In this document: positions 1 through 64,000 of the stretch, piece after piece
Layout: every line of letters starts with the position of its first letter
Position numbering within the stretch: position 1 is the stretch's first letter
Origin: Pseudomonas sp. gcc21
GTDB taxonomy: Bacteria; Pseudomonadota; Gammaproteobacteria; Pseudomonadales; Pseudomonadaceae
DNA: 64,000 nucleotides
Direction of reading: 5' to 3'
Assembly (NCBI RefSeq): GCF_012844345.1
Contig: NZ_CP051625.1
Location: 124,001-188,000, forward strand
Program-made: the position numbers and the translations under genes
Notes under the pieces: generated by a model
What the model was told of the DNA's origin: nothing
Databases searched by the model: none
Seen by the model: the letters and a program-made list of their open reading frames with translations, nothing else

Positions 1-681
1 CAGGGCAATCGCGAGGATTTGCTGGAAGCCAGCGAGCGTTATTCCAGTGAGGGCGTGCTGGCCGTCGCGTTCACCGCCAACGGCGAAAGTACCCGTGCTG
101 ACTGGCATATGTGGCTGAACGATCGAGCTTACTCCGGTCGTGTCAGCGAGGATGACCCCGCCGCGGCTGCCGATCAGATAATGCGCGAGGTGGCAGCGGC
201 TGCGTTTGAGCAATATGCCGTGCCCGCGGTATCCGAGGAGGAGCTGACCCGCTGGACGCTCGTGGTGCAGGACATCAACAGCGTCAACGATTACGCCAGC
301 CTGCAGGGAATGCTGCAGCAACTCGGTGGCCAGAGCACACCGCAGATGCTCTCGGTGGACACTGACGTGGTGACCGTCCGTATTGATTTCCCTGGCAGCG
401 AGTCGCAGCTTGAGCGCATGCTGAGCCTCGATCAGCGTCTGGTACGCATACCGGCTCCCGAGCCTGAACCTGTCGAGCAAGGGCCCATCCTGCTGCCTGA
501 GCCTGCCCCTCAACCGACGCCTGCATTGGGCGCTACTGATCAGTCGGGCGAAACAGGTCCTACCGATGACCCGCTGAATGCGGACGCCGACACGCTGACG
601 GAGCCGGAACAGGCTCCGGTGAATGTGTTGCCGGAACCGGTCGAGCCGGATCCCCATACGCTGTATTACCGGTGGCGTTGA
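1..681 (+). CDS. DUF2066 domain-containing protein, 5' end missing
   Basis: Reading frame 1 is open from the first base, so this is the C-terminal part of a gene starting upstream of the window; the first ATG-like codon inside (position 19) is not a convincing start. The visible 226 residues have the pattern of the DUF2066 family (PA0946 of P. aeruginosa), then a Pro/Glu-rich low-complexity tail over the last 75 residues. Its molecular role is unknown. It sits 30 bp upstream of a permease gene and hda on the same strand, as in other pseudomonads, and is probably co-transcribed with them. Family assignment is from synteny and residue pattern. Confidence 0.7.
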   Translation, partial: QGNREDLLEASERYSSEGVLAVAFTANGESTRADWHMWLNDRAYSGRVSEDDPAAAADQIMREVAAAAFEQYAVPAVSEEELTRWTLVVQDINSVNDYASLQGMLQQLGGQSTPQMLSVDTDVVTVRIDFPGSESQLERMLSLDQRLVRIPAPEPEPVEQGPILLPEPAPQPTPALGATDQSGETGPTDDPLNADADTLTEPEQAPVNVLPEPVEPDPHTLYYRWR

Positions 682-711
682 TCACTGCTCGATTGCCACG
701 AGGGCAACAAG

Positions 712-1809
712 ATGATTTTTGATTCGCGATGGTTATGGCTGGCGGGGCTGCTTGCCGCAGTGACGATGGTCTATCTGCTCAGTCCGATCCTGTCGCCCTT
801 CCTGATCGGCATGTTGCTCGCTTATCTCGGTGACCCGCTGGTCGATCGGCTGGAATCCTACGGGATGTCCCGGGTGGTGGGTGTGTTGGTGGTGTTTGCA
901 GCGGGCGCAGGTATCCTGGCGTTGGCGCTTGTTGTGCTGATTCCGCTGCTGGGTAATCAGATTTCTGCCTTACGTGAACAGATTCCGGACATGCTTCGCT
1001 GGATAACTGAGGTTGCGCTGCCCTGGATCCAGACCAGAACCGGTGTGCCGATTACCGAGGTCAGACTTTCAGATGTGGGCGAGCGCATCCGCGAAAATCT
1101 CGGCGAAAACACTGGCGTAGTGGGTGCGTTGCTGGCGCAGGCAACCCGCTCGACAATGGGGTTGCTGACCTGGGTGGTCAATTTCGTGATGATCCCCGTG
1201 GTTGGCTTTTACCTGCTCAGGGATTGGGATGTCATTGTTGCGCGCATCAAGGGTCTGCTGCCGCGCGACCACGAGCCGCTGGTAGTCAAGCTGGCCCACG
1301 ATTGCGACGAAGTGTTGGGCGCCTTCATCCGCGGCCAACTGCTGGTGATGCTCGGTCTGGGTATTCTCTACTCGCTGGGCCTGTGGGCGGTGGGCCTGGA
1401 GCTGGCTTTATTGATTGGCATGGTTGCGGGGCTGGCGAGCATCGTGCCCTATCTCGGATTTGCTGTAGGCATGGCAGCGGCACTGGTAGCTGCTATTTTC
1501 CAGTTCGGTGATGTGGCGCATCTGGTTGCAGTGGTTGCTGTGTTTACCGTGGCGCAAACCATTGAGGGGACCGTGCTTACGCCCTGGCTGGTGGGCGACC
1601 GTATCGGTTTGCACCCGGTGGCGGTGATTTTTGCGGTGCTTGCGGGCGGACACCTGTTCGGCTTCGTCGGTATACTTCTGGCCCTGCCGGTGGCGGCGGT
1701 GATCATGGTGCTGGTGCGTCATGCACATCAGAGCTATCTGGCGTCCGAGACCTATCAGAAATCCGACGATGAAGGGATTATCGAACTGGACGAGTTGAGA
1801 GAAGAGTGA
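712..1809 (+). CDS. AI-2E/PerM family transporter
   Basis: A 365-residue polytopic membrane protein of the AI-2E transporter (PerM/YdiK) superfamily. About eight hydrophobic segments are visible: two near the N-terminus, then a soluble stretch near residues 85–150, then a membrane-rich C-terminal half containing the typical GLASIVPYLG and LTPWLVGDRIGLHP-like motifs. Substrates in this family are mostly unknown; a few members export AI-2 or act as sodium/proton antiporters. The end overlaps the start of hda by four bases, which implies translational coupling. A second, diverged paralogue lies at 33483–34574. Confidence 0.85.
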   Translation: MIFDSRWLWLAGLLAAVTMVYLLSPILSPFLIGMLLAYLGDPLVDRLESYGMSRVVGVLVVFAAGAGILALALVVLIPLLGNQISALREQIPDMLRWITEVALPWIQTRTGVPITEVRLSDVGERIRENLGENTGVVGALLAQATRSTMGLLTWVVNFVMIPVVGFYLLRDWDVIVARIKGLLPRDHEPLVVKLAHDCDEVLGAFIRGQLLVMLGLGILYSLGLWAVGLELALLIGMVAGLASIVPYLGFAVGMAAALVAAIFQFGDVAHLVAVVAVFTVAQTIEGTVLTPWLVGDRIGLHPVAVIFAVLAGGHLFGFVGILLALPVAAVIMVLVRHAHQSYLASETYQKSDDEGIIELDELREE

Positions 1810-2522
1810 TGCTACCGGGCCAACCGATGCAGTTGCCACTTGGCGTCAAGCTCCGGGATGAGGCGACTTTCGCCAATTATTTTGCTGGCCCCAATGCAGT
1901 GGTCGTTGCGGCTGTGGAAACGCTTGCTGATCCGGCGTCATCCGCTGCGGAGCAGTGTGTCTATCTGTGGGGCGCGGCGGGAAGCGGCAGGTCGCATCTG
2001 CTGCAAGCCGCGTGTCACCGCATGGCTGATAACAACGGGTTAGCGATGTACCTGCCGCTGGATGACGTCATGGATCACGGTCCGGACATCCTTGAAGGCA
2101 TGGATCAGTTCGATCTGTTATGCCTGGACGGGCTCGATGCGCTCGCCGGCCGGCATGAATGGGAAGAGGCGCTGTTTCATCTGTACAACCGATTGCGCGA
2201 TCAGGGTGGCCGGCTGCTGGTGGCGGCTTCGGCCACGCCCCGTGAATTGGATCTTGAACTGCCTGACCTGGCGTCGCGTCTGAGCTGGGGCGTGGTTTAC
2301 CAGCTGCAAGCTCTGGGTGATGAAGACAAGCAACGCATGCTCAAGCTGCGTGCGGAACTGCGTGGGCTGCAGCTTCCTGATGAAGTCGCCCGGTATATTC
2401 TCAGCCGTGGATCGCGGGGGATGACGGATATCTTTGCGGCGCTTGAGTTGCTCGATCAGGCTTCGCTGCAAGCCCAGCACAAACTGACGATTCCCTTCGT
2501 GAAACGTGTGATGGGCTGGTGA
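1806..2522 (+). CDS. hda: DnaA regulatory inactivator Hda
   Basis: A 238-residue AAA+ protein homologous to DnaA domain III. Known role: together with the DNA-loaded sliding clamp it promotes hydrolysis of DnaA-bound ATP and so prevents re-initiation of replication. The N-terminus MLPGQPMQLPLGVKL carries the QLPL clamp-binding motif expected for Hda. A Walker-A-like GAAGSGRSHLL (about residues 56–66) and a Walker-B-like LLCLDGLDAL (about 103–112) are visible. The start overlaps the preceding permease stop by four bases. Length is normal for Hda (about 230–240). Confidence 0.93.
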   Translation: MMLPGQPMQLPLGVKLRDEATFANYFAGPNAVVVAAVETLADPASSAAEQCVYLWGAAGSGRSHLLQAACHRMADNNGLAMYLPLDDVMDHGPDILEGMDQFDLLCLDGLDALAGRHEWEEALFHLYNRLRDQGGRLLVAASATPRELDLELPDLASRLSWGVVYQLQALGDEDKQRMLKLRAELRGLQLPDEVARYILSRGSRGMTDIFAALELLDQASLQAQHKLTIPFVKRVMGW

Positions 2523-2559
2523 TCAGGCCGCTGGCCTGACCACACCTCCATCTGCACCG

Positions 2560-3921
<1,362 letters not shown>

Positions 3922-4021
3922 GGGTTTCTCCGATTCGGTCAGCGATAGCCGGGCCTGGGTGGCTCGCGGCAGGTATGATGGCTATTCTAAGCGTTATAAA
4001 CCCAGCTGTCAGGGAGCCGTG

Positions 4022-5293
4022 ATGCAGCCTCGATTGGAACAATCGGTGCATTTCTTACGTTATCTGGTCAAACGATTCTTCGCCGATAACTGCATGGAGA
4101 CTGCAGCAGCTCTGACCTATACAACCCTGTTCGCTGTGGTGCCGATCATGACGGTCACCTATTCGATGCTGGCGGTTATCCCGCAATTCGGTGACGTCGG
4201 CGCACAGATTGAAGACTTCATCTTCCAGAATTTCGTCCCGTCGACCGGGGAGGCGTTGCGCCAGTACCTGTTCAGGTTCTCGGAACAGGCACGCCAGCTG
4301 ACTGGCGTGGGTATTGCCACGCTGATGATTACTGCCTTTATCATGATGTTGAAGATCGAGAGTTCATTCAACGATATCTGGCACGTGCGCCAGCGTCGGC
4401 GGGGTATTTCCAGCTTTCTGCTGTACTGGGCTGTGCTCAGTTTGGGGCCGCTGCTGCTCGGCGCAGGTTTCGCCGTGAGCACTTATATCGCGTCCATGTC
4501 CCTGTTGCGCGAAGGTGCGGTGTTCGCCGAAGCTGGACGCTGGATGCTGAGGTGGGTGCCGTTGTTGTTGAGCATGGCAGCCTTTACCCTGACCTATATG
4601 GCTGTACCGAACACACGGGTGCCCTTGAAGCATGCCTTGGCCGGCGGGGTGCTGGTGGCGCTGTTATTCGAGAGTGCCAAGGCTATATTTGGTCTGTATC
4701 TGCGGTTGTTTCCGGGATATGAACTGATCTATGGCGCGTTCTCGGCGTTCCCGCTGTTCCTGCTGTGGATTTTCATCAGCTGGATGATCATCCTGTTCGG
4801 CGCGGAGCTGGTGGCCAGCCTCGCCAACAGTCAGGCGTGGAAGCGTCCCGTATACCCGCGTCTGGTCTATCTGCTGGGCTTGTTGCGGATATTCCTCGAT
4901 GCGCACAGCCGTGGCCAGTCCGTGCATCTGGACAGGGCGAGAGCTGCTGGATGGGAGTTTCGCGAGGACGTATGGCTGGAAATGACAGACTGGCTGGAAT
5001 CCGAGCACATCATTACCCGGGTCCAACAGGGCGGGTTCGTTCTCAGCCGTGATCTTGAGGAGATAGACTTGGCTGATTTCCTGGCCAATGTGCCGGAAGC
5101 GATTCCCGGTCCGGGTAGATTGCCGCGCCAGCTGGCAGGCGATCCGGCCTGGTATCCACCCTTTGTTGCCGCTGTCTCTGAACTGGAGAATCAGCGCAGA
5201 CACATCATGGGCGGCAGCCTCAAAAGTTGGCTATGTGGCGCCGGCCATGCCGGGCAGACTGCTTACTCTGGTTCTGACAAGGAGACCCAATGA
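4022..5293 (+). CDS. YihY/BrkB family inner membrane protein
   Basis: A 423-residue protein with six predicted membrane helices in residues about 40–290 and a soluble C-terminal domain. The N-terminal NCMETAAALTYTTLFAVVPIMTV and the helix FLLWIFISWMIILFGAELVASL are signatures of the YihY (formerly misnamed ribonuclease BN) family; function is not established. The ATG at 4022 is chosen because an AGGGAG ribosome-binding site lies just before it and the residues upstream do not resemble the family. The stop overlaps the next gene by four bases. Confidence 0.85.
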   Translation: MQPRLEQSVHFLRYLVKRFFADNCMETAAALTYTTLFAVVPIMTVTYSMLAVIPQFGDVGAQIEDFIFQNFVPSTGEALRQYLFRFSEQARQLTGVGIATLMITAFIMMLKIESSFNDIWHVRQRRRGISSFLLYWAVLSLGPLLLGAGFAVSTYIASMSLLREGAVFAEAGRWMLRWVPLLLSMAAFTLTYMAVPNTRVPLKHALAGGVLVALLFESAKAIFGLYLRLFPGYELIYGAFSAFPLFLLWIFISWMIILFGAELVASLANSQAWKRPVYPRLVYLLGLLRIFLDAHSRGQSVHLDRARAAGWEFREDVWLEMTDWLESEHIITRVQQGGFVLSRDLEEIDLADFLANVPEAIPGPGRLPRQLAGDPAWYPPFVAAVSELENQRRHIMGGSLKSWLCGAGHAGQTAYSGSDKETQ

Positions 5294-5751
5294 CCACCCC
5301 CCTTAGCAGATTCTGGCTACTCGGCATGTTTTTTATGTTGAGTGCCTGCGGCGGCAATAGCTGGCAGGATCAGCACGGTAACCGTATCACTGAGGACGAG
5401 CTGTCCGGGCGGCCGATGCTGGTGAATTATTGGGCGGAGTGGTGTGGGCCTTGCCGTGACGAACTGCCCGAGCTGAATGCACTGGCCGAAGCGCGGCCGG
5501 ATGTTGCAGTGCTGGGGATCAATTTTGACGGCATAGACGGAGCCGCCCTGACGCAGCTCAGCGACGAAATGGGCATAGACTTTCCGGTGCTGGGAAAGGA
5601 TTTCGCCGAGACCATGCAGTTGGTGCATCCACAAGTATTGCCGACCACTTATCTACTGGATGAACAGGGAAACGTGATCCGTACGTTGCAGGGGCCGCAG
5701 GATGAAGCAGCCTTGCTGGCAGCGCTTGACGACGCAGCGGTGACGCCATGA
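5290..5751 (+). CDS. TlpA-family thiol-disulfide reductase, lipoprotein
   Basis: A 153-residue thioredoxin-fold protein anchored as a lipoprotein: the N-terminal signal ends in the lipobox LSAC (cysteine about residue 19). The redox motif is WCGPC inside [17 protein letters not shown], and the conserved cis-proline loop appears as [11 protein letters not shown]. Members keep periplasmic proteins or haem-ligand cysteines reduced. It overlaps yihY and acyP by four bases on either side, so the three genes are translationally coupled. Confidence 0.88.
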
Positions 5752-6020
5752 GTCGTTTTACCATGCATGCCTGCGTCCGGGGCCGGGTGCAGGGCGTAGG
5801 GTTTCGGCACGCGACGGTACAGCAGGCAAGCAAGCTGGGTATCGTTGGCTGGGTGCGAAATCTACCGGATGGCTCAGTCGAGTGCCTGATTACCGGCCCT
5901 CAACAGGCAATCGATGATATGACCGACTGGTTGCGAACCGGCCCTGAGCGTGCCGGAGTGGATTCGCTTGAGCTGATTGCGCGTGAGCTGCAGGAGTTCG
6001 ACAGGTTCGAGCAGAGATAG
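5748..6020 (+). CDS. acyP: Acylphosphatase
   Basis: A 90-residue acylphosphatase, hydrolysing carboxyl-phosphate bonds of small acyl phosphates. The signature [20 protein letters not shown] contains the catalytic Arg (about residue 18), and the catalytic Asn is in [13 protein letters not shown] (about residue 36). The length is typical. Last gene of the yihY–tlpA–acyP run, whose members overlap by four bases; convergent with the lytic transglycosylase gene. Confidence 0.93.
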
Positions 6021-6038
6021 AGTCGATTCGCGAGGGCT

Positions 6039-6617
6039 TCAGTCTTTCACGTACCAGTAGCGGTACCAGTAATCCTGTACCTTGTCCGGGTATCTATGGC
6101 TGCCAAGACTGCCGTTATACCGGCCGAGGGCCCGCCGAAGATTGCCTTTCTCAAGGTTCAGATAGTATTTGAGGATGGTGCAGCCATAGCGCAGGTTGGT
6201 CGCCAGATCGATCAGATTGTCTTCCGGACGCCCCAACTCCTTCTTCCAGAACGGCATGACCTGCATGACACCCTGCGCGCCGACTCGCGACAGCGCGTAA
6301 CGGTCGAACAGGCTTTCTACGTGAATGACCGCCAGGACCAGATCGGGCTTGAGCCCGGCGCGGGTCGCCTGGCTGTGAACCTGACGCAGGAAGTGCAACC
6401 GCTCCCGTTCGTCCGGCAGGTAGTGGCGCATGCGTGTCGACATGTCCAATAGCCAGACTTCGGCATCGAAGCGATCATCGAAACTGTCGGCTTCGGCAAT
6501 TGCTTCAATGAGAGCCGCTTTGAGCGCCGGGTCGACCGTGGCCGGCGCGTTGGCAAACGCGCCGGAGCAAGGCCCGAGGAGCAGGGCGGTCACTATCCAT
6601 GTGGCCAGCCGGATCAT
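6039..6617 (-). CDS. Lytic transglycosylase, SLT domain
   Basis: A 192-residue exported murein lytic transglycosylase. Residues 1–22 form a signal peptide (ends in GAFANA). The SLT (family 1) domain shows the catalytic Glu in VLAVIHVESLFDRYALSRVGAQGVMQVMP, followed by the LIDLATNLRYGCTILKYYL and RALGRYNGSLG motifs. It cleaves glycan strands by forming 1,6-anhydromuramic acid. It lies eight bases downstream of proS on the same strand, so it is probably transcribed with proS. Confidence 0.9.
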   Translation of the reverse strand: MIRLATWIVTALLLGPCSGAFANAPATVDPALKAALIEAIAEADSFDDRFDAEVWLLDMSTRMRHYLPDERERLHFLRQVHSQATRAGLKPDLVLAVIHVESLFDRYALSRVGAQGVMQVMPFWKKELGRPEDNLIDLATNLRYGCTILKYYLNLEKGNLRRALGRYNGSLGSHRYPDKVQDYWYRYWYVKD

Positions 6618-6625
6618 GGGTGTGA

Positions 6626-8359
6626 TCAGGCCTTGGTAATCTGTCCAAGCAGAAAATCGAGCATTTCTGCAACCGGCAGGTTCTGTGCGTGCTTGTCCCG
6701 ACGGTATTTGTACTCCAGCTGGCCTTCAGCGAGGCCACGGTCGCTGATCACCACGCGGTGCGGTATGCCAATAAGGTCCATATCGGCAAACTTGACGCCA
6801 GGGCTGGTTTTCTTGTCGCGGTCGTCCATCAGCACATCGATACCGGCCTGCTGCAGCGCTGCGTAGAGCTCTTCGGTTTTCTCGCGCACTGCTTCCGAGC
6901 TTTCCATCTTCATCGGAATCAACGCCACCTGGAAGGGCGCAAGGGCGTCCGGCCAGAGAATGCCCCGGTCGTCGTAGTTCTGTTCGATGGCCGACGCAAC
7001 AACGCGGGACACACCAATGCCATAGCAACCCATGGTCAAAGTGGTGGTTTTGCCTTGTTCATTGAGCACCTGGCAGTTCATCGCTTCGCTGTACTTACGG
7101 CCAAGCTGGAAGATGTGACCAACCTCGATGCCGCGCTTGATGACCAGTGTGCCATTGCCGTCCGGGCTGGTGTCGCCCTCGACCACGTTGCGCAGATCGG
7201 CTACTTCGCTGAACTGAGCGTCGCGATCCCAGTTCACGCCAGTAAAGTGTTTGCCGTCTTCGTTCGCACCGCACACGAAATCGGCCAGCCAGGCTGCGCT
7301 ATGGTCGGCAATTACCTTGATGTTCAGTCCAACTGGACCAATGGAGCCGGGCTTGCAGCCAATCACTTGCTGGATCTGCTGCTCGCTGGCAAAAGTCAGC
7401 GGCGCATGGATAGCCGGATGGTTCTCGGCTTTGATTTCATTAAGCTCATGGTCGCCGCGCAGGATCAACGCAATCAGCGGCTGCGGCTTATCCTTCTCGG
7501 CAGCGCCAAGCACGATAAGCGTCTTCACCGACTGCTGTGCCGGCACCTTGAGGAACTGGCTGACCGCCTCGATAGTGAGCTGATCAGGTGTGTCTACCAC
7601 CTGACGTTCCTGACTTGGTGCTGGGCGGTCGCCCGACGGCAGCAGGGCTGTGGCCTTTTCCATGTTCGCGGCGTAGGAGCCGGAATCGGAAAATACGATA
7701 GCGTCTTCACCGGACTCGGCCAACACGTGGAATTCATGCGAGCCTTCACCACCGATAGAGCCGTTATCGGCCACTACCGGGCGGAAATCCAGGCCAAGGC
7801 GGCTGAAAATATTGCAGTAGGCCTGATACATGACATCGTAGGTTTGCTGCAGTGACCCCTGGTCCATGTGGAAGGAGTAGGCGTCCTTCATGGTGAATTC
7901 CCGGGCGCGCATCAACCCAAAACGTGGGCGAATCTCGTCACGGAACTTGGTTTGCACCTGATACAGGTTGAGCGGCAATTGCTTGTAACTGCTGATCTCG
8001 TTGCGCGCCAGCTCGGTGATGATTTCTTCATGTGTCGGACCCACGCAAAATTCGCGGTCGTGGCGATCCTTCAGGCGTAGCAGTTCGGGTCCGTATTGCT
8101 CCCAGCGGCCGGATTCCTGCCAGAGTTCCGCGGGCTGAATGGCCGGCATTAATACTTCCAGGGCGCCGGCATTGTCCATTTCTTCACGGACGATTTTCTC
8201 GACCTTACGCAGTACCCGCAGCCCCATCGGAAGCCAGGTGTACAGGCCGGAGGCGATCTTGCGAATCATGCCGGCGCGCAACATCAATTGATGGCTGATG
8301 ACCGTAGCGTCCGCGGGTGTTTCCTTGAGGGTAGAGATCAGATAGTTGCTGGTACGCAT
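6626..8359 (-). CDS. proS: Prolyl-tRNA synthetase
   Basis: A 577-residue class II aminoacyl-tRNA synthetase of the bacterial type, with the editing (INS) domain between motifs 2 and 3 (about residues 225–405). The N-terminus [18 protein letters not shown] at 8359 is the family start; an in-frame start further upstream only adds unrelated residues. Motif 2 ([26 protein letters not shown]) and motif 3 ([17 protein letters not shown]) are clear. The C-terminal anticodon-binding domain ends in [13 protein letters not shown]. It charges tRNA-Pro and hydrolyses Ala-tRNA-Pro. Confidence 0.97.
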
Positions 8360-8467
8360 AGGGAAGGAGGGTCCTGAGATCAAGGTCAGATTTATCGGCC
8401 GTATTGTACGGTTGTGACTGGCCTGCGTATAGCCTGGCCCGGCGCCTGGCAGGGTTACGTGCGAACA

Positions 8468-8496
8468 ATAAAAAACCCGGCCGAAGCCGGGTTTCT
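8468..8496 (-). terminator. Rho-independent terminator of the OprD porin gene
   Basis: On the minus strand an AACCCGGCT stem pairs through a short loop with its complement and is followed by a run of T, 20 bp past the oprD stop. This is a standard intrinsic terminator and separates oprD from proS. Confidence 0.85.
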
Positions 8497-8515
8497 CAAT
8501 CAACTACAGCCTGGG

Positions 8516-9793
8516 TTACAGCAGATCCCAGGAGTAGGAGACAATCAGGCGGTTCTCGTCGATATCGCCATCCCACTCCCTAACGCCTCCGGCAGCCTGA
8601 CGTACTGTCGCGTTGCGCCAGAGGATGTTGAGACCTTCAAGTGTACCGTTCTGTACGGTGTAGCTGATGTTGGTGTCACGTTCCCAGCGGCTGTCGCGCT
8701 CAATATCTTCGTAGTCGGTGTCGATGTCACTGCTGGTGATGTAGCGGGTCATGAAGGTCAGACCGGGGATACCCAGGCCGGCGAAGTCATAGTCATAACG
8801 GGCCTGCCAGGAGCGCTCGTCCTTGGCGTTGAAGTCGGAGTACTGAACCGAGTTGGCCAGGAAGACCGCGCCATCCATGTAGGAGTAACCGCTGTCACCG
8901 TTCATGCGCTGATAGGCCACGGTGAAGCCATGGTTGCCAGCGCCCAGAGTCAGGGCGAGAGAGGTGGCGTCATTGTCATAGGTCGTCGCGCCAGGACTGT
9001 CATCAGAAGTGTGATAGTGCGACAGCTCGGAGGTCAGACTCAGCCCGTCAGTCAGTTCGGCGGTATGAGCGAGGCCCAGGAAATGGCGCTTCCACATTTC
9101 ATCCGCCTTGGAGGTGTACAGCGTAGCGGCCAATGCGTCGTTGAATGTATAGGAGCCGCCCAGGTAGCTGACATCTTCGCCTTCAACGTCGTATGCGCCG
9201 TCAGTCTGCGATGAACCAGCCATCTCGCCCCGATCCGTCATGCGGCCGGCTTCGACGAACAATCCGTCAATGGACTCGTTGGTTACGCTATAGCCGAAAT
9301 AGTGGTTGGGCAGCAGACGGGCGTCTTCATAGGCGACAACGGGGTTTTCCACGAAATGGGTACCGTAGCGAAGTACGGTGTCTTCCGCGATGCGCCCTTT
9401 TACTGTCCCGCGAATTTCAGCGTATTCATTGGGAGCGGTACCGTCGGGATCAACTGGAAGGATACCTGTTCCGGTCCGGCCTCCGCCGCTGTCCAGCTTG
9501 AGGCCGCCCATGGCAGTTACATCGAAGCCCAGGCCGATCAGGCCTTCGCTATACCCGGACTGGAAGTCGAGAACCATACCGGTCGCTGCTTCTTCACGGA
9601 TGCCGTCAGAATTGCCGTCGGCATCACGGAAATCACGATTAAAATACATAGTACGGCTGCTCAAGGTCGCCGTTGCGCCTTCAACAATGCCTACACCGGG
9701 AGTGGATTCTTGTGCCAGCGCCTGTGATGCAATCAACCCGTTACCCATGGCCACGGCCAGAGCGAGGGAACTCCATTTGACAGCGTTTCTCAT
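8516..9793 (-). CDS. OprD-family outer membrane porin
   Basis: A 425-residue outer membrane porin of the OprD/OccD-OccK family, which admits small carboxylated solutes. The ATG at 9793 is preceded by a GAAGGAG site and starts a signal peptide ending in ASQALAQE; the longer reading upstream has no such signal. Alternating beta-strand patterns run throughout. The C-terminus ends in a strand whose last residues are WDLL, as expected for outer membrane barrel insertion. OprD has a syntenic counterpart (PA0958) in P. aeruginosa, but the exact substrate cannot be read here. A second family member lies at 60038–61366. Confidence 0.88.
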   Translation of the reverse strand: MRNAVKWSSLALAVAMGNGLIASQALAQESTPGVGIVEGATATLSSRTMYFNRDFRDADGNSDGIREEAATGMVLDFQSGYSEGLIGLGFDVTAMGGLKLDSGGGRTGTGILPVDPDGTAPNEYAEIRGTVKGRIAEDTVLRYGTHFVENPVVAYEDARLLPNHYFGYSVTNESIDGLFVEAGRMTDRGEMAGSSQTDGAYDVEGEDVSYLGGSYTFNDALAATLYTSKADEMWKRHFLGLAHTAELTDGLSLTSELSHYHTSDDSPGATTYDNDATSLALTLGAGNHGFTVAYQRMNGDSGYSYMDGAVFLANSVQYSDFNAKDERSWQARYDYDFAGLGIPGLTFMTRYITSSDIDTDYEDIERDSRWERDTNISYTVQNGTLEGLNILWRNATVRQAAGGVREWDGDIDENRLIVSYSWDLL

Positions 9794-10056
9794 TGTGTAC
9801 TCCTTCAGTAAAAAAGCTTCGAGGTCCAACTGAACCAATTTTCTTTTTTATTATCCGGTAACATTAAAGCACTAAATGGAATAGGTGTGAAAGAACGACA
9901 TTCCGACACCGTTTCTAGACTTATTCAGGTCCAAGTTTGTCGTAGCAACAGATGTCGGTAGCCGGCTGGCAATGAATGCAATTCGGTGAGATATCGTGCT
10001 CCTTTCCGTGGCCAAACTGAATATTCGGTTCATTGTTGAATTCATCTGGGGGGCAT
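9794..10056. promoter_or_regulatory. Divergent intergenic region, oprD / HIT gene
   Basis: These 263 bases hold the promoters for the leftward porin and the rightward HIT gene. The stretch next to oprD is AT-rich (9836–9870). I see no clear operator and cannot assign transcription start points. Confidence 0.4.
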
Positions 10057-10482
10057 ATGTTCGAACTTCATCCGCAACTCGCTCATGATGGCATTTTGAT
10101 AGGAGATTATCCGCTCAGTCGTTTGCTCATGATCAATGACGCCAACTATCCTTGGTTTGTATTAGTCCCGCGGCGCGAAGAAGTCCAGGAGATATTCCAA
10201 CTGGATAAGGCGGACCAGGCCCAACTTCTGGAGGAGTCATGCCTGTTAGCCGAAGCAATCAAGGATGCCTTTGCTGCCCATAAGCTGAATATAGCTGCGC
10301 TGGGAAATATGGTCAGCCAATTACATCTTCATCATATTGCGCGGTATCGTGATGATGCGGCTTGGCCTTCGCCGGTTTGGGGTAAGCATCCGGCGAAGCC
10401 CTACCAGGAAGCAGAGTGCCACGAGCGCATCGGCAGGCTGCAAGCCGTTCTGTCAGCCGACTTTGTATTTGCGGAGGTATGA
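10057..10482 (+). CDS. HIT domain protein
   Basis: A 141-residue histidine-triad family protein, related to nucleotide hydrolases and transferases. The triad appears as QLHLHHIAR near residue 90, and the HIT fold N-terminal strands (LSRLLMINDANYPWFVLVPRR) are visible. The ATG at 10057 is chosen because it follows a CTGGGGGG ribosome-binding site and gives the family N-terminus MFELHPQL. Specific substrate unknown. The gene ends two bases before slyX, so the two are co-transcribed. Confidence 0.88.
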   Translation: MFELHPQLAHDGILIGDYPLSRLLMINDANYPWFVLVPRREEVQEIFQLDKADQAQLLEESCLLAEAIKDAFAAHKLNIAALGNMVSQLHLHHIARYRDDAAWPSPVWGKHPAKPYQEAECHERIGRLQAVLSADFVFAEV

Positions 10483-10483
10483 C

Positions 10484-10699
10484 ATGAGCAAACAACTGGA
10501 AGACCGTATCGATGATCTGGAAGCCAAGATGGCTTTTCAGGACGACACCATCCAGGCCCTGAACGATATGGTGGGTAAACAACAACTGGAACTGGATACC
10601 TTGCGCCGGGCTGTGGAGTTACTAGCCAGCCGCCAGGCAGATCTGGCAGCGTCCTTGCCGGGAGAAGCGGCGGATGATGAGCCGCCGCCGCATTACTGA
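10484..10699 (+). CDS. slyX: SlyX family protein
   Basis: A 71-residue, mostly helical protein with heptad-like spacing (LEDRIDDLEAKMAFQDDTIQALNDMV), typical of SlyX, a small coiled-coil protein of unknown function. The C-terminus ends in the family-typical PPPHY. The start is ATG at 10484, overlapping the context of the HIT gene stop (GAGGTATGACATG). Confidence 0.9.
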   Translation: MSKQLEDRIDDLEAKMAFQDDTIQALNDMVGKQQLELDTLRRAVELLASRQADLAASLPGEAADDEPPPHY

Positions 10700-10725
10700 T
10701 CACACCGCTGATTGCAGGCAGGGAA

Positions 10726-11358
10726 TCAGTCGATAATTGTGACGTCCTCTGCCTGCAAGCCTTTTTCTCTGCGCGCTACCACGAATTCAACGCGCTGGCC
10801 TTCTACCAGAATACGGTGCCCGTCGCCGCGGATTGCGCGGAAATGGACGAATACGTCTTCGCCCTGATCCCGGGAGATGAAACCGAAGCCCTTGCTGGTG
10901 TTGAACCATTTGACAGTGCCGGCTTCGCGGTCATCGTCTTCTTCGTACGTGTCGTTCTCATCTGCTCGACCTGAATGAGAGCGGGCAAGTTGTCTGACCA
11001 GAGCAAGAATAGTGCTGATGCAGACAGCCGCAATTGCCATGGCGAGCGCGTAGATCATCAACGCTTCAGCAGCTACAGCGCCAAACAGGACAGCGAGCGG
11101 AATCAGGGTCGCAATTATCAGCAGGACACCTGCGATGAGCCATGCAATGCGCCGTCCTGATGCAGCGGGCACAGCCGCGTTATTGAACTGCTGCATATTG
11201 ATCAGACCCAGCAGCATGGCAGCAAGGGCAACCAGATCGATCGGGCCGGCCTGGGAAAAGAGCGGAATGCTGAAATACAGCCCGGTGAATAGCGCCACCA
11301 GACCGATCAAGAGGTGAAGATAACGAATGCTTTTCAAGTTGTTCATCCTTAGATTCAT
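10726..11358 (-). CDS. Membrane-anchored cold-shock domain protein
   Basis: About 210 residues. The N-terminal 120 contain four hydrophobic helices; an acidic linker ([12 protein letters not shown]) then leads to a C-terminal cold-shock domain of about 65 residues with [20 protein letters not shown] (RNP1) and VFVHFRAI (RNP2). Cold-shock domains bind single-stranded nucleic acid; the membrane fusion suggests a tethered version, and a similar gene is found at this position in pseudomonads. The start is uncertain: ATG at 11358 or 11346, neither with a well-spaced ribosome-binding site. Confidence 0.82.
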
Positions 11359-11452
11359 GACAATAAAATAAACCGGCAAACGGCGATTTATGGCCGGGTG
11401 CGAACTCTAACCTGAAACACCCAGTGTCACAAAATGGACGAAGGTCGACCCT

Positions 11453-11483
11453 GGTTAAAAGCGGACCAGGCCCGCTTTTAACC
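11453..11483 (-). terminator. Hairpin downstream of dps
   Basis: A perfect 12-bp inverted repeat (GGTTAAAAGCGG and its complement) with a 7-base loop lies 54 bp after the dps stop. It lacks a long T run, so termination is likely but not certain. Confidence 0.55.
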
Positions 11484-11536
11484 AAGGGATTGCTGTCGTT
11501 TCGTCGCGGCCGCGAACAAACGTCAGTCTATGGTGC

Positions 11537-12007
11537 TCAGCTTTCCAGCAGGCTGCGCAACATCCATGCGGTCTTTTCGTGAAACTGCATGCGCTGGGTC
11601 AGCAGGTCAGCGGTGGGTTCATCATTGGTTGAATCACAGGAGGGGAAGATGCCGCGCGCAGTGCGCACGCAGGCTTCGTGTCCTTCAACCAGCAGGCGGA
11701 TCATATCCTTGGCTTCGGGTACGCCTTCCTCTTCCTTTATAGAGCTCAGCTCGACAAACTTCTTGTAAGTACCCGGCGCCGGAAAACCCAGGGTACGGAT
11801 GCGCTCGGCAATATCATCCACTGCCAGCGCCAGTTCGTTGTAGTGGGTTTCAAACATCATATGCAGCGTCTGGAACATCGGACCTTTGACGTTCCAATGG
11901 AAGTTGTGGGTCTTCAGATAAAGCGTATAGGTGTCAGCCAACAGGTGAGATAAACCGTCAGCGATGGTGGCGCGGTCTTGTTCGGAAATACCGATATCGA
12001 TTTTCAT
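11537..12007 (-). CDS. dps: Dps-family DNA-binding ferritin
   Basis: A 156-residue Dps/mini-ferritin. Known role: dodecamers that oxidise ferrous iron with hydrogen peroxide and store it, protecting DNA. The ferroxidase-site residues at the subunit interface are visible in [39 protein letters not shown]. The ATG at 12007 follows an AAGGAG site; upstream codons in frame do not resemble the family. Single gene, divergent from aspS. Confidence 0.95.
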
Positions 12008-12473
12008 GGGGACTCCTTGGTTGATCGAACGTACAGAACCTCTATAGCAACGCTTAGGCAAGCCATGCCGCGGTGAGTTTGCACGTCGAAACGAGCGGGA
12101 TGTTAGTCCGGTTCGCTTCCGGTCAATCACCTTGATCGGCCTGCGTCATACTGTTATCGAGGCTTCCTGGCTGCAACCAGTATAGGGAGTGTGATGCAGT
12201 GCTCAACCCTTGTTTGCCAGTCACGCCTTCCGGGCTGGCTGCCGGGCTGGCAACGGGTCCGGCATGCGTGCGGGAACGGATGCCTTTCATCCTGTAAGAC
12301 CGTAGTGCTGAATATCCTACAGCCTGTGCTGGCGCGGCAAGCGATTCAGCAGAGCTCTCCCCGCGGCGGGACGAATTCGGGTATATTATGGCGCTTTTAT
12401 GCGAGCGGACTGGCGGCCACAGTGCGGCACCGCCCAACTCAGCCCGATTCGTCGACAACAGGAACACCACACC
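12008..12473. promoter_or_regulatory. Intergenic region between dps and aspS
   Basis: These 466 bases hold the dps promoter (reading left) and the aspS promoter. A TATATT –10-like box is at about 12381–12386, roughly 90 bp before the aspS start. Open frames here are short or extend antisense into aspS, and I see no gene. Confidence 0.4.
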
Positions 12474-14252
12474 ATGATGCGTACCCATTATTGCGGCCAG
12501 CTGAACGAAACGCTGGCGGACCAGGAAGTCACACTTTGCGGCTGGGTCCACCGCCGCCGCGACCATGGCGGGGTGATCTTTCTCGACATACGTGACCGCG
12601 AAGGTCTGGCACAGGTTGTTTTCGATCCGGATCGCGAAGAGACCTTTGCAGCCGCTGACCGGGTGCGCAGTGAGTACGTGGTCAAGGTGCGCGGCAAGGT
12701 CCGTCCGCGTCCCGCTGGCGCGGTGAACCCGAACATGGCCTCCGGCGCGATTGAAGTGCTGGGTTATGATCTCGAAGTGCTCAACCAGGCCGAAACACCG
12801 CCGTTCCCGCTGGATGAGTATTCTGACGTGGGGGAGGAAACGCGTCTGCGTTACCGCTTCATCGACCTGCGTCGTCCTGAGATGGCCGAGAAGCTGAAGT
12901 TGCGCTCGCGCATTACCAGCAGCATCCGCCGTTATATGGATGAGAACGGATTCCTCGACGTTGAAACGCCGATTCTGACCCGCGCAACGCCGGAAGGCGC
13001 GCGTGATTATCTGGTGCCCAGCCGCACCCACCCCGGCAGCTTCTTTGCGCTCCCGCAGTCGCCCCAGCTGTTCAAGCAGTTGCTGATGGTGGCCGGGTTT
13101 GACCGCTACTATCAGATTGCCAAGTGCTTCCGTGATGAAGATCTGCGCGCTGACCGTCAGCCCGAGTTCACCCAGATCGATATCGAAACAAGCTTTCTTG
13201 ACGAAACCGACATCATGGGCCTGACCGAAGGCATGATTCGTGGGCTGTTCAAGGAAGTGCTCGGTCTCGAACTCGACGCCTTCCCGCACATGAGCTTCGA
13301 AGAAGCCATGCGCCGTTACGGATCGGACAAGCCGGACCTGCGTAACCCGCTGGAACTGGTGGACGTGGCTGATCAATTGAGCCAGGTTGAATTCAAGGTC
13401 TTCAGCGGTCCGGCTACGGACCCGAAAGGTCGTGTTGCTGCGTTGCGCGTGCCGGGCGGGGCGAGCATGCCGCGCAAGCAGATTGACGATTACACCAAGT
13501 TTGTCGGCATCTACGGCGCCAAGGGCCTGGCCTATATAAAGGTCAACGAGCGCGCCAAAGGTCTGGAGGGCTTGCAGTCGCCGATCGTCAAGTTCATTCC
13601 TGAGGATAACCTCAACGTCATTCTCGATCGGGTTGGCGCAGTGGACGGCGACATTGTGTTCTTCGGTGCCGACAAGGCCAAGATCGTGTCCGAGGCACTG
13701 GGCGCGCTGCGTATCAAGCTTGGCCATGACCTGAATCTGCTCACCTGTGAATGGGCTCCGCTGTGGGTCGTTGACTTCCCGATGTTCGAGGAGAACGACG
13801 ACGGCAGCCTGAGCGCATTGCACCATCCGTTCACCGCGCCGAAATGCACGCCGGAAGAGCTGGCGGCCAATCCGGCCAACGCCCTGTCACGTGCCTATGA
13901 CATGGTGCTTAACGGCACCGAGCTGGGCGGCGGGTCGATTCGTATCCACCGCAAGGATATGCAGCAGACCGTGTTTGGCATCCTCGGCATCAGCGCCGAA
14001 GAGCAGCAGGAGAAATTCGGCTTCCTGCTCGACGCATTGAAATACGGTGCGCCGCCGCACGGTGGTCTGGCGTTCGGACTGGATCGCCTGGTCATGCTGA
14101 TGACCGGCGCTGCGTCGATCCGTGAAGTCATCGCCTTCCCGAAAACCCAGAGCGCTGCGGACGTCATGACCCAGGCGCCGGGTATGGTTGATACCAAGCA
14201 ATTGCGCGAGCTGCACATTCGTCTGCGCGAGCAACCGAAGGTCGAAGGTTAA
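12474..14252 (+). CDS. aspS: Aspartyl-tRNA synthetase
   Basis: A 592-residue class IIb synthetase that charges tRNA-Asp (and, in pseudomonads, probably also tRNA-Asn, to be converted by GatCAB). The N-terminal OB-fold anticodon domain starts [14 protein letters not shown]. Motif 2 ([18 protein letters not shown]) and motif 3 ([13 protein letters not shown]) are present, as is the bacterial insertion domain. The start at 12474 gives the known Pseudomonas N-terminus. Very long open frames on the opposite strand are codon-bias shadows. Confidence 0.97.
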
Positions 14253-14340
14253 TAATGCGTTAAGGAGTCTCTGAAAACGTAGCGGGCGTAAGCCGCGCTG
14301 CGCTTACCTGGAGGCTCCTTGATCGAGTACGGAGTTATTC

Positions 14341-15087
14341 ATGGCCGGACATTCCAAATGGGCCAATATCAAGCACCGCAAGGCCGCTCAGGACGCCAAG
14401 CGGGGCAAGGTATTTACCAAGCTGATTCGTGAGCTGACCGTGGCCGCCAAGCTCGGCGGGCCGGTGCCAGCCGATAACCCACGCTTGCGGTCAGCGGTCG
14501 ACAAGGCGCTGACGGCGAACATGACCCGCGACACTATCGATCGTGCGATCGCTCGTGGTGCCGGCAGTAATGATGCCGACAACATGGAAGAGCTCACCTA
14601 TGAAGGCTATGGCGCGGGTGGGGTGGCGATTCTTGTTGAGGTCATGACTGATAACCGCAATCGCACCGTCAGCGAGGTACGCCATGCCTTCAACAAGTGT
14701 GGTGGCAACCTGGGTACTGACGGGTCGGTAGCCTACCTGTTTACCCGCCGCGGTCAGATCAGCTACGCCGCGGGAACCGACGAGGAGGCCTTGCTTGAGG
14801 CTGCACTCGAGGCCGGTGCCGAGGATGTGGTGACCAATATGGACGGTTCGCTGGATGTGTTCACCGCCTTCGAAGAGTTCGGAGCGGTCAAGGACGCGTT
14901 GGACGCCGCTGGATTTATCAGCGAGTCGGCGGACGTGGCGATGATCCCGTCAACGACTACGACACTGGATCTGGATACCGCGGAGAAAGTGATCCGTCTG
15001 GTCGACATGCTGGAAGATCTGGACGACGTGCAGAACGTGTACAGTAATGCCGACATTCCGGATGATGTGCTGGAACAGATGAGCTGA
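14341..15087 (+). CDS. yebC: YebC/PmpR family regulator
   Basis: A 248-residue YebC/TACO1 family protein. The hallmark N-terminus [23 protein letters not shown] and the [24 protein letters not shown] block are present. In P. aeruginosa the orthologue PmpR represses the pqsR quorum-sensing regulator; recent work on the family also points to a role in translation of proline-rich stretches. Followed by its own terminator, so it is probably transcribed with aspS or alone. Confidence 0.95.
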
Positions 15088-15124
15088 CCGAGGCGGCGAT
15101 CAACGGCGCTGTCCGCAGAGCATC

Positions 15125-15148
15125 ATGGGAGGCGTTGCCTCCCATTTT
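15125..15148 (+). terminator. Rho-independent terminator after yebC
   Basis: A perfect 9-bp stem (ATGGGAGGC / GCCTCCCAT) with a GTT loop is followed by TTTTCAT, 38 bp past the yebC stop. It separates yebC from the ruv genes. Confidence 0.8.
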
Positions 15149-15227
15149 CATATCGGGCATCTTGCCTGTATGACTGCGCAGCACACCGCGGACGGTGGCG
15201 CTGGCGATCTTCAAGGAAACGATATAC

Positions 15228-15755
15228 ATGGCCCTGATACTGGGTATCGACCCCGGCTCGCGGATAACCGGCTTCGGCATTGTTCGTGAGCGGGCAGGGC
15301 AGTGCGAGTATGTGACCTCTGGTTGCATCCGCCTGGGGGATGGACCTTTCCCGGGCCGGCTACAACAGATATTCGAGCATTTGTCCGAGTTGATCACTAC
15401 CTACCAGCCGACCATTCTGAGCATCGAGCAGGTGTTCCTCGCACGCAATCCCGATTCGGCGCTCAAGCTGGGCCAGGCGCGTGGCGCGGCGATTGTGGCT
15501 GCAGTCAATGCGGGTCTGGATGTGCATGAATACACTGCGCGTCAGGTGAAGCAATCTGTAGTCGGCACGGGCGCGGCGGACAAAACGCAGGTGCAGCACA
15601 TGGTGACCCAGCTTTTGGGTTTGTCGGGTACGCCTCAGGCCGATGCGGCCGATGCACTGGCCATCGCCCTGTGTCATGCCCATTCGGCTGCGTTGCACGC
15701 GCAACTGGGGGGCGGATTGATCGGGCTGCGCTCGGGGCGAATGCGTCGCCGTTAA
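15228..15755 (+). CDS. ruvC: Holliday junction resolvase RuvC
   Basis: A 175-residue endonuclease that resolves Holliday junctions by paired cuts. The first catalytic aspartate lies in [16 protein letters not shown], the glutamate in LSIEQVF, and the C-terminal pair in [16 protein letters not shown]. The ATG at 15228 gives the family N-terminus. First gene of ruvC–ruvA–ruvB, 17 bp before ruvA. Confidence 0.96.
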
Positions 15756-15772
15756 TAGAGAGAGGAAGACGA

Positions 15773-16372
15773 GTGATTGGCAGGCTGACAGGCATTTTGC
15801 TGGAGAAACAACCGCCGCATATTCTGCTGGACGTCCAGGGCGTGGGCTACGAGCTGGACGCGCCCATGAGCACGTTCTATCAACTACCGGCGACGGGCGA
15901 AAAAACCACGCTGCACACGCATATGGTAGTGCGCGAAGATGCCCAACTGCTTTACGCCTTTTCAACAAAGCGGGATCGCGAGTTGTTCCGCGAGCTGATC
16001 CGTCTGAACGGCGTCGGCCCCAAGCTGGCGCTGGCGCTGATGTCGGGGCTGGATGTCGATGAGCTCGTTCGGGCGGTGCAGTCACAGGATACCAGCGCGC
16101 TGACCAGGGTGCCGGGCGTCGGCAAGAAAACCGCCGAACGCTTGTTGGTCGAGCTCAAGGACAGATTCAAGGCATGGGAGGCCATGCCCGGGTCATTCAA
16201 GCCACTGGTAACCGGTGTTGCTGCGGCGCCGTCGATGACGGCAGACGCCGTCAGTGCTTTGATCACGCTCGGCTATAAGCCGCAGGAGGCGAGCAAGGCG
16301 GTGGCAGCAGTAGAAGAAGACGGGCTGAGCAGCGAAGAGTTGATTCGCCGTGCGCTCAAGGGCATGGTGTAG
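15773..16372 (+). CDS. ruvA: Holliday junction DNA helicase subunit RuvA
   Basis: A 199-residue RuvA. It uses a GTG start at 15773, preceded by GAGAGGAAG; starting there gives [28 protein letters not shown], the standard N-terminal OB fold. Two helix-hairpin-helix motifs follow ([13 protein letters not shown] and [13 protein letters not shown]), and the C-terminal domain that binds RuvB ends in LIRRALKGM. It tetramerises on four-way junctions and loads RuvB. Confidence 0.96.
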
Positions 16373-16416
16373 CAGCTGCAGCGCTACTGTCAGACATTAA
16401 TCGCCACGGACACCGC

Positions 16417-17460
16417 ATGCTGGAAGAAGACCGTTTGATCGCTGCCGCCCCTCGGCAGCAGGAAGAAGTGATAGACCGGGCAATTCGCCCGTACCGGTTG
16501 GCCGATTACATCGGTCAGCCGACCGTGCGCGAGCAAATGGAGCTGTTCATCAAGGCAGCCAAGGGTCGCGGCGAGGCGCTGGATCATGTGCTGATCTTCG
16601 GTCCGCCGGGCCTGGGCAAGACCACTCTGGCCAATATCATTGCTCAGGAAATGGGCGTGAAAATCAAGAGCACCTCCGGCCCGGTGCTCGAGCGGGCCGG
16701 CGATCTGGCGGCCATGCTCACCAACCTTGAAGCAGGTGATGTGCTGTTTGTTGATGAAATTCATCGCCTGTCGCCCGTGGTCGAGGAAATCCTCTACCCG
16801 GCGATGGAGGACTATCAGCTCGATATCATGATCGGTGAGGGCCCTGCGGCACGCTCGATCAAGCTGGACCTGCCCCCTTTTACGCTGGTCGGAGCGACCA
16901 CCCGCGCCGGGATGCTGACCAATCCATTGCGGGACCGTTTTGGTATTGTCCAGCGCCTGGAGTTCTATGGGGTTGATGATTTGTCGGTGATCGTGGGCCG
17001 TTCGGCCGGAATCCTCGGACTGGATCTGCATCCGGACGGTGCCAGGGAGATCGCGCGCCGTTCGCGGGGCACACCGCGTATCGCCAATCGTTTGCTGCGT
17101 CGAGTACGTGATTTCGCGGAGGTGCGTAACCACGGAAAGATTACCAAGGACGTTGCCGATAAGGCTCTGAATCTGCTGGATGTGGATGAACAAGGTTTCG
17201 ATCATATGGACCGACGGTTACTGCTGACCATGATCGACAAGTTTGATGGCGGCCCGGTGGGGGTGGACAGCCTGGCGGCAGCCATCAGCGAAGAGCGGCA
17301 CACCATAGAAGATGTCCTCGAGCCTTACCTGATTCAACAGGGTTTCATCATGCGCACGCCACGTGGGCGGGTTGTGACCCGGCACGCCTACCTGTATTTT
17401 GGCCTCGATCTTCCGGCGACGATGGAACAGATGTCGCGGGACCTGTTTGATCCCGGCTGA
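16417..17460 (+). CDS. ruvB: Holliday junction DNA helicase subunit RuvB
   Basis: A 347-residue AAA+ motor that drives branch migration. Walker A is [11 protein letters not shown] (about residue 65), Walker B is [10 protein letters not shown], and sensor 1 is [10 protein letters not shown] winged-helix domain closes the protein ([13 protein letters not shown]). The ATG at 16417 gives a short variable N-terminus before [14 protein letters not shown]. Third gene of the ruv operon. Confidence 0.97.
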
Positions 17461-17526
17461 CGCAGAAAAAATATTTTCGCTTCCCCGAGAATTTCTATAT
17501 GCAAGAGCTTCGGTTGTATCTACATT

Positions 17527-17970
17527 ATGCGCGCTGACACTTCAGGGACACCGTTTTCCATACGGGCCCGGGTCTACTTCGAAGACACCGATGCCGGGGG
17601 CATCGTCTACTACGTCAACTATCTGAAATTCATGGAGCGGGCGCGAACCGAGCTGGTACGCAGCCTGGGATTCAACCAGAGCAGATTGCAGGGCGATAAC
17701 GTCATTTTCGTAGTGCACTCGGTAGCGGCTCGCTATCACGCGCCCGCTCGTCTGGACGATGAACTTGTGATCTCTGCGGAGGTCTTGGAACTCAAGCGAA
17801 CGAGCGTCCGCTTCCGCCAGCAGGTGAAACGGGCGGATGACATGGTGTTATGTGAGGGCGAAATTCTCGTAGCCTGCGTTAATGCAGACCACTACAAGCC
17901 CATAAAAATTCCAGCTGCTATGAGCGAAGCCTTCAAGGCTTGCCAGGCAGCACCTGTACGGCCGAGTTAG
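17527..17970 (+). CDS. ybgC: Tol-Pal associated acyl-CoA thioesterase YbgC
   Basis: A 147-residue hotdog-fold thioesterase of the 4-hydroxybenzoyl-CoA thioesterase type. The catalytic aspartate lies in [26 protein letters not shown]. It heads the tol-pal cluster, and the family acts on short-chain acyl-CoA or acyl-ACP; the link with Tol function is genetic. The gene starts 66 bp after ruvB and ends 11 bp before tolQ. Confidence 0.93.
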
Positions 17971-17981
17971 GAGAGGCAAGA

Positions 17982-18668
17982 GTGCAAGCTGATCAAATGT
18001 CAATGTGGCACCTTATATCCAGTGCGAGTCTGTTGGTGCAGCTGGTTATGCTGGTTCTGGTGGCCGCATCCGTAGTGTCCTGGGTAATGATTTTCCAGCG
18101 TAGCACTACTATTCGCTCGGCCAAGGCCGCGCTGGAAAATTTCGAAGACCGGTTCTGGTCCGGCATAGACCTGTCCAAGCTGTATCGTCAGGTAACCGGC
18201 AGTCCGGATAGCGATTCCGGTCTGGAGCAGATCTTCCGCGCAGGTTTCAAGGAATTCTCGCGGATGCGTCAGCAGACCGGAGTGGATCCAGAGGCTGTCA
18301 TGGAAGCGGTACAGCGTTCCATGCGCGTGGCTATCTCCCGCGAGGAGGAGAAGCTCGAGCAGCACCTGTCTTTCCTGGCGACGGTTGGTTCGACCAGCCC
18401 TTATGTCGGTCTGTTCGGTACGGTGTGGGGGATCATGAACTCCTTCCGCGGGTTGGCCACTGTGCAGCAAGCCACGCTGGCAACGGTTGCACCGGGCATT
18501 GCCGAAGCACTTATCGCTACGGCCATGGGGCTATTTGCAGCTATTCCTGCGGTGATCGCCTATAACCGATTCTCTGCGCGCTCCGAGACGTTGATCAGCC
18601 GCTATTACACATTCGCTGACGAGTTCTCGAGCATCCTGCACCGTCGCGTGCATAGCCGGGACGAATAA
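17982..18668 (+). CDS. tolQ: Tol-Pal system proton channel subunit TolQ
   Basis: A 228-residue inner membrane protein of the MotA/TolQ/ExbB family. It has an N-terminal helix (LLVQLVMLVLVAASVVSWVMIF), a large cytoplasmic loop and two C-terminal helices (SPYVGLFGTVWGIMNSF, AEALIATAMGLFAAIPAVIAYN). A GTG at 17982 after TTAGGAGAGG is taken as start; an ATG at 17997 is the alternative. With TolR it forms the proton-driven motor that energises TolA. Confidence 0.93.
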   Translation: MQADQMSMWHLISSASLLVQLVMLVLVAASVVSWVMIFQRSTTIRSAKAALENFEDRFWSGIDLSKLYRQVTGSPDSDSGLEQIFRAGFKEFSRMRQQTGVDPEAVMEAVQRSMRVAISREEEKLEQHLSFLATVGSTSPYVGLFGTVWGIMNSFRGLATVQQATLATVAPGIAEALIATAMGLFAAIPAVIAYNRFSARSETLISRYYTFADEFSSILHRRVHSRDE

Positions 18669-18679
18669 CAGGAGTCACG

Positions 18680-19126
18680 ATGCAGGTTCAAGGCAGACGC
18701 CGCAAACGCAAACCGGTCGCCGAAATGAACGTCGTGCCCTATATCGACGTCATGCTGGTTTTGCTGGTGATTTTCATGGTGACCGCGCCCATGCTCAACC
18801 AGGGCGTGAAGGTCGACCTGCCGCAGGTGTCCAGCGAGGTGCTGCCCTCCGACAGCAATCAGCAAGTGCTGACCCTGTCTGTTCTGGCGGACGGCACCTA
18901 TTACTGGAATCTGGGTGAAGCAGTGGATACCGAGAACCAGAGCGAGAGCGCTGTGTCTCTCGAGGAAATGTCAGAGAAGGTGACCAAGATTATCAATGCC
19001 CGACCGGATACGTTGGTATACATACGGGGCGATGAGTCGGCCAATTACGGTATCGTGGTAACCGCTATGGCAACGCTGCAACAGGCTGGCGTTCCCAATG
19101 TCGGATTGATTACCGAGGCACCGTGA
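18680..19126 (+). CDS. tolR: Tol-Pal system protein TolR
   Basis: A 148-residue ExbD/TolR protein with one N-terminal membrane helix (VVPYIDVMLVLLVIFMVTAPML) carrying the conserved proton-path aspartate, and a periplasmic domain. It works with TolQ as the stator of the Tol motor. The ATG follows AGGAGT, 11 bp after tolQ; the stop overlaps the GTG of tolA by four bases. Confidence 0.95.
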   Translation: MQVQGRRRKRKPVAEMNVVPYIDVMLVLLVIFMVTAPMLNQGVKVDLPQVSSEVLPSDSNQQVLTLSVLADGTYYWNLGEAVDTENQSESAVSLEEMSEKVTKIINARPDTLVYIRGDESANYGIVVTAMATLQQAGVPNVGLITEAP

Positions 19127-20202
19127 ATACGCGCGAACACCGGACTCCGGAAGAACACTCGGCAGGTTACGCTGCGCCTCTGCTGAAGGCGCTGGCGGTT
19201 CACCTGGTGGTAGCGATGATGCTGTTCGTTTCGTTCTCCTCAGCCCCCGAGTTCGAGCCGGCCAAGCCCATCGTGCAGGCGACTCTGGTACAGCTGGATT
19301 CGAAGAGCCCGGCGACCAACCAGACTGATCAGAAGATCGCCGGCGAATCGGCGCGCACGGCCGCGCCGCGCCACGAAGCCGAAGAGCTGGAACAACAGCA
19401 ACAGCAGCAGCAACAGGAACAGGAAGCAGCCCAGCGCGCCGCCGAGGCCGAAAAGCAGGCCGCTGCCGCCGCAGCTGAAGCAGCCCGGGCCGAGCAGGAA
19501 CGAAAGGCTGCTGCGGCGCGCGCCGAGGCAGAGCAGAAAGCCAGGCAGCAGGCTGAAGAAGAGATCAAGCGCAAAGCGGATGCCGCACGCAAAGCCGCTG
19601 AAGAAGAGGCTCGCAAGAAAGCCGCTGAAGCAGAGGCGGCGAAGAAGAAGGCTGCTGAGGAGGCCAAACGCAAGGCCGAAGAAGCTGCCAAACAGAAAGC
19701 CGCTGAAGCGGCCAGGAACAAAGCTGCTGAGGAAGCAAAAAAGAAAGCCGCCGAGGAGGCAAAGAAAAAAGCTGAAGCTGATCGCGTTGCCCGGCAGAAG
19801 CGCGAACAGGAAGAAGCCCGCGCCAAGGCGTTGGCCGAGTTGCTGGCTGAGGAAACGCAATACCAGCAGGCTCAGGCCAATCAGGTAGGTGACGAGGTAG
19901 CGGCCAGTTATGAAGACGTCATTCGGCGTTACGTTAGCGCTCAATGGCGCCGTCCACCCACCGCGCGAAACGGTATGGTGGTAGAAGTGAAGATCAGCAT
20001 GTTGCCTACCGGGCAGATTACCGATGCGGTAGTGTCTCGTTCGAGTGGTGATGCGGGCTTTGACCAATCGGCAGTGCAGGCGGTGCGTAATGTGGGACGG
20101 ATCCCGGAAATGCAACAATTGTCGCGGGATGATCCAACAACGTTCGATCGCAGGTTTCGTAACCTGACCCTGCGATTCAGGCCAGAGGACTTGTCATTTT
20201 GA
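19123..20202 (+). CDS. tolA: Cell envelope integrity protein TolA
   Basis: A 359-residue TolA. Domain I has one membrane helix (residues about 25–45). Domain II is a very long Ala/Lys/Glu helix with repeated KAAEEA-like units (about residues 85–250). Domain III is the C-terminal TolA/TonB-like fold ([29 protein letters not shown]...). It spans the periplasm and links the TolQR motor to Pal. It starts with GTG overlapping the tolR stop and overlaps tolB by four bases. Confidence 0.93.
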
Positions 20203-21512
20203 TAAAAGCAGCGAAATTAACCCGTTTATGGATGGCGGCCCTGGCCGTATTGTTCATGGCGCAGACGGCAATGGCGCAGAACGCTATTGAAATCACCCGT
20301 GGCACGGACAAGGCGACCCCGGTCGCAGTCGTTCCGCTTGGTTGGCAAGGTTCCTCGCCATTGCCTGAGGATGTGGCTGAGATTGTCGGCAATGACCTTG
20401 GTCATACCGGCATGTTTGTCGCGTTTGATCGCGGCAACATGCTCAGCTATCCGACCCAGGCCAGTGAGATATTCCCGCGGGACTGGAACGCGCTGGGGGT
20501 GCAGTACGTAGTGGCTGGCCGCGTTACCAATCCTTCGGCTGACCGCTTCGAAATCAAATATGTGCTTTACGGTGTGGCTCGTGAAGAGGTTCTGCTGTCC
20601 AAGACAGTAAGCGGTACCCAGCGGCAGCTGCGTGATATGGCGCACCATATGAGCGACGAGATTTTCGAGGAGCTCACCGGCGTCAAGGGGGCGTTCAATA
20701 CCAAGCTGCTCTACGTGGCTGCTGAGCGTCACTCTGCGGACAATACGCGCTTCACATTGCAGCGTTCGGATTATGACGGCGCCCGTGCGGTGACTCTGCT
20801 CCAGTCCAAGGAGCCGATTCTGACGCCTTCCTATGCGCCGGATGGCCAGCGTATTGCGTACGTGTCTTTCGAGTCGCGCCGGCCGGAAATTTATGTTCAT
20901 TACGTACAGACAGGGCGGCGCGAGCGTATCACCAGCTTCGAGGGCCTCAACGGGGCTCCGGCATGGTCGCCCGATGGCGAGCGGCTGGCATTTGTATTAT
21001 CGCGGGATGGCAATCCCGAGATTTACGTGATGAATCTCGCCACCAAGGATATGCGGCGGGTGACCAACCACTACGGCATCGACACCGAGCCGGACTGGAT
21101 GGATAACAACACGATCGTGTTCACTTCCGATCGGGGTGGTCGACCACAGATTTACAAGCAGAATATAAACGGCGGATCTTCGGAGCGCCTGACATTTGTT
21201 GGCAACTATAATGCTAACGCCAAGCTTTCGGTGGATGGGCAGACCATGGTCATGGTCCACCGGCAGCAGGGCTACCGTAATTTTCATATTGCCACTCAGG
21301 ATCTGAAGAGCGGCAATCTGAGGATTTTGACAGAAACGTCGCTGGATGAGTCGCCTACTGTCGCTCCCAACGGCACTATGTTAATTTATGCCACCCGTCA
21401 ACAGGGAAAAGGCGTTCTCATGCTGGTCTCGACTAACGGTCGTGCGCGGTCGGTCATACCGACACAGTTCACCGACCTGCGCGTGCCTTCATGGTCACCG
21501 TACCTGCCTTAG
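20199..21512 (+). CDS. tolB: Tol-Pal system beta-propeller TolB
   Basis: A 437-residue periplasmic protein with a signal peptide (ends in QTAMAQN), an alpha/beta N-terminal domain and a six-bladed WD40-like propeller whose blades show [29 protein letters not shown] repeats. It binds Pal and releases it under control of TolA. The start is TTG at 20199 overlapping the tolA stop; a rare start, but the hydrophobic signal follows directly. Confidence 0.93.
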
Positions 21513-21551
21513 GGTGCAACAACACAAACCGTATGGGGTTTCAGGAGTTAT

Positions 21552-22070
21552 ATGATGGAAGTTATCAAGTTCGGCAAAGCAGCAGCTCTGATCGTAGCTT
21601 TTGGTGTAGTTGTAGGTTGTTCCTCCAAGGGTGGTGACGCGTCCGGTTCTGGCGCTGGCACAGGGGCAGTTGACCCGAACGCCGGTTACACCAGCACTTC
21701 TCCCTCTTCGATGGATGACGGTGTGAGCAGCGAAGAAGCCGCTCTGCGTGCGATCACTACTTTCTACTTCGAATTCGACAGCGCTGATCTGAAACAGGAA
21801 GCCATGCAGGCCCTGGACGTTCACGCCAAGGATCTGAAAGCCGAAGGCAATCGTGTGGTTCTTGAAGGCCATACCGACGAGCGCGGTACTCGCGAGTACA
21901 ACATGGCTCTGGGCGAGCGTCGTGCCGGCGCCGTTCAGCGCTATCTGGTACTGCAAGGCGTTTCTCCTGCACAGCTGGAGCTGGTTTCCTACGGTGAAGA
22001 GAAGCCCGACGCACTGGGTTCCAGCGAAGAAGACTGGGCTCAGAACCGTCGCGTAGAACTGCGTAAGTAA
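21552..22070 (+). CDS. pal: Peptidoglycan-associated lipoprotein Pal
   Basis: A 172-residue outer membrane lipoprotein with the lipobox VVGC at about residue 24 and a C-terminal OmpA-like domain ([22 protein letters not shown] ... [22 protein letters not shown]) that binds meso-DAP in peptidoglycan. Two adjacent ATG codons at 21552 and 21555 are possible starts after CAGGAG. It anchors the outer membrane and is pulled by TolA during division. Confidence 0.95.
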
Positions 22071-22079
22071 AGAGGTCGC

Positions 22080-22934
22080 ATGAAAGGGTTCAGGAGTGTT
22101 GCGTTTGTCTGTCTGCTGTCGCCGCTGATGGCGGCGGCGCAGGCACCGATTATTGACGGCAGCTCGGGCGGTGCTCGCCCCAGCCAGCCAGCCACTCCTG
22201 CGCCCGCGACGTCCGGGGGCCGGCTCTCGCTCGAGGGCCAGCTCATGCAGCAGCTGGACCAGCTGCAGCAAGAAGTATCAATGTTGCGTGGCCTGCTTGA
22301 AGAGCAGGAACATAGACTGAAACAGCTGGAACAGAACCAGCTTGATCAGTACGAGGATCTCGACCGCCGGTTAACATCGTTAACGGGCGGTACTACAGCA
22401 CCATCGCGGAACGGGGCGGGCAATACCTCGCCTGATGATCCGCTAGCAACCGTACAGCCGCCAACCAATCAGGGACCGGCCGTTAATCCGCCGGCAGCGC
22501 AGCCGCAAGCGGGTGGAAACCGTCCCGATGGGGCGAGTCAGTCAGCCCCGGCGGACCCTGAGCGGGAAAAACTGCTTTACGAAGCCGCTTTCGATCTGGT
22601 TAAAACCCGGGACTTCGAAAAAGCGGCGATGGCATTCAACGCGTTTCTGCGTCGCTATCCGGATAGTACCTATGCAGGAAATGCACAGTACTGGCTGGGC
22701 GAAGTGCATCTGGCTCAGTCCGATCTGGACTCGGCTGGCCGCGCTTTCGCTCAGGTTATCAGTAATTTCCAGGGCCACCGCAAAGAAGCGGATGCCCTGT
22801 ACAAGCTGGCGGATGTTGAGCGTCGTCTGGGCAATCCAGACAAGGCACGCCAGTTGTATCAGGAAGTCCTGTCCAAGCATCCCGGTTCTTCAGCTGCGCA
22901 ACTGGCGCGGCGCGATCTGGATAATCTCGGATAA
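22080..22934 (+). CDS. cpoB: Cell division coordinator CpoB (YbgF)
   Basis: A 284-residue periplasmic protein with a signal peptide (cleavage near MAAAQA), a coiled-coil trimerisation segment ([31 protein letters not shown]), a Pro/Gln-rich linker and a C-terminal TPR domain ([32 protein letters not shown]). CpoB couples the Tol motor to septal peptidoglycan synthesis by PBP1B. Nine bases after pal; last gene of the tol operon. Confidence 0.93.
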
Positions 22935-22993
22935 TCACGTCCTGGCAGGGTAGTCAGCCCTGCCGCTGTACAACCTTCGGATCACCCCACATC

Positions 22994-23692
22994 ATGAATA
23001 ACGCTACCAAGCCCAAAGCCGTCGTGCTGTTGTCCGGCGGGCTCGATTCCGCGACCGTATTGGCTATGGCGCAGGCGCAGGGTTACGACTGTTTCGCTCT
23101 GAGCTTTCATTATGGCCAGCGTCACAGCGCTGAATTGGCGGCAGCATCGAGGCTTGCCAGCGTGGCGGGTGTAACCGAGCACAAGACCGTCAGGCTTGAT
23201 CTGGACGGGATAGGTGGCTCTGCCCTGACGGATGAGAGTATCGCCGTGCCAGAGACGATGGGGGAGGGCATACCGGTTACCTATGTCCCGGCGCGAAACT
23301 CGGTGTTTCTCGCGCTGGCCCTGGGCTGGGCTGAAGTTATTCAGGCACAGGATATCTTCGTAGGTGTGAATGCCGTGGATTATTCCGGGTACCCGGACTG
23401 CAGACCTGAGTTTATTGCCGCTTTCGAGCACATGGCCAATCTTGCTACCCGCGCTGGCGTCGAAGGGACACGCTTCAGCATCAAGGCGCCTCTGCAGCAC
23501 TTGAGCAAGGCAGAGATCATTCAGGCAGGCACCAGCCTTGGAGTGGATTACGCGTTAACGGTTTCCTGTTATCAGGCAGACCCGGACGGTCGGGCCTGTG
23601 GCCGCTGCGACAGCTGTACCTTACGCGCTGCAGGATTCGCTTCAGCCGGAGTGGCGGACGCTACGCGCTACCAGGATGCTGCTGTCCGGTAA
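22994..23692 (+). CDS. queC: 7-cyano-7-deazaguanine synthase QueC
   Basis: A 232-residue ATP pyrophosphatase-fold enzyme converting 7-carboxy-7-deazaguanine to preQ0 in queuosine biosynthesis. The PP-loop [17 protein letters not shown] is at the N-terminus and the zinc-binding cysteines are in [20 protein letters not shown] near the C-terminus. In P. aeruginosa queE lies between cpoB and queC; here only 59 bp separate the two genes, so queE is not in this place. Confidence 0.95.
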
Positions 23693-23816
23693 AATGGCAT
23701 AACGCAGGTTCGAGTAATACACAGCGAGGCGCGCCGTGGCAGGACAAACGGTCGCAAAAAAAGCGTAAAAAAATCTTGAGTTTCTGTGCTAAATCAGTAA
23801 TATACCGCGCATCAAA

Positions 23817-23892
23817 GGGTCGTTAGCTCAGTTGGTAGAGCAGTTGGCTTTTAACCAATTGGTCGTAGGTTCGAATCCTACACGACCCACCA
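23817..23892 (+). tRNA. tRNA-Lys (anticodon TTT)
   Basis: A 76-nt cloverleaf with CCA encoded. The acceptor arm GGGTCGT pairs with ACGACCC, the D arm is GCTC...GAGC, and the anticodon stem GTTGG/CCAAT surrounds CTTTTAA, giving anticodon TTT at 23850–23852. The T arm is GTAGG/CCTAC with loop TTCGAAT. It stands alone after queC, as in P. aeruginosa. Confidence 0.97.
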
Positions 23893-24007
23893 TTTCCCTT
23901 GATTTTCCCTTCTATATTGTCTTTCAAGCTTTCCGTATGGGTTGGGGCTGAGTCAGGCCCAGAGCGTGCGTTCAACCTCCGCAACCTGACTAACCCCATG
24001 CCAATCT

Positions 24008-24469
24008 TTACTTCTTGATGTCGGCCTTGATGGTTTTTTTCATCGCCTCCATTTCCTTCCCTAGATCGTTCAGCTCGTCGTCCTTGAGCACCTCCCTGGC
24101 GTGGGGAAACATCTCGCTTTCTTCTTCCTCAATATGATGTTCCAGCAATTCCTTGAGCACCTTGATGCGCCCTGAAAACTGCATGGTGTCAGGCTGCGTC
24201 TTGAGCAGATCCGGCAGTACAAGCTCGCTGACTGCCCGATGTTCTTCCACTGCTTCGTGGAACATCTTTATCCCCTCCTTATCGCTAGCGTCGCGATAGG
24301 CTGGGTAGAAGATATCTTCTTCGATCCGGGTGTGGCTTAGTACTTCAGCTTCGATCTGAGCCAACACATCGGTGCGTGTCTTGGCGGCTCGCTCGGTCGT
24401 CGAGCTGATCTGTTCGAGCAGCTTTTTGAGTTTTTCGTGGTCCTGAATCAACAGGTCTATCGCATTCAT
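24008..24469 (-). CDS. Hemerythrin HHE domain protein
   Basis: A 153-residue four-helix protein of the hemerythrin HHE family. Iron ligands appear as LIQDHEKLKKLL (His about 10), LSHTRIEEDIFYPAY (His, Glu), FHEAVEEHRAV and LLEHHIEEEESEMFPHA. Such proteins bind a diiron centre and are linked to oxygen, NO or peroxide sensing or to iron handling. It lies 81 bp downstream of a ferritin-like gene on the same strand, in a cluster of stress proteins. Confidence 0.88.
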   Translation of the reverse strand: MNAIDLLIQDHEKLKKLLEQISSTTERAAKTRTDVLAQIEAEVLSHTRIEEDIFYPAYRDASDKEGIKMFHEAVEEHRAVSELVLPDLLKTQPDTMQFSGRIKVLKELLEHHIEEEESEMFPHAREVLKDDELNDLGKEMEAMKKTIKADIKK

Positions 24470-24550
24470 GACGACTCCTCATCGACAGTCTCCGTAACGG
24501 ACGGAAATATGGACCGACTGTGTCGGCCAGGATTCAGCGGATTCTTATTA

Positions 24551-25282
24551 TCAGGACAATTGTCCGAGCTGATCCTGTCTTAACAGCGCCTTGATATTTG
24601 CCAGGTGTTGCTCTTCCTGCGTGAATGCCTTGCCAAAACTCTTGGCGATATCCTTCTGGCCGGCACTTTCGGCCATTTCGATCAGGAGTTCCCAGGCTGC
24701 GTTATCCGCCAGTTCGATAGTCAGCAGTGCGTTCAATGCATGCGAAATGTTAGTACGGGGGTCGGTAAGTACTTGCATGACCCCCAATGCGATTACCCCT
24801 ACAACATCGGCCGAGGGCGTCATGGCGGTCGGGTCGGCACCGAGTTTTTCAATTGCGGCAACGAGCAGGTGAAAATGCTCTTCCTCTTCGTTGCGTATAG
24901 TCTCCAGCGTTTTCAGGAGATCCGGTGGCGCGCCGGCGCCGGTGTCGAGAGCCTGGACCTTGGCAATTGCGGCTTCATACAGACGTACGCCAGTACGTTC
25001 GTAAGCCAGCCGCTCACCCAGTTTGTCTATCAGCACCTCGGGGTTTTTGCCCATCATCTTTTCGAAGGTGGATTTGAGCATCCCCTTTGCCGAGCCCGGC
25101 ACGGGAACCGACCCGATACGGCCGGATTCGGTGGTTTCGTTTCGACGAGCTATCAATAAATCTGATGCATTGCCTGGGACATCCGCAGCGTAGTGTTCTA
25201 CTGCCTCTGCCATCTTCGCGGTGTCTTTGGGGGACATTTGGGCGCCGGTCAGGTTATGGCCCATTTTTGCTGAACTTACCAT
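24551..25282 (-). CDS. Ferritin-like domain protein
   Basis: A 243-residue protein with a ferritin-like four-helix domain from about residue 85. Candidate diiron ligands are in ERTGVRLYEAAIAKV, RNEEEEHFHLLVAAIEKLG (ExxH), TIELADNAAWELLIEMA and FTQEEQHLANIKALL (ExxH). The N-terminal 80 residues are polar and probably disordered. Probable role in iron or oxidative stress handling. Nine bases downstream of the larger ferritin-like gene, so the two form an operon. Confidence 0.78.
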   Translation of the reverse strand: MVSSAKMGHNLTGAQMSPKDTAKMAEAVEHYAADVPGNASDLLIARRNETTESGRIGSVPVPGSAKGMLKSTFEKMMGKNPEVLIDKLGERLAYERTGVRLYEAAIAKVQALDTGAGAPPDLLKTLETIRNEEEEHFHLLVAAIEKLGADPTAMTPSADVVGVIALGVMQVLTDPRTNISHALNALLTIELADNAAWELLIEMAESAGQKDIAKSFGKAFTQEEQHLANIKALLRQDQLGQLS

Positions 25283-25291
25283 GGAAGCCTC

Positions 25292-26461
25292 CTAGGATTT
25301 CTTCTCTGCCAGTTCGGTACCCGGACGCCAGTTGTAACCTGCCGAGACGATGTTGGCCGGGATAATCGGGGTGTTCATCTGAGTGCGGTAAGCCAGCGAC
25401 AGCGGACTTTCCTCTTGTTTGGGGACGTATTTGTTACCCGAAGTGCGGAGATTGACTTCCTCGGAGACGACCTTGCGAACGAACTCCCGCTGGCTCTTGA
25501 ATTCAATCATTGCTGGTACAGATCCACCGATGATCTCGGCCGGATCGCGGCGTTCATATTGTTTGAACAGGTCACATACCAGATTCAGGTGGCCCAGCTC
25601 GTAATCCAGGAACCGCTCCCACATTGCCTTGATCCGCGGGTTGTCCTCCTGCTGTGCGCAACTTTCGTAGTTATAGACCTCCATGGCTTCGTGGATCAGC
25701 CACTTTTCCAGGAAAGACTCGTCAGGATCCATGAGCGATCCATACTGGGTGACGTGCTGCTCCTCCACCGAGGCAATCTCGGCGTAAAGCTGGCGCGCCA
25801 CAGGATCGGCGAATAGCGGGCCGATGTTCATGTAGTAGTCGTGGGTTTGATACTCCGCTGCGGTAATCATCGCTGCGTGAATCTTGGTGATAAGTGCAGC
25901 GTTTTCCCGCTCGTAATTATCGCGCAGATCGCTTTCAGGGGCGCGGTGATGCTCGGAGGTGGGGCGGCCAGGAATCATATCGGTATAGCCCTGCAGGATG
26001 TTGTTCGCATCCTTGCCTTCGAGCCGGTCCAGCATCGCGGAATAGCGGTACAGGTGATCGAAATCCTCAAGCAGCCCGAAGCGGTACGTCTGCGCCTGGT
26101 AAGGATCCGGTTCGTTCTGAGCAACGGCTGCTGTCACTTCGATAGCCACCTGTTCGTAGGCGACTGTGGTTTCCAGTGGGGAGTGGTCAGAGGAGAGGAG
26201 CCAGTTGATCGACGTCATCTGGTGCTGCTCGACTCGACGCACCTGCGCCAGCGGCAACCTTAATGCTTTATTCATCCTTGCACCAATGTGTTTCAAACGC
26301 AGCGCATCTTGCTCGATACCGTTCATAAGTATCACGCGCACGCGAGTAAACGCATCATCGTCCAGTTTGCTGATCGGCTTGCTGGCTATGTCCTTCCAGG
26401 AAAATTCCTGCTTTTCAAGCGGAACGCCCTGGTTGTCGAATATTCCCGAAAGTCCGTGCAT
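25292..26461 (-). CDS. Large ferritin-like protein, function unknown
   Basis: A 389-residue soluble protein that I do not recognise as a named family. Several helices carry ferritin-like ExxH pairs: IASVEEQHVTQYGSL, WLIHEAMEVYNYES and FLDYELGHLNLVCDL. It has no signal peptide or membrane segment. First gene of a leftward operon with another ferritin-like gene, preceded by a sigma-22-like promoter (26506–26532). A diiron oxidase or iron-binding stress protein is the best guess. Confidence 0.65.
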   Translation of the reverse strand: MHGLSGIFDNQGVPLEKQEFSWKDIASKPISKLDDDAFTRVRVILMNGIEQDALRLKHIGARMNKALRLPLAQVRRVEQHQMTSINWLLSSDHSPLETTVAYEQVAIEVTAAVAQNEPDPYQAQTYRFGLLEDFDHLYRYSAMLDRLEGKDANNILQGYTDMIPGRPTSEHHRAPESDLRDNYERENAALITKIHAAMITAAEYQTHDYYMNIGPLFADPVARQLYAEIASVEEQHVTQYGSLMDPDESFLEKWLIHEAMEVYNYESCAQQEDNPRIKAMWERFLDYELGHLNLVCDLFKQYERRDPAEIIGGSVPAMIEFKSQREFVRKVVSEEVNLRTSGNKYVPKQEESPLSLAYRTQMNTPIIPANIVSAGYNWRPGTELAEKKS

Positions 26462-26505
26462 GAATGCCTCCAGACGTTAATGGCATGTTGATGTGGTAGT
26501 ACAAA

Positions 26506-26532
26506 GTAGAAGTTTAACCAGCGAGAACGTTC
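26506..26532 (-). promoter_or_regulatory. Possible AlgU/RpoE-type promoter for ferritin-like operon
   Basis: On the minus strand GAACGT is followed after 16 bases by TCTAC, about 45 bp before the start at 26461. This resembles the AlgU (sigma-22) consensus GAACTT-N16/17-TCtgA. Identified by eye. Confidence 0.45.
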
Positions 26533-26684
26533 ATACTTTTTATATATCAAATGGTTCTTAGCTGCGGTTTTTAATTCCGCAAAAAATTAAACCGAAACCG
26601 GTTGATAAAGCAGTATCACGCCGCTGTGCTTCAACTATGGGGTCGTGAATTTATGAGTAAAATCCGCTGAATTTCGGGACGAAC

Positions 26685-26738
26685 CGTTTCACGCTACTTC
26701 ACGCTACTTATAGAGGCGTCCTGAAGTAGCGTGAAACG
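26685..26738. repeat. 17-bp inverted repeat between divergent stress operons
   Basis: The arms CGTTTCACGCTACTTCA (26685–26701) and its exact complement (26722–26738) are separated by 20 bases; part of the left arm is repeated in tandem just inside (CACGCTACTT). No T run follows. It lies between divergently transcribed genes starting at 26461 and 26817, so an operator or a mobile-repeat remnant is possible. Confidence 0.75.
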
Positions 26739-26757
26739 ATTTGTATTCGAGCGGTAG

Positions 26758-26786
26758 GAACTTCGTTGTCCACAGCCTTTCTCAAT
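26758..26786 (+). promoter_or_regulatory. Possible AlgU/RpoE-type promoter for DUF892 operon
   Basis: GAACTT at 26758–26763 is followed after 18 bases by TCAAT, 30 bp before the DUF892 start. The –35 matches the sigma-22 consensus exactly; the spacer is one base longer than usual, so this is weaker than the other candidates in the cluster. Confidence 0.35.
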
Positions 26787-26816
26787 TACAGGTTCACTTA
26801 TCAAGAGGGCATCCCA

Positions 26817-27335
26817 ATGACTGACAGCAGCGCCAAGGTTGACAACCTCGTGGATTGGCTGCGTGACGCGCATGCGATGGAGCAGCAAGCGGAAACTATG
26901 CTGAAAGCACAATCGTCCCGCTTGGAGAATTATCCAAAGCTCAAGGCCCGTATCGATCAGCATATCGAAGAGACGCTGGGACAGCAGAAGCTACTGGATG
27001 GCTGTCTGGCCAGACTGAATGCCAGTCCTTCCACTATCAAGGATATGGGGGGCAAGATCATGGCGTTCGGACAGGGAGCATCCGGGATGTTCGTTAGCGA
27101 TGAGGTTATCAAGGGCGCGATGGCGGGCTACGTATTTGAAAATATGGAAATAGCTGCCTACACAGTTCTTATCGCGGCAGCGAAAGCCGCAGGCGATCTT
27201 GAAACGCAGCGCGCCTGTGAGCAGATTCTGCCCCAGGAAGAAGCGATGGCCGCGTGGCTTAAAGAGCATCTCCCAGAGCTGACTCAAGCCTATCTTGCGC
27301 GTGACGCCGCGCCCGATACGACGGCTAAACGATAA
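26817..27335 (+). CDS. DUF892 (YciE/YciF) ferritin-like protein
   Basis: A 172-residue four-helix protein of the DUF892 family. The N-terminal segment VDNLVDWLRDAHAMEQQAETML has the conserved Asp-His-Glu pattern, followed by HIEETLGQQKLLDGCLARL and ENMEIAAYTVLIAAAKAAGD. Family structures are ferritin-like dimers, and YciF is induced by stress. The ATG at 26817 gives the family N-terminus. First gene of a probable rightward operon of small stress proteins ending at the terminator at 28577. Confidence 0.88.
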   Translation: MTDSSAKVDNLVDWLRDAHAMEQQAETMLKAQSSRLENYPKLKARIDQHIEETLGQQKLLDGCLARLNASPSTIKDMGGKIMAFGQGASGMFVSDEVIKGAMAGYVFENMEIAAYTVLIAAAKAAGDLETQRACEQILPQEEAMAAWLKEHLPELTQAYLARDAAPDTTAKR

Positions 27336-27372
27336 AGGGGGCGGGCTACGGCCTGCCTTATCCGGGAGTGAA

Positions 27373-27603
27373 ATGCTGAAGACATTTACCTTCGCAGTTG
27401 TTCATTTCACCGTTGCGTTTACCGTTGCCTATCTGCTCACTGGAAGTGTAATAACCGGCGGCCTTATTGCTCTGGTAGAGCCGATGGTTAATACCGTGGC
27501 TTATTATTTTCATGAGCGGGCCTGGCAACGTTTTGGTTCCGAACGGAGTCCCCAGAAAGGGTTGGGTCACGGAAATTTTGGCCGCCGTACCATTGATAAG
27601 TAA
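27373..27603 (+). CDS. DUF2061 family membrane protein
   Basis: A 76-residue protein with two hydrophobic helices (TFAVVHFTVAFTVAYLLTG and ITGGLIALVEPMVNTVAYYF) then FHERAWQRFG, the hallmark of DUF2061. Function unknown. The ATG at 27373 follows GGGAG at proper spacing; the longer open frame upstream overlaps the DUF892 stop and is not supported. It starts 37 bp after the DUF892 gene. Confidence 0.85.
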   Translation: MLKTFTFAVVHFTVAFTVAYLLTGSVITGGLIALVEPMVNTVAYYFHERAWQRFGSERSPQKGLGHGNFGRRTIDK

Positions 27604-27748
27604 ATGCAGGCCATCCGTAATTACTAATTCGTTTGTATAGGGCCGTGCCGTTGAACCACCTCATGGCCCGCAGGTCTTTATTAGAGGTGGCAACTTCCCG
27701 TTCCAGTGCCGTCAATATTTTCATTCATGTCATCAAAGGGGAACACTA

Positions 27749-28045
27749 ATGGTTCAGACAAATCAGCCTCAAGGGAATGCTACGGCAACCACACCAACTC
27801 CCAATGCTGGCCCTTCGACTCAGGCCCAGACATCCCCGGTCAGATCCGGTTCATCCAGCGAGATCAACGTAACCGGTATGGAGCGCGTAGCGTCCGTTGC
27901 GGGTGGCGCTTTGTTGCTCGGGAAAGGCCTGCGTAAAGGCGGACTGTTTGGGCTCATCAGTCTGGCAATGGGCGGGGCGGCTATTTATCGCGGTATGACC
28001 GGCCATTGCGAAATGAAGAAAAGAATGATGCAGAAGATGGGCTGA
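27749..28045 (+). CDS. YgaP-like/DUF2892 membrane protein
   Basis: A 98-residue protein. The first 38 residues are Thr/Pro/Ser-rich and polar; residues about 40–98 hold the DUF2892 pattern INVTGMERVASVAGGALLLGKGLRKGGLFGLISLAMGGAAIYRGMTGHC with two membrane helices. Function unknown. It starts 145 bp after the DUF2061 gene with AAAGGGGAA upstream, and is probably part of the same stress operon. Confidence 0.82.
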   Translation: MVQTNQPQGNATATTPTPNAGPSTQAQTSPVRSGSSSEINVTGMERVASVAGGALLLGKGLRKGGLFGLISLAMGGAAIYRGMTGHCEMKKRMMQKMG

Positions 28046-28105
28046 AGCGCACATCTTCCGCAACGCTACGCTAGATAACACTTTCGTTCGAAACAGGAGT
28101 CACCT

Positions 28106-28561
28106 ATGACGACTATGGATACTAAAGACGTAATTTCCACCCTCAACGATCTTATTGAGACTAGCAAGGATGGTGAAGCAGGTTTCAAAGCCTGTGCTGA
28201 AGACGCGCAAAGCGCAAATTTGAAGAACACCTTCTCTGCCCGTGCGCAGGAATGCGGCAAGGCGGCAGCAGAGCTGCAGGCGCTGGTGCTTCAGCTTGGG
28301 GGTGACCCTGAAGACAGCACCAGCGTGAGCGGCGACATGCATCGGCGCTGGGTTGATATCAAATCGGCGATTACCGGCAAGGATGACCAGGCCGTTCTCA
28401 ATGAATGTGAGCGCGGCGAAGATGTCGCCAAGAAGAGTTATAAGAAGGCACTGGATAAAGACCTGCCAGCGGACATTCGCTCGGTAGTGCAGCGTCAGTA
28501 CGAAGGCGTGTTGCGCAACCATGATCAGGTTAAAGCGCTGCGCGATAGTCATCAGGCCTAA
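28106..28561 (+). CDS. PA2169-family four-helix-bundle protein
   Basis: A 151-residue soluble helical protein of the PA2169/DUF2383 family: KDVISTLNDLIETSKDGEAGFKACAEDAQSANLKNTFSARAQECGKAAAELQALV near the N-terminus and QRQYEGVLRNHDQVKALRD at the C-terminus. The family is ferritin-like in fold and stress-induced, with no defined activity. The ATG follows CAGGAG. Last gene of the rightward run, ended by a strong terminator. Confidence 0.88.
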   Translation: MTTMDTKDVISTLNDLIETSKDGEAGFKACAEDAQSANLKNTFSARAQECGKAAAELQALVLQLGGDPEDSTSVSGDMHRRWVDIKSAITGKDDQAVLNECERGEDVAKKSYKKALDKDLPADIRSVVQRQYEGVLRNHDQVKALRDSHQA

Positions 28562-28576
28562 CAGGTCAGTTGGCAC

Positions 28577-28602
28577 AAGGGCAGCCAAGGCTGCCCTTTT
28601 TT
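28577..28602 (+). terminator. Rho-independent terminator after PA2169-family gene
   Basis: A 10-bp stem AAGGGCAGCC/GGCTGCCCTT with an AA loop is followed by a T run, 15 bp after the stop codon. Confidence 0.92.
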
Positions 28603-28834
28603 GTGTCCGGCACTTGGAAACGCCAGTCGCTTTTTATTGCCACAGATATGCAAGTCAGAGAGGTTGGGCTCAGATCACGCAGTATGCGCGGGGGTCATGC
28701 ATCCAGGCGCCAGTCAGTGGACGTAAACAGGCAGCGATGGGTGTGGGGACTGGAATTCGAATCGAAACAGGGCAGGCAGGCAGTGAAGGGATAAATTACT
28801 AAAGAAGGTTAAGTAATTACAGCGAAAGAAATAG

Positions 28835-28860
28835 ATAGGCAGCGCCGTAGCGCTGCCTAT
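28835..28860 (-). terminator. Hairpin downstream of DUF4142 gene
   Basis: A perfect 11-bp stem (ATAGGCAGCGC and complement) with a 4-base loop lies 14 bp past the DUF4142 stop. On the minus strand it is followed by a T-rich stretch, so it is probably the terminator of that gene. The 270 bases before it (28603–28834) show no gene that I can support. Confidence 0.7.
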
Positions 28861-28874
28861 CCGGGTCGGACTGA

Positions 28875-29390
28875 TTACTCAGCTTCGATCTGGCTTTCCA
28901 GTTCCTTGGCCTTGGCGAGGTGTTCGCGCAGGGTCTCAAGGTTGTCGGTAGCAAGTTGTTTCAGGTCTTCATCGGTCAGATTCTTTGACGCATTCTCGAA
29001 CAGCTCAATCGTTTGCTCGTGAGCGTTTACCTGATTACTTGCATAATGGTCGTCGAACCCTTCGCCATCGCGCATCTCGAGAATCATCGCCTTGGCCTGA
29101 TCCATCAAGGTAGCGTCGTCAGATACTTCAAGTTGCTTTTCCTGGGCGAGCTCCTTGAGCTTCTGGTTCATCTCGGTGTGATCTTCGATCATCCGCTCAG
29201 CAAAGGATTTGATTTCGGGGTTCTGGCCTTGCTCGATAGCGAGCTTTGCTGCTTCAATCTCGGCGATGCCCTTGGCAGTTGCTTCATCAACAAACTCGGC
29301 GGCGTCCATATTCTGAGCCCAGGAAGCTGACGCTGAGAATCCGAGAATCACTGCGAGCATACCGTTCTTAATATAATTCACTGTAGACAT
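28875..29390 (-). CDS. DUF4142 periplasmic protein
   Basis: A 171-residue exported protein: signal peptide residues 1–25 (cleavage near SASWAQN), then a helical DUF4142 domain (ferritin-like) with AAEFVDEATAKGIAEIEAAKLAIEQGQNPEIKSFAERMIEDHTEMNQKLKELA. The family is often found with stress genes; no activity is defined. A sigma-22-like promoter lies 40–67 bp upstream. Confidence 0.88.
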   Translation of the reverse strand: MSTVNYIKNGMLAVILGFSASASWAQNMDAAEFVDEATAKGIAEIEAAKLAIEQGQNPEIKSFAERMIEDHTEMNQKLKELAQEKQLEVSDDATLMDQAKAMILEMRDGEGFDDHYASNQVNAHEQTIELFENASKNLTDEDLKQLATDNLETLREHLAKAKELESQIEAE

Positions 29391-29429
29391 GTTAGTTATC
29401 CTTCGGTTTGTTGATTAGTTGGGCCTGAA

Positions 29430-29457
29430 GCTGATATGCGGAATGAAATGCAGGTTC
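29430..29457 (-). promoter_or_regulatory. Possible AlgU/RpoE-type promoter for DUF4142 gene
   Basis: On the minus strand GAACCT is followed after 17 bases by TCAGC, about 40 bp upstream of the start. Resembles the sigma-22 consensus; identified by eye. Confidence 0.4.
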
Positions 29458-29834
29458 CGCTCATGTAGGTGCTTCTGGCAGATTCATAAGTTACTTTCTT
29501 TTAGGCAAGCGCTTAACCGATTCCGAAACACTTCAGGCTCGGGACGGAGTATCAACTCGCCGTTATAACTCCTCCGTACCCAGTGTATGGACCGAGCGTT
29601 ATGCCCTACTCGGTAATATGGATTGGTTATTCATCCAAAAGTTCGTAAAAACGCTTAGCCGTTGTTCTGCTACATTGACTTTCGCACAACGGAACTTTGC
29701 GGGTTCTGTACGTTCGCCTGTCACGCAGGTGGTATTGAAGTCTTAATAGTGAGCGGAGCTGTGCCGTGCCCGATTACTTATGGGCCCGGCATGCTATTCG
29801 GCGGAGTAGGTGGCCGGACCCGTTTGGCTCATGC
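29458..29834. other. Intergenic region without a supported gene
   Basis: About 380 bases between the DUF4142 promoter and the stop of the Yip1-like gene. A short open frame (29662–29970) overlaps the Yip1 gene antisense and has no ribosome-binding site. I see no RNA gene. Confidence 0.4.
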
Positions 29835-30470
29835 TTACGAAAAATCGTCCGATTCAGCCGGTTCGCTAATGTATTCGCCACCACTAAGAGGCTGCCACCA
29901 CAGTTCCATGAAAATGAAGCCGTTAGTCAAAAAGACCAGAAAACCCACGGCGAGAATGCATGCTCCGTAGAAGCGCGTTTCATCGTTGCGTTTGAGGTGC
30001 ATGAAAACTGGCAGGCCGCGAAATAGCAGGACGATTGAATACAACGTTCCAAGCACCGCGAAAAGCAGGAGCATCATGCGCAGGGGGATCACCGCACCGA
30101 TGCTCGCGAGCATCAATGGGACGGACAAGCAGGTGGCGAAGGTATAGGCCAATAACAGGGTAGGGCGGCCCGGCGTGCGGAACAGCACCCAGCGCGTCAT
30201 CAGGGCCATTATTGAGACGCCGCACAGAAAACCCAGATACACCATGCAGGCGAGGTAGAGCGCACTGGCCTGGTTGAGGTAGGTCGGGTCTTCGCTGCCG
30301 AAAAGCTCCCACCCTACATGTGCCGTGCCGATATAAGCGCAAATGGCCGGAATGAAGGACAGCACAATCAGGACGGGTAGAAAGCCCCAGGGATGTTGCT
30401 CGGCGTGTTGTCGAATCGGCAACCAGGCTGAACGCGGAGAGGTGAATAGTTTGGGCAATAGCTGAAACAT
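29835..30470 (-). CDS. Yip1-domain inner membrane protein
   Basis: A 211-residue membrane protein with five hydrophobic helices. The N-terminal LPKLFTSPRSAWLPIRQHA followed by a first helix around residue 35 is typical of bacterial Yip1-family proteins. The C-terminal 20 residues are acidic. Function unknown. A very good sigma-22-like promoter (30512–30539) lies about 42 bp upstream, linking it to the stress cluster. Confidence 0.8.
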   Translation of the reverse strand: MFQLLPKLFTSPRSAWLPIRQHAEQHPWGFLPVLIVLSFIPAICAYIGTAHVGWELFGSEDPTYLNQASALYLACMVYLGFLCGVSIMALMTRWVLFRTPGRPTLLLAYTFATCLSVPLMLASIGAVIPLRMMLLLFAVLGTLYSIVLLFRGLPVFMHLKRNDETRFYGACILAVGFLVFLTNGFIFMELWWQPLSGGEYISEPAESDDFS

Positions 30471-30511
30471 GACTAGCTCCCGGAGTTATTAAACAGGCTG
30501 GGCTTGTTACG

Positions 30512-30539
30512 GTTGACTTGGTAGCGCCGCGCTAAGTTC
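30512..30539 (-). promoter_or_regulatory. Probable AlgU/RpoE-type promoter for Yip1-like gene
   Basis: On the minus strand GAACTT is followed after exactly 17 bases by TCAAC. This is the best match in the window to the AlgU consensus GAACTT-N16/17-TCtgA. Confidence 0.6.
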
Positions 30540-30649
30540 ACGCAACGTGAGGTGATCGGCGGGCCGACACCAGGTGATCGCTGGAACCTCGGGGCTTGAC
30601 CAGACATGGTATTATCTACCGGTCAAATCTTCGTTGGGTGGTTCGAACT

Positions 30650-31690
30650 ATGTCTCAGATTCCCGAGCGTGTACTTGTTCAGGCGCATCTCGCGGCTAAA
30701 GCGCCGCGCGTACTGAGCGAAGCCGAACAGGCCGATTATCTGGCTCGCATCGCGGCTGCGCTCAAGAAGCATGACGCTGCGCTGGTTGCTCACTACTACA
30801 CCGACCCGTTGATCCAGGCGTTGGCTGAAGAGACGGGTGGCTGTGTTTCGGATTCGCTGGAAATGGCCCGCTTCGGCAAGAACCATCCTGCCAGCACGCT
30901 TGTGGTGGCAGGTGTGCGCTTCATGGGTGAAACCGCGAAGATCCTCAGCCCGGAGAAGCGAGTGTTGATGCCTACTCTGGAGGCGACATGCTCTTTGGAT
31001 ATCGGCTGTCCGATCGACGAATTTTCGGCTTTCTGCGACCAGCATCCCGATCGCACTGTGGTGGTGTATGCCAACACTTCAGCAGCGGTCAAGGCGCGGG
31101 CGGATTGGGTTGTCACTTCCAGCTGTGCCGAGGCGATTGTCGAGCACCTGATGGATAAGGGAGAGAAGATCCTCTGGGCGCCGGATCAGCATCTGGGCGG
31201 TTATATTCAGCAAAAGACCGGCGCAGACATGCTGCTCTGGTCGGGGTCCTGCATTGTTCACGAGGAGTTCAAGGCCAAGGCTCTGCTGGATCTGAAACAA
31301 GTGTATCCGGACGCGGCAATACTGGTTCACCCCGAATCCCCGGCGCCGGTCGTGGAGTTGGCTGACGTAGTAGGCTCGACCAGCCAGCTGATCAACGCAA
31401 CGCGAACCTTACCCAATCCGACCTTCATCGTAGCCACCGACCGCGGCATCTTCTACAAGATGCAGCAGGGCGCGCCAGACAAGCAGTTGATCGAGGCTCC
31501 TACGGCCGGAAGCGGTGCAACCTGCCGCAGCTGCGCGAACTGCCCGTGGATGGCAATGAATACTCTGCCGAGGGTATTGCAGGCGCTGGAGCAGGGTACT
31601 GATGAAATTCAGGTGCCGGAGGCCTTGATTCCCCAGGCGCTCAAGCCATTGGAACGGATGCTGGATTTCACCAGCAAGGCCAGGGCCTGA
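30650..31690 (+). CDS. nadA: Quinolinate synthase NadA
   Basis: A 346-residue [4Fe-4S] enzyme condensing iminoaspartate and dihydroxyacetone phosphate to quinolinate in NAD synthesis. The three cluster cysteines are in [27 protein letters not shown] and [14 protein letters not shown]. The first substrate-binding segment is [31 protein letters not shown]. The ATG at 30650 gives the family N-terminus MSQIPERV. Its stop is one base from the stop of the convergent M48 gene. Confidence 0.96.
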
Positions 31691-31691
31691 A

Positions 31692-33152
31692 TCAGAAGCT
31701 GTCAATGATCTCCCGCTGGCGCGCAAGCTCTTGCTTGCGCGCATTGATGCGCGAGGTCATCACAAAATTGTCATCGGCACGCTTCAATGCCAGGTCGAGT
31801 TGCTGGCTGGCCTGATCCAGGTCGCCGGCCAGCATGAAGTACTCAGCGCGGGCCATGTGCACGCCCAGAATATTCCCCGCCAGCCCTCGGATCTCCGCCG
31901 CCAGAAACCATACGTCAGGATCATCGTCCCGCAGATTGGCCAGTCGGTTGATCACCTGTTCAGCTTCCTTGTAGCGCCGCGCCCCAAGTAAGGTGTCGGC
32001 TTTGCTTTGTAGCACCGGGTAATTGTCGGGCGCCACCGCGAGCAGGCGGTCCAGGCGCTGCAATGCAAGCTCTGGCCGGTCGCGGCTGGCGTCCAGCTCA
32101 ACCTGTGAGAGGTTCACCGCGATGTCATTGCTGCGTGATTCAAGCAGGGGGGTTAGTGCCTGTGCTGCCTGCTCGTACTGACCGCTGCGTGTGAGTGCCA
32201 GCGCCAGGCCATAACGAGCGGCATCATGTTCACCGTCATGTTCGTCCAGCAACAACTTGAAGCGCTGTGCGGCCAGGCCGGGACTCTGTTCGTATTGCAG
32301 TTGCACCCGGGCTCGCATCATCTGGTAGGCGACGCTGTCCTTGCGGTGGCTGCCGCTCAGTTGCTCGGCCCGGTTGCGTGAGTCGGCGATGCGCGACTGA
32401 TGTACCGGGTGGGTCAGCAGGAACTCAGGCGGGGTACGGCTGAAACGGCTCAGCTGCGCCAGCCGTTCAAACATGTCGGGCATGGCCCGTGGATCATATC
32501 CCGCCTGCTGCAGGTTAGTGATGCCGATACGATCGGCTTCCTGCTCATTCTGACGGGAGAAGCGGCGTTGCTCCTGAATGGCCGCGGCCTGGGTGGATGC
32601 CAGCGCGGCGAAGCCAGCGTCACCCCCTCCGGCAGCAGCCAGTACTACGCTGGCGAGCATCGCGGTCATCAACGGGATGCGCATACGCTGCTGCTGTTGC
32701 AGATTGCGCGCGAAGTGCCGCTGCGACAGGTGCGCCAGTTCGTGCGCCATTACCGACGCAAATTCGGCTTCGGTGTGGGCATGTAGAAACAGCCCGCCGT
32801 TGACACCCACTACGCCCCCTGGTGCTGCAAACGCATTGAGTTGTGGGCTGTCTATCGCTACGAAGGTCAACCTTCGGTCTTCGAGCTGGCTGGTTTCGGC
32901 AAGTTTATAGACGTGATCTTCGACGAAGCTTTTCAGCAGCGGGTCGTCGAGGGTTGCTACGGCACCGCGCAACATCGAAACCCAGGCACGGCCAAGCTGG
33001 CGCTCCTGTTCGCGGGACATGATCGATGAGCTGGTGTCACCCAGTGAGGGGAGGTTGAGTTCAGAGGCTGCCGCGGACGGGGTTTCCACCGCCAACGTGT
33101 ACACCAGCGTTGCCTGGAGCAGGAGAGCGGTGGCCGCTTTGATACGTAGCAT
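31692..33152 (-). CDS. Periplasmic M48 metalloprotease with TPR domain (BepA-like)
   Basis: A 486-residue exported protease. Signal peptide residues 1–27; the M48 catalytic motif HELAHLSQRH is near residue 143 and the third zinc ligand lies in FSRQNEQEADRIGI. The C-terminal half (about residues 270–480) is TPR-like. BepA degrades or assists stalled LptD and BAM substrates at the outer membrane. The orthologous position in P. aeruginosa is PA1005. Divergent from the TusA-like gene. Confidence 0.9.
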   Translation of the reverse strand: MLRIKAATALLLQATLVYTLAVETPSAAASELNLPSLGDTSSSIMSREQERQLGRAWVSMLRGAVATLDDPLLKSFVEDHVYKLAETSQLEDRRLTFVAIDSPQLNAFAAPGGVVGVNGGLFLHAHTEAEFASVMAHELAHLSQRHFARNLQQQQRMRIPLMTAMLASVVLAAAGGGDAGFAALASTQAAAIQEQRRFSRQNEQEADRIGITNLQQAGYDPRAMPDMFERLAQLSRFSRTPPEFLLTHPVHQSRIADSRNRAEQLSGSHRKDSVAYQMMRARVQLQYEQSPGLAAQRFKLLLDEHDGEHDAARYGLALALTRSGQYEQAAQALTPLLESRSNDIAVNLSQVELDASRDRPELALQRLDRLLAVAPDNYPVLQSKADTLLGARRYKEAEQVINRLANLRDDDPDVWFLAAEIRGLAGNILGVHMARAEYFMLAGDLDQASQQLDLALKRADDNFVMTSRINARKQELARQREIIDSF

Positions 33153-33234
33153 GTAAGTAAACTAACCCGTCGGTATATGATTGTCTGCGCGCTGGTACCC
33201 AAGGTTATACTGAGGCATCACAAGGAGTCTGCAA

Positions 33235-33486
33235 ATGGTTGTTAAATCGTGTGAATCAGTGGCCGATCGGCTGCTGGACGCTCGGGGCCTATCCTGCCCC
33301 CTGCCTTTGCTCAAGGCGAAACTGGCGCTGAACGAAATGGCGTCCGGTGAGGTGTTGCAGGTCAGTGCCACGGATGCTGGCTCCCAGCGTGATTTCGAGC
33401 GTTTTGCGGAGCTATCCGGTCACCAATTGCTCAATGCCTCGATCGAGGGCGGAGAATTTCATTACTGGCTGCGGAAGAAAGCATGA
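33235..33486 (+). CDS. TusA-family sulfur carrier protein
   Basis: An 83-residue SirA/TusA fold protein with the active cysteine in LDARGLSCPLPLLKAKLAL (CPxP motif, about residue 21). The syntenic P. aeruginosa protein PA1006 is needed for molybdenum cofactor and nitrate respiration, so a role in sulfur delivery to molybdenum enzymes is a fair inference. Overlaps the downstream permease gene by four bases. Confidence 0.9.
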   Translation: MVVKSCESVADRLLDARGLSCPLPLLKAKLALNEMASGEVLQVSATDAGSQRDFERFAELSGHQLLNASIEGGEFHYWLRKKA

Positions 33487-34574
33487 TACGCGTCTTTCGT
33501 AACTGGATTCAGCGGTACTTTTCAGACGAAGAAGCGGTAGTCCTGGCCATTGTGCTTATTTTGGGCTTCGCCGTGGTGATCAGTTTCGGTAACAAGCTGG
33601 CGCCGCTGCTGATCGGGTTGGTGGTTGCCTATCTGTTGCAGGGGCTGGTGTTGCGCCTGCGTCGCTGGCATGTGCCGCATGCGCTGGCCGTGTGGACGGT
33701 GTTTTTGTTGTTCGTGGGTATCCTGGGCGCGCTGATCGGCGTGGTTATCCCCCTTGTGTGGCGTCAGATGCTGGCGTTGATCGGGGAGCTTCCGCGCATG
33801 CTGGTTGAATGGCAGGACCAGCTTTTGCACTTGCCGGAGCGCTTTCCCGCCTTCGTGTCCGAGGAACAGATTACCCAGTTGATTCGCACCGCCAGCGGCG
33901 AGTTTGGCCAACTCGGCCAGTGGCTGTTGTCCCAGTCGCTGGCCAGTCTCCCGCTCCTGATCACTGTTCTGGTGTACCTGATTCTGGTGCCTATTCTGGT
34001 GTTTTTCTTCCTGATAGATAACGAGAAAATCACGCGCTGGTTCGTCGCGCATCTGCCACGTGAGCGTCGATTGATGACACGTATCTGGACCGAGATGAAT
34101 CAGCAGATTGCCAATTATATTCGTGGCAAGGCGGTGGAAATCATCATCGTCGGTGCGGTGAGTTATGTTTGCTTTGCCGTGCTGCAGCTCAACTACGCGG
34201 CGTTGCTCGCGGTGATAGTTGGGCTGTCGGTGCTGGTGCCCTATATCGGAGCCACGGTTGCGACCCTGCCGATCGCCATGGTCGGTATATTTCAGTGGGG
34301 GCTGGGCAATGAATTCATGGTGCTGATGTTGGTGTATGCGGTAATTCAGGCGCTGGACGGTAACGTGTTGGTGCCGGTGCTGTTCTCCGAAGCGGTCAAC
34401 CTGCATCCGGTGGCAATCATCGCGGCCGTACTGATCTTTGGTGGCCTGTGGGGATTCTGGGGTGTGTTTTTTGCGATTCCGCTGGCGACGCTGTTCAAGG
34501 CGGTGCTCTATGCATGGCCGCGGGGCGTGGAAGCCGATATCGAGGTGCCGCCCATGGAAGAGCCGCGCGCCTGA
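33483..34574 (+). CDS. AI-2E/PerM family transporter (second copy)
   Basis: A 363-residue polytopic membrane protein of the AI-2E transporter superfamily, diverged from the paralogue at 712–1809. Hydrophobic helices cluster at residues 15–85 and 150–345, and the family motif around VGLSVLVPYIGATVATLPIA and VLVPVLFSEAVNLHPVAII is clear. ATGA overlap with the TusA-like gene suggests coupling. Substrate unknown. Confidence 0.86.
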   Translation: MIRVFRNWIQRYFSDEEAVVLAIVLILGFAVVISFGNKLAPLLIGLVVAYLLQGLVLRLRRWHVPHALAVWTVFLLFVGILGALIGVVIPLVWRQMLALIGELPRMLVEWQDQLLHLPERFPAFVSEEQITQLIRTASGEFGQLGQWLLSQSLASLPLLITVLVYLILVPILVFFFLIDNEKITRWFVAHLPRERRLMTRIWTEMNQQIANYIRGKAVEIIIVGAVSYVCFAVLQLNYAALLAVIVGLSVLVPYIGATVATLPIAMVGIFQWGLGNEFMVLMLVYAVIQALDGNVLVPVLFSEAVNLHPVAIIAAVLIFGGLWGFWGVFFAIPLATLFKAVLYAWPRGVEADIEVPPMEEPRA

Positions 34575-34616
34575 CTACCAGGCGGGCAGCACCAGAAGCC
34601 GCCCGCCCTTGATGAC

Positions 34617-35084
34617 TCAGCGCAGCGCCTGAGCTGCCCTGAGGACCTCTTCGACATGCCCTGCGACCTTGACCTTGCGCCATTCGCGACGAAGCACGCC
34701 ATTCTCGTCGATCAGAAAAGTGCTGCGTTCAATGCCTTCGTATTCCTTGCCATACATCTGCTTGAGCTTGATGACATCGAACAGCTTGCAGAGCGCCTCG
34801 TCCGCATCGCTGATCAGCTCGAACGGGAACGCCTGTTTGGCCTTGAAGTTTTCGTGCTTGCGCAGGCTGTCTCTCGAAATGCCGAACACAAGCGTATTGG
34901 CCGCAGCAAATTCGTCATGCAGGTCACGAAACCCCTGGCCCTGCGTGGTACAGCCGGGTGTGCTGTCTTTGGGGTAGAAGTACAAGACCACCTTGCGCCC
35001 AGCCAGCTCTGACAGGGTGACCGTTTTCTCGCTCGTTGCTACCGCCGTGAAATCAGGCACCTTGGTGTCCAGTTCAACGCTCAT
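34617..35084 (-). CDS. bcp: Thioredoxin-dependent thiol peroxidase Bcp
   Basis: A 155-residue peroxiredoxin of the BCP/PrxQ group, reducing hydrogen and organic peroxides. The peroxidatic cysteine is in YPKDSTPGCTTQGQGFRD. The resolving cysteine found five residues later in E. coli Bcp is absent here (glycine), as in P. aeruginosa, so the enzyme probably works in a 1-Cys-like way or uses the later Cys (EALCKLFDV). 23 bp upstream of gcvR on the same strand in reading order after it. Confidence 0.93.
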   Translation of the reverse strand: MSVELDTKVPDFTAVATSEKTVTLSELAGRKVVLYFYPKDSTPGCTTQGQGFRDLHDEFAAANTLVFGISRDSLRKHENFKAKQAFPFELISDADEALCKLFDVIKLKQMYGKEYEGIERSTFLIDENGVLRREWRKVKVAGHVEEVLRAAQALR

Positions 35085-35107
35085 TGTTCATATCCTTACA
35101 GCGAAAA

Positions 35108-35665
35108 TCAGTGGAGGGGGCGCCAGGGCTCGATCACCGCGTCCAGATTCAGTTCATCACAGAAATCCAGAAACTGTTCGCGTAACCAGCTGAGCTGGGT
35201 CTTGGCCGGTATGGCGATCGTCAGCGTCAGGTTAAGCATCGGCGTTCCGGTGTGCTGGGCCATATACGTGAAGCTGAACAGCTCTTCCAGTTCGATCTCC
35301 AGCTGCTGGAAGAATGTGCACAGCTCGGCCACCAGCTCCGGCCGTTGGGCCGCAGTGACGAAGACGTTATAAGGCAATGCCTGGGGCCGCTCTTCAAGTG
35401 GCTTGCTGCGGCTCATGGAAAGCGTGAAATGTTCGCGCTTGGCCAGCGCCGGCAGCGAGGTCTCCAGGCGGGCAAGGGCATCCCAGTTGCCGCTGATCTG
35501 CAGCAGCAACGCAGTGCAAGTGCCGTGTCGGCTCATGCGGCTACTGACGATCAGGCAGCGGTGCTCCATGCATAGCTTGGTCAGCAAGGTGGCCAGCGTG
35601 GTGGTTTGCTGACCCATTGCAGTGATAACCAGGAACTGTTCCTTCTGGCTGGGGGTAATGGACAT
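35108..35665 (-). CDS. gcvR: Glycine cleavage system regulator GcvR-like (ACT domains)
   Basis: A 185-residue protein with two ACT domains (residues about 10–85 and 95–175), matching GcvR, which in E. coli binds GcvA to repress the glycine cleavage operon. The ATG at 35665 gives the usual N-terminus; the longer frame upstream has no ribosome-binding site. Divergent from dapA and upstream of bcp, as in pseudomonads. Confidence 0.85.
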   Translation of the reverse strand: MSITPSQKEQFLVITAMGQQTTTLATLLTKLCMEHRCLIVSSRMSRHGTCTALLLQISGNWDALARLETSLPALAKREHFTLSMSRSKPLEERPQALPYNVFVTAAQRPELVAELCTFFQQLEIELEELFSFTYMAQHTGTPMLNLTLTIAIPAKTQLSWLREQFLDFCDELNLDAVIEPWRPLH

Positions 35666-35864
35666 GATGTTCCTCTGACTGGTGTTTCTGTCAGGCCAGA
35701 GTGCAAGACAGGCGTGACGCAAGGCAGCTATTGTCCCTGTCCGCCGTCATGGGTTCAACCGTCAGTTTCATTCGCCTGGATTGCAGCTTTGCCGGCACCA
35801 CTCCTTGTGCAGATCGCGGCGCGAAAGTACCATTGCCGATCAATGTTTCAACTGGAGCAGTTGC

Positions 35865-36740
35865 ATGATTTCAGGCAGCCTGGTGGCGCTGGTAACACCG
35901 ATGGATTCGCGCGGCGGCCTGGACTGGTCGGCGCTGGAGCGGCTGGTAGATTTCCACCTCGAACAGGGTACTGACGGCATTGTTGCGGTCGGCACCACGG
36001 GTGAATCCGCTACGCTCGATATGACCGAGCACAAGGAGGCCATTCGCCGCGTCGTCGAGCAGGTCGCCGGGCGCATTCCGGTTATCGCCGGCACCGGCGC
36101 CAACTCTACCCGCGAAGCCGTCGAGCTGACCGAAGCCGCACGCAGTGTGCGCGCTGATGCCTGCCTGTTGGTGACTCCGTACTACAACAAGCCGACCCAG
36201 GAAGGCTTGTATCAGCATCATCGTTTCATTGCCGAAGCGGTTGCCATCCCCCAGATTCTGTACAACGTGCCGGGCCGTACCGCCTGCGATATGTTGCCCG
36301 AAACCGTCGACCGTCTGGCTGATATCCCGAATATCATTGGTATCAAGGAAGCAACCGGTGACATGCAGCGTGCCCGCGAGCTGATCGACCGGGTCGGCAA
36401 TCGGGTCAGCGTATATTCTGGCGACGACCCTACTGCGGTCGAGCTGATATTGCTGGGCGGCAAAGGCAATATTTCGGTAACAGCCAACGTTGCGCCGCGC
36501 GCAATGCATGAACTCTGTGCAGCTGCGCTGGCGGGTGATGCGGATCTGGCTCGCCGGTTGAACGAAGCATTGATGCCACTACACAAGACTCTGTTCATCG
36601 AATCCAATCCGATACCGGTCAAGTGGGCAATGAATGAAATGGGCCTGATCAGCGATGGCCTGCGCCTGCCACTGACGCCCCTCAGTGCCCGCTGTCACGA
36701 GCCAGTCCGCGAAGCGCTGCGTCAATGCAGCCTGTTATGA
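35865..36740 (+). CDS. dapA: 4-hydroxy-tetrahydrodipicolinate synthase
   Basis: A 291-residue TIM-barrel lyase of lysine/DAP biosynthesis, condensing pyruvate and aspartate semialdehyde. The Schiff-base lysine is in [10 protein letters not shown] (about residue 161), the catalytic tyrosine in [13 protein letters not shown], and [12 protein letters not shown] near residue 40. The ATG at 35865 gives the family N-terminus [13 protein letters not shown]. It leads bamC by 35 bp, the classical dapA–bamC(dapX) pair. Confidence 0.96.
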
Positions 36741-36775
36741 GCCGATCCCGGAACATGTTTAGTAAGGAACACAAG

Positions 36776-37888
36776 ATGAAGCCTGTAACGGGTGCGCTGG
36801 CTGTCCTGATAATGGGGAGCAGTCTCAGCGGCTGTGGTTATATGTTTGGTGACGATGGATACTTTCGTGATCGTGGCGGGGACTACCAGCTGGCAACGGT
36901 TGAGCCGCGCATGGAGGTTCCCTCGGGCGTCCAGAGCAAGCCGCTTGGCGATATGCTGCCGGTGCCAGGTGTGACTGCGCCGGCTACAGCCGACAAGTTC
37001 GTCGTGCCGCGCCCGCAACCCATGACGGTAAGCGCAGATGACGCTGGCTTCTCCTTGCAACAGAGCGGCTCGCGTCGCTGGCTGTTGGCGGCAAGCTCCC
37101 CGACCGAATTGTATGGCCGGGTGAGCCGGTTCTTTGATGATTACCAGGTGCCGGTTGCCGACGAGTCGTCTTCGCTCGGTGAGTTCGAGACCGAGTGGCT
37201 TGCATTCGACCTGCAGCCGAGCAACCCGCTGGTTCGCCGGCTAGCTCCCTCGGTGGGGGAAGGGCGGCGGCTGGAAGGTCGGGAGCAGCGTTTTCGCGTA
37301 CGTATCGAGCCAGGCGTACAGGGCGCCAACAGTGAGATCCACGTGCTCCACATGTCGCGGAGTCAGGGCGGTACGCAATCCGAATGGCCTGATAATTCGG
37401 ACAACAGCAATCTCGAGCGTGCCCTGCTGGCAGAGATGGAAACCTATCTGAATCAATCCGAAGCCGCCACTGCCGCTTCGCTGGCCGTAGCCATGCAAGG
37501 CTCAGTTGCCGACACGGCAGAGCTGAGCGAGGATGGCGCGGGCAATCCCGTGTTGACTATCCAACGTGACTTTAACCGCGCCTGGGCCGCGGTGGGTTCC
37601 GCGATCGGTCGTGCAGATCTGGCAGTGGCTGACATGAACCGCAGCTCCGGTGTGTATTACGTCAATCTGGACCAGTCGGCCAGTGAACAGGCGGACGATG
37701 CAGGGTTCTTCTCGCGTCTGTTCGGCCGCGGCGAGCCTGAGCCTGAAAGCGATGCAGATCGCGTGCAGGTACGTCTGACACAAATAGGTGATCAGGTTCA
37801 GGTCACCGTTGAGCGAAGCATCGACAGTGCCACCGACCTCGGGCTGGCGCGGGATCTGCTGACACGCATCCGTGACAATCTGAGTTGA
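36776..37888 (+). CDS. bamC: Outer membrane assembly lipoprotein BamC
   Basis: A 370-residue lipoprotein with lipobox LSGC (cysteine about residue 20), a disordered N-terminal segment and two helix-grip domains. BamC is an accessory subunit of the BAM complex that inserts outer membrane barrels. The ATG at 36776 starts a proper signal sequence; codons upstream overlap the dapA end region. Followed four bases later by an MBL-fold gene. Confidence 0.9.
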   Translation: MKPVTGALAVLIMGSSLSGCGYMFGDDGYFRDRGGDYQLATVEPRMEVPSGVQSKPLGDMLPVPGVTAPATADKFVVPRPQPMTVSADDAGFSLQQSGSRRWLLAASSPTELYGRVSRFFDDYQVPVADESSSLGEFETEWLAFDLQPSNPLVRRLAPSVGEGRRLEGREQRFRVRIEPGVQGANSEIHVLHMSRSQGGTQSEWPDNSDNSNLERALLAEMETYLNQSEAATAASLAVAMQGSVADTAELSEDGAGNPVLTIQRDFNRAWAAVGSAIGRADLAVADMNRSSGVYYVNLDQSASEQADDAGFFSRLFGRGEPEPESDADRVQVRLTQIGDQVQVTVERSIDSATDLGLARDLLTRIRDNLS

Positions 37889-37892
37889 GCTG

Positions 37893-38690
37893 ATGCGGTA
37901 CTGTTCGCTGGGTAGCGGTAGTCGCGGCAATGCCACGCTGGTTGAATGCGGCCGCACCCGCGTGCTTGTGGATTGCGGTTTCAGTCTGCGTACCACTGAA
38001 CAGCGCCTCGCGGCCATCGGGATCAGCCCCAAGCAGCTCGATGCGGTACTGGTCACCCACGAACATTCTGACCATGTGCAAGGCGTTGAGCGACTGGCTC
38101 GGCGCCACGGTATCCCGGTGTATATGACTGCCGGTACGCATCATGCGATGGCGCTTCCGGAGCTTCCCTTTGAGCGGGTGCAGCTGGGCAGGCGTTTCGT
38201 TATTGGCGATCTGGAAATTACCCCTGTCGCCGTGCCGCACGACGCCCGTGAGCCCTGCCAGTATATCTTCGATAGCGGCCTGCACCGGTTGGGCATTCTT
38301 ACCGATACCGGCACTATCACCCCCTGGATCGTTGAGCAGTACGCGCAGCTGGATGCGCTGTTTCTCGAAGCGAACTATGATCCAGTCATGTTGAGAAACG
38401 GGCCTTACCCGCCCCGTCTTCAGGCGCGGGTGGGTGGCAGTCTCGGGCATCTGAGCAATCAGCAGGCAGCGGGGCTGCTGGCAGAAATCGATACCAGCAC
38501 CTTAAAACATGTTGCCATTGCGCACATCAGCGAAAAGAACAACCGGCCTGACCTGGCACTGGGCGAATTGTCCCGGGCGCTCCAGGGATGGCCTGGCCAG
38601 CTGTGTCTGGCAGAGCAGAATCAGGGCTTGCCCTGGCAGGATATTTCGGGATTATCCCACCACCAATTTGCCGCAAGCGGGAGCCGGTAA
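37893..38690 (+). CDS. MBL-fold metallo-hydrolase
   Basis: A 265-residue metallo-beta-lactamase fold hydrolase with the zinc motif [11 protein letters not shown] (about residue 57) and further ligands in [12 protein letters not shown] and GILTDTG, LEANYD. It resembles YycJ/RNase Z-like proteins (PA1012). Substrate unknown. Its stop TAA overlaps the ATG of purC (TAATG). Confidence 0.9.
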
Positions 38691-39403
38691 TGGAAAAACG
38701 CACAGAGCTGTATCGTGGCAAGGCCAAGTCGGTCTACACCACCGACGATCCGGATCGTCTGATCCTGCTGTTCCGCAACGATACGTCGGCATTCGATGGC
38801 AAAAAGATCGAACAGCTGGACCGCAAGGGCATGGTCAATAACCGCTTCAATGCGTTCATCATGCAGAAGCTGGAGGCCGCTGGCGTTCCGACCCAGTTCG
38901 ACAGCCTGCTGTCCGACAACGAATGTCTGGTGAAGAAGCTCGATATGATCCCCGTCGAGTGCGTGGTGCGTAATTACGCCGCCGGGAGCCTGGTCAAGCG
39001 TCTGGGCATCGATGAAGGGCAGGCTCTGGTCCCACCGACATTCGAGTTGTTCCTGAAAGATGATGCCAAGGGCGATCCCTTCATTAACGCTTCCCACGTG
39101 GTGACCTTCGGCTGGGCGACGGCTGCGCAGCTCGAACGCATGCAGGAACTCACACTTAAGGTGAATGATATCCTCAAGCAGCTGTTTGACGAAGCTGGCT
39201 TGATGCTGGTCGACTTCAAGCTGGAGTTTGGTTTGTTCAACGGCGAGATCGTGTTGGGTGACGAGTTCAGCCCGGACGGTTGCCGCCTGTGGGATAAAGA
39301 AACGCGCAAGAAAATGGACAAGGACCGCTTTCGTCAGGGCCTTGGTGGCGTTATTGAAGCCTACGAAGAAGTCGCGCAAAGACTGGGCGTTAGTTTGCCC
39401 TGA
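38690..39403 (+). CDS. purC: SAICAR synthetase PurC
   Basis: A 237-residue enzyme of purine synthesis, joining aspartate to CAIR. The signature starts [22 protein letters not shown] and continues with [14 protein letters not shown] and [30 protein letters not shown]. The ATG at 38690 is fixed by the family N-terminus. Last conserved core gene before tRNA-Ser and the accessory region. Confidence 0.97.
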
Positions 39404-39448
39404 AACGCTTTGTAACGCCGCGCATAGCTGATATTATGCGCGCCGACC

Positions 39449-39538
39449 GGAGAGTTGCCGGAGTGGTCGAACGGGACGGATTCGAAATCCGTTGTACGGG
39501 CAACCGTACCCAGGGTTCGAATCCCTGACTCTCCGCCA
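39449..39538 (+). tRNA. tRNA-Ser (anticodon CGA)
   Basis: A 90-nt class II tRNA with encoded CCA. The acceptor GGAGAGT pairs with ACTCTCC. The anticodon loop TTCGAAA gives CGA (39483–39485), a long variable arm follows (TGTACGGGCAACCGTACC) and the T loop is TTCGAAT. The accessory region begins just after it, so its 3' end is a candidate attachment site. Confidence 0.96.
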
Positions 39539-39588
39539 CATATCGTGGTAAATCAATGCCTTACAGAAGGTTTTGGTTCTTACCCAAC

Positions 39589-39633
39589 AAAACGCCCCAC
39601 AACCCGAAAATGGTTGAATGGGGCGTTTTTTTT
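39589..39633 (+). terminator. Rho-independent terminator after tRNA-Ser
   Basis: AAAACGCCCCA pairs with TGGGGCGTTTT, with an inner CAACC/GGTTG stem and a run of eight T. It lies 50 bp after the tRNA and terminates its transcript. Confidence 0.88.
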
Positions 39634-40180
39634 GGCGGAATTTTGATTCACCAGTTCCCCGGTCCGGCTAGTAATGATGAGCCTTCCACTAATCGTCGAT
39701 GCAATAGCCACACCTCGCGCATCCTCCTGTCGCCAGTTTCTTTCCCTCCGCGCCCGTCTATAGATCCTCCCATATAGTTCTCGGCGCTGACCCGGCAGCA
39801 CCTGTACGGCCCTGAGGTTCTTTTTGGATAAAACCAAAAGCGTCACTTTAGCTCGCTGCAGCACAAGGTGCCGTATTCGAGCGGATCGAGATCGATGGCA
39901 GCAATTTTATTTTGCCGGCATGAGCTGCAACAGCGTTGCTCCTATAATCATGATCACTATAGTGTTCATGGTGATCGGCTGGTGCTGGTTCTAATACTGA
40001 TCTTTACCGCTGAGTTCAGCGCTATGAATGTTGGCGGGATCAGACAAGACACAAAGACGCCGTCCGCTTATCAACAGCACATGTTGCTGATCGTGGGAAT
40101 CTGTCGATAAGAATTGATACTGCCGGGCCAGCGTTTATACGTGATGGTGGCGCTGCGCTTTTGCGCTACCGGGACCGACA
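39634..40180. other. Start of accessory region, no supported gene
   Basis: About 550 bases after the tRNA-Ser terminator. Short open frames on both strands lack ribosome-binding sites and family features. I do not see a second copy of the tRNA-Ser 3' end or a complete integrase next to the tRNA. Confidence 0.4.
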
Positions 40181-40435
40181 ATGAAAAATAACCAGGAGCG
40201 CGTCGCTCCGTTGTACAGGCGTAAAGAAATCATGGAATCGAACGAATTTGTGCCCGAACTCAGATTTATCCAGGCTATCCCGGGTGGTTACCTGGTTAGG
40301 ACGACCGTACAGAGAGAGTATCGGCGAAAATATTTCTCCGCGGCAAGGTACGGCGGGCATGACCAAGCACTTACCGCCGCGATTACAACTCGCAACGAAT
40401 GGGTTGCATTGGGCTCAGGAGCCATTCGGCAATGA
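40181..40435 (+). CDS. Small AP2-like DNA-binding protein
   Basis: An 84-residue protein. Residues about 25–75 (LRFIQAIPGGYLVRTTVQREYRRKYFSAARYGGHDQALTAAITTRNEWVA, given as a description of the region) fit the small AP2/integrase-arm-like fold: aromatic strand residues, an Arg-rich face and a helix beginning GGHDQALTAA. Such small proteins are common near mobile DNA and are presumed to bind DNA. Two starts are possible (ATG 40181 or 40232). Assignment is from pattern only. Confidence 0.5.
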   Translation: MKNNQERVAPLYRRKEIMESNEFVPELRFIQAIPGGYLVRTTVQREYRRKYFSAARYGGHDQALTAAITTRNEWVALGSGAIRQ

Positions 40436-40588
40436 TCGTAAAGGCCTTTAAGGTGGGCCCTACCATACAGCGCTAGCCTGTTTGCCAGTCGCATAGGGCT
40501 CGTATTGACGACATCCCCTCTTCTCATGCCAATCAAGCCGGGACCAACAGCTTTCAGCGGTTTCAGTCTTTGGCCAAGGTCTGCTGTC

Positions 40589-40610
40589 GGCCGATTCTGT
40601 TGAAAAAGTA
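40589..40610 (+). repeat. Left terminal inverted repeat of IS1182 element
   Basis: 22 bases beginning GGCCGATTCTGTTGAAAA, an exact reverse complement of 42182–42203. Confidence 0.95.
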
Positions 40611-40653
40611 GCGGCCTCTCCATACCGTTGGCAAAATTGCTCTGTCAGCGAGC

Positions 40654-42039
40654 GTGGGGGCGAACAGCATGATGGGGCAGTTACCGGGAGGACAGCAGCG
40701 CCTGTTCTACTCGTTCAACCTAGAAGATCACGTCCCGGCTCAACACCTCCTGCGCAGCATCGACCAGTGCCTGGATCTTAGTGATCTGCGCGCCTACCTG
40801 GCGGACTTCTATAGTCCCATCGGACGCCCCTCGATTGACCCGGAATTGATGGTGCGCATGCTGGTCGTCGGCTACTGCTATGGCATTCGTTCCGAGCGGC
40901 GATTGTGCGAAGAGGTGCACCTGAACCTGGCCTATCGCTGGTTCTGCCGGCTGGGTCTGGAAGACGAAGTCCCCAATCACTCGACCTTCTCGAAGAATCG
41001 CCATGGGCGTTTTCGTGACAGCGATCTGTTCCGCTGGTTGTTCAATGAGGTGCTGCGGCGTTGCATGGCAGCCGGCCTAGTCAAGGGCGAAGGTTTTGCC
41101 GTCGACGCTAGCATCATCAAGGCGGATGCCAGCCGGCAACGTGGGGTAGCGGGAGATGAGGTCGATTGGAACGATCCAAAGCTCAGCAGCCGCGCAGTGC
41201 GCGAGTACCTCGAAGCCCTTGATGAAGAGGCGCTGGCTGAGGCTCTTCCCAAGAAAATTTCGCTCACAGATCCTCAGTCCCGTTGGACAGCAGCGCCAGG
41301 TGGGCCGGCCTTTTTTGCCTACTCCACGAATTACCTGATCGACACTGAGCACGGTGTGATCATGGACGTGGAAGCTACCCCGGCGCACCGTACCGCCGAA
41401 GTCGATTCGACTAGGACGATGGTTGAGCGTGTCAAAGCTCAGTTCGATCTCACACCGGAACGCCTTATCGGCGATACCGCTTATGGCACCGCCCCGATGC
41501 TGGCCTGGATGGTCGAAGAAAAGGACATCGAGCCGCATGTGCCGGTGTGGGACAAGACTGAGCGCAAGGACGACAGCCTCTCCAGTAACGACTTCCACTG
41601 GAACCAGGAGGCCAATGAATACCGCTGCCCAGCCGGCAAACCACTACGCAGTGAGTGGCGCGCCTTCACCCAGAAAAGATCGCGGGTGACCAAGGCCCAC
41701 ACCATCATTTATCGCTCCAGCCAAACCGACTGCACTACCTGTCCGCTGAAAGCGAAATGCTGCCCCAACACGCCGAATCGGAAGATCGTCCGCAGTATCC
41801 ATGAGGCTGCCCGCGATGTGGCCAGGCGCATCGCCAAGACACCGGAATACCTCGTCTCTCGCTGCGAACGAAAGAAGGTGGAGATGCTGTTCGCCCACCT
41901 CAAACGGATCATGAAACTCGATCGTTTACGACTGCGCGGCCTGACAGGTGCCACTGACGAATTCACTTTGGCGGCGGCGGTGCAGAACCTGCGACGCATG
42001 GCCAAGCTTTTGCCTCAAGGGCCACCGCTCACGGGATAG
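40654..42039 (+). CDS. IS1182-family transposase
   Basis: A 461-residue DDE transposase. The N-terminal domain shows RPSIDPELMVRMLVVGYCYGIRSERRLCEEVHLNLAYRWFCRLG, typical of IS1182/IS5-like enzymes. The catalytic acidic residues are in FAVDASIIKADAS, LIGDTAYGTAPML and the C-terminal KKVEMLFAHLKRIMKLDRLRLRG; a Cys cluster DCTTCPLKAKCC precedes the last. GTG at 40654 or ATG at 40669/40672 may be the start. No frameshift or stop interrupts it, so it is likely active. Confidence 0.93.
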   Translation: MGANSMMGQLPGGQQRLFYSFNLEDHVPAQHLLRSIDQCLDLSDLRAYLADFYSPIGRPSIDPELMVRMLVVGYCYGIRSERRLCEEVHLNLAYRWFCRLGLEDEVPNHSTFSKNRHGRFRDSDLFRWLFNEVLRRCMAAGLVKGEGFAVDASIIKADASRQRGVAGDEVDWNDPKLSSRAVREYLEALDEEALAEALPKKISLTDPQSRWTAAPGGPAFFAYSTNYLIDTEHGVIMDVEATPAHRTAEVDSTRTMVERVKAQFDLTPERLIGDTAYGTAPMLAWMVEEKDIEPHVPVWDKTERKDDSLSSNDFHWNQEANEYRCPAGKPLRSEWRAFTQKRSRVTKAHTIIYRSSQTDCTTCPLKAKCCPNTPNRKIVRSIHEAARDVARRIAKTPEYLVSRCERKKVEMLFAHLKRIMKLDRLRLRGLTGATDEFTLAAAVQNLRRMAKLLPQGPPLTG

Positions 42040-42181
42040 GTACGCCTGCTGAGAGCAGAAACCTTCAAATTAACCCTCAGGCCTGAGCAAGGACGCTCAG
42101 CGAAACGCCGAAAGGCAACCTGAAGTGGCTTGCAGTCACTTCGACAGCAGGCACACCTGATCGGCAGGCCGCCGCTAAACC

Positions 42182-42203
42182 TACTTTTTCAACAGAATCG
42201 GCC
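42182..42203 (-). repeat. Right terminal inverted repeat of IS1182 element
   Basis: 22 bases ending CAACAGAATCGGCC, exact reverse complement of 40589–40610. Confidence 0.95.
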
Positions 42204-42407
42204 AGAAGCAGCCGGTCTGTCCTAAAAATAAATCTGTCCGCTTTCGGAGCCCCTATTTATCAATAACTAGCTTGCACTTGATTCCTGGAACCGCCTGGCC
42301 TATAGGGAGGTTCCTGAGGCCACTATTAGCCTGACTTTTAAATGAATGCCTTAAAGGTTGCTGGATCATGGCCGATAACTGCATATACACACTTAAGGAC
42401 TCTCTCC

Positions 42408-42785
42408 ATGGACGTTGGCATTTATAAAATCTCTGAAGTCACCAATGAATTCATCATCGAAAAGATCAAAGCGCATGAGAGCTTTGTCTTGGAATGCCAG
42501 GAATATAATCGTTACACGAATACGTTGACGTGGCTTGAGCAGGCGATTGAAAACCAGGACATGTCAGTTAGAATATATTTGCGGGCTCGAAGGCTATCGA
42601 TGGGAAGTGTTGCCGGCGTTACTGGGGCTAGCGTTGTTGGCGCTCCGGTGGCACTTGGAGCGCTTGCAATAGGCATGCTCGCCGGAGTTGGCATCGCCGC
42701 TCACAACCTCGCGACACTGAACCCTGATTACGAAATTGGAAAGCAACCTTTCAGCTCGACGCTCCACGTGGACTACAAGAAGTAA
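42408..42785 (+). CDS. Hypothetical protein with Gly/Ala-rich hydrophobic segment
   Basis: A 125-residue protein that I do not recognise. The N-terminal 65 residues are polar and helical; residues about 66–102 (starting SMGSVAGVTGASVVGAPVAL) form a Gly/Ala-rich hydrophobic hairpin that could insert in a membrane; the C-terminus is polar. The ATG at 42408 follows TAAGGAC at good spacing. It lies just downstream of the IS element and has no partner gene. A toxin-like or membrane-active role is possible but unproven. Confidence 0.55.
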   Translation: MDVGIYKISEVTNEFIIEKIKAHESFVLECQEYNRYTNTLTWLEQAIENQDMSVRIYLRARRLSMGSVAGVTGASVVGAPVALGALAIGMLAGVGIAAHNLATLNPDYEIGKQPFSSTLHVDYKK

Positions 42786-43062
42786 TCGCTTTAAGTGCCA
42801 GAGACCCTGCAAAGCAGGGCGAAATCTATTGCTCGCCCATAACTCTCCTCAATTTGGCAGGTCTATAGTCTGGCCAAGTTCAGACTCATTCGTGCGCGAG
42901 CGGTCGCTTTTCAGGCCGCTTCTGGTCGGTTTCGATCCGTCACGAATGACCGCTTTGGGTCGAGAGCAGCCCTTCGTTACGGACGGCGTTAGGCATCAGC
43001 TGGCGCATCAACACCACAGATCACAGCGTCGAATATCCGGTGTTCCCTGAGGATGCCCAAAA

Positions 43063-43098
43063 GTACTCGTAATGAACCTATAGGTTCACTACGAGTAC
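43063..43098. repeat. 36-bp palindrome, first of a pair
   Basis: Arms GTACTCGTAATGAACC and GGTTCACTACGAGTAC around a TATA centre, with one mismatched pair. It shares its core (TGAACC-N4-GGTTCA) and outer GTAC with the palindrome at 43158–43193, 95 bp away start to start. Confidence 0.85.
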
Positions 43099-43157
43099 CT
43101 ACACAGTTCCCTGACGACCGAAAAACACCCAAGTGACTTCGCCGATTGTTACGCCCG

Positions 43158-43193
43158 GTACACATTGTGAACCCACAGGTTCACTAAGTGTAC
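43158..43193. repeat. 36-bp palindrome, second of a pair
   Basis: Arms GTACACATTGTGAACC and GGTTCACTAAGTGTAC around a CACA centre, with two mismatched pairs. Same length and core as the first palindrome but different outer bases, so it is conserved in design rather than copied. Confidence 0.85.
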
Positions 43194-43758
43194 TTTTGCT
43201 TTTCCGATGCGTTCAGTGGCTGGTCAACTATCGAAGGCAGGACCTTGGGCTTATTACCGAAAAAATCGAATTACCCCACTCATTCCCCGTGAATGTCTTG
43301 CCTATACTGCGCACGTTCCACTGAGCCTGGGTAATCCAAGCTAAGTTGTGCTAGCTGGGCACTCGAAACAAACAGCAATCTCAACACGCCGACTTGTCCG
43401 GCACCCTTAATTTGTTTCTCAAATGAGCATCACCTCGCGATCGAGGCTGGCCTCTGCCAGCAATTAATTTACGGATAACTCGTTATCACCATCCCAAAGC
43501 CAGTGTTTTGCGTCCTGATCCTATGATCATAACCAGGCGACCGAAGCATCAGCGACCCCGCCGTTAAAAACATGGTTTGAAAGTAACGGATTGGAAAGAC
43601 CTCTATGAGCCCCGTCGAATGGGGCCTCCAGCAATCGCTTGCTGCGTGAAAACGCGTGAAAAGCACTTTCGAACGCCCACAACTTTGCCCGCGGAATAGG
43701 TTGCTCGTCCCATTGAGGGGCGTAGCTCGCCTGGCCAGCATCTATAGGAAAAAGAATC

Positions 43759-43941
43759 ATGGCACTCGCAAATTCAGGGTTCGCGACACCCTTGCCAACG
43801 TCGCTCGCTCACGTCTGCCTCGAACGCTTCGAGTGCAAATACAACTTACCGTACGGTTCGGCCATGAGCGAAAAAATGGGGTTGTCAGGCAGTTTAGGTC
43901 TGAACTGTACGGCGGCGGCCCTTAATCCGGATATCGATTGA
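43759..43941 (+). CDS. Possible small ORF ahead of recombinase
   Basis: A 60-codon frame, MALANSGFATPLPTSLAH..., whose stop overlaps the ribosome-binding region (GAGAGGA) of the recombinase gene, so its translation could control that gene. It has an AAAAAG upstream rather than a strong site, and no family I recognise. Kept with low confidence because of the coupling arrangement. Confidence 0.35.
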   Translation: MALANSGFATPLPTSLAHVCLERFECKYNLPYGSAMSEKMGLSGSLGLNCTAAALNPDID

Positions 43942-43946
43942 GAGGA

Positions 43947-44900
43947 ATGATGACGATGATGCGCAATGCAGGGGTAGGAACCCGTGATATGCGAGCCGCA
44001 GGACGCCTGCTGCTCAACAAAGAGGTGACGAAGAAAGCACTATCTTTCCAGTCGATCGCCAGCGTCGATCAGGCGTGGCGGAAGTTTGCCAACCATGCCC
44101 ACGAGTTGGGTATCCGACGGCTGGAACACATCACGTTCGAACTCGTGAAGTCATATGGCGAGGAATTGGCAGATGACGTGATCGACGAGGTCTATTCTGA
44201 AACCTATGCGCAGCGACTGGTCAGCGCGGTTAACACCGTGATGCATCTGGCCAACAGATCCTGGCGCACTGTCAAGCCGGTAGTCGACTGCGGCATTGCC
44301 AGGCGAACTGCTGTCCGCAAACATGCTCCTTCCGGGATGGATGATTCAGAAGTGCAAGCAGCGGTCCAGGACATGCGAAGCAAGGGACAAGACGAAGCGG
44401 CTGCAATAACGCTCCTGGCCAAGGCTCTTGGGTTACGACTTAAAGAAGCATCTCTAATCAATGCGGCGAAGGCAGTGAGGCAGGCTGCTGAAGAAGGTGT
44501 CATCAGAGTGATAGATGGGACGAAGGGCGGACGCGCTCGGACCGTGCCCGTCCTCCGTGACGATCAGTTTGCGGCGTTGGAAGAGGCGGCAGTCATTCAG
44601 GGCACTGGTAGATCGGTCATGCCGTCCGAACTCGACTGGCATACATTTAGGGAAGGAAAGGTTAAGTCAGCGCGTGCAACCCTGAAAGCGCACGGCATCG
44701 CCAGGTACCATGACCTGCGCGCAGCTTATGCTTGTCAGCGATATGAGGAATTGACGGGGTATCCAGCACCTGTGGTGTCAGGCCGAATAATGGATCGGGA
44801 GGCGGACCGGGACGCGCGAGCCATAATCTCTCAAGAGCTGGGCCATAACCGAATCAGCGTTGTAGCTGCGTATGTGGGAGGTCTTCGATGCATCCGTTAG
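43947..44900 (+). CDS. Tyrosine recombinase, Integrase_1-type
   Basis: About 317 residues. A SAM-like N-terminal domain (residues about 25–110) is followed by a tyrosine recombinase catalytic domain. Catalytic residues can be placed: Arg near 164 (GLRLKEA), Lys near 193 (GTKGGRARTVPV), His-x-x-Arg near 255–258 (YHDLRAAYA), His near 300 (ELGHNRIS) and Tyr near 309 (AAYVGG). The set is complete, so the enzyme may be active. The start lies among several ATGs at 43947–43959 after GAGAGGA. Its end overlaps the next gene by 13 bp. Confidence 0.82.
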   Translation: MMTMMRNAGVGTRDMRAAGRLLLNKEVTKKALSFQSIASVDQAWRKFANHAHELGIRRLEHITFELVKSYGEELADDVIDEVYSETYAQRLVSAVNTVMHLANRSWRTVKPVVDCGIARRTAVRKHAPSGMDDSEVQAAVQDMRSKGQDEAAAITLLAKALGLRLKEASLINAAKAVRQAAEEGVIRVIDGTKGGRARTVPVLRDDQFAALEEAAVIQGTGRSVMPSELDWHTFREGKVKSARATLKAHGIARYHDLRAAYACQRYEELTGYPAPVVSGRIMDREADRDARAIISQELGHNRISVVAAYVGGLRCIR

Positions 44901-45208
44901 TCGAAGCAGTTCACCACAGCACTAAGCGCTATCGCAAGAAAGGTGGCAAAGCCAACCGTAGGCAGCAGCACGCGAGAATGATCAAGTTCTCACAATTCTG
45001 CGCAGCGGAGGGTCTCAATTCGCCTCAGCAAATCGGCGCCAGGCAGGTGATTCGCTATTGGCGCACCGAACCGATGATGCGACTGGCCGATAAAACTCTA
45101 GAGAACCATTACTACGCGCTGGTGATTCTGTGGGAACTGTGTGGAAAATCTGGGACGCCGCCGAGGCCGTTCATGAAGGCGGAGCGCGAGCAACGCTCTC
45201 AGCCGTAG
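44888..45208 (+). CDS. Free-standing recombinase core-binding-like protein
   Basis: A 106-residue basic protein with ANRRQQHARMIKFSQFCAAEGLNSPQQIGARQVIRYWRT and LADKTLENHYYALVILWELCG, the helix pattern of the SAM-like core-binding domain of tyrosine recombinases, but with no catalytic domain. It starts inside the end of the recombinase gene (13-bp overlap), so the two are made together. It may help the recombinase bind DNA or set direction. Family fit is from pattern only. Confidence 0.6.
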   Translation: MHPLVEAVHHSTKRYRKKGGKANRRQQHARMIKFSQFCAAEGLNSPQQIGARQVIRYWRTEPMMRLADKTLENHYYALVILWELCGKSGTPPRPFMKAEREQRSQP

Positions 45209-45353
45209 TCAGTCAGCGGCGAGAGTTTCCAGTTACGTCATAAGGGGAAAGACGCTGTGGCCCAGGTTGACGACAGAGCAGGGTGTTCCGGCCGTCTGAG
45301 GTCACCCGCTGAATGTCAAAAGGTAACGTTGCGTCATTGTTTTTGCTTGTATA

Positions 45354-45369
45354 CTGTTTATCCATACAG
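45354..45369 (+). promoter_or_regulatory. LexA (SOS) box upstream of umuD fragment
   Basis: CTGTTTATCCATACAG fits the LexA consensus CTGT-N8-ACAG and overlaps a TATACT –10-like box. It lies 21 bp before the umuD start codon, as in SOS-controlled umuDC/rulAB operons. Confidence 0.85.
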
Positions 45370-45389
45370 TAAAGGCAAAGGCATGCGCG

Positions 45390-45485
45390 ATGAGCGAAGC
45401 AGTTATTCTTGCTCCCATCGGAAGCTCGGCGGTCGAGCTTCCCTTTTTTTCCGCCCGGGTGCCCGCCGGATTTCCAAGCCCAGCG
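45390..45485 (+). pseudogene. umuD: Truncated umuD/rulA (first 32 codons)
   Basis: From ATG 45390 the frame reads MSEAVILAPIGSSAVELPFF and ends with SARVPAGFPSPA, the N-terminus of UmuD/RulA up to its autocleavage region. Homology stops at codon 32 (45485), exactly where the repeated metal-resistance module begins (45487); the catalytic Ser/Lys part and umuC are not in the window. It shows that an SOS mutagenesis operon was disrupted here. A longer frame in another phase (45257–45586) is not the real coding frame. Confidence 0.85.
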
Positions 45486-45582
45486 GTTTTCCCATATCGT
45501 TCTCTATGTCAATGTGCAGGCCAATTTTTGTAAACCTATATAAAACAATAATATACCGACTAAATAATCAATCCTATCTACT

Positions 45583-46005
45583 TTAATTGCGTTGATAATT
45601 GTCAGCCGGTTCGCTTCCTCCATTGATTCCCGCCAAGATCCCACAATCGGTTGCTTCGCGCTTATCCGAGCAACGCCCTCTCAGTGCAACAAGCTGTCTC
45701 TCAAGTTCATGTAGAGCGGTTATCTGCGATCGCACATAACCAATGTGGTCATCGAGCATCGTGTTCACCGCTGCACAAGGCTGGTGAGGATCGTCCTCAT
45801 AGCTTTGGAGATCATGAATCTCTGCCAGTGACAGGTTCAGGATTCGGCAGCGACGAATGAAAGCGAGCCGTTTGGCATGTCGCTCGGTATAGATACGGTA
45901 ACCGTTGTCCTGCCGGCTTGGCGCTTCAAGCAGGCCCTGCCGCTCATAGAAGCGAATCGTTTGGGTGTCGATACCTGCTGCCTCTGCTAACTGACCAATA
46001 CGCAT
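45583..46005 (-). CDS. Cd/Pb-type MerR family regulator (CadR/PbrR-like)
   Basis: A 140-residue MerR regulator with the winged-helix start MRIGQLAEAAGIDTQTIRFYERQGLL and a dimerisation helix. Metal-binding cysteines fit the Cd/Pb branch: one in DPHQPCAAVN (about 77) and two near the C-terminus (RGRCSDKREATDCGILAGI); the Cys14 of PbrR is replaced. Such proteins twist an overlong promoter spacer when metal binds. Divergent from the CDF gene it probably controls. The start is ATG 46005. Confidence 0.9.
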   Translation of the reverse strand: MRIGQLAEAAGIDTQTIRFYERQGLLEAPSRQDNGYRIYTERHAKRLAFIRRCRILNLSLAEIHDLQSYEDDPHQPCAAVNTMLDDHIGYVRSQITALHELERQLVALRGRCSDKREATDCGILAGINGGSEPADNYQRN

Positions 46006-46043
46006 CGCGCTTACTCCAAATCTCAACTGATAATCCCGCTCCC

Positions 46044-46075
46044 TTGACCTTATAGTTACTACATGGTTTTAACTA
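46044..46075 (+). promoter_or_regulatory. MerR-type operator/promoter of CDF gene
   Basis: TTGACC (–35, 46044–46049) and TAACTA (–10, 46070–46075) are separated by 20 bases, the long spacer typical of MerR-controlled promoters. The spacer holds an imperfect dyad between ACCTTATAGT and ACTACATGGT. Confidence 0.8.
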
Positions 46076-46111
46076 TCACAATTCTATTTCTGCTCGAACT
46101 GGAGGCGTACC

Positions 46112-46999
46112 GTGGGAAAAGATCGTGGTGACTCGTGTGGTTGTGATGCGACGCCTGCAACTGCCCCCGATACGCCGGTGTCCAGCGATGCGTCAGTTAG
46201 CGTCTTTGCCGTGCCGAATATGGACTGCCCCTCGGAAGAACGAATGATCCGCTTGGCGCTGAATAGTTTTCATAACATTCGAGCGCTCTCCTTTGATTTG
46301 TCGAATCGACGATTGACGGTCGTGCACGATGGGGAGGTTGAGCCCATAACGGCAAAACTGACGACCCTGGGGCTGGGTGCATCTCTTCAGGAAACGAGCA
46401 CTGCCGACACAGGGACGGTCACGGCTGCCATATCCTCTGCAACCTCGGACGCTCAAGAGTCCGGCACTCTACGTTGGTTGCTCGGCATCAATGCGATCAT
46501 GTTCGTAGCCGAAATGACCGCAGGCTTGATCGCCCAGTCTACTGGGCTGATTGCTGACTCGCTGGACATGTTTGCCGACGCAGCCGTCTATGGTCTTGCT
46601 CTCTATGCCGTAGGCCGCAGTTTGCGGTTACAGACACGCGCCGCTCATTTTGCTGGCGTGCTCCAACTGGTCTTGGCCCTTGGCGTGTTGATAGAGGTAA
46701 TGCGCCGTTTCCTGGTTGGCAGTGAACCTGAGTCCCTGATCATGATGATCGCTGCCTTCATTGCATTAATCGCCAACACCGTTTGCCTGTTGCTGATATT
46801 CAAGCATCGTGAGGGCGGCGTGCATATGAAGGCCAGCTGGATATTTTCAGCCAATGACGTGCTGATCAATCTGGGCGTCATCACCGCAGGTGCATTGGTC
46901 GCCTGGACGGGCTCCAGCTACCCGGATCTGGTTATAGGCACGATTGTGGGTCTTATCGTCCTCAACGGTGCCCGGCGCATTTTGGCGCTCAAGGCCTGA
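46112..46999 (+). CDS. HMA-domain CDF cation efflux protein, copy 1
   Basis: A 295-residue protein starting with GTG after CTGGAGG. Residues about 28–95 form an HMA-like domain with the metal-loop variant NMDCPSEE; residues about 120–295 form a cation diffusion facilitator with five or six helices. The transport-site motif is LIADSLDMFADAAVYG (Asp-x-x-x-Asp style) and the second site reads FSANDVLINLGV. It probably exports Cd, Zn or Pb from cytoplasm to periplasm, controlled by the divergent MerR. Substrate is inferred from the regulator. Confidence 0.85.
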   Translation: MGKDRGDSCGCDATPATAPDTPVSSDASVSVFAVPNMDCPSEERMIRLALNSFHNIRALSFDLSNRRLTVVHDGEVEPITAKLTTLGLGASLQETSTADTGTVTAAISSATSDAQESGTLRWLLGINAIMFVAEMTAGLIAQSTGLIADSLDMFADAAVYGLALYAVGRSLRLQTRAAHFAGVLQLVLALGVLIEVMRRFLVGSEPESLIMMIAAFIALIANTVCLLLIFKHREGGVHMKASWIFSANDVLINLGVITAGALVAWTGSSYPDLVIGTIVGLIVLNGARRILALKA

Positions 47000-47292
47000 T
47001 AAGAGTGGAGTGACGCTTTGCGCACGCCCGGATAAGGATCCAACGATTCTGCTGTCATGGATGACACAGTCTTTCCGTGTAGAGGGCGGTAGTCGACGGC
47101 GGAGCGCCCGGCCGAAGGGATAACCCTAGGCTGTCGTACTACTGGATGTTACGGCCTTTGTGTCGGTGGCCATCGCCAACTGGTAGACCGTGCAGTGTGT
47201 CGACCTACTCTGCTCTGTTGCCGTGCCGCTTGGACTTATAGTCAATGTAACCTTCGTTCTAATCAAACGTTATGTTGGAAGAGGATTTGACA
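47000..47292. other. Intergenic region between CDF genes
   Basis: 293 bases without a gene. TTGGACTTATAGT at 47230–47242 looks like a MerR-operator left half, but no –10 box at the right distance follows, so I do not call an operator. Confidence 0.35.
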
Positions 47293-48078
47293 ATGGATGA
47301 TTGCTGCGACAGCAAAGGCAGTGAGCTTGCCAAGCTGCGTGAGAAGCAGGGCCGGGTCCTCTACATCGTGCTGGCCATAAACGCTGTTATGTTCGCTGTC
47401 GAGTTTACGGCCGGTTGGATCGTGAACTCGACCGCGTTGCTCGGCGATTCGCTGGATATGTTCGGCGATACGTTGGTTTATGCCTTCTCACTTTTCGTGT
47501 TGCACCGTGGCACCCGCGCACGGGCGGGGGCTGCCCTTTTCAAAAGTGGCTTCCTTTTATTATTCGGCCTTTTGATTATCGGTGAAGCCATCCGTAAAAG
47601 TTTTCTGGGCGTGGTGCCGGAGGCGGGCTGGATGAGTGTGATCGGGCTTATTGCGCTCGTGGCCAACCTGAGCTGCCTAGGGCTGCTTTATAGTCACCGC
47701 AGCGACGACATTAATATGAGCTCGACTTGGTTGTGCTCGCGAAACGATGTTGTCGCCAATCTAAGCGTGCTATGCGCGGCCGGGCTAGTGATGCTGACCA
47801 AATCGCTGTGGCCGGACTTGATCGTCGGGGTGGCGCTCGCGTTATTGTACTTACACTCTTCCGTGCAGGTCGGGCGGGATGCTTGGCCACAGTGGCGCGG
47901 TCGCGCTGACCGTGATGCTGGTGTCGTAGGTTCATCGAGTGGCTGCTGTGAACCTGGTACCGTGACGAAGCAAGAGGCCGCCTGCGAAAAGAACGCCGCG
48001 ACGCAATCGGACGGCTATAGCGAAAGCCGCACCGTAGCGCCCACAGATACCGAAGTGGATCTCCGAAAAAAGCTATGA
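47293..48078 (+). CDS. CDF-family cation transporter with Cys-rich tail
   Basis: A 261-residue protein of the same short CDF subfamily (ALLGDSLDMFGDTLVYA and LCSRNDVVANLSV motifs) but without an HMA domain. Instead MDDCCDS at the start and SSSGCCEPGTVTKQEAACEKN near the C-terminus carry cysteines that may bind metal. The ATG at 47293 follows GAAGAGG and is preferred to 47272. Its stop overlaps the convergent transporter gene by six bases. Confidence 0.82.
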   Translation: MDDCCDSKGSELAKLREKQGRVLYIVLAINAVMFAVEFTAGWIVNSTALLGDSLDMFGDTLVYAFSLFVLHRGTRARAGAALFKSGFLLLFGLLIIGEAIRKSFLGVVPEAGWMSVIGLIALVANLSCLGLLYSHRSDDINMSSTWLCSRNDVVANLSVLCAAGLVMLTKSLWPDLIVGVALALLYLHSSVQVGRDAWPQWRGRADRDAGVVGSSSGCCEPGTVTKQEAACEKNAATQSDGYSESRTVAPTDTEVDLRKKL

Positions 48079-49044
48079 AACCGCCAGATCTCTACCACCC
48101 AACTTCGCGATGTAACGCACGTAAACAAGCTCGCTCAGCAGTTCTACAAGTGTTTGGGTCACAATGACCGCAGGAAGAAGCGGGATGGCGCCGGGTACAG
48201 CGAGAGCTAGCGGTAGTATGACCAAAGAGTTTCGCGTTCCTGCACTGAAAGCAAGGGCTCGGCCTGCTGGAGCATCGAGACGGAACAACAGGCCGATGGC
48301 CCACCCGACCAGAGGCGCAATAACGGCAAAAGCCAGGTAGAACGGGATAACGAGCAGAGCCGCTTCGATCGCCGCGCCAAGCTGCGGCACCACGGTCGCT
48401 ACGACCACAAACAGCACGAACACAGTAGCGGGTACCGGCAGCACACTAAGGGTCACTAGCGCCTTTGCGCCGGCTTGGCGCCGAGTTGCCCACAACTGAA
48501 CGAGCCCTGCCAGTGCCAGCGGAACTGCGATCAGCCAGATGAAGGCTTCTATGAACGGACCAGGCTTTACAAGGATTGTTACCTCATTTGATAACAACAA
48601 GCTGAGATAGAAAGGCAGTAATAACAACTGCGCGACGAGCAGCACTGGGGTTGCTGCAAGTAGCAAACGTGCGTCAGCACGGCCCAAATGAGAGAAGGTC
48701 ACCACGTAATCGATGCAAGGCGTAAGTAACACCAAGAGCACGCCGAGGCGGACCATTGGGTCAGATGGCAGAAATTGGAGCATCAAAGCCACGAGGAGCG
48801 GAATCGCCACAAAATTTGCGGCGAACAATGCTGCAAGAAATCGACCACGAGTGAGCGAACGCCTAAGGTCGGCAAGGGGCACCTGCAGAAATGTCGCGAA
48901 TAGCATGAATGCCAACGCCGGGTTCACCATCCCTTCAAGTGCGACGGTACCAGGTATCAATAAAGCAATAAGTCCCGCCAAGACCACCGCGCCGAAGTAA
49001 AGGCTCACTTGGTAGCCTTCGAGCCTGTCTCTAATATTCTGCAT
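48073..49044 (-). CDS. Bile-acid/arsenite-type (BASS/ACR3-like) transporter
   Basis: A 323-residue protein with about ten membrane helices. VLLVLLTPCIDYVVTFSHLGRADARLLL resembles the ACR3 arsenite-pump loop with its essential cysteine, and LPLALAVPGAIPLLPAVIVTQTLVELLSELVYVRYI matches the C-terminal BASS signature. Annotated relatives are called arsenic resistance proteins, but true ACR3 membership is uncertain. No arsR or arsC lies beside it. Confidence 0.75.
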   Translation of the reverse strand: MQNIRDRLEGYQVSLYFGAVVLAGLIALLIPGTVALEGMVNPALAFMLFATFLQVPLADLRRSLTRGRFLAALFAANFVAIPLLVALMLQFLPSDPMVRLGVLLVLLTPCIDYVVTFSHLGRADARLLLAATPVLLVAQLLLLPFYLSLLLSNEVTILVKPGPFIEAFIWLIAVPLALAGLVQLWATRRQAGAKALVTLSVLPVPATVFVLFVVVATVVPQLGAAIEAALLVIPFYLAFAVIAPLVGWAIGLLFRLDAPAGRALAFSAGTRNSLVILPLALAVPGAIPLLPAVIVTQTLVELLSELVYVRYIAKLGGRDLAVS

Positions 49045-49335
49045 ACTTTCTCACTGCTGCACCTGCGGTTCGATAAAAGGCCCGAGCCAGAGCGCTTCCA
49101 AGCGGAATGCTGCCATTGCGACAACATCGGTGGCTTCGACCGCATTCACCCGAAGAGCGAAGGCTCACTCGTACCTAGCAGAGTCCATGGTACCGTATTT
49201 TGAGCGTGTGCTTTCTCAGCGCCATGGTTCGAGACAAGGTTCGCGTGCCGAAACGAAAACTATCCGTCCGGAAAAACGTCACAATACCGGGGGCATCGAT
49301 ATTGCTCCGAATTTATATGCGACTTCGAGGATGAC

Positions 49336-50076
49336 GTGAATAATATATGGGCAGTGATCGGTCTAGCATTACTCCCCGCGCTGGGGAACCTAGCAGGTGG
49401 TCTGCTAGCAGAATTTACCGGGACTCCAGACAGCCGGTTGAACAAAGCGTTGCATGCCGCCTCTGGAATTGTCCTGGCGGTTGTCTCCGTTGAACTCATG
49501 CCTGAAGTCCTAGCAACCCTCTCGGGATGGGCTGTGGGAGTCGCATTTGGCCTGGGCGGTATCGCTTACATCGCCATAGAAACCGCCGTGGATGGTGTTC
49601 AACGCTCGCAAGGAAGGACGAGCACTGCCAACCGAGGCATGTGGATGATCTATATCGCTGTGGCCATCGACCTGTTCAGCGATGGGCTACTGATAGGTAC
49701 AGGCTCGGCAGTTGCGTTTTCCATGGCTGTGGTACTCGCCCTGGGGCAGGTTCTGGCTGACGTACCTGAAGGATACGCCACTATCGCAAACATGAAGGAA
49801 AAAGGCGTGCCGCGAGCGCGCCGGATGGTGCTCTCAACCTTTTTCTTCATTCCGGTAATTAGTGCGGCGATGCTCGCCTATTATGTGCTTCGAGATCAGA
49901 GCGAAGCATTTAAGATGATGGGGCTTGCTTTCACCGCAGGATTACTCACTGTTGCGGCAGTCGAAGACATGCTTAGCGAGGCGCACGAGACGACGAGCGA
50001 CTCGCGCGGGTCGGTCCTGGCGTTTATGGGCGGATTCGTATTGTTTACCTTCGTCTCAGCGGGCCTGGGTGGCTAG
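49336..50076 (+). CDS. ZIP-family metal transporter
   Basis: A 246-residue membrane protein with about eight helices. The N-terminal IGLALLPALGNLAGGLLAEF and HAASGIVLAVVSVELMPEVL fit ZIP family helices; the metal-path motif usually written HExPEG reads VLADVPEGYATIANM, and the preceding HNxPEG-type motif reads AIDLFSDGLLIGTGSA, so the histidines are replaced. It starts with GTG at 49336 after GAGGATGAC. Direction and metal are unclear. The 291 bases before it (49045–49335) show no gene. Confidence 0.78.
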   Translation: MNNIWAVIGLALLPALGNLAGGLLAEFTGTPDSRLNKALHAASGIVLAVVSVELMPEVLATLSGWAVGVAFGLGGIAYIAIETAVDGVQRSQGRTSTANRGMWMIYIAVAIDLFSDGLLIGTGSAVAFSMAVVLALGQVLADVPEGYATIANMKEKGVPRARRMVLSTFFFIPVISAAMLAYYVLRDQSEAFKMMGLAFTAGLLTVAAVEDMLSEAHETTSDSRGSVLAFMGGFVLFTFVSAGLGG

Positions 50077-50321
50077 GCCCGCTAGCAGAGTGAGTGAGCA
50101 GCCCGAACCCGCCGGGCGATGATAGGAGTACCGCTGCACCAGCTCCGCTGATCCTTTTCATGCCTAAATGTGGTAGATTCTGCGCCCCGCAATCCACATA
50201 ACCAAACGCCTACCGACTCGGTGTCGGAACTATCTGTCCATTGACACGCGGGGCAATGCTCATCCCTGCCTTCTTATAGGGGTTTCTCCTCCGGCAGCAG
50301 ATGCAGCAGAAGAAACGTAGC
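50077..50321. other. Intergenic region before CusR-type box
   Basis: About 245 bases without a gene between the ZIP gene and the copper-type operator; no terminator with a T run is obvious. Confidence 0.35.
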
Positions 50322-50361
50322 GATTAGCCTTAAATGACAAAATTGTCATTTAAGGCTAATC
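50322..50361. promoter_or_regulatory. CusR/CopR-type operator palindrome
   Basis: A perfect 40-bp palindrome with 19-bp arms (GATTAGCCTTAAATGACAA and complement) and an AA centre. Its core AAATGACAA-N2-TTGTCATTT is the CusR box known from the E. coli cus operon. A GATAAT –10 box lies at 50382–50387 with no –35 box where one is expected, fitting an activator-dependent promoter for the gene at 50429. Confidence 0.8.
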
Positions 50362-50428
50362 CTCTCGTCAGGCTTGAACAGGATAATAGCGGCATGGAAT
50401 TCATACCCAATGCCAAGCCGAGGGCGCT

Positions 50429-50671
50429 ATGACATATCGCAAAATGATGACTGTATTTAGCATGGCTTTCGTCTTGATCGGAGCCAGCACAGCAGTGCAG
50501 GCTGAAGATGGAAGCTTGAAATTGAGGACGATGCTTGCTGATCGTCACGGATATGGTCTGCCTCTTGATGAGCGTAAGGGGAATGAAGTAAAGGAGCGTA
50601 AGCAGCGTATCCTGAATAATGATGAGTTATTCTTGAAAATGACAGAAAAATCAGATCCCGAAAATAGATAA
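50429..50671 (+). CDS. Small periplasmic protein under CusR-type box
   Basis: An 80-residue protein with a signal peptide (MAFVLIGASTAVQAED, cleavage near residue 25) and a highly charged mature part of about 55 residues without cysteine and with one histidine (ADRHGYGLPLDERKG). I do not recognise a family. Its position directly after the operator and before a terminator and the two-component genes suggests it is strongly metal-induced. Confidence 0.65.
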   Translation: MTYRKMMTVFSMAFVLIGASTAVQAEDGSLKLRTMLADRHGYGLPLDERKGNEVKERKQRILNNDELFLKMTEKSDPENR

Positions 50672-50719
50672 TTTCAGTTTCATCTCTTGGGTAGTTACTC
50701 CTTCAACAAGAGATGTTTT

Positions 50720-50743
50720 AGGCGCCTTTGGGCGCCTTTTTTT
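50720..50743 (+). terminator. Rho-independent terminator before two-component genes
   Basis: AGGCGCC pairs with GGCGCCT through a short loop and is followed by seven T. It would stop most transcripts from the CusR-type promoter before copR, leaving read-through for the regulator. Confidence 0.88.
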
Positions 50744-50803
50744 ACAAGCTGGCGACGCCCACGCATCAGAACACGAAGATGAAAGGCCAAACAAGGTGCA
50801 ACG

Positions 50804-51478
50804 ATGCGAGTCCTGATCATCGAAGACGAATTGAAGACAGCCGAATATTTGCAGCAAGGTTTAAGCGAATCTGGTTACACAGTTGACTACGCTTTAACGG
50901 GAACGGATGGAATACACCTTTTCAAAAACCAGCAGTATGCTTTAGTGGTATTGGACGTAAATTTGCCTGGCATGGACGGTTGGTCGATATTGGAAGATAT
51001 CCGCCGCACTAGCGATGCGCGAGTAATGATGTTAACTGCGAGCGGCAGGTTGTCGAACAAGGTGAAAGGATTGGACCTGGGTGCAGATGATTATCTGGTT
51101 AAGCCCTTCGAATTCCCTGAATTGCTGGCAAGAATTAGATCGCTTCTGAGGCGAAGTGAAAAGTTGACCGAAGTCGAATTTTTGAAAGTGGCAGACCTTG
51201 AGGTTGATCCCGCTAGACATCGTGCATACCGAGCAGGGCAGCGCATCGATCTGACTGTTAAGGAGTTCTCCTTATTACAATTACTCATGCGAAATACCGG
51301 TGTCGTTATGACAAGGACTCAAATAATTTCGTTAGTATGGGACATTAACTTCGATTGTGATACTAACGTAGTTGACGTCTCTATCCGAAGGTTGCGCGCC
51401 AAAATAGACGAACCCTTTGACAGGAAGCTAATCCACACCCTGCGCGGGGTGGGGTATGTTCTTGAGGATCGCGGATGA
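50804..51478 (+). CDS. Copper-type OmpR-family response regulator (CusR/CopR-like)
   Basis: A 224-residue regulator with a receiver domain (phosphoacceptor Asp51 in YALVVLDVNLPGMDGWSILE, Lys in YLVKPFEFPELLARIRSLLRR) and a winged-helix domain (VDVSIRRLRAKIDEPFDRKLIHTLRGVGYVLED). Such heavy-metal regulators bind CusR/CopR boxes like that at 50322. The gene and its partner kinase are visibly AT-richer than neighbours, suggesting separate acquisition. Stop and kinase start overlap by four bases. Confidence 0.88.
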   Translation: MRVLIIEDELKTAEYLQQGLSESGYTVDYALTGTDGIHLFKNQQYALVVLDVNLPGMDGWSILEDIRRTSDARVMMLTASGRLSNKVKGLDLGADDYLVKPFEFPELLARIRSLLRRSEKLTEVEFLKVADLEVDPARHRAYRAGQRIDLTVKEFSLLQLLMRNTGVVMTRTQIISLVWDINFDCDTNVVDVSIRRLRAKIDEPFDRKLIHTLRGVGYVLEDRG

Positions 51479-52866
51479 CCAAGCCTTTGAGTTTGTCTCT
51501 GCGAATTGGATTGTCTGTAGGTATTATGGGATCAATTCTCGTTATTTTGATATTCAGTCAATCCTGGATGACGCTGCGCAATCAACTGGGAATAATTTCC
51601 GAGTCCAGGTTAGAGAACAAGTTAAGTCAAATAGAACATGTCATTTCAGAGTCTAACCCGTCGCTTGTTAAAGATACTATTTCACACCCGCTGGGCGATT
51701 TAGTGTCCGGTCACCCTGATCTAGGCCTGCTGGTATGCGATGCTCAAAGGCCGAATAAACTAACTTTTATGGTTGGTTCAGTGCCAAATGAGTTGCTAAC
51801 TGGAAGCACTTGTACCGCCGAACTTGATACATATGAAAATCGGTTTGCTCAGCTCGGCATCAAGGCGCTAATAAAGACTAGCACTGTGCGCATTGCTGGG
51901 AGCAGCGAGAATTTTCTGCTAGTACTCTTCAGTAATCGTTCCGATGATTCCGAATTGCTTAGCGCCTACCTGAATTCGACCGTATTAGCGGTGCCGCTGT
52001 TCCTGGTATTAATTGGATTCGGGTCATGGTGGATTGCCCGACGAGGGTTGGCTCCACTGAGTAACTTCAGAGAATTGACTTCCATCGTTACCACAAATGA
52101 TCTTGATGGAAGAATAATAACCTCTGGTCTGCCCGTGGAGCTTAAAGAGCTAGCAAACAGCGTAAATTTCATGTTGGGAAGGCTTGAGGGTGGCGTGCAA
52201 CAACTTTCCGATTTTTCTGATGATCTGGCTCACGAGTTGCGATCTCCGATTACTAATCTCATGGGTAAGGCGCAGGTGGCTCTTTCTCGCGACAGATTAT
52301 CATCACAATACAAAGAAACGTTGGAATCATGTGTAGAGGAGCTTGGCAGAATATCGCGGATCGTTTCAGACATGCTCTACCTTTCGCAAGCTCTTCAGTC
52401 GGATTCAGCTAATCTATCAGATAAAATTCCGTTAAGAAGAGAAGCTGAACAAGTAGTCGACCTGTTTAATATGATCGCGGAAGAAAAGGGAATATCGCTG
52501 ACCGTCCAAGGAGACGGCGTTATCGTGGGCGACAGGTTAATGGTACAGCGAGCTATATCGAACCTATTATCGAACGCCATCAGACACGCGTCCCCCCACA
52601 GCAACATCCCGATCCTCATCACGAGCCAAGGTCAATCTATCGTGTTGTCTGTGACAAACGATGGCCCCGGTATACCCGAAGAGCACACTGAAGCGATATT
52701 CAAGCGTTTTTACCGGGTGGACAGGGGCCGCTCACGTGACGAAGGAGGGACAGGACTTGGTCTTTCGATCGTCCGTTCAATCATGGACATTCACCAAGGC
52801 AGCGTCACGGTGAATACCAGCACAACTGGTCCTACGACATTTCAACTGTGGTTCAACCTTATGTGA
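51475..52866 (+). CDS. Heavy-metal sensor histidine kinase (CusS/CopS-like)
   Basis: A 463-residue membrane kinase. Helix 1 is near residues 10–35, then a periplasmic sensor of about 130 residues, helix 2 near 165–190 (VLAVPLFLVLIGFGSWWIARRG), HAMP, and the phosphoacceptor His near 253 in DDLAHELRSPITNLMGKA. The ATP-binding domain has LSNAIRHASP, NDGPGIPEEH and GGTGLGLSIVRSI. It presumably senses periplasmic metal; the ligand cannot be read from sequence. AT-rich, like its partner. Confidence 0.9.
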   Translation: MTKPLSLSLRIGLSVGIMGSILVILIFSQSWMTLRNQLGIISESRLENKLSQIEHVISESNPSLVKDTISHPLGDLVSGHPDLGLLVCDAQRPNKLTFMVGSVPNELLTGSTCTAELDTYENRFAQLGIKALIKTSTVRIAGSSENFLLVLFSNRSDDSELLSAYLNSTVLAVPLFLVLIGFGSWWIARRGLAPLSNFRELTSIVTTNDLDGRIITSGLPVELKELANSVNFMLGRLEGGVQQLSDFSDDLAHELRSPITNLMGKAQVALSRDRLSSQYKETLESCVEELGRISRIVSDMLYLSQALQSDSANLSDKIPLRREAEQVVDLFNMIAEEKGISLTVQGDGVIVGDRLMVQRAISNLLSNAIRHASPHSNIPILITSQGQSIVLSVTNDGPGIPEEHTEAIFKRFYRVDRGRSRDEGGTGLGLSIVRSIMDIHQGSVTVNTSTTGPTTFQLWFNLM

Positions 52867-52874
52867 GGTGGCAT

Positions 52875-54287
52875 ATGTTCGCTCTTATTTGTCGTCGTCT
52901 GCGGCCGGCCCGATGGCCGCGTCAGGCGAGGCTTGTGTTTGTTTACAGTATGTTGATGGGGCTGTCAGACCTTGGTTGGGCGGCAGACCGCGAGACCGCA
53001 ATACTGACCTTGCCTGAGGCATTAGCTCGTGTTCTGCAGTCCAGCCCCGAGCTGGCTGTTTATCCCTATGAAATCCGTGCCGCCGAAGCAAGAACCTTGC
53101 AGGCGGGCCTGCGGCCCAATCCTGTTCTATCCATGGAAGTCGAAAATGTTCTTGGCAACGGTGCACTTTCCGGGGTTGACGCAATGGAAACCACCCTGGC
53201 ACTGAGCCAGGTCATTGAGATGGGTAATAAACGCAGCCTGCGGCGCGACGTCGGCAGTTGGCAGCGCCAGGCGGTGGAGCGTGATTACGAGCTTGCTCGC
53301 CTTGATGTTCTGGCGGCAGCTGCAAGCCGCTATCTGGAAGTGGCGCAAATACAGAGATTGCTAGATTTCTCCGAGCAGGTTGTCGACTGGACTCTAGCAG
53401 CTCAGGCCGTCGCCAAGAAGCGTTTCGACGCCGGTAGCGCAAGTAGGGCCGAGCTTGGTCGCGCACGAACAGATGCGATGCAGGCGGCGCTCGCGGTTAG
53501 CAATCTCAAGGTTCGGCTGGCGAATGCCAAACGCCGGCTGGCAAGTTTGTGGGGAGAGAGTGAGCCGGATTTCGCGATTGTGGGCGCGGAACTTTTTTCA
53601 TTGGTGGAGCTGCCGGACTTTGCCCGTATTCGTACTCAACTCGAGCAAGCACCGCAATTGCAACGATTTCTGACACAGGGCAGGTTACGCGAGGCCGAGC
53701 TTGAACTCGCTACCGCGCGCGGCCGACAGAACATTGAGGTCGGCGCCGGGTTCAAACACATTCGGGAAACCAACGATATAGGGATGGTGCTGCAATTCTC
53801 CATGCCGCTGGGCGTTAATGACCAGAATCAGGGAAATATCCAGGCCGCCCGTGAGGACCTTGCGAAACTCGACCTGGAAGAGGAGGCAACACGGGTCAAA
53901 ATTTTTACCGAGCTACGCAATGCATACGCTCAACTGGGACAGACACGTAACCAGGTCGCGGTACTGCGGAACGAGATCCTGCCCGAAGCACGGGAAACTC
54001 TCATGTTGATTCAGGACGGTTATAAGGTAGGGCGCTTCTCCTATCTCGAACTCGTGCAGGCCCGGCAGCAAGTGCTGGCCGTCGAGAACGACGCGGTTGT
54101 CGCCGCCACCGACTTCCATCAAACCCTTATTACTCTTGAAACCCTGACGGGTCAGCCTCTGACGGGAAGCGGACAAATTCTTACCCGCGCCGCTACTGCA
54201 AGCGGTGTTTCGTCCGAATTCCGTCTGCCCTACCTGGATGGATCCGCTGGTGCAGAGCAATCGTCACGACAGGAAGAATCACGATGA
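52875..54287 (+). CDS. czcC: Outer membrane efflux protein, CzcC-like
   Basis: A 470-residue TolC-family protein with signal peptide (ends near LGWAADRE) and two repeated barrel-helix halves (VLQSSPELAVYPYEIRAAEARTLQAGLRPNPVLSMEVEN; LGQTRNQVAVLRNEILPEARETLMLIQDGYKVGRFSYLELVQARQQVL). It forms the outer membrane channel of the RND pump. ATG 52875 follows GAGGTGGC, nine bases after the kinase stop, so it is probably in the same transcript. Overlaps czcB by four bases. Confidence 0.9.
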   Translation: MFALICRRLRPARWPRQARLVFVYSMLMGLSDLGWAADRETAILTLPEALARVLQSSPELAVYPYEIRAAEARTLQAGLRPNPVLSMEVENVLGNGALSGVDAMETTLALSQVIEMGNKRSLRRDVGSWQRQAVERDYELARLDVLAAAASRYLEVAQIQRLLDFSEQVVDWTLAAQAVAKKRFDAGSASRAELGRARTDAMQAALAVSNLKVRLANAKRRLASLWGESEPDFAIVGAELFSLVELPDFARIRTQLEQAPQLQRFLTQGRLREAELELATARGRQNIEVGAGFKHIRETNDIGMVLQFSMPLGVNDQNQGNIQAAREDLAKLDLEEEATRVKIFTELRNAYAQLGQTRNQVAVLRNEILPEARETLMLIQDGYKVGRFSYLELVQARQQVLAVENDAVVAATDFHQTLITLETLTGQPLTGSGQILTRAATASGVSSEFRLPYLDGSAGAEQSSRQEESR

Positions 54288-55390
54288 ACAAGCTATTGAA
54301 TGTAATACTTGGCAGTTTGCTTCTGGTTGCGCTGCCGCTTCAGGGCGCACTTGCTGCAACCGATCCGAAAACGGAAACAGAAGCTGCTCATGCTGAAGAG
54401 GAAGCTTCGCATCAGCACGAATCAGAAGAGCACGGCGCCGAAGCAGGACATTCCGATGAGGAGCACGATGAGGAGGAAGGCGACCATGCCCCAGAAGAAG
54501 CAGGGCATGACGATCATGCTGGAGAAAATCAGGGAGATGATCACGAAGGCCACGAGGAGAGCGAAGAGCCGGTTCTGACCCTTAGCGCTGATCTGTTACG
54601 CGAGTTCGGTGGTGAAATTGCCGTTGCTGACGCGGGTGTCATTCGCCAGCAGGTGTCATTGCCAGGCGAGATCCAACTGAACAAGGAAGCCGTCGCTCAC
54701 ATCAGTCCGCGTTTTGCGGCGAAAATCGTTGAGGTGCGGGCAAAGATCGGCGACAAGGTCAGTGCCGGCGAAACCCTTGCCGTGGCAGAGAGTTCTGAAA
54801 CGCTTGCACGCTTCAACCTCACATCGCTGATCGACGGCGTGGTGATCAATCGGGACGTTACGTTGGGAGAACATTTGTCACCGGATGACACTGCCTTCGT
54901 GGTCGCGGATGTGTCTACTCTCTGGGCTGACATAGCGCTCTATCCCAAGCAAGTACCGTTGGTGGAGGTTGGTCAGCCGGTTCGTCTCAGTACGAGCTAT
55001 GGCCCGGAGCCGGTTGAGGCTCGCATCGACTATGTGGCTCCCTCGGTTGATGAGTTAACACGCACCGGCTTGGCGCGCATTTTCCTGTCCAACGAGAATC
55101 GTGCGTGGAAACCGGGCATGTTCGTCCAGGGTGATATCTCCATTGGCGAATATCCGGCAGCCGTGGTAGTCCCGGAGAGCGCGATCATTGATTTGGAGAG
55201 TCAACCAACAGTGTTTGTACAGGAAGGCGAGCGTTGGGAGCCGAGACCTGTGGAGCTTGGTCGCAGTGACGACAAATCGGTAGAAATCCTGGCGGGTCTG
55301 GAGGCCGGCGAAAGTTACGTTACCGAGGGCGGTTTCGTGCTCAAGGCGCAACTGCAGAAGAATGAATTCGAATCCGGTCACAATCACTAG
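54284..55390 (+). CDS. czcB: RND efflux periplasmic adaptor, CzcB-like
   Basis: A 368-residue membrane fusion protein. After the signal peptide (residues 1–24) comes a 65-residue His/Asp/Glu-rich stretch (about residues 28–92, with repeats such as HSDEEHDEEEGDHAPEE) that probably binds metal. Lipoyl and beta-barrel domains follow (SLPGEIQLNKEAVAHISPRFAAKIVEV ... VVPESAIIDLESQPTVFVQEG). It joins CzcA to CzcC and may hand over metal. It starts inside the czcC stop. Confidence 0.9.
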   Translation: MNKLLNVILGSLLLVALPLQGALAATDPKTETEAAHAEEEASHQHESEEHGAEAGHSDEEHDEEEGDHAPEEAGHDDHAGENQGDDHEGHEESEEPVLTLSADLLREFGGEIAVADAGVIRQQVSLPGEIQLNKEAVAHISPRFAAKIVEVRAKIGDKVSAGETLAVAESSETLARFNLTSLIDGVVINRDVTLGEHLSPDDTAFVVADVSTLWADIALYPKQVPLVEVGQPVRLSTSYGPEPVEARIDYVAPSVDELTRTGLARIFLSNENRAWKPGMFVQGDISIGEYPAAVVVPESAIIDLESQPTVFVQEGERWEPRPVELGRSDDKSVEILAGLEAGESYVTEGGFVLKAQLQKNEFESGHNH

Positions 55391-55404
55391 CCCAGGAGAA
55401 CAGT

Positions 55405-58400
55405 ATGCAAAGCATCATCCGTTTTGCGCTGGATAACCGGCTGCTGGTGGTCGTGTTAGCTCTGGCGACACTTGTTGGCGGTTACTTCGCTTATCGCACC
55501 CTGCCGGTGGACGCCTACCCGGATATTTCGCCGGCATTGGTCCAGGTGTTCGTGGAAACCGAGGGGTTGGCACCCGAAGAAGTGGAAAAATACGTCACCT
55601 ATCCGATTGAAAGTGCAATGAATGGTCTGCCAGAACTCGACCATGTGCGTTCGATTTCCAACTTTGGGCTGTCAGTTGTCAATATCTATTTTGAGGATGG
55701 GACTGATATCTATTTCGCCCGGCAATTGGTGGGCGAGAGGCTTCAGGTCGCTCGGGAGTCGATTCCCACCGGTTTTGGCGAGCCGGTCATGGGGCCTATT
55801 ACTACAGGGCTTGGGCAGATACTGTTTTATGTACTCGAGGACACCAGCGGTCAATACAGCACTACCGAGCTGCGTGAGATTCAGGACTGGATCGTTAAGT
55901 TCAATTTGCAGACCGTCAAGGGCGTAACCGAAGTTCTTTCGATTGGCGGCGAAGTGAAACAGTTTCATGTGAATGTCGATCCGAACGCGCTGCTTCGCTA
56001 CGACGTCAGTTTGCCGGAAATCAAGGAGCGTATTGAAGCCAACAACGCCAATGCCGGCGCCCAGTTCATCGTCAAGAATGACGAAGAATACATTGTGCGG
56101 TCGGTGGGTCTTGCCACAGATCTCGAGTCTCTTCGCAACATTGTGGTGAAGACCATCGACGGGACTCCCGTTTATTTGCACCAACTTGGTGATCTGGACA
56201 TTGGCGGAGAAATTCGCCGCGGACTGACTACCAAGGATGGCAACGGCGAGGTGGTTGTCGGCATGGTGTTGAAGCTGATCGGCAGCAACACCTCCAACGT
56301 TATCGATGCGGTAAAGCAGGAGTTGGCGACAATCAACGATAACCTGCCTGAAGGCATCGAGGTGCAGCCGTATTATGACCAGGCTACGCTCGTGAAAGCG
56401 GCCGTAACCACGGTGATCAATGCTCTGTTGCAGGGCATCATTCTAGTAGCCCTGGTTCTGCTGGCTTTTATGGGTGGTCTCAGGCCAAGCCTGGTGGTGG
56501 CGCTCTCCATTCCATTTTCGGTCGGCTTTACCTTTCTTGCGATGAAAATTTTCGGAATATCCGCCAACCTGATGTCGCTGGGTGGGCTTGCCATCGCTAT
56601 CGGTATGATGGTGGATGGCGCGGTTGTGGTGGTTGAAAACGTTGATCGCATGTTGCGCGAAGCTAGGCCTGATGAGTCGCGTCTGCATATCGTGATGCGC
56701 GCCTGTCAGTCGGTCGCAAGACCGATCCTGTTTGCGATCAGCATTATCATTGTCGTGTTCCTGCCGCTATTCACCTTACAGGGCGTGGAAGGTGCGACAT
56801 TCAAACCGCTGGCTTACACGGTGGCGGTGGCGATGTTTGGATCGCTGATCTTCGCGCTAGTAATCGCACCAGTAGCCGCTTCGCTCCTGATGAGGAGCCC
56901 CAAGGTTCGTGAGGACAAGCCACGCAAGGACATCATCAGCTTTCTGCTCAAAGGTTATAAACCACTGGTAGAGGCAATGGTTGCTCGCCGCTGGATCGCG
57001 TTGGCGCTGGCGGTCGTCGTTCTGGCGGTGGGCGCTGCAGTAGCGCCGCGTCTGGGCTCGGAATTTGTGCCGCGTCTGAATGAGGGCGACCTGTTGATTC
57101 GCGCCACCATGGCGCCTTCTATCTCGTTGGAGAAAGCCAAAACCACTATCACTGTTTTTGAACGGCAACTGATGGAAGATTTTCCGGAGGTAACGCAGGT
57201 AGTCTCGCGTATTGGCCGGGGTGAAGTTGGCGCACACGCCGATCCGGTAAACAACGCCGAGATATTCGTTGCTCTCAAGCCACAGGAGGAGTGGGTGAGC
57301 GCGGATACATTGGACGGTCTTTATGCCGCAATGAGCAAGAGATTTGAAGATTTCCCCGGCGCCAAGTTCAACTTCACACAACCAATTGCCGCTGCTGTGG
57401 ATGAATTGCTGACGGGGACCAAGGCCGAACTTGCAGCCAAGCTCTTTGGTGATGACCTTGATGTGCTTGTTGAAAAAGCACAAGAGATCGAACAGGTGAT
57501 GGGCACAGTGCCTGGAGCGCAGGATGTTCAACGCGATCAGATCGGTGGCACACCGCAACTGCGCATTACGCTGGACCGGGCTGCGATCGCCCGCTACGGA
57601 CTCAATGTGAGTGATATTCACGATACGTTGAGCGTCGCGGTCGGTGGTAGCGAAGCGGGACAGGTGTTCGAGGGTATTCGTCGTTTCGATATATATGTGC
57701 GTCTGAAAAAGGGGGCGCGAAACGAGACGGAAGTCATTCGGCAGCTGATTCTCGAAAACGCCTCCGGCCAGCGGATACCCTTGGAGGAGCTGGCAAGTAT
57801 CGAAGAAGTTGTCGGGCCACGGCAAATCACCCGAGAAAACAATCAGCGTTTCATCACCATTCAAACGAACGTGCGTGATCGGGACATCGGCTCCTTTGTT
57901 GCCGAAGCCGATGCTGCTATTGCTGAACAGGTCGACCTGCCGCCGGGGTATTTTCTCAAGTGGGGTGGTCAGTTCGAGCTTCAGCAACAGGCCAACAAGC
58001 GTCTGATGATCGTGGTACCGATTACCCTGGCGCTGGTGTTCATAATGCTTTACGCAAACTTTGGTTCGCTGCGTAACGCTTTACTGATCATGCTCAACAT
58101 CCCGTTGGCTCTGGTGGGCGGTATCGTTGGCTTGTGGTTGACGGGGCAGAGCTTGTCAGTACCTGCGTCAATTGGTTTCATCGCGCTTTTTGGTATCGCA
58201 TTGGAAAACGGTCTGGTGCTTGTCAGCTATCTCAATGAGTTGGTCAGAGATGGCGTTTCCGTTGCTGAAGCCAGTGTCCGGGCGGCGTGTGCACGTCTGC
58301 GAGCGGTGATCATGACTGCTGTGACAACGGCGCTTGGGCTGTTTCCGCTCTTGTTCGCCAGCGGCGCCGGCAGCGAAGTGCAACGGCCTCTGGCCACCGT

Positions 58401-58506
58401 CGTGGTCGGCGGACTGGTCACAGCTACGATTCTTACCCTGTTGGTTATTCCCGCTCTTTATCAATGGTTCGCTGATAAACCAGCTGATATCGGCGAAACC
58501 CGTTGA
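55405..58506 (+). CDS. czcA: Heavy-metal RND efflux pump, CzcA-like
   Basis: A 1033-residue HME-family RND pump with two halves of six helices and large periplasmic loops. The helix-4 motif GMMVDGAVVVVEN (about residues 399–411) contains the proton-path acids; it lies between the CzcA form (VDGAVVIVEN) and the CusA form. The CusA copper-binding methionine is replaced in the loop GAHADPVNNAEIFVALKP, which points to divalent cations (Zn, Cd, Co) rather than Cu(I)/Ag(I). Third gene of czcCBA. Confidence 0.92.
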   Translation: MQSIIRFALDNRLLVVVLALATLVGGYFAYRTLPVDAYPDISPALVQVFVETEGLAPEEVEKYVTYPIESAMNGLPELDHVRSISNFGLSVVNIYFEDGTDIYFARQLVGERLQVARESIPTGFGEPVMGPITTGLGQILFYVLEDTSGQYSTTELREIQDWIVKFNLQTVKGVTEVLSIGGEVKQFHVNVDPNALLRYDVSLPEIKERIEANNANAGAQFIVKNDEEYIVRSVGLATDLESLRNIVVKTIDGTPVYLHQLGDLDIGGEIRRGLTTKDGNGEVVVGMVLKLIGSNTSNVIDAVKQELATINDNLPEGIEVQPYYDQATLVKAAVTTVINALLQGIILVALVLLAFMGGLRPSLVVALSIPFSVGFTFLAMKIFGISANLMSLGGLAIAIGMMVDGAVVVVENVDRMLREARPDESRLHIVMRACQSVARPILFAISIIIVVFLPLFTLQGVEGATFKPLAYTVAVAMFGSLIFALVIAPVAASLLMRSPKVREDKPRKDIISFLLKGYKPLVEAMVARRWIALALAVVVLAVGAAVAPRLGSEFVPRLNEGDLLIRATMAPSISLEKAKTTITVFERQLMEDFPEVTQVVSRIGRGEVGAHADPVNNAEIFVALKPQEEWVSADTLDGLYAAMSKRFEDFPGAKFNFTQPIAAAVDELLTGTKAELAAKLFGDDLDVLVEKAQEIEQVMGTVPGAQDVQRDQIGGTPQLRITLDRAAIARYGLNVSDIHDTLSVAVGGSEAGQVFEGIRRFDIYVRLKKGARNETEVIRQLILENASGQRIPLEELASIEEVVGPRQITRENNQRFITIQTNVRDRDIGSFVAEADAAIAEQVDLPPGYFLKWGGQFELQQQANKRLMIVVPITLALVFIMLYANFGSLRNALLIMLNIPLALVGGIVGLWLTGQSLSVPASIGFIALFGIALENGLVLVSYLNELVRDGVSVAEASVRAACARLRAVIMTAVTTALGLFPLLFASGAGSEVQRPLATVVVGGLVTATILTLLVIPALYQWFADKPADIGETR

Positions 58507-58520
58507 AAGGAGATAACTCC

Positions 58521-58862
58521 ATGCAAGAGATCAAAGCCTATATCAAGAACCACAAGCTCGAAGCAGTGACCCTGGCGTTGCACCGGGTGAGCGGTATCAG
58601 CGGTATGAGTGTCTCCGAGGTGCGTGGTTTTGGGCGGAGCAAGGCCCATACCAGCGCGGCCAACCCGATTGACGGCACGGCGGATTTCGTCAAGCACGTA
58701 AAAATCGAGGTGGTGTGTCATAACCAGTACGTGGACGAGGTGGTTCAGGTACTGAAAGACGTGGCCCATACCGGGCTACGGGGTGATGGGCGCATTTTCG
58801 TCAGCGATGTCAGACGGGCAATTCGGATCGAGGATGGTGTCGAGGATAGCACTGTCGTCTGA
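58521..58862 (+). CDS. PII-like protein of metal efflux operon
   Basis: A 113-residue GlnB/PII-superfamily protein: MQEIKAYIKNHKLEAVTLALHR start, VRGFGRSKAHTS T-loop, and the TGLRGDGRIFVSDVRRAIRI block. The T-loop lacks the tyrosine that is uridylylated in nitrogen-regulatory PII, so it is of the divergent (PII-NG) type found beside czc genes. It may bind nucleotide or metal and modulate CzcA. ATG 58521 follows AAAGGAG, 14 bp after czcA. Confidence 0.9.
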   Translation: MQEIKAYIKNHKLEAVTLALHRVSGISGMSVSEVRGFGRSKAHTSAANPIDGTADFVKHVKIEVVCHNQYVDEVVQVLKDVAHTGLRGDGRIFVSDVRRAIRIEDGVEDSTVV

Positions 58863-59094
58863 TAAACGAGCCGCGTTGATGAAGTTCGTGGCTTTTGGAG
58901 TAGCGCTCCCGGCTTCGTCGGGAGGCGCTTCTAACGTTGTTCGTTTTGCCCATGTTGTGTTCACTACTCAATCGAAACGATCGCAAGCACAAGGCAGTCG
59001 AAGGGGCTACGACATAACGTCGGGATCGCCACGGCAAAATGGCAGGGTGCATCACCCGATACAAACTGTGATTTCACTAGCGACAGGAGGCAAC

Positions 59095-59997
59095 GTGGGA
59101 CATCAACATCTACATAACGAACAGGCTGGTGATAAACGCGTTTGGTGGGCCGTAGCCGTCAATCTTATCCTAACCGTGGTGCAGATAGCGGGGGGAATAT
59201 TGTCAGGGAGCCTCTCACTGGTTGCCGATGCGATACACAACCTGAGCGACGCGATCTCGATGGCTATCGCCTATATCGCCAGAAGGATAGCTCGGCGTCC
59301 AGCCAACGAAGAGTGGACGTTCGGATATGTTCGAGCAGAGTTGATTGCAGCGCTTATAAACTACACCACCTTGATCGTGATCGGCCTGTACCTGGTTTAC
59401 GAAGCGATCTTTCGCTTTATCGAACCGCAGCCTGTTCAGGGGTGGACTGTTGTCATTGTCGCAGCTGTCGCTTTAATGGTTGACACGATAACGGCCATGC
59501 TGACCTATTCATTATCAAAGTCCAGTATTAATATTCGGGCGGCGTTTTTACACAACGTGTCAGATGCATTGGGGTCCGTTGGAGTCATCATCGCAGGTAC
59601 TTTGATTATTCTGTACGACTGGGTATTTATAGATCCTCTGATAACGCTAATGATAGCTGGGTATATATTGTGGCAAGCATTTACAGAAATAGGCGGCGCC
59701 ATACGCATACTCATGTCTGCCACACCAAAAGATATAGATCCCCAGGAGGTTATATCAAGGTCGTTGGCCGTTTCAGGGGTGTGTGGCGTTCATCACCTGC
59801 ACATCTGGCTCATAGATGAACACCGGACATCACTCGAGGCCCACGTTGTGATTGAGGACCAGCTGATGAGCCGAAGTGAGGACATCAAGAATGATCTCAA
59901 GAAAATGCTCAAAGATACCTTTTCCATTCATCATGTTACGTTAGATGTGGAATCTTCATCGGGAGAATGTGGCGACGCGAAAACGATTGGCCATTGA
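59095..59997 (+). CDS. czcD: Cation diffusion facilitator, CzcD-like
   Basis: A 300-residue six-helix CDF with the two HxxxD sites of zinc-type members (VADAIHNLSDAISM and FLHNVSDALGSVG) and a C-terminal cytoplasmic domain (GVHHLHIWLIDEHRTSLEAHVVIED). The start is GTG 59095 after ACAGGAGG; it gives a short His-rich N-terminus (MGHQHLHNE). It exports Zn/Cd/Co into the periplasm, where CzcCBA can take over. 232 bp after the PII-like gene. Confidence 0.92.
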   Translation: MGHQHLHNEQAGDKRVWWAVAVNLILTVVQIAGGILSGSLSLVADAIHNLSDAISMAIAYIARRIARRPANEEWTFGYVRAELIAALINYTTLIVIGLYLVYEAIFRFIEPQPVQGWTVVIVAAVALMVDTITAMLTYSLSKSSINIRAAFLHNVSDALGSVGVIIAGTLIILYDWVFIDPLITLMIAGYILWQAFTEIGGAIRILMSATPKDIDPQEVISRSLAVSGVCGVHHLHIWLIDEHRTSLEAHVVIEDQLMSRSEDIKNDLKKMLKDTFSIHHVTLDVESSSGECGDAKTIGH

Positions 59998-60005
59998 AAT
60001 GAAAT

Positions 60006-60020
60006 GCGCCCCTTGGGCGC
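60006..60020. terminator. Short bidirectional hairpin between czcD and porin
   Basis: GCGCCC/GGGCGC with a 3-base loop lies between convergent genes; the minus strand is followed by ATTTCATTTC. Weak terminator candidate. Confidence 0.5.
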
Positions 60021-60037
60021 CCATATCAAGTTTCAGA

Positions 60038-61366
60038 TCAGATAATATCAAGCGGGTATTCTATAATAATCCTGACTTCATCTAGATCCGATTCAAAAGC
60101 GGTTGCACGTGCAGTAGCCTGGCGCACCCTAAAAGACAGGCCATGGAGTTTTCCGGACTGCACTATGTACTTGGCTTCGATGTCTCTCTCCCAACGCTTC
60201 TGGTCAGTAAGCGGGTCCCCGTCCGCATCCCGTCTCATATAGACCGCGTTAGCATTTGAATAGTCGGCCTCGCTTCCTTTGGCATAACGGGTCATGAATG
60301 AAAGTCCCGGCACGCCATACTCAGTCATGTCCAGATCATAACGAAACATCCACGACTGCTCTTTTGGTGCGTTGAAATCATTATACTGAGATGCGTTATC
60401 GAGAAAGATTGCATCGGATTGCCGCAGATAATCGAAATCGTCATCTCCATGGTTGCGCTGGTGGGACACCGCGATGCTGTGGGCACCGGTCGCAATTCCG
60501 ACTCTAGCACTCCATATCTGGTTGCTAAACTCTCCGAGTAGCTTCTTGCCCTCGTCGCGGGCATCGTAATAATTTATGCCACCAAACAGCGAAATTCGTT
60601 CGGACATTGGCAGCTCACCGGAAATACCAACATACGTTTGATCCCAGGCGTCTTTAAGGCGGCTTGTATATAGGCTGAACCCTAATTCGGGATTGAGGAT
60701 ATAATCCCCTCCGAAATAAGCCACCCATGGAGAGTCGACCGCGCCTGCATAAAATGTTGCGAAATCATCATGCATACTGCTGCTGGTTGGCTGGCTCATG
60801 CCAGTGAGTCGACCGCCTTGTACGGTCAATCCTTCAACATGTGTGTTGGCCAGTGTAACGCCCCTGAAACTTTCAGGAAGTAGCCGTGAATCTCCGTAGT
60901 GGACAACAGGGTTAGCCGGAAAAACGTCACCTATCTTGATTACTGTGTCAAAGGCGCGCAGCTTAGCTACCGCCCCGATCTTTGTGTATTCGTCTTCGGC
61001 TTTGCCCTGGGAGTCGACAGGAAGTACGTCAAAGGTGCTGCGTCCGCCGTTTCGTCCGTCGCCAGTATCGAGTTTCAAACCCAACATCGCGAAAGCATCC
61101 AAACCAAAACCAACTGTCCCTTCGGTATAACCTGACTCGAAGTTAACCGTGATGCCGTGTGCCCATGCTTCAGAATATCCTGTCCCTTTCGGACTGAACT
61201 GACCATGACGGTCGTCTCGATTAAAATAGAAATTTCGGTTCAGTACCGATAGGTTGCTTCCATCTACGAAGCCAGATGCAATATGTTCTTGTGCTGATAC
61301 AGCTCCGGAGTGAGCGGCAAACAGTATTGACGAGGCAATCAACGTGCGACTGATGTTTTTATTCAT
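60038..61366 (-). CDS. OprD-family porin beside czc operon
   Basis: A 442-residue porin with a signal peptide ending SGAVSAQE, then FVDGSNLSVLNRNFYFNRDDR, the OprD N-terminal pattern, and KIGDVFPANPVVHYGDSRLLPESFRG. It is a diverged relative of the core porin at 8516–9793. In P. aeruginosa metal two-component systems repress OprD, so a porin next to czc genes may be co-regulated. A TTACAA-type palindrome lies about 82 bp upstream. Confidence 0.87.
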   Translation of the reverse strand: MNKNISRTLIASSILFAAHSGAVSAQEHIASGFVDGSNLSVLNRNFYFNRDDRHGQFSPKGTGYSEAWAHGITVNFESGYTEGTVGFGLDAFAMLGLKLDTGDGRNGGRSTFDVLPVDSQGKAEDEYTKIGAVAKLRAFDTVIKIGDVFPANPVVHYGDSRLLPESFRGVTLANTHVEGLTVQGGRLTGMSQPTSSSMHDDFATFYAGAVDSPWVAYFGGDYILNPELGFSLYTSRLKDAWDQTYVGISGELPMSERISLFGGINYYDARDEGKKLLGEFSNQIWSARVGIATGAHSIAVSHQRNHGDDDFDYLRQSDAIFLDNASQYNDFNAPKEQSWMFRYDLDMTEYGVPGLSFMTRYAKGSEADYSNANAVYMRRDADGDPLTDQKRWERDIEAKYIVQSGKLHGLSFRVRQATARATAFESDLDEVRIIIEYPLDII

Positions 61367-61447
61367 ATGATTTTCTTCTTTTAGGAGGCTTTTTGGAACG
61401 AACGTTTTATCGTATTCCTCTCAGAATTGCGGGTAGATTGCACCAGC

Positions 61448-61463
61448 ATTACAATTTTGTAAT
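61448..61463. promoter_or_regulatory. Palindrome upstream of porin gene
   Basis: ATTACA and TGTAAT flank ATTT in an AT-rich stretch, 82 bp before the porin start. It resembles the half-sites of CopR/CzcR-type operators, but the exact binder is unknown. Confidence 0.45.
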
Positions 61464-61887
61464 ATGACGAGGCGTGGTAGGACTCTTTAACCTGACTGTG
61501 ATGGTTATGGATGCGCGGAGTGGCCGATGTTGATTCGCGTTTGAGCAGACAAAAGCTGATGATCAGTCGCTACGCCCGCCGAGCCAACGGATGGAGTCTT
61601 GTCTGGATGAAGAGGTGTTTTCATTCACTCCGCTTTCGCTAGGATTCTTCACAACCCTGCCGTACCGCTCCAGCGTCTGCCGTGGTCCGAGAATATCACG
61701 CCGGATTTCCTGATTTTCGCCTTCTTGTTATATAACGGCCTCTGCATTTCTATCGCAGCGGATGATCTCACCCCGTTCACGGTTTTATTACTGTCGCCCA
61801 TGATTGCAGCGCTAGCGATGAGCTCGAGTTCGGCCCCGATCGCGTTCAAATGCGCTGCGCCTGCAGTGTGTACGGATTGACCGGCTC
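61464..61887. other. Unassigned stretch before second repeat copy
   Basis: About 420 bases. A minus-strand frame (61649–61849, extending upstream to about 61887) reads ...AIGAELELIASAAIMGDSN... and may be a gene fragment, but I recognise no family. The first 150 bases hold the porin promoter. Nothing else is supported. Confidence 0.35.
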
Positions 61888-61983
61888 TTTTCCCATACCG
61901 TTCTCTATGTCAACGTGCAGGACGATTTTGATAAACCTATATAAAACAATAATATATCGACTAAATAATCAATCCTATCTGCT

Positions 61984-62406
61984 TTAGCTACGTTGACAAC
62001 TGTCATCCGGATCGCTTCCTTCATTGATTCCCGCCAAGATCCCACAATCGGTTGCTTCGCGCTTATCCGAGCAACGCCCTCTCAATGCAACAAGCTGCCT
62101 CTCAAGTTCATGTAGCACAGTTATCTGCGATCGCACGTAACCAATGTGGTCATCGAGCATCGTGTTCACCGCTGCACAAGGCTGGTGAGGATCGGCCTGA
62201 TAGCTTTGGAGGTCATGAATCTCTGCCAGTGATAGGTTCAGGATTCGGCAGCGACGAATGAAAGCGAGCCGTTTGGCATGTCGCTCGGTATAGATACGAT
62301 AACCGTTGTCCTGTCGGCTTGGCGGGTCAAGCAGGCCCTGTCGTTCATAAAACCGAATCGTTTGGGTGGCGATACCTGCTGCCTCTGCTAACTGACCAAT
62401 ACGCAT
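61984..62406 (-). CDS. Cd/Pb-type MerR family regulator, copy 2
   Basis: A 140-residue regulator differing from the first copy in about 12 residues, including Asp-to-Ala in the recognition region (AEAAGIATQTIRFYERQGLL) and a new cysteine near the end (DDSCQRS). The three metal cysteines (HQPCAAVN, RGRCSDKREATDC) are kept. It is probably functional and may control both CDF copies. Confidence 0.9.
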   Translation of the reverse strand: MRIGQLAEAAGIATQTIRFYERQGLLDPPSRQDNGYRIYTERHAKRLAFIRRCRILNLSLAEIHDLQSYQADPHQPCAAVNTMLDDHIGYVRSQITVLHELERQLVALRGRCSDKREATDCGILAGINEGSDPDDSCQRS

Positions 62407-62444
62407 CGTGCTTACTCCAAATCTCAACCGGTAATCCAGCTCCC

Positions 62445-62476
62445 TTGACCTTATAGCCACTACATAGTTTTAACTA
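62445..62476 (+). promoter_or_regulatory. MerR-type operator/promoter, copy 2
   Basis: TTGACC and TAACTA again lie 20 bases apart. The dyad centre differs from copy 1 (TATAGCCACTACATAG), so the two promoters may have different strength. Confidence 0.78.
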
Positions 62477-62512
62477 TCACAATTCTATTTCTGATCCAAC
62501 TGGAGGCGTACT

Positions 62513-63400
62513 GTGGGAAAAGATCGTGGTGACTCATGTGGTTGTGAGGCGACGCCTGCAAATGGCCCCGATATGCTGGTGTCCGGCGATGCGTCAGTTA
62601 GCGTCTTTGCCGTGCCGAAGATGGACTGCCCATCGGAAGAACGAATGATCCGCTTGGCGCTGAATAGTTTTCATAATATTCGAGCGCTCTCCTTTGATTT
62701 GTCGAATCGACGGTTGACGGTCGTGCACGATGGGGAGGTCGAGCCCATAACGGCAAAACTGAGGACCCTGGGGTTGGGCGCATCTCTTCAGAAAACAAGC
62801 ACTGCCGACTCAGGGGCGGTCACTGCTGCCATATCCTCTGCAACCTCGGACACTCAAGAGTCTGGCACTCTGCGCTGGTTGCTCGGCATCAATGCGATCA
62901 TGTTCCTAGCCGAAATGACCGTAGGCTTGATCGCCCAGTCTGCTGGGCTGATTGCTGACTCGCTGGACATGTTTGCCGACGCAGCCGTCTATGGTCTTGC
63001 TCTCTATGCCGTAGGCCGCAGTTTGCGGTTGCAAACACGCGCCGCTCATGTTGCTGGCGTGCTCCAATTGGTCTTGGCCCTTGGCGTGTTGATGGAGGTG
63101 GGGCGCCGTTTCCTGTTTGGCAGTGAACCTGAGTCCCTGGTCATGATGATCGTTGGCTTCATTGCATTAATCGCTAACACCGTTTGCCTGTTGCTGATAT
63201 TCAAGCATCGTGAGGGCGGCGTGCATATGAAAGCCAGCTGGATATTTTCAGCCAATGACGTGCTGATCAATCTGGGCGTCATCACCGCAGGTGCATTGGT
63301 CGCCTGGACGGGCTCCAGCTATCCGGATCTGATTATTGGCACGATCGTGGGTCTTATCGTACTCAACGGTGCCCGGCGCATTCTGGCGCTCAAGGCGTGA
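62513..63400 (+). CDS. HMA-domain CDF cation efflux protein, copy 2
   Basis: A 295-residue protein, about 92% identical by eye to copy 1, GTG start. Differences cluster in the linker after the HMA domain and in one helix (LMEVGRRFLFGSEPESLVMMIVGF); the LIADSLDMFADAAVYG site and the HMA loop (KMDCPSEE) are kept. It is probably active, with the same role as copy 1. Confidence 0.87.
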   Translation: MGKDRGDSCGCEATPANGPDMLVSGDASVSVFAVPKMDCPSEERMIRLALNSFHNIRALSFDLSNRRLTVVHDGEVEPITAKLRTLGLGASLQKTSTADSGAVTAAISSATSDTQESGTLRWLLGINAIMFLAEMTVGLIAQSAGLIADSLDMFADAAVYGLALYAVGRSLRLQTRAAHVAGVLQLVLALGVLMEVGRRFLFGSEPESLVMMIVGFIALIANTVCLLLIFKHREGGVHMKASWIFSANDVLINLGVITAGALVAWTGSSYPDLIIGTIVGLIVLNGARRILALKA

Positions 63401-63569
63401 TGTTAGCTGCAAATAAAACGATTATCCGCTGAGTTGTCGCGGAAAACGGTACGAAGGTACTGCGTGGCAACGGCACTGCCGCGTTTGATAACACCGGGGC
63501 GATCAGCACAAGCGTGACGTTTACGGCGATCTTGCCTATAGCTGCAACCCTGTCGTCCAGCTTCCGAAA
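63401..63569. other. Spacer after second repeat copy
   Basis: About 170 bases with no supported gene between the CDF stop and the CopR-type box. Confidence 0.3.
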
Positions 63570-63607
63570 CTGACATAAAAGTAATTTTAGGCTCACTTTT
63601 CTGTCAG
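63570..63607 (+). promoter_or_regulatory. CopR-type box with inverted repeat
   Basis: CTGACA-N5-GTAAT at 63570–63585 matches, as I recall it, the CopR site described in P. aeruginosa. The same stretch is part of a 13-bp inverted repeat with one mismatch (63570–63582 with 63595–63607). It lies about 95 bp before the ATG at 63702. Confidence 0.65.
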
Positions 63608-63701
63608 CAAGGTCTGATAATCTAAGCTGTATCAACTTACCGGAGAATATGTAGAACGGGGATTTGTTACGTCTTCTTCGCATGCTACTAGCCATAAATC
63701 T

Positions 63702-64000
63702 ATGATCACGTGTCGGAACTTGTTTCTTGTTTTTGTCGTGCTGCTTGCGCTTCCCTTCACCGGGACGGCGCAAACCATGACGTCCGACACGCATCATGCC
63801 ATGAACCAGTCCAGCCTTGCTTTTACCACCGTCGCGTCCGAAATGGCCACCTCTGCACATGACTGTTGTGCACAAGACGCCGCCTCAGTCTGCGCAAACG
63901 GACAGGAATGCAAAACCAGTAGTCTGTTTCATCTCGCGCTCGGCAAGGTCACTGTGCCTGCGCTCAGCCCACGCCCCTCTGTCTCTCTTCCTGGCCAGGT
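63702..64000 (+). CDS. Exported Cys/His-containing protein, 3' end missing
   Basis: An open frame from ATG 63702 runs off the window (99 codons seen). Residues 1–24 are a signal peptide (FLVFVVLLALPFTGTAQT). The mature part holds histidines (SDTHHAMNQ) and cysteines (AHDCCAQDAASVCANGQECK). It resembles small secreted proteins found ahead of copper resistance genes, and a CopR-type box lies upstream. The ribosome-binding site is weak, so the start is not certain. Confidence 0.6.
   Translation, partial: MITCRNLFLVFVVLLALPFTGTAQTMTSDTHHAMNQSSLAFTTVASEMATSAHDCCAQDAASVCANGQECKTSSLFHLALGKVTVPALSPRPSVSLPGQ

Follow-up and report, generated by a model that had tools for sequence, protein, structure and literature searches.

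Organisation of the locus

The window, by which we mean the whole 64,000-nucleotide stretch of Pseudomonas sp. gcc21 DNA analysed here, contains a block of metal-resistance genes with a copy of the same two-gene module at each end, here called A and B. The features are as follows, in window coordinates.

39525..39538, + strand: left repeat CTGACTCTCCGCCA, the 3' end of tRNA-Ser(cga), a direct repeat
43938..44900, + strand: integrase gene (PF12835), lying before the umuD fragment
45354..45369, + strand: CTG-N10-CAG box (LexA type) before the umuD fragment, as the motif is given in PMC4542609
45390..45486, + strand: umuD fragment MSEAVILAPIGSSAVELPFFSARVPAGFPSPA, made up of the gene's 5' part (32 codons plus one base) and cut after GFPSPA; left flank of A
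45487..46999: module A, a merR-type regulator and an HMA–CDF transporter, divergent (alignment, profile matches)
45583..46005, - strand: merR of A, CadR/PbrR type, 140 aa from its ATG (TIGR02047 CadR-PbrR, 180 bits against a cut-off of 151; Pfam MerR)
46112..46999, + strand: CDF transporter of A with an N-terminal HMA domain, 295 aa (PF01545 and PF00403, above cut-offs)
47272..48078, + strand: second CDF-family gene, within the block (profile match)
48073..49044, - strand: SBF-family transporter gene (profile match)
49336..50076, + strand: ZIP-like transporter gene, under the Pfam cut-off (profile search)
50804..52866, + strand: heavy-metal two-component system (TIGR01386)
52848..58506, + strand: czcCBA-type RND efflux operon (TIGR00914)
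58503..59997, + strand: P-II-like protein gene and a czcD-like CDF gene (profile match)
60038..61366, - strand: OprD-family porin gene (profile match)
61709..61880, + strand: remnant of a copper P-type ATPase gene, copA, consisting of its decayed 3' end, with 78% identity to the last part of an intact copA (C1:207328–207495 of the genome)
61881..61887, + strand: CCGGCTC, left of B, the same seven bases as before the P. profundi module
61888..63400: module B (alignment, profile matches)
61984..62406, - strand: merR of B (profile match, translation)
62513..63400, + strand: CDF transporter of B, 295 aa, differing from that of A at 23 residues
63402..63553: 152 bp after module B, with no convincing match

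The HMA domain of the CDF of B scores slightly below its cut-off. The SBF-family gene has no counterpart at the corresponding place in P. saliphila, P. profundi or genome G007 (an alignment gap at 48050–50283).

The block probably belongs to a larger island of about 66.8 kb that is bounded by repeats of tRNA-Ser(cga) and contains an integrase gene. The 3' end of the tRNA is present as a direct repeat at both ends; the right 14-bp repeat lies outside the window, at C1:230287–230300 of the genome (106287 on the window scale), and is followed by a terminator-like hairpin. A tyrosine integrase gene is found at 90533–91840 on that scale, some 14 kb short of the right repeat, and the tRNA-Ser island may therefore itself be composite. 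Two genomes have the tRNA-Ser followed closely by backbone (two of the 29 loci examined).

Two lineages of one gene pair

Modules A and B are in direct orientation at an offset of 16,401, and can be aligned along 1513 bases without a gap and with 93 mismatches (93.9% identity). A match of this length excludes chance. Identity is 43–50 of 50 bases per step inside the modules, falls to 25 at the step containing the left edge, and is 8–20 of 50 outside. Both copies begin at TTTTCCC and end at the CDF stop codon (46999 and 63400), with one more matching base beyond. In neither copy are the two edges paired by an inverted repeat of at least 12 bp, and there is no transposase gene beside the edges among the flanking ORFs scanned. 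On all these points (the indel-free direct repeat, its edges and its plain junctions) the preliminary description of this DNA holds.

The merR and CDF reading frames are open in both copies. The base-by-base comparison that had been proposed gives a dN of 0.037 and a dS of 0.113 for the CDF gene, and 0.040 and 0.163 for merR, a few codons before the ATG included (NG86), which points to purifying selection on the module genes. The two promoters are not alike in their regulator-site regions.

Used as a query, the module matches only A and B in the 3.98-Mb genome, and it has no match among 72,556 plasmid records (megablast). Relatives at more than 90% identity were seen in this genus only. Pairwise, A differs from the P. 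profundi module at 34 positions, B from that of P. saliphila at 53, and A from B at 93; in a tree, B groups with P. saliphila (99%) and A with P. profundi (91%). B is thus no recent local duplicate of A, and these differences rule out a recent tandem duplication. It had been supposed from the scattered substitutions that the copies did not arise very recently or came from two sources, and the distances bear this out: the CadR/PbrR–CDF gene pair is present here in two lineages, A and B, with separate histories.

The P. saliphila module is a mosaic in which stretches like those of A and P. profundi alternate with B-like stretches, with a max-chi value reached in none of 10,000 shuffles of the 97 sites. 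Judged by this pattern of substitutions, the module types evidently recombine with each other. Since the exchange in P. saliphila retains the profundi-type flanks, it is conversion and not excision. Three sites within 45623–45740 are common to A and B, against P. profundi and P. saliphila, and may hint at exchange between A and B themselves.

A fixed junction in umuD

The left edge of module A is a junction inside a umuD gene. Over 45318–45484 the sequence shows 88% identity to another umuD of the genome, which is intact. The junction falls at the same codon, after GFPSPA, in five loci that represent four umuD alleles. In G007, which has a pair of such islands, the left edges are identical over 212 bp while 58 of the 130 positions on the umuD side are different; likewise, long stretches inside the two islands are 99.8–99.9% identical, and the umuD sides outside them differ. 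On the umuC side there is no fixed point, the position differing in three loci. An insertion inside umuC/rulB is not what forms the left junction, since that of A lies in umuD.

We suggest, tentatively and at somewhat worse than even odds, a site-specific metal-resistance island, so far undescribed, that enters umuD at one codon after GFPSPA. It would have a constant TTTTCCC edge with a variable base or short overlap beside it, would recently have entered two umuD alleles in G007, and would have left B as the left edge of another such island. Its recombinase may act in trans or have been lost. Among the ORFs scanned at 45487–83502, which take in part of the small ones, no terminal set of integrase genes appears. 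A class-wide search for the umuD–module junction gave matches in four of 369 genomes; beyond this genome these are three short matches, taken as chance. A search of the open-access literature by fixed phrases for umuD as an insertion target brought up a paper on Acinetobacter UmuDAb, which concerns another matter, and no report of such insertions. The fixed docking in umuD is the most interesting point of this analysis, and it suggests that metal-resistance DNA docks at a set position in umuD as well as in umuC/rulB, downstream of an SOS promoter.

Surroundings of module B and history of the island

In two relatives (G035 and G013) an intact copA stands directly before the cus operon, with no B, and B is thus placed within an insertion of about 1.67 kb. 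The bases CCGGCTC to its left correspond to the umuD codons P-A-Q of an intact umuD in this genome, a short match of seven bases. For the 152 bp on the right of B, neither the fetched loci nor 398 genomes of the family gave a convincing match. A reading of the left flank of B as a circle junction between the right and left ends of the island was also considered and rejected, as this flank is a remnant of copA standing where that gene usually does, before cus.

The reading that we prefer, with a probability of roughly 0.6, is that two module lineages lie in a composite island. A czc–cop island would have entered a umuD gene at the fixed codon, with A marking its left edge. B would lie inside the insertion between an older copA, of which the 3' end alone is left, and the cus operon. 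Because of the seven umuD-like bases, B most likely represents the left edge of another umuD-docked island, related to the first, that was joined there by recombination and would have lost its remainder. Homologous exchange between the module types takes the form of gene conversion, and the tRNA-Ser(cga) island with its tyrosine integrase gene would carry the whole. What the data show directly is the identity of the copies and their edges, the relative distances, the lack of B in relatives, copA next to cus where B is missing, the P. saliphila mosaic, the umuD junctions and the end repeats; how the events were ordered, where B came from and whether anything here is still mobile we infer.

It is unlikely, in our estimation, that two complete related islands were instead inserted successively at the same umuD-type site, with A and B as their left edges, and that later deletions took the right end of the first island and the czc portion of its successor. 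This would fit the fact that B begins at the same left edge behind umuD-like bases, and that the G007 islands contain the same copA remnant, there followed by other DNA. However, two deletions have to be assumed, and the gene order in G035 and G013 implies that cus probably already adjoined the copA remnant when B arrived.

Less probable again is the reading of the preliminary description, that A and B define a mobile unit: recombination between them would release the 16.4-kb czc block as a circle. To this can be added that the circle could re-enter at any module copy. Long direct repeats are indeed present at both ends of the block, as for a homology-based excisable unit (1.5 kb, 94% identity), and both the recombination of module types in P. 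saliphila and the three sites common to A and B alone are in its favour. The conversion-type flanks in P. saliphila argue against it, however, and so does the occurrence of the block without B. In P. saliphila, umuD, a single module, CDF, czc and oprD continue into the cus operon; P. profundi has the same two junctions, with another RND operon replacing czcCBA (draft contigs in both cases). In G007, CDF–czc–oprD–copA remnant is present twice, with a truncated module. P. saliphila and P. profundi are also without the copA remnant, so that B may have been lost there rather than never present.

An emptied site, with one module directly before cus, was sought in 398 family genomes, 14 of which gave a match, and none was seen in the neighbourhoods inspected, which exclude G010, the secondary matches of G017 and G021 and, beyond the genus, six weak ones; with one genome per species, within-species variation is hidden and the test is thin. 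Among the genomes searched, no junction of the circle type, between copA remnant and module, occurs outside this genome. The tempting story of repeats that make a transposase-free mobile block is replaced by two module lineages, gene conversion between module types and a nested island.

A very improbable reading is that the module descends from an ISPpu12-type (ISL3) insertion sequence which moved twice and then decayed, losing its transposase: the element L057 does carry this merR–CDF pair, ahead of lspA- and tnpA-like genes, and is 73% identical to the window module, but neither lspA nor tnpA adjoins A or B among the ORFs scanned, no terminal repeat at the left edges exceeds chance (95–492 of 500 shuffles were as good), and one exact umuD target in five loci is unlike random insertion.

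For the right-side ISPpu12-type terminal repeat, the best match was reached by 28 of 500 shuffles, in one of 12 comparisons. A degenerate repeat of this type near 45549 was dropped because shuffles often reach the match, as was the ISL3-like end GGCTCTTTTCCC, because GGCTC is missing from four of the five umuD junctions.

Comparison with known systems

ISPpu12a is described, in PMC4447125, as an element of 3372 bp of the ISL3 family, and ISPpu12-type elements as carrying a merR–czcD passenger pair. The window modules have the same divergent merR and CDF pair, which L057 contains within 3369 bp. They differ from these elements in that no lspA, tnpA or terminal repeats were found in the window, and in the DNA identity to L057 given above.

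At the rulAB/umuDC hot spot, integron-like elements are inserted in rulB, and PMC4542609 reports no interruption of rulA. The likeness is that the cargo in the window has a fixed insertion point within an SOS polymerase operon, downstream of a LexA-type box; the difference is that the left junction here is in umuD (rulA-like), and no recombinase set was found in the shared part of the islands.

Elsewhere in this genome two further umuC genes have been cut, and a shared 9.4-kb segment of integrase-like genes adjoins the cut. These two loci we presume to resemble GInt islands; they are separate from the metal block.

Metal-resistance islands docked at tRNA genes have repeats of the tRNA 3' end, a tyrosine integrase and czc, cus and cop cargo. 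All of these are found here; what sets the present island apart from typical members is the umuD-docked island nested within it, together with a diverged pair of modules.

Two probable module lineages

The repeated merR–CDF pair is best explained, with a probability of roughly 0.6, as two module lineages in a composite metal-resistance island. The base-by-base alignment and dN/dS comparison proposed in the preliminary description were carried out, and the module does recur without indels in direct orientation: copies A and B align over 1513 bases with 93 mismatches and no gaps, and identity is low immediately beyond both edges. A whole-genome search of gcc21 found no third copy.

Features at the repeat
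45354–45369: CTG-N10-CAG box ahead of the umuD fragment
45390–45486: 5' part of umuD with the gene start, the 97 bases left of copy A, cut after GFPSPA
45487–46999: copy A, MerR-type regulator gene (minus strand) and CDF transporter gene
61888–63400: copy B, the same gene pair, regulator on the minus strand

The regulator of copy A, the copy scanned, exceeds the cut-off of TIGR02047 (CadR-PbrR). The N-terminal HMA domain of the transporter scores 25.7 bits in copy A and 24.4 bits in copy B, the latter slightly below the Pfam cut-off of 24.8. The CDF proteins differ at 23 of 295 residues (dN 0.037, dS 0.113) and the regulators at 13 of 144 (dN 0.040, dS 0.163, some codons upstream of the ATG being counted in); these values point to purifying selection on both genes. 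The regulator-site region between the genes differs, ATAGTTACTACATGG (46044–46072) versus ATAGCCACTACATAG (62445–62473), so that the two promoters may respond differently. Judged from its sequence, the pair is real and old and looks functional.

The search took in 36 other genomes of the genus, which we take to be Halopseudomonas (P. profundi stands under Pseudomonas in the taxonomy consulted); the full module was found at >90% identity in two, P. profundi and P. saliphila. A third relative, G007, has two fragments of the close type, both from the 5' end of the module (91% and 89%), plus distant copies at 70–73%. In the stretches examined, distant relatives of the module (70–72%) lie before copA in G013 and after cus, on the other strand, in G035. 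A family search (query 61645–62300; 398 genomes sampled evenly out of a larger set, two candidates scored in each) found no part of the module at >80% in further genomes, save a 45-base stretch at 82% in one (G347).

Over 1513 bases, copy A differs from the profundi module at 34 positions and copy B from that of saliphila at 53; the other pairs give 58 (profundi/saliphila), 60 (A/saliphila), 93 (A/B) and 98 (B/profundi). This bears out the earlier proposal that the copies are not very recent or come from two sources. Of the sites splitting two against two, 34 put copy A beside profundi and copy B beside saliphila, all from 45898 on; three, within 45623–45740, put A beside B. With six outgroup sequences added, a tree built on the module from 45670 onwards groups B with saliphila (99%) and A with profundi (91%).

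Differences of the saliphila module by segment (coordinates of copy A)
45487–45897: from profundi 1, from B 25
45898–46246: from profundi 31, from B 8
46247–46504: from profundi 2, from B 14
46505–46999: from profundi 24, from B 6

Both flanks of the saliphila module are profundi-like, and the module itself is a mosaic produced by gene conversion; the tree must therefore be read with gene conversion in mind. The two module types thus do meet and recombine, and the mosaic does not show excision. No B-type copy was found in the saliphila draft assembly.

The block with and without copy B

The preliminary description proposed that the direct repeats can recombine to excise the block as a circle. 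Blocks with a single module do exist in saliphila and profundi; the module is there still at the left of the block, and it is copy B that is absent. In saliphila, umuD, module, CDF, czc and oprD run directly into the cus operon, the counterparts of 61642 and 63554 being only 15 bases apart, and the profundi junction is the same; the copA remnant is missing too in both, so they may once have had B. Profundi has no DNA match to czcCBA and carries another RND operon instead (proteins 42% identical to CzcA and 27% to CzcC), probably a cargo swap within the island. As with czcCBA here, the two-component genes lie on one side of this operon and the CDF–oprD genes on the other. Neither these two genomes nor G007 match about 48050–50283 (SBF and ZIP genes).

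G007 has segment 50283–61881 twice, one locus matching at 95.6% over 11.6 kb and the other at 93.3% (99.2% over the last 5 kb). Beyond the copA remnant both copies run on into other sequence, again without B. G035 and G013 have an intact copA whose end lies 13 and 11 bases ahead of the cus-leader match (63562 and 63566 here), likewise without B. Copy B thus lies within inserted DNA, about 61881–63553, between copA and cus.

Two further observations concern copA. The DNA after the remnant in G007 resembles that after the intact copA of saliphila, as if a deletion between the ends of two copA genes had removed cus–cop. In gcc21 the match to saliphila breaks off just past the copA stop, at a region (genome C1:207501–209205) with repeats up to 337 bp and palindromic motifs TTGACGGCA/TTGTCGTCAA.

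Excision would leave one module with the cus leader immediately behind it. A search with 63390–64000 against 398 family genomes (one per species, a sparse sample for this purpose) gave 14 genomes with a match, eight in the genus including gcc21, where B directly precedes the leader. No module directly precedes it in profundi, saliphila, G035 or G013, and none was found in the stretches examined in G006 and G014; the G010 match, secondary matches in profundi and saliphila and six weak matches outside the genus were set aside. The junction of copA remnant and module was seen only in gcc21 among the 398. With saliphila, profundi and G007 all carrying the block without B, the claim that the pair bounds a mobile unit is not supported, and excision as a circle is improbable.

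The umuD junction and the probable larger island

The A/B pair lies in a nested, repeatedly rearranged metal-resistance island and bounds no demonstrated mobile unit. The part most worth following is the fixed left junction in umuD. In five loci (gcc21, profundi, saliphila and two in G007) umuD is cut at the same codon, after GFPSPA, and joined to the TTTTCCC edge, with four umuD alleles: profundi and saliphila share one, with differences at two bases beside the junction and at a few more upstream, and G007 has two more. The base preceding TTTTCCC varies (G, C, C, T, A). The two G007 loci agree over the first 212 bases of the edge and differ at 58 of the 130 bases on the umuD side, so that exchange is precise at the junction; two inner stretches, of 7.9 and 5.2 kb, reach 99.9% and 99.8% identity. 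These loci (C1:661407–674169 and one spanning a contig end and start) are nearly identical czc islands with different umuD alleles cut at the same codon. CCGGCTC precedes copy B and agrees with the profundi junction and with an intact umuD at about 3.958 Mb of gcc21; this match, of only seven bases, suggests that B likewise came from a umuD junction. On the right, translations show partial umuC genes, cut at differing codons, in saliphila, profundi and one G007 locus, with an insertion-sequence-like gene at that place in profundi.

Elsewhere in gcc21, umuC is interrupted in two further umuDC operons, in each near position 96–98 of the IMS domain: C1:3958060–3958753 and C1:27945 (about 52 kb between parts, the contig assumed circular), and C1:3108866–3109556 and C1:3126849 (17 kb). 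A 9.4-kb segment is present in both (97.8% alike), and its first two genes give weak Phage_integrase matches under the cut-off. A DDE transposase element at 40589–42203, flanked by short inverted repeats near 40581 and 42211, is identical over 1615 bp to C1:3118270–3119884.

Further features of the island (window scale)
90533–91840: tyrosine integrase gene
after 64000: cargo of cus-type RND genes, multicopper oxidase, CopB and P-type ATPase

Fourteen bases of the tRNA-Ser(cga) 3' end (39525–39538) have one further copy in the 144 kb examined, at 106287–106300, which is followed by a terminator-like hairpin. The tRNA-Ser region with its neighbour, presumably purC, is found whole or in part in 36 of 37 genomes (30 loci returned, one own). 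The exact 12-base tRNA end is present in 11 of the 29 other loci; the 18 lacking it were left out of the comparison. Two of the 11 (G006, G014) have 285–499 bases between the tRNA and DNA lying at 108862 here (68–69% identity), one (G007) is similar to the DNA flanking the island on the left, and the remaining eight fit neither pattern.

Comparison with known elements

At least 534 relatives of the module were confirmed. Among the best 80, which were kept, is a 3369-bp contig (L057) with the same merR–CDF pair at 73% DNA identity, followed by two further genes that we take from their translations to be lspA-like and tnpA-like. ISPpu12a, a member of the ISL3 family 3372 bp long, is described as having a czcD-type module; it gave no resistance in the strains tested in that study (PMC4447125). 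Unlike L057, the window copies adjoin no such transposase among the flanking ORFs scanned, and no inverted repeat pairs the edges of A or of B, in agreement with the preliminary description; ISPpu12-type terminal repeats scored no better than chance at the two left edges. Site-specific integration has been described in rulB, and the authors report that they found no interruption of rulA-like genes (PMC4542609). The left junction here differs from these rulB insertions in lying in umuD, which is rulA-like.
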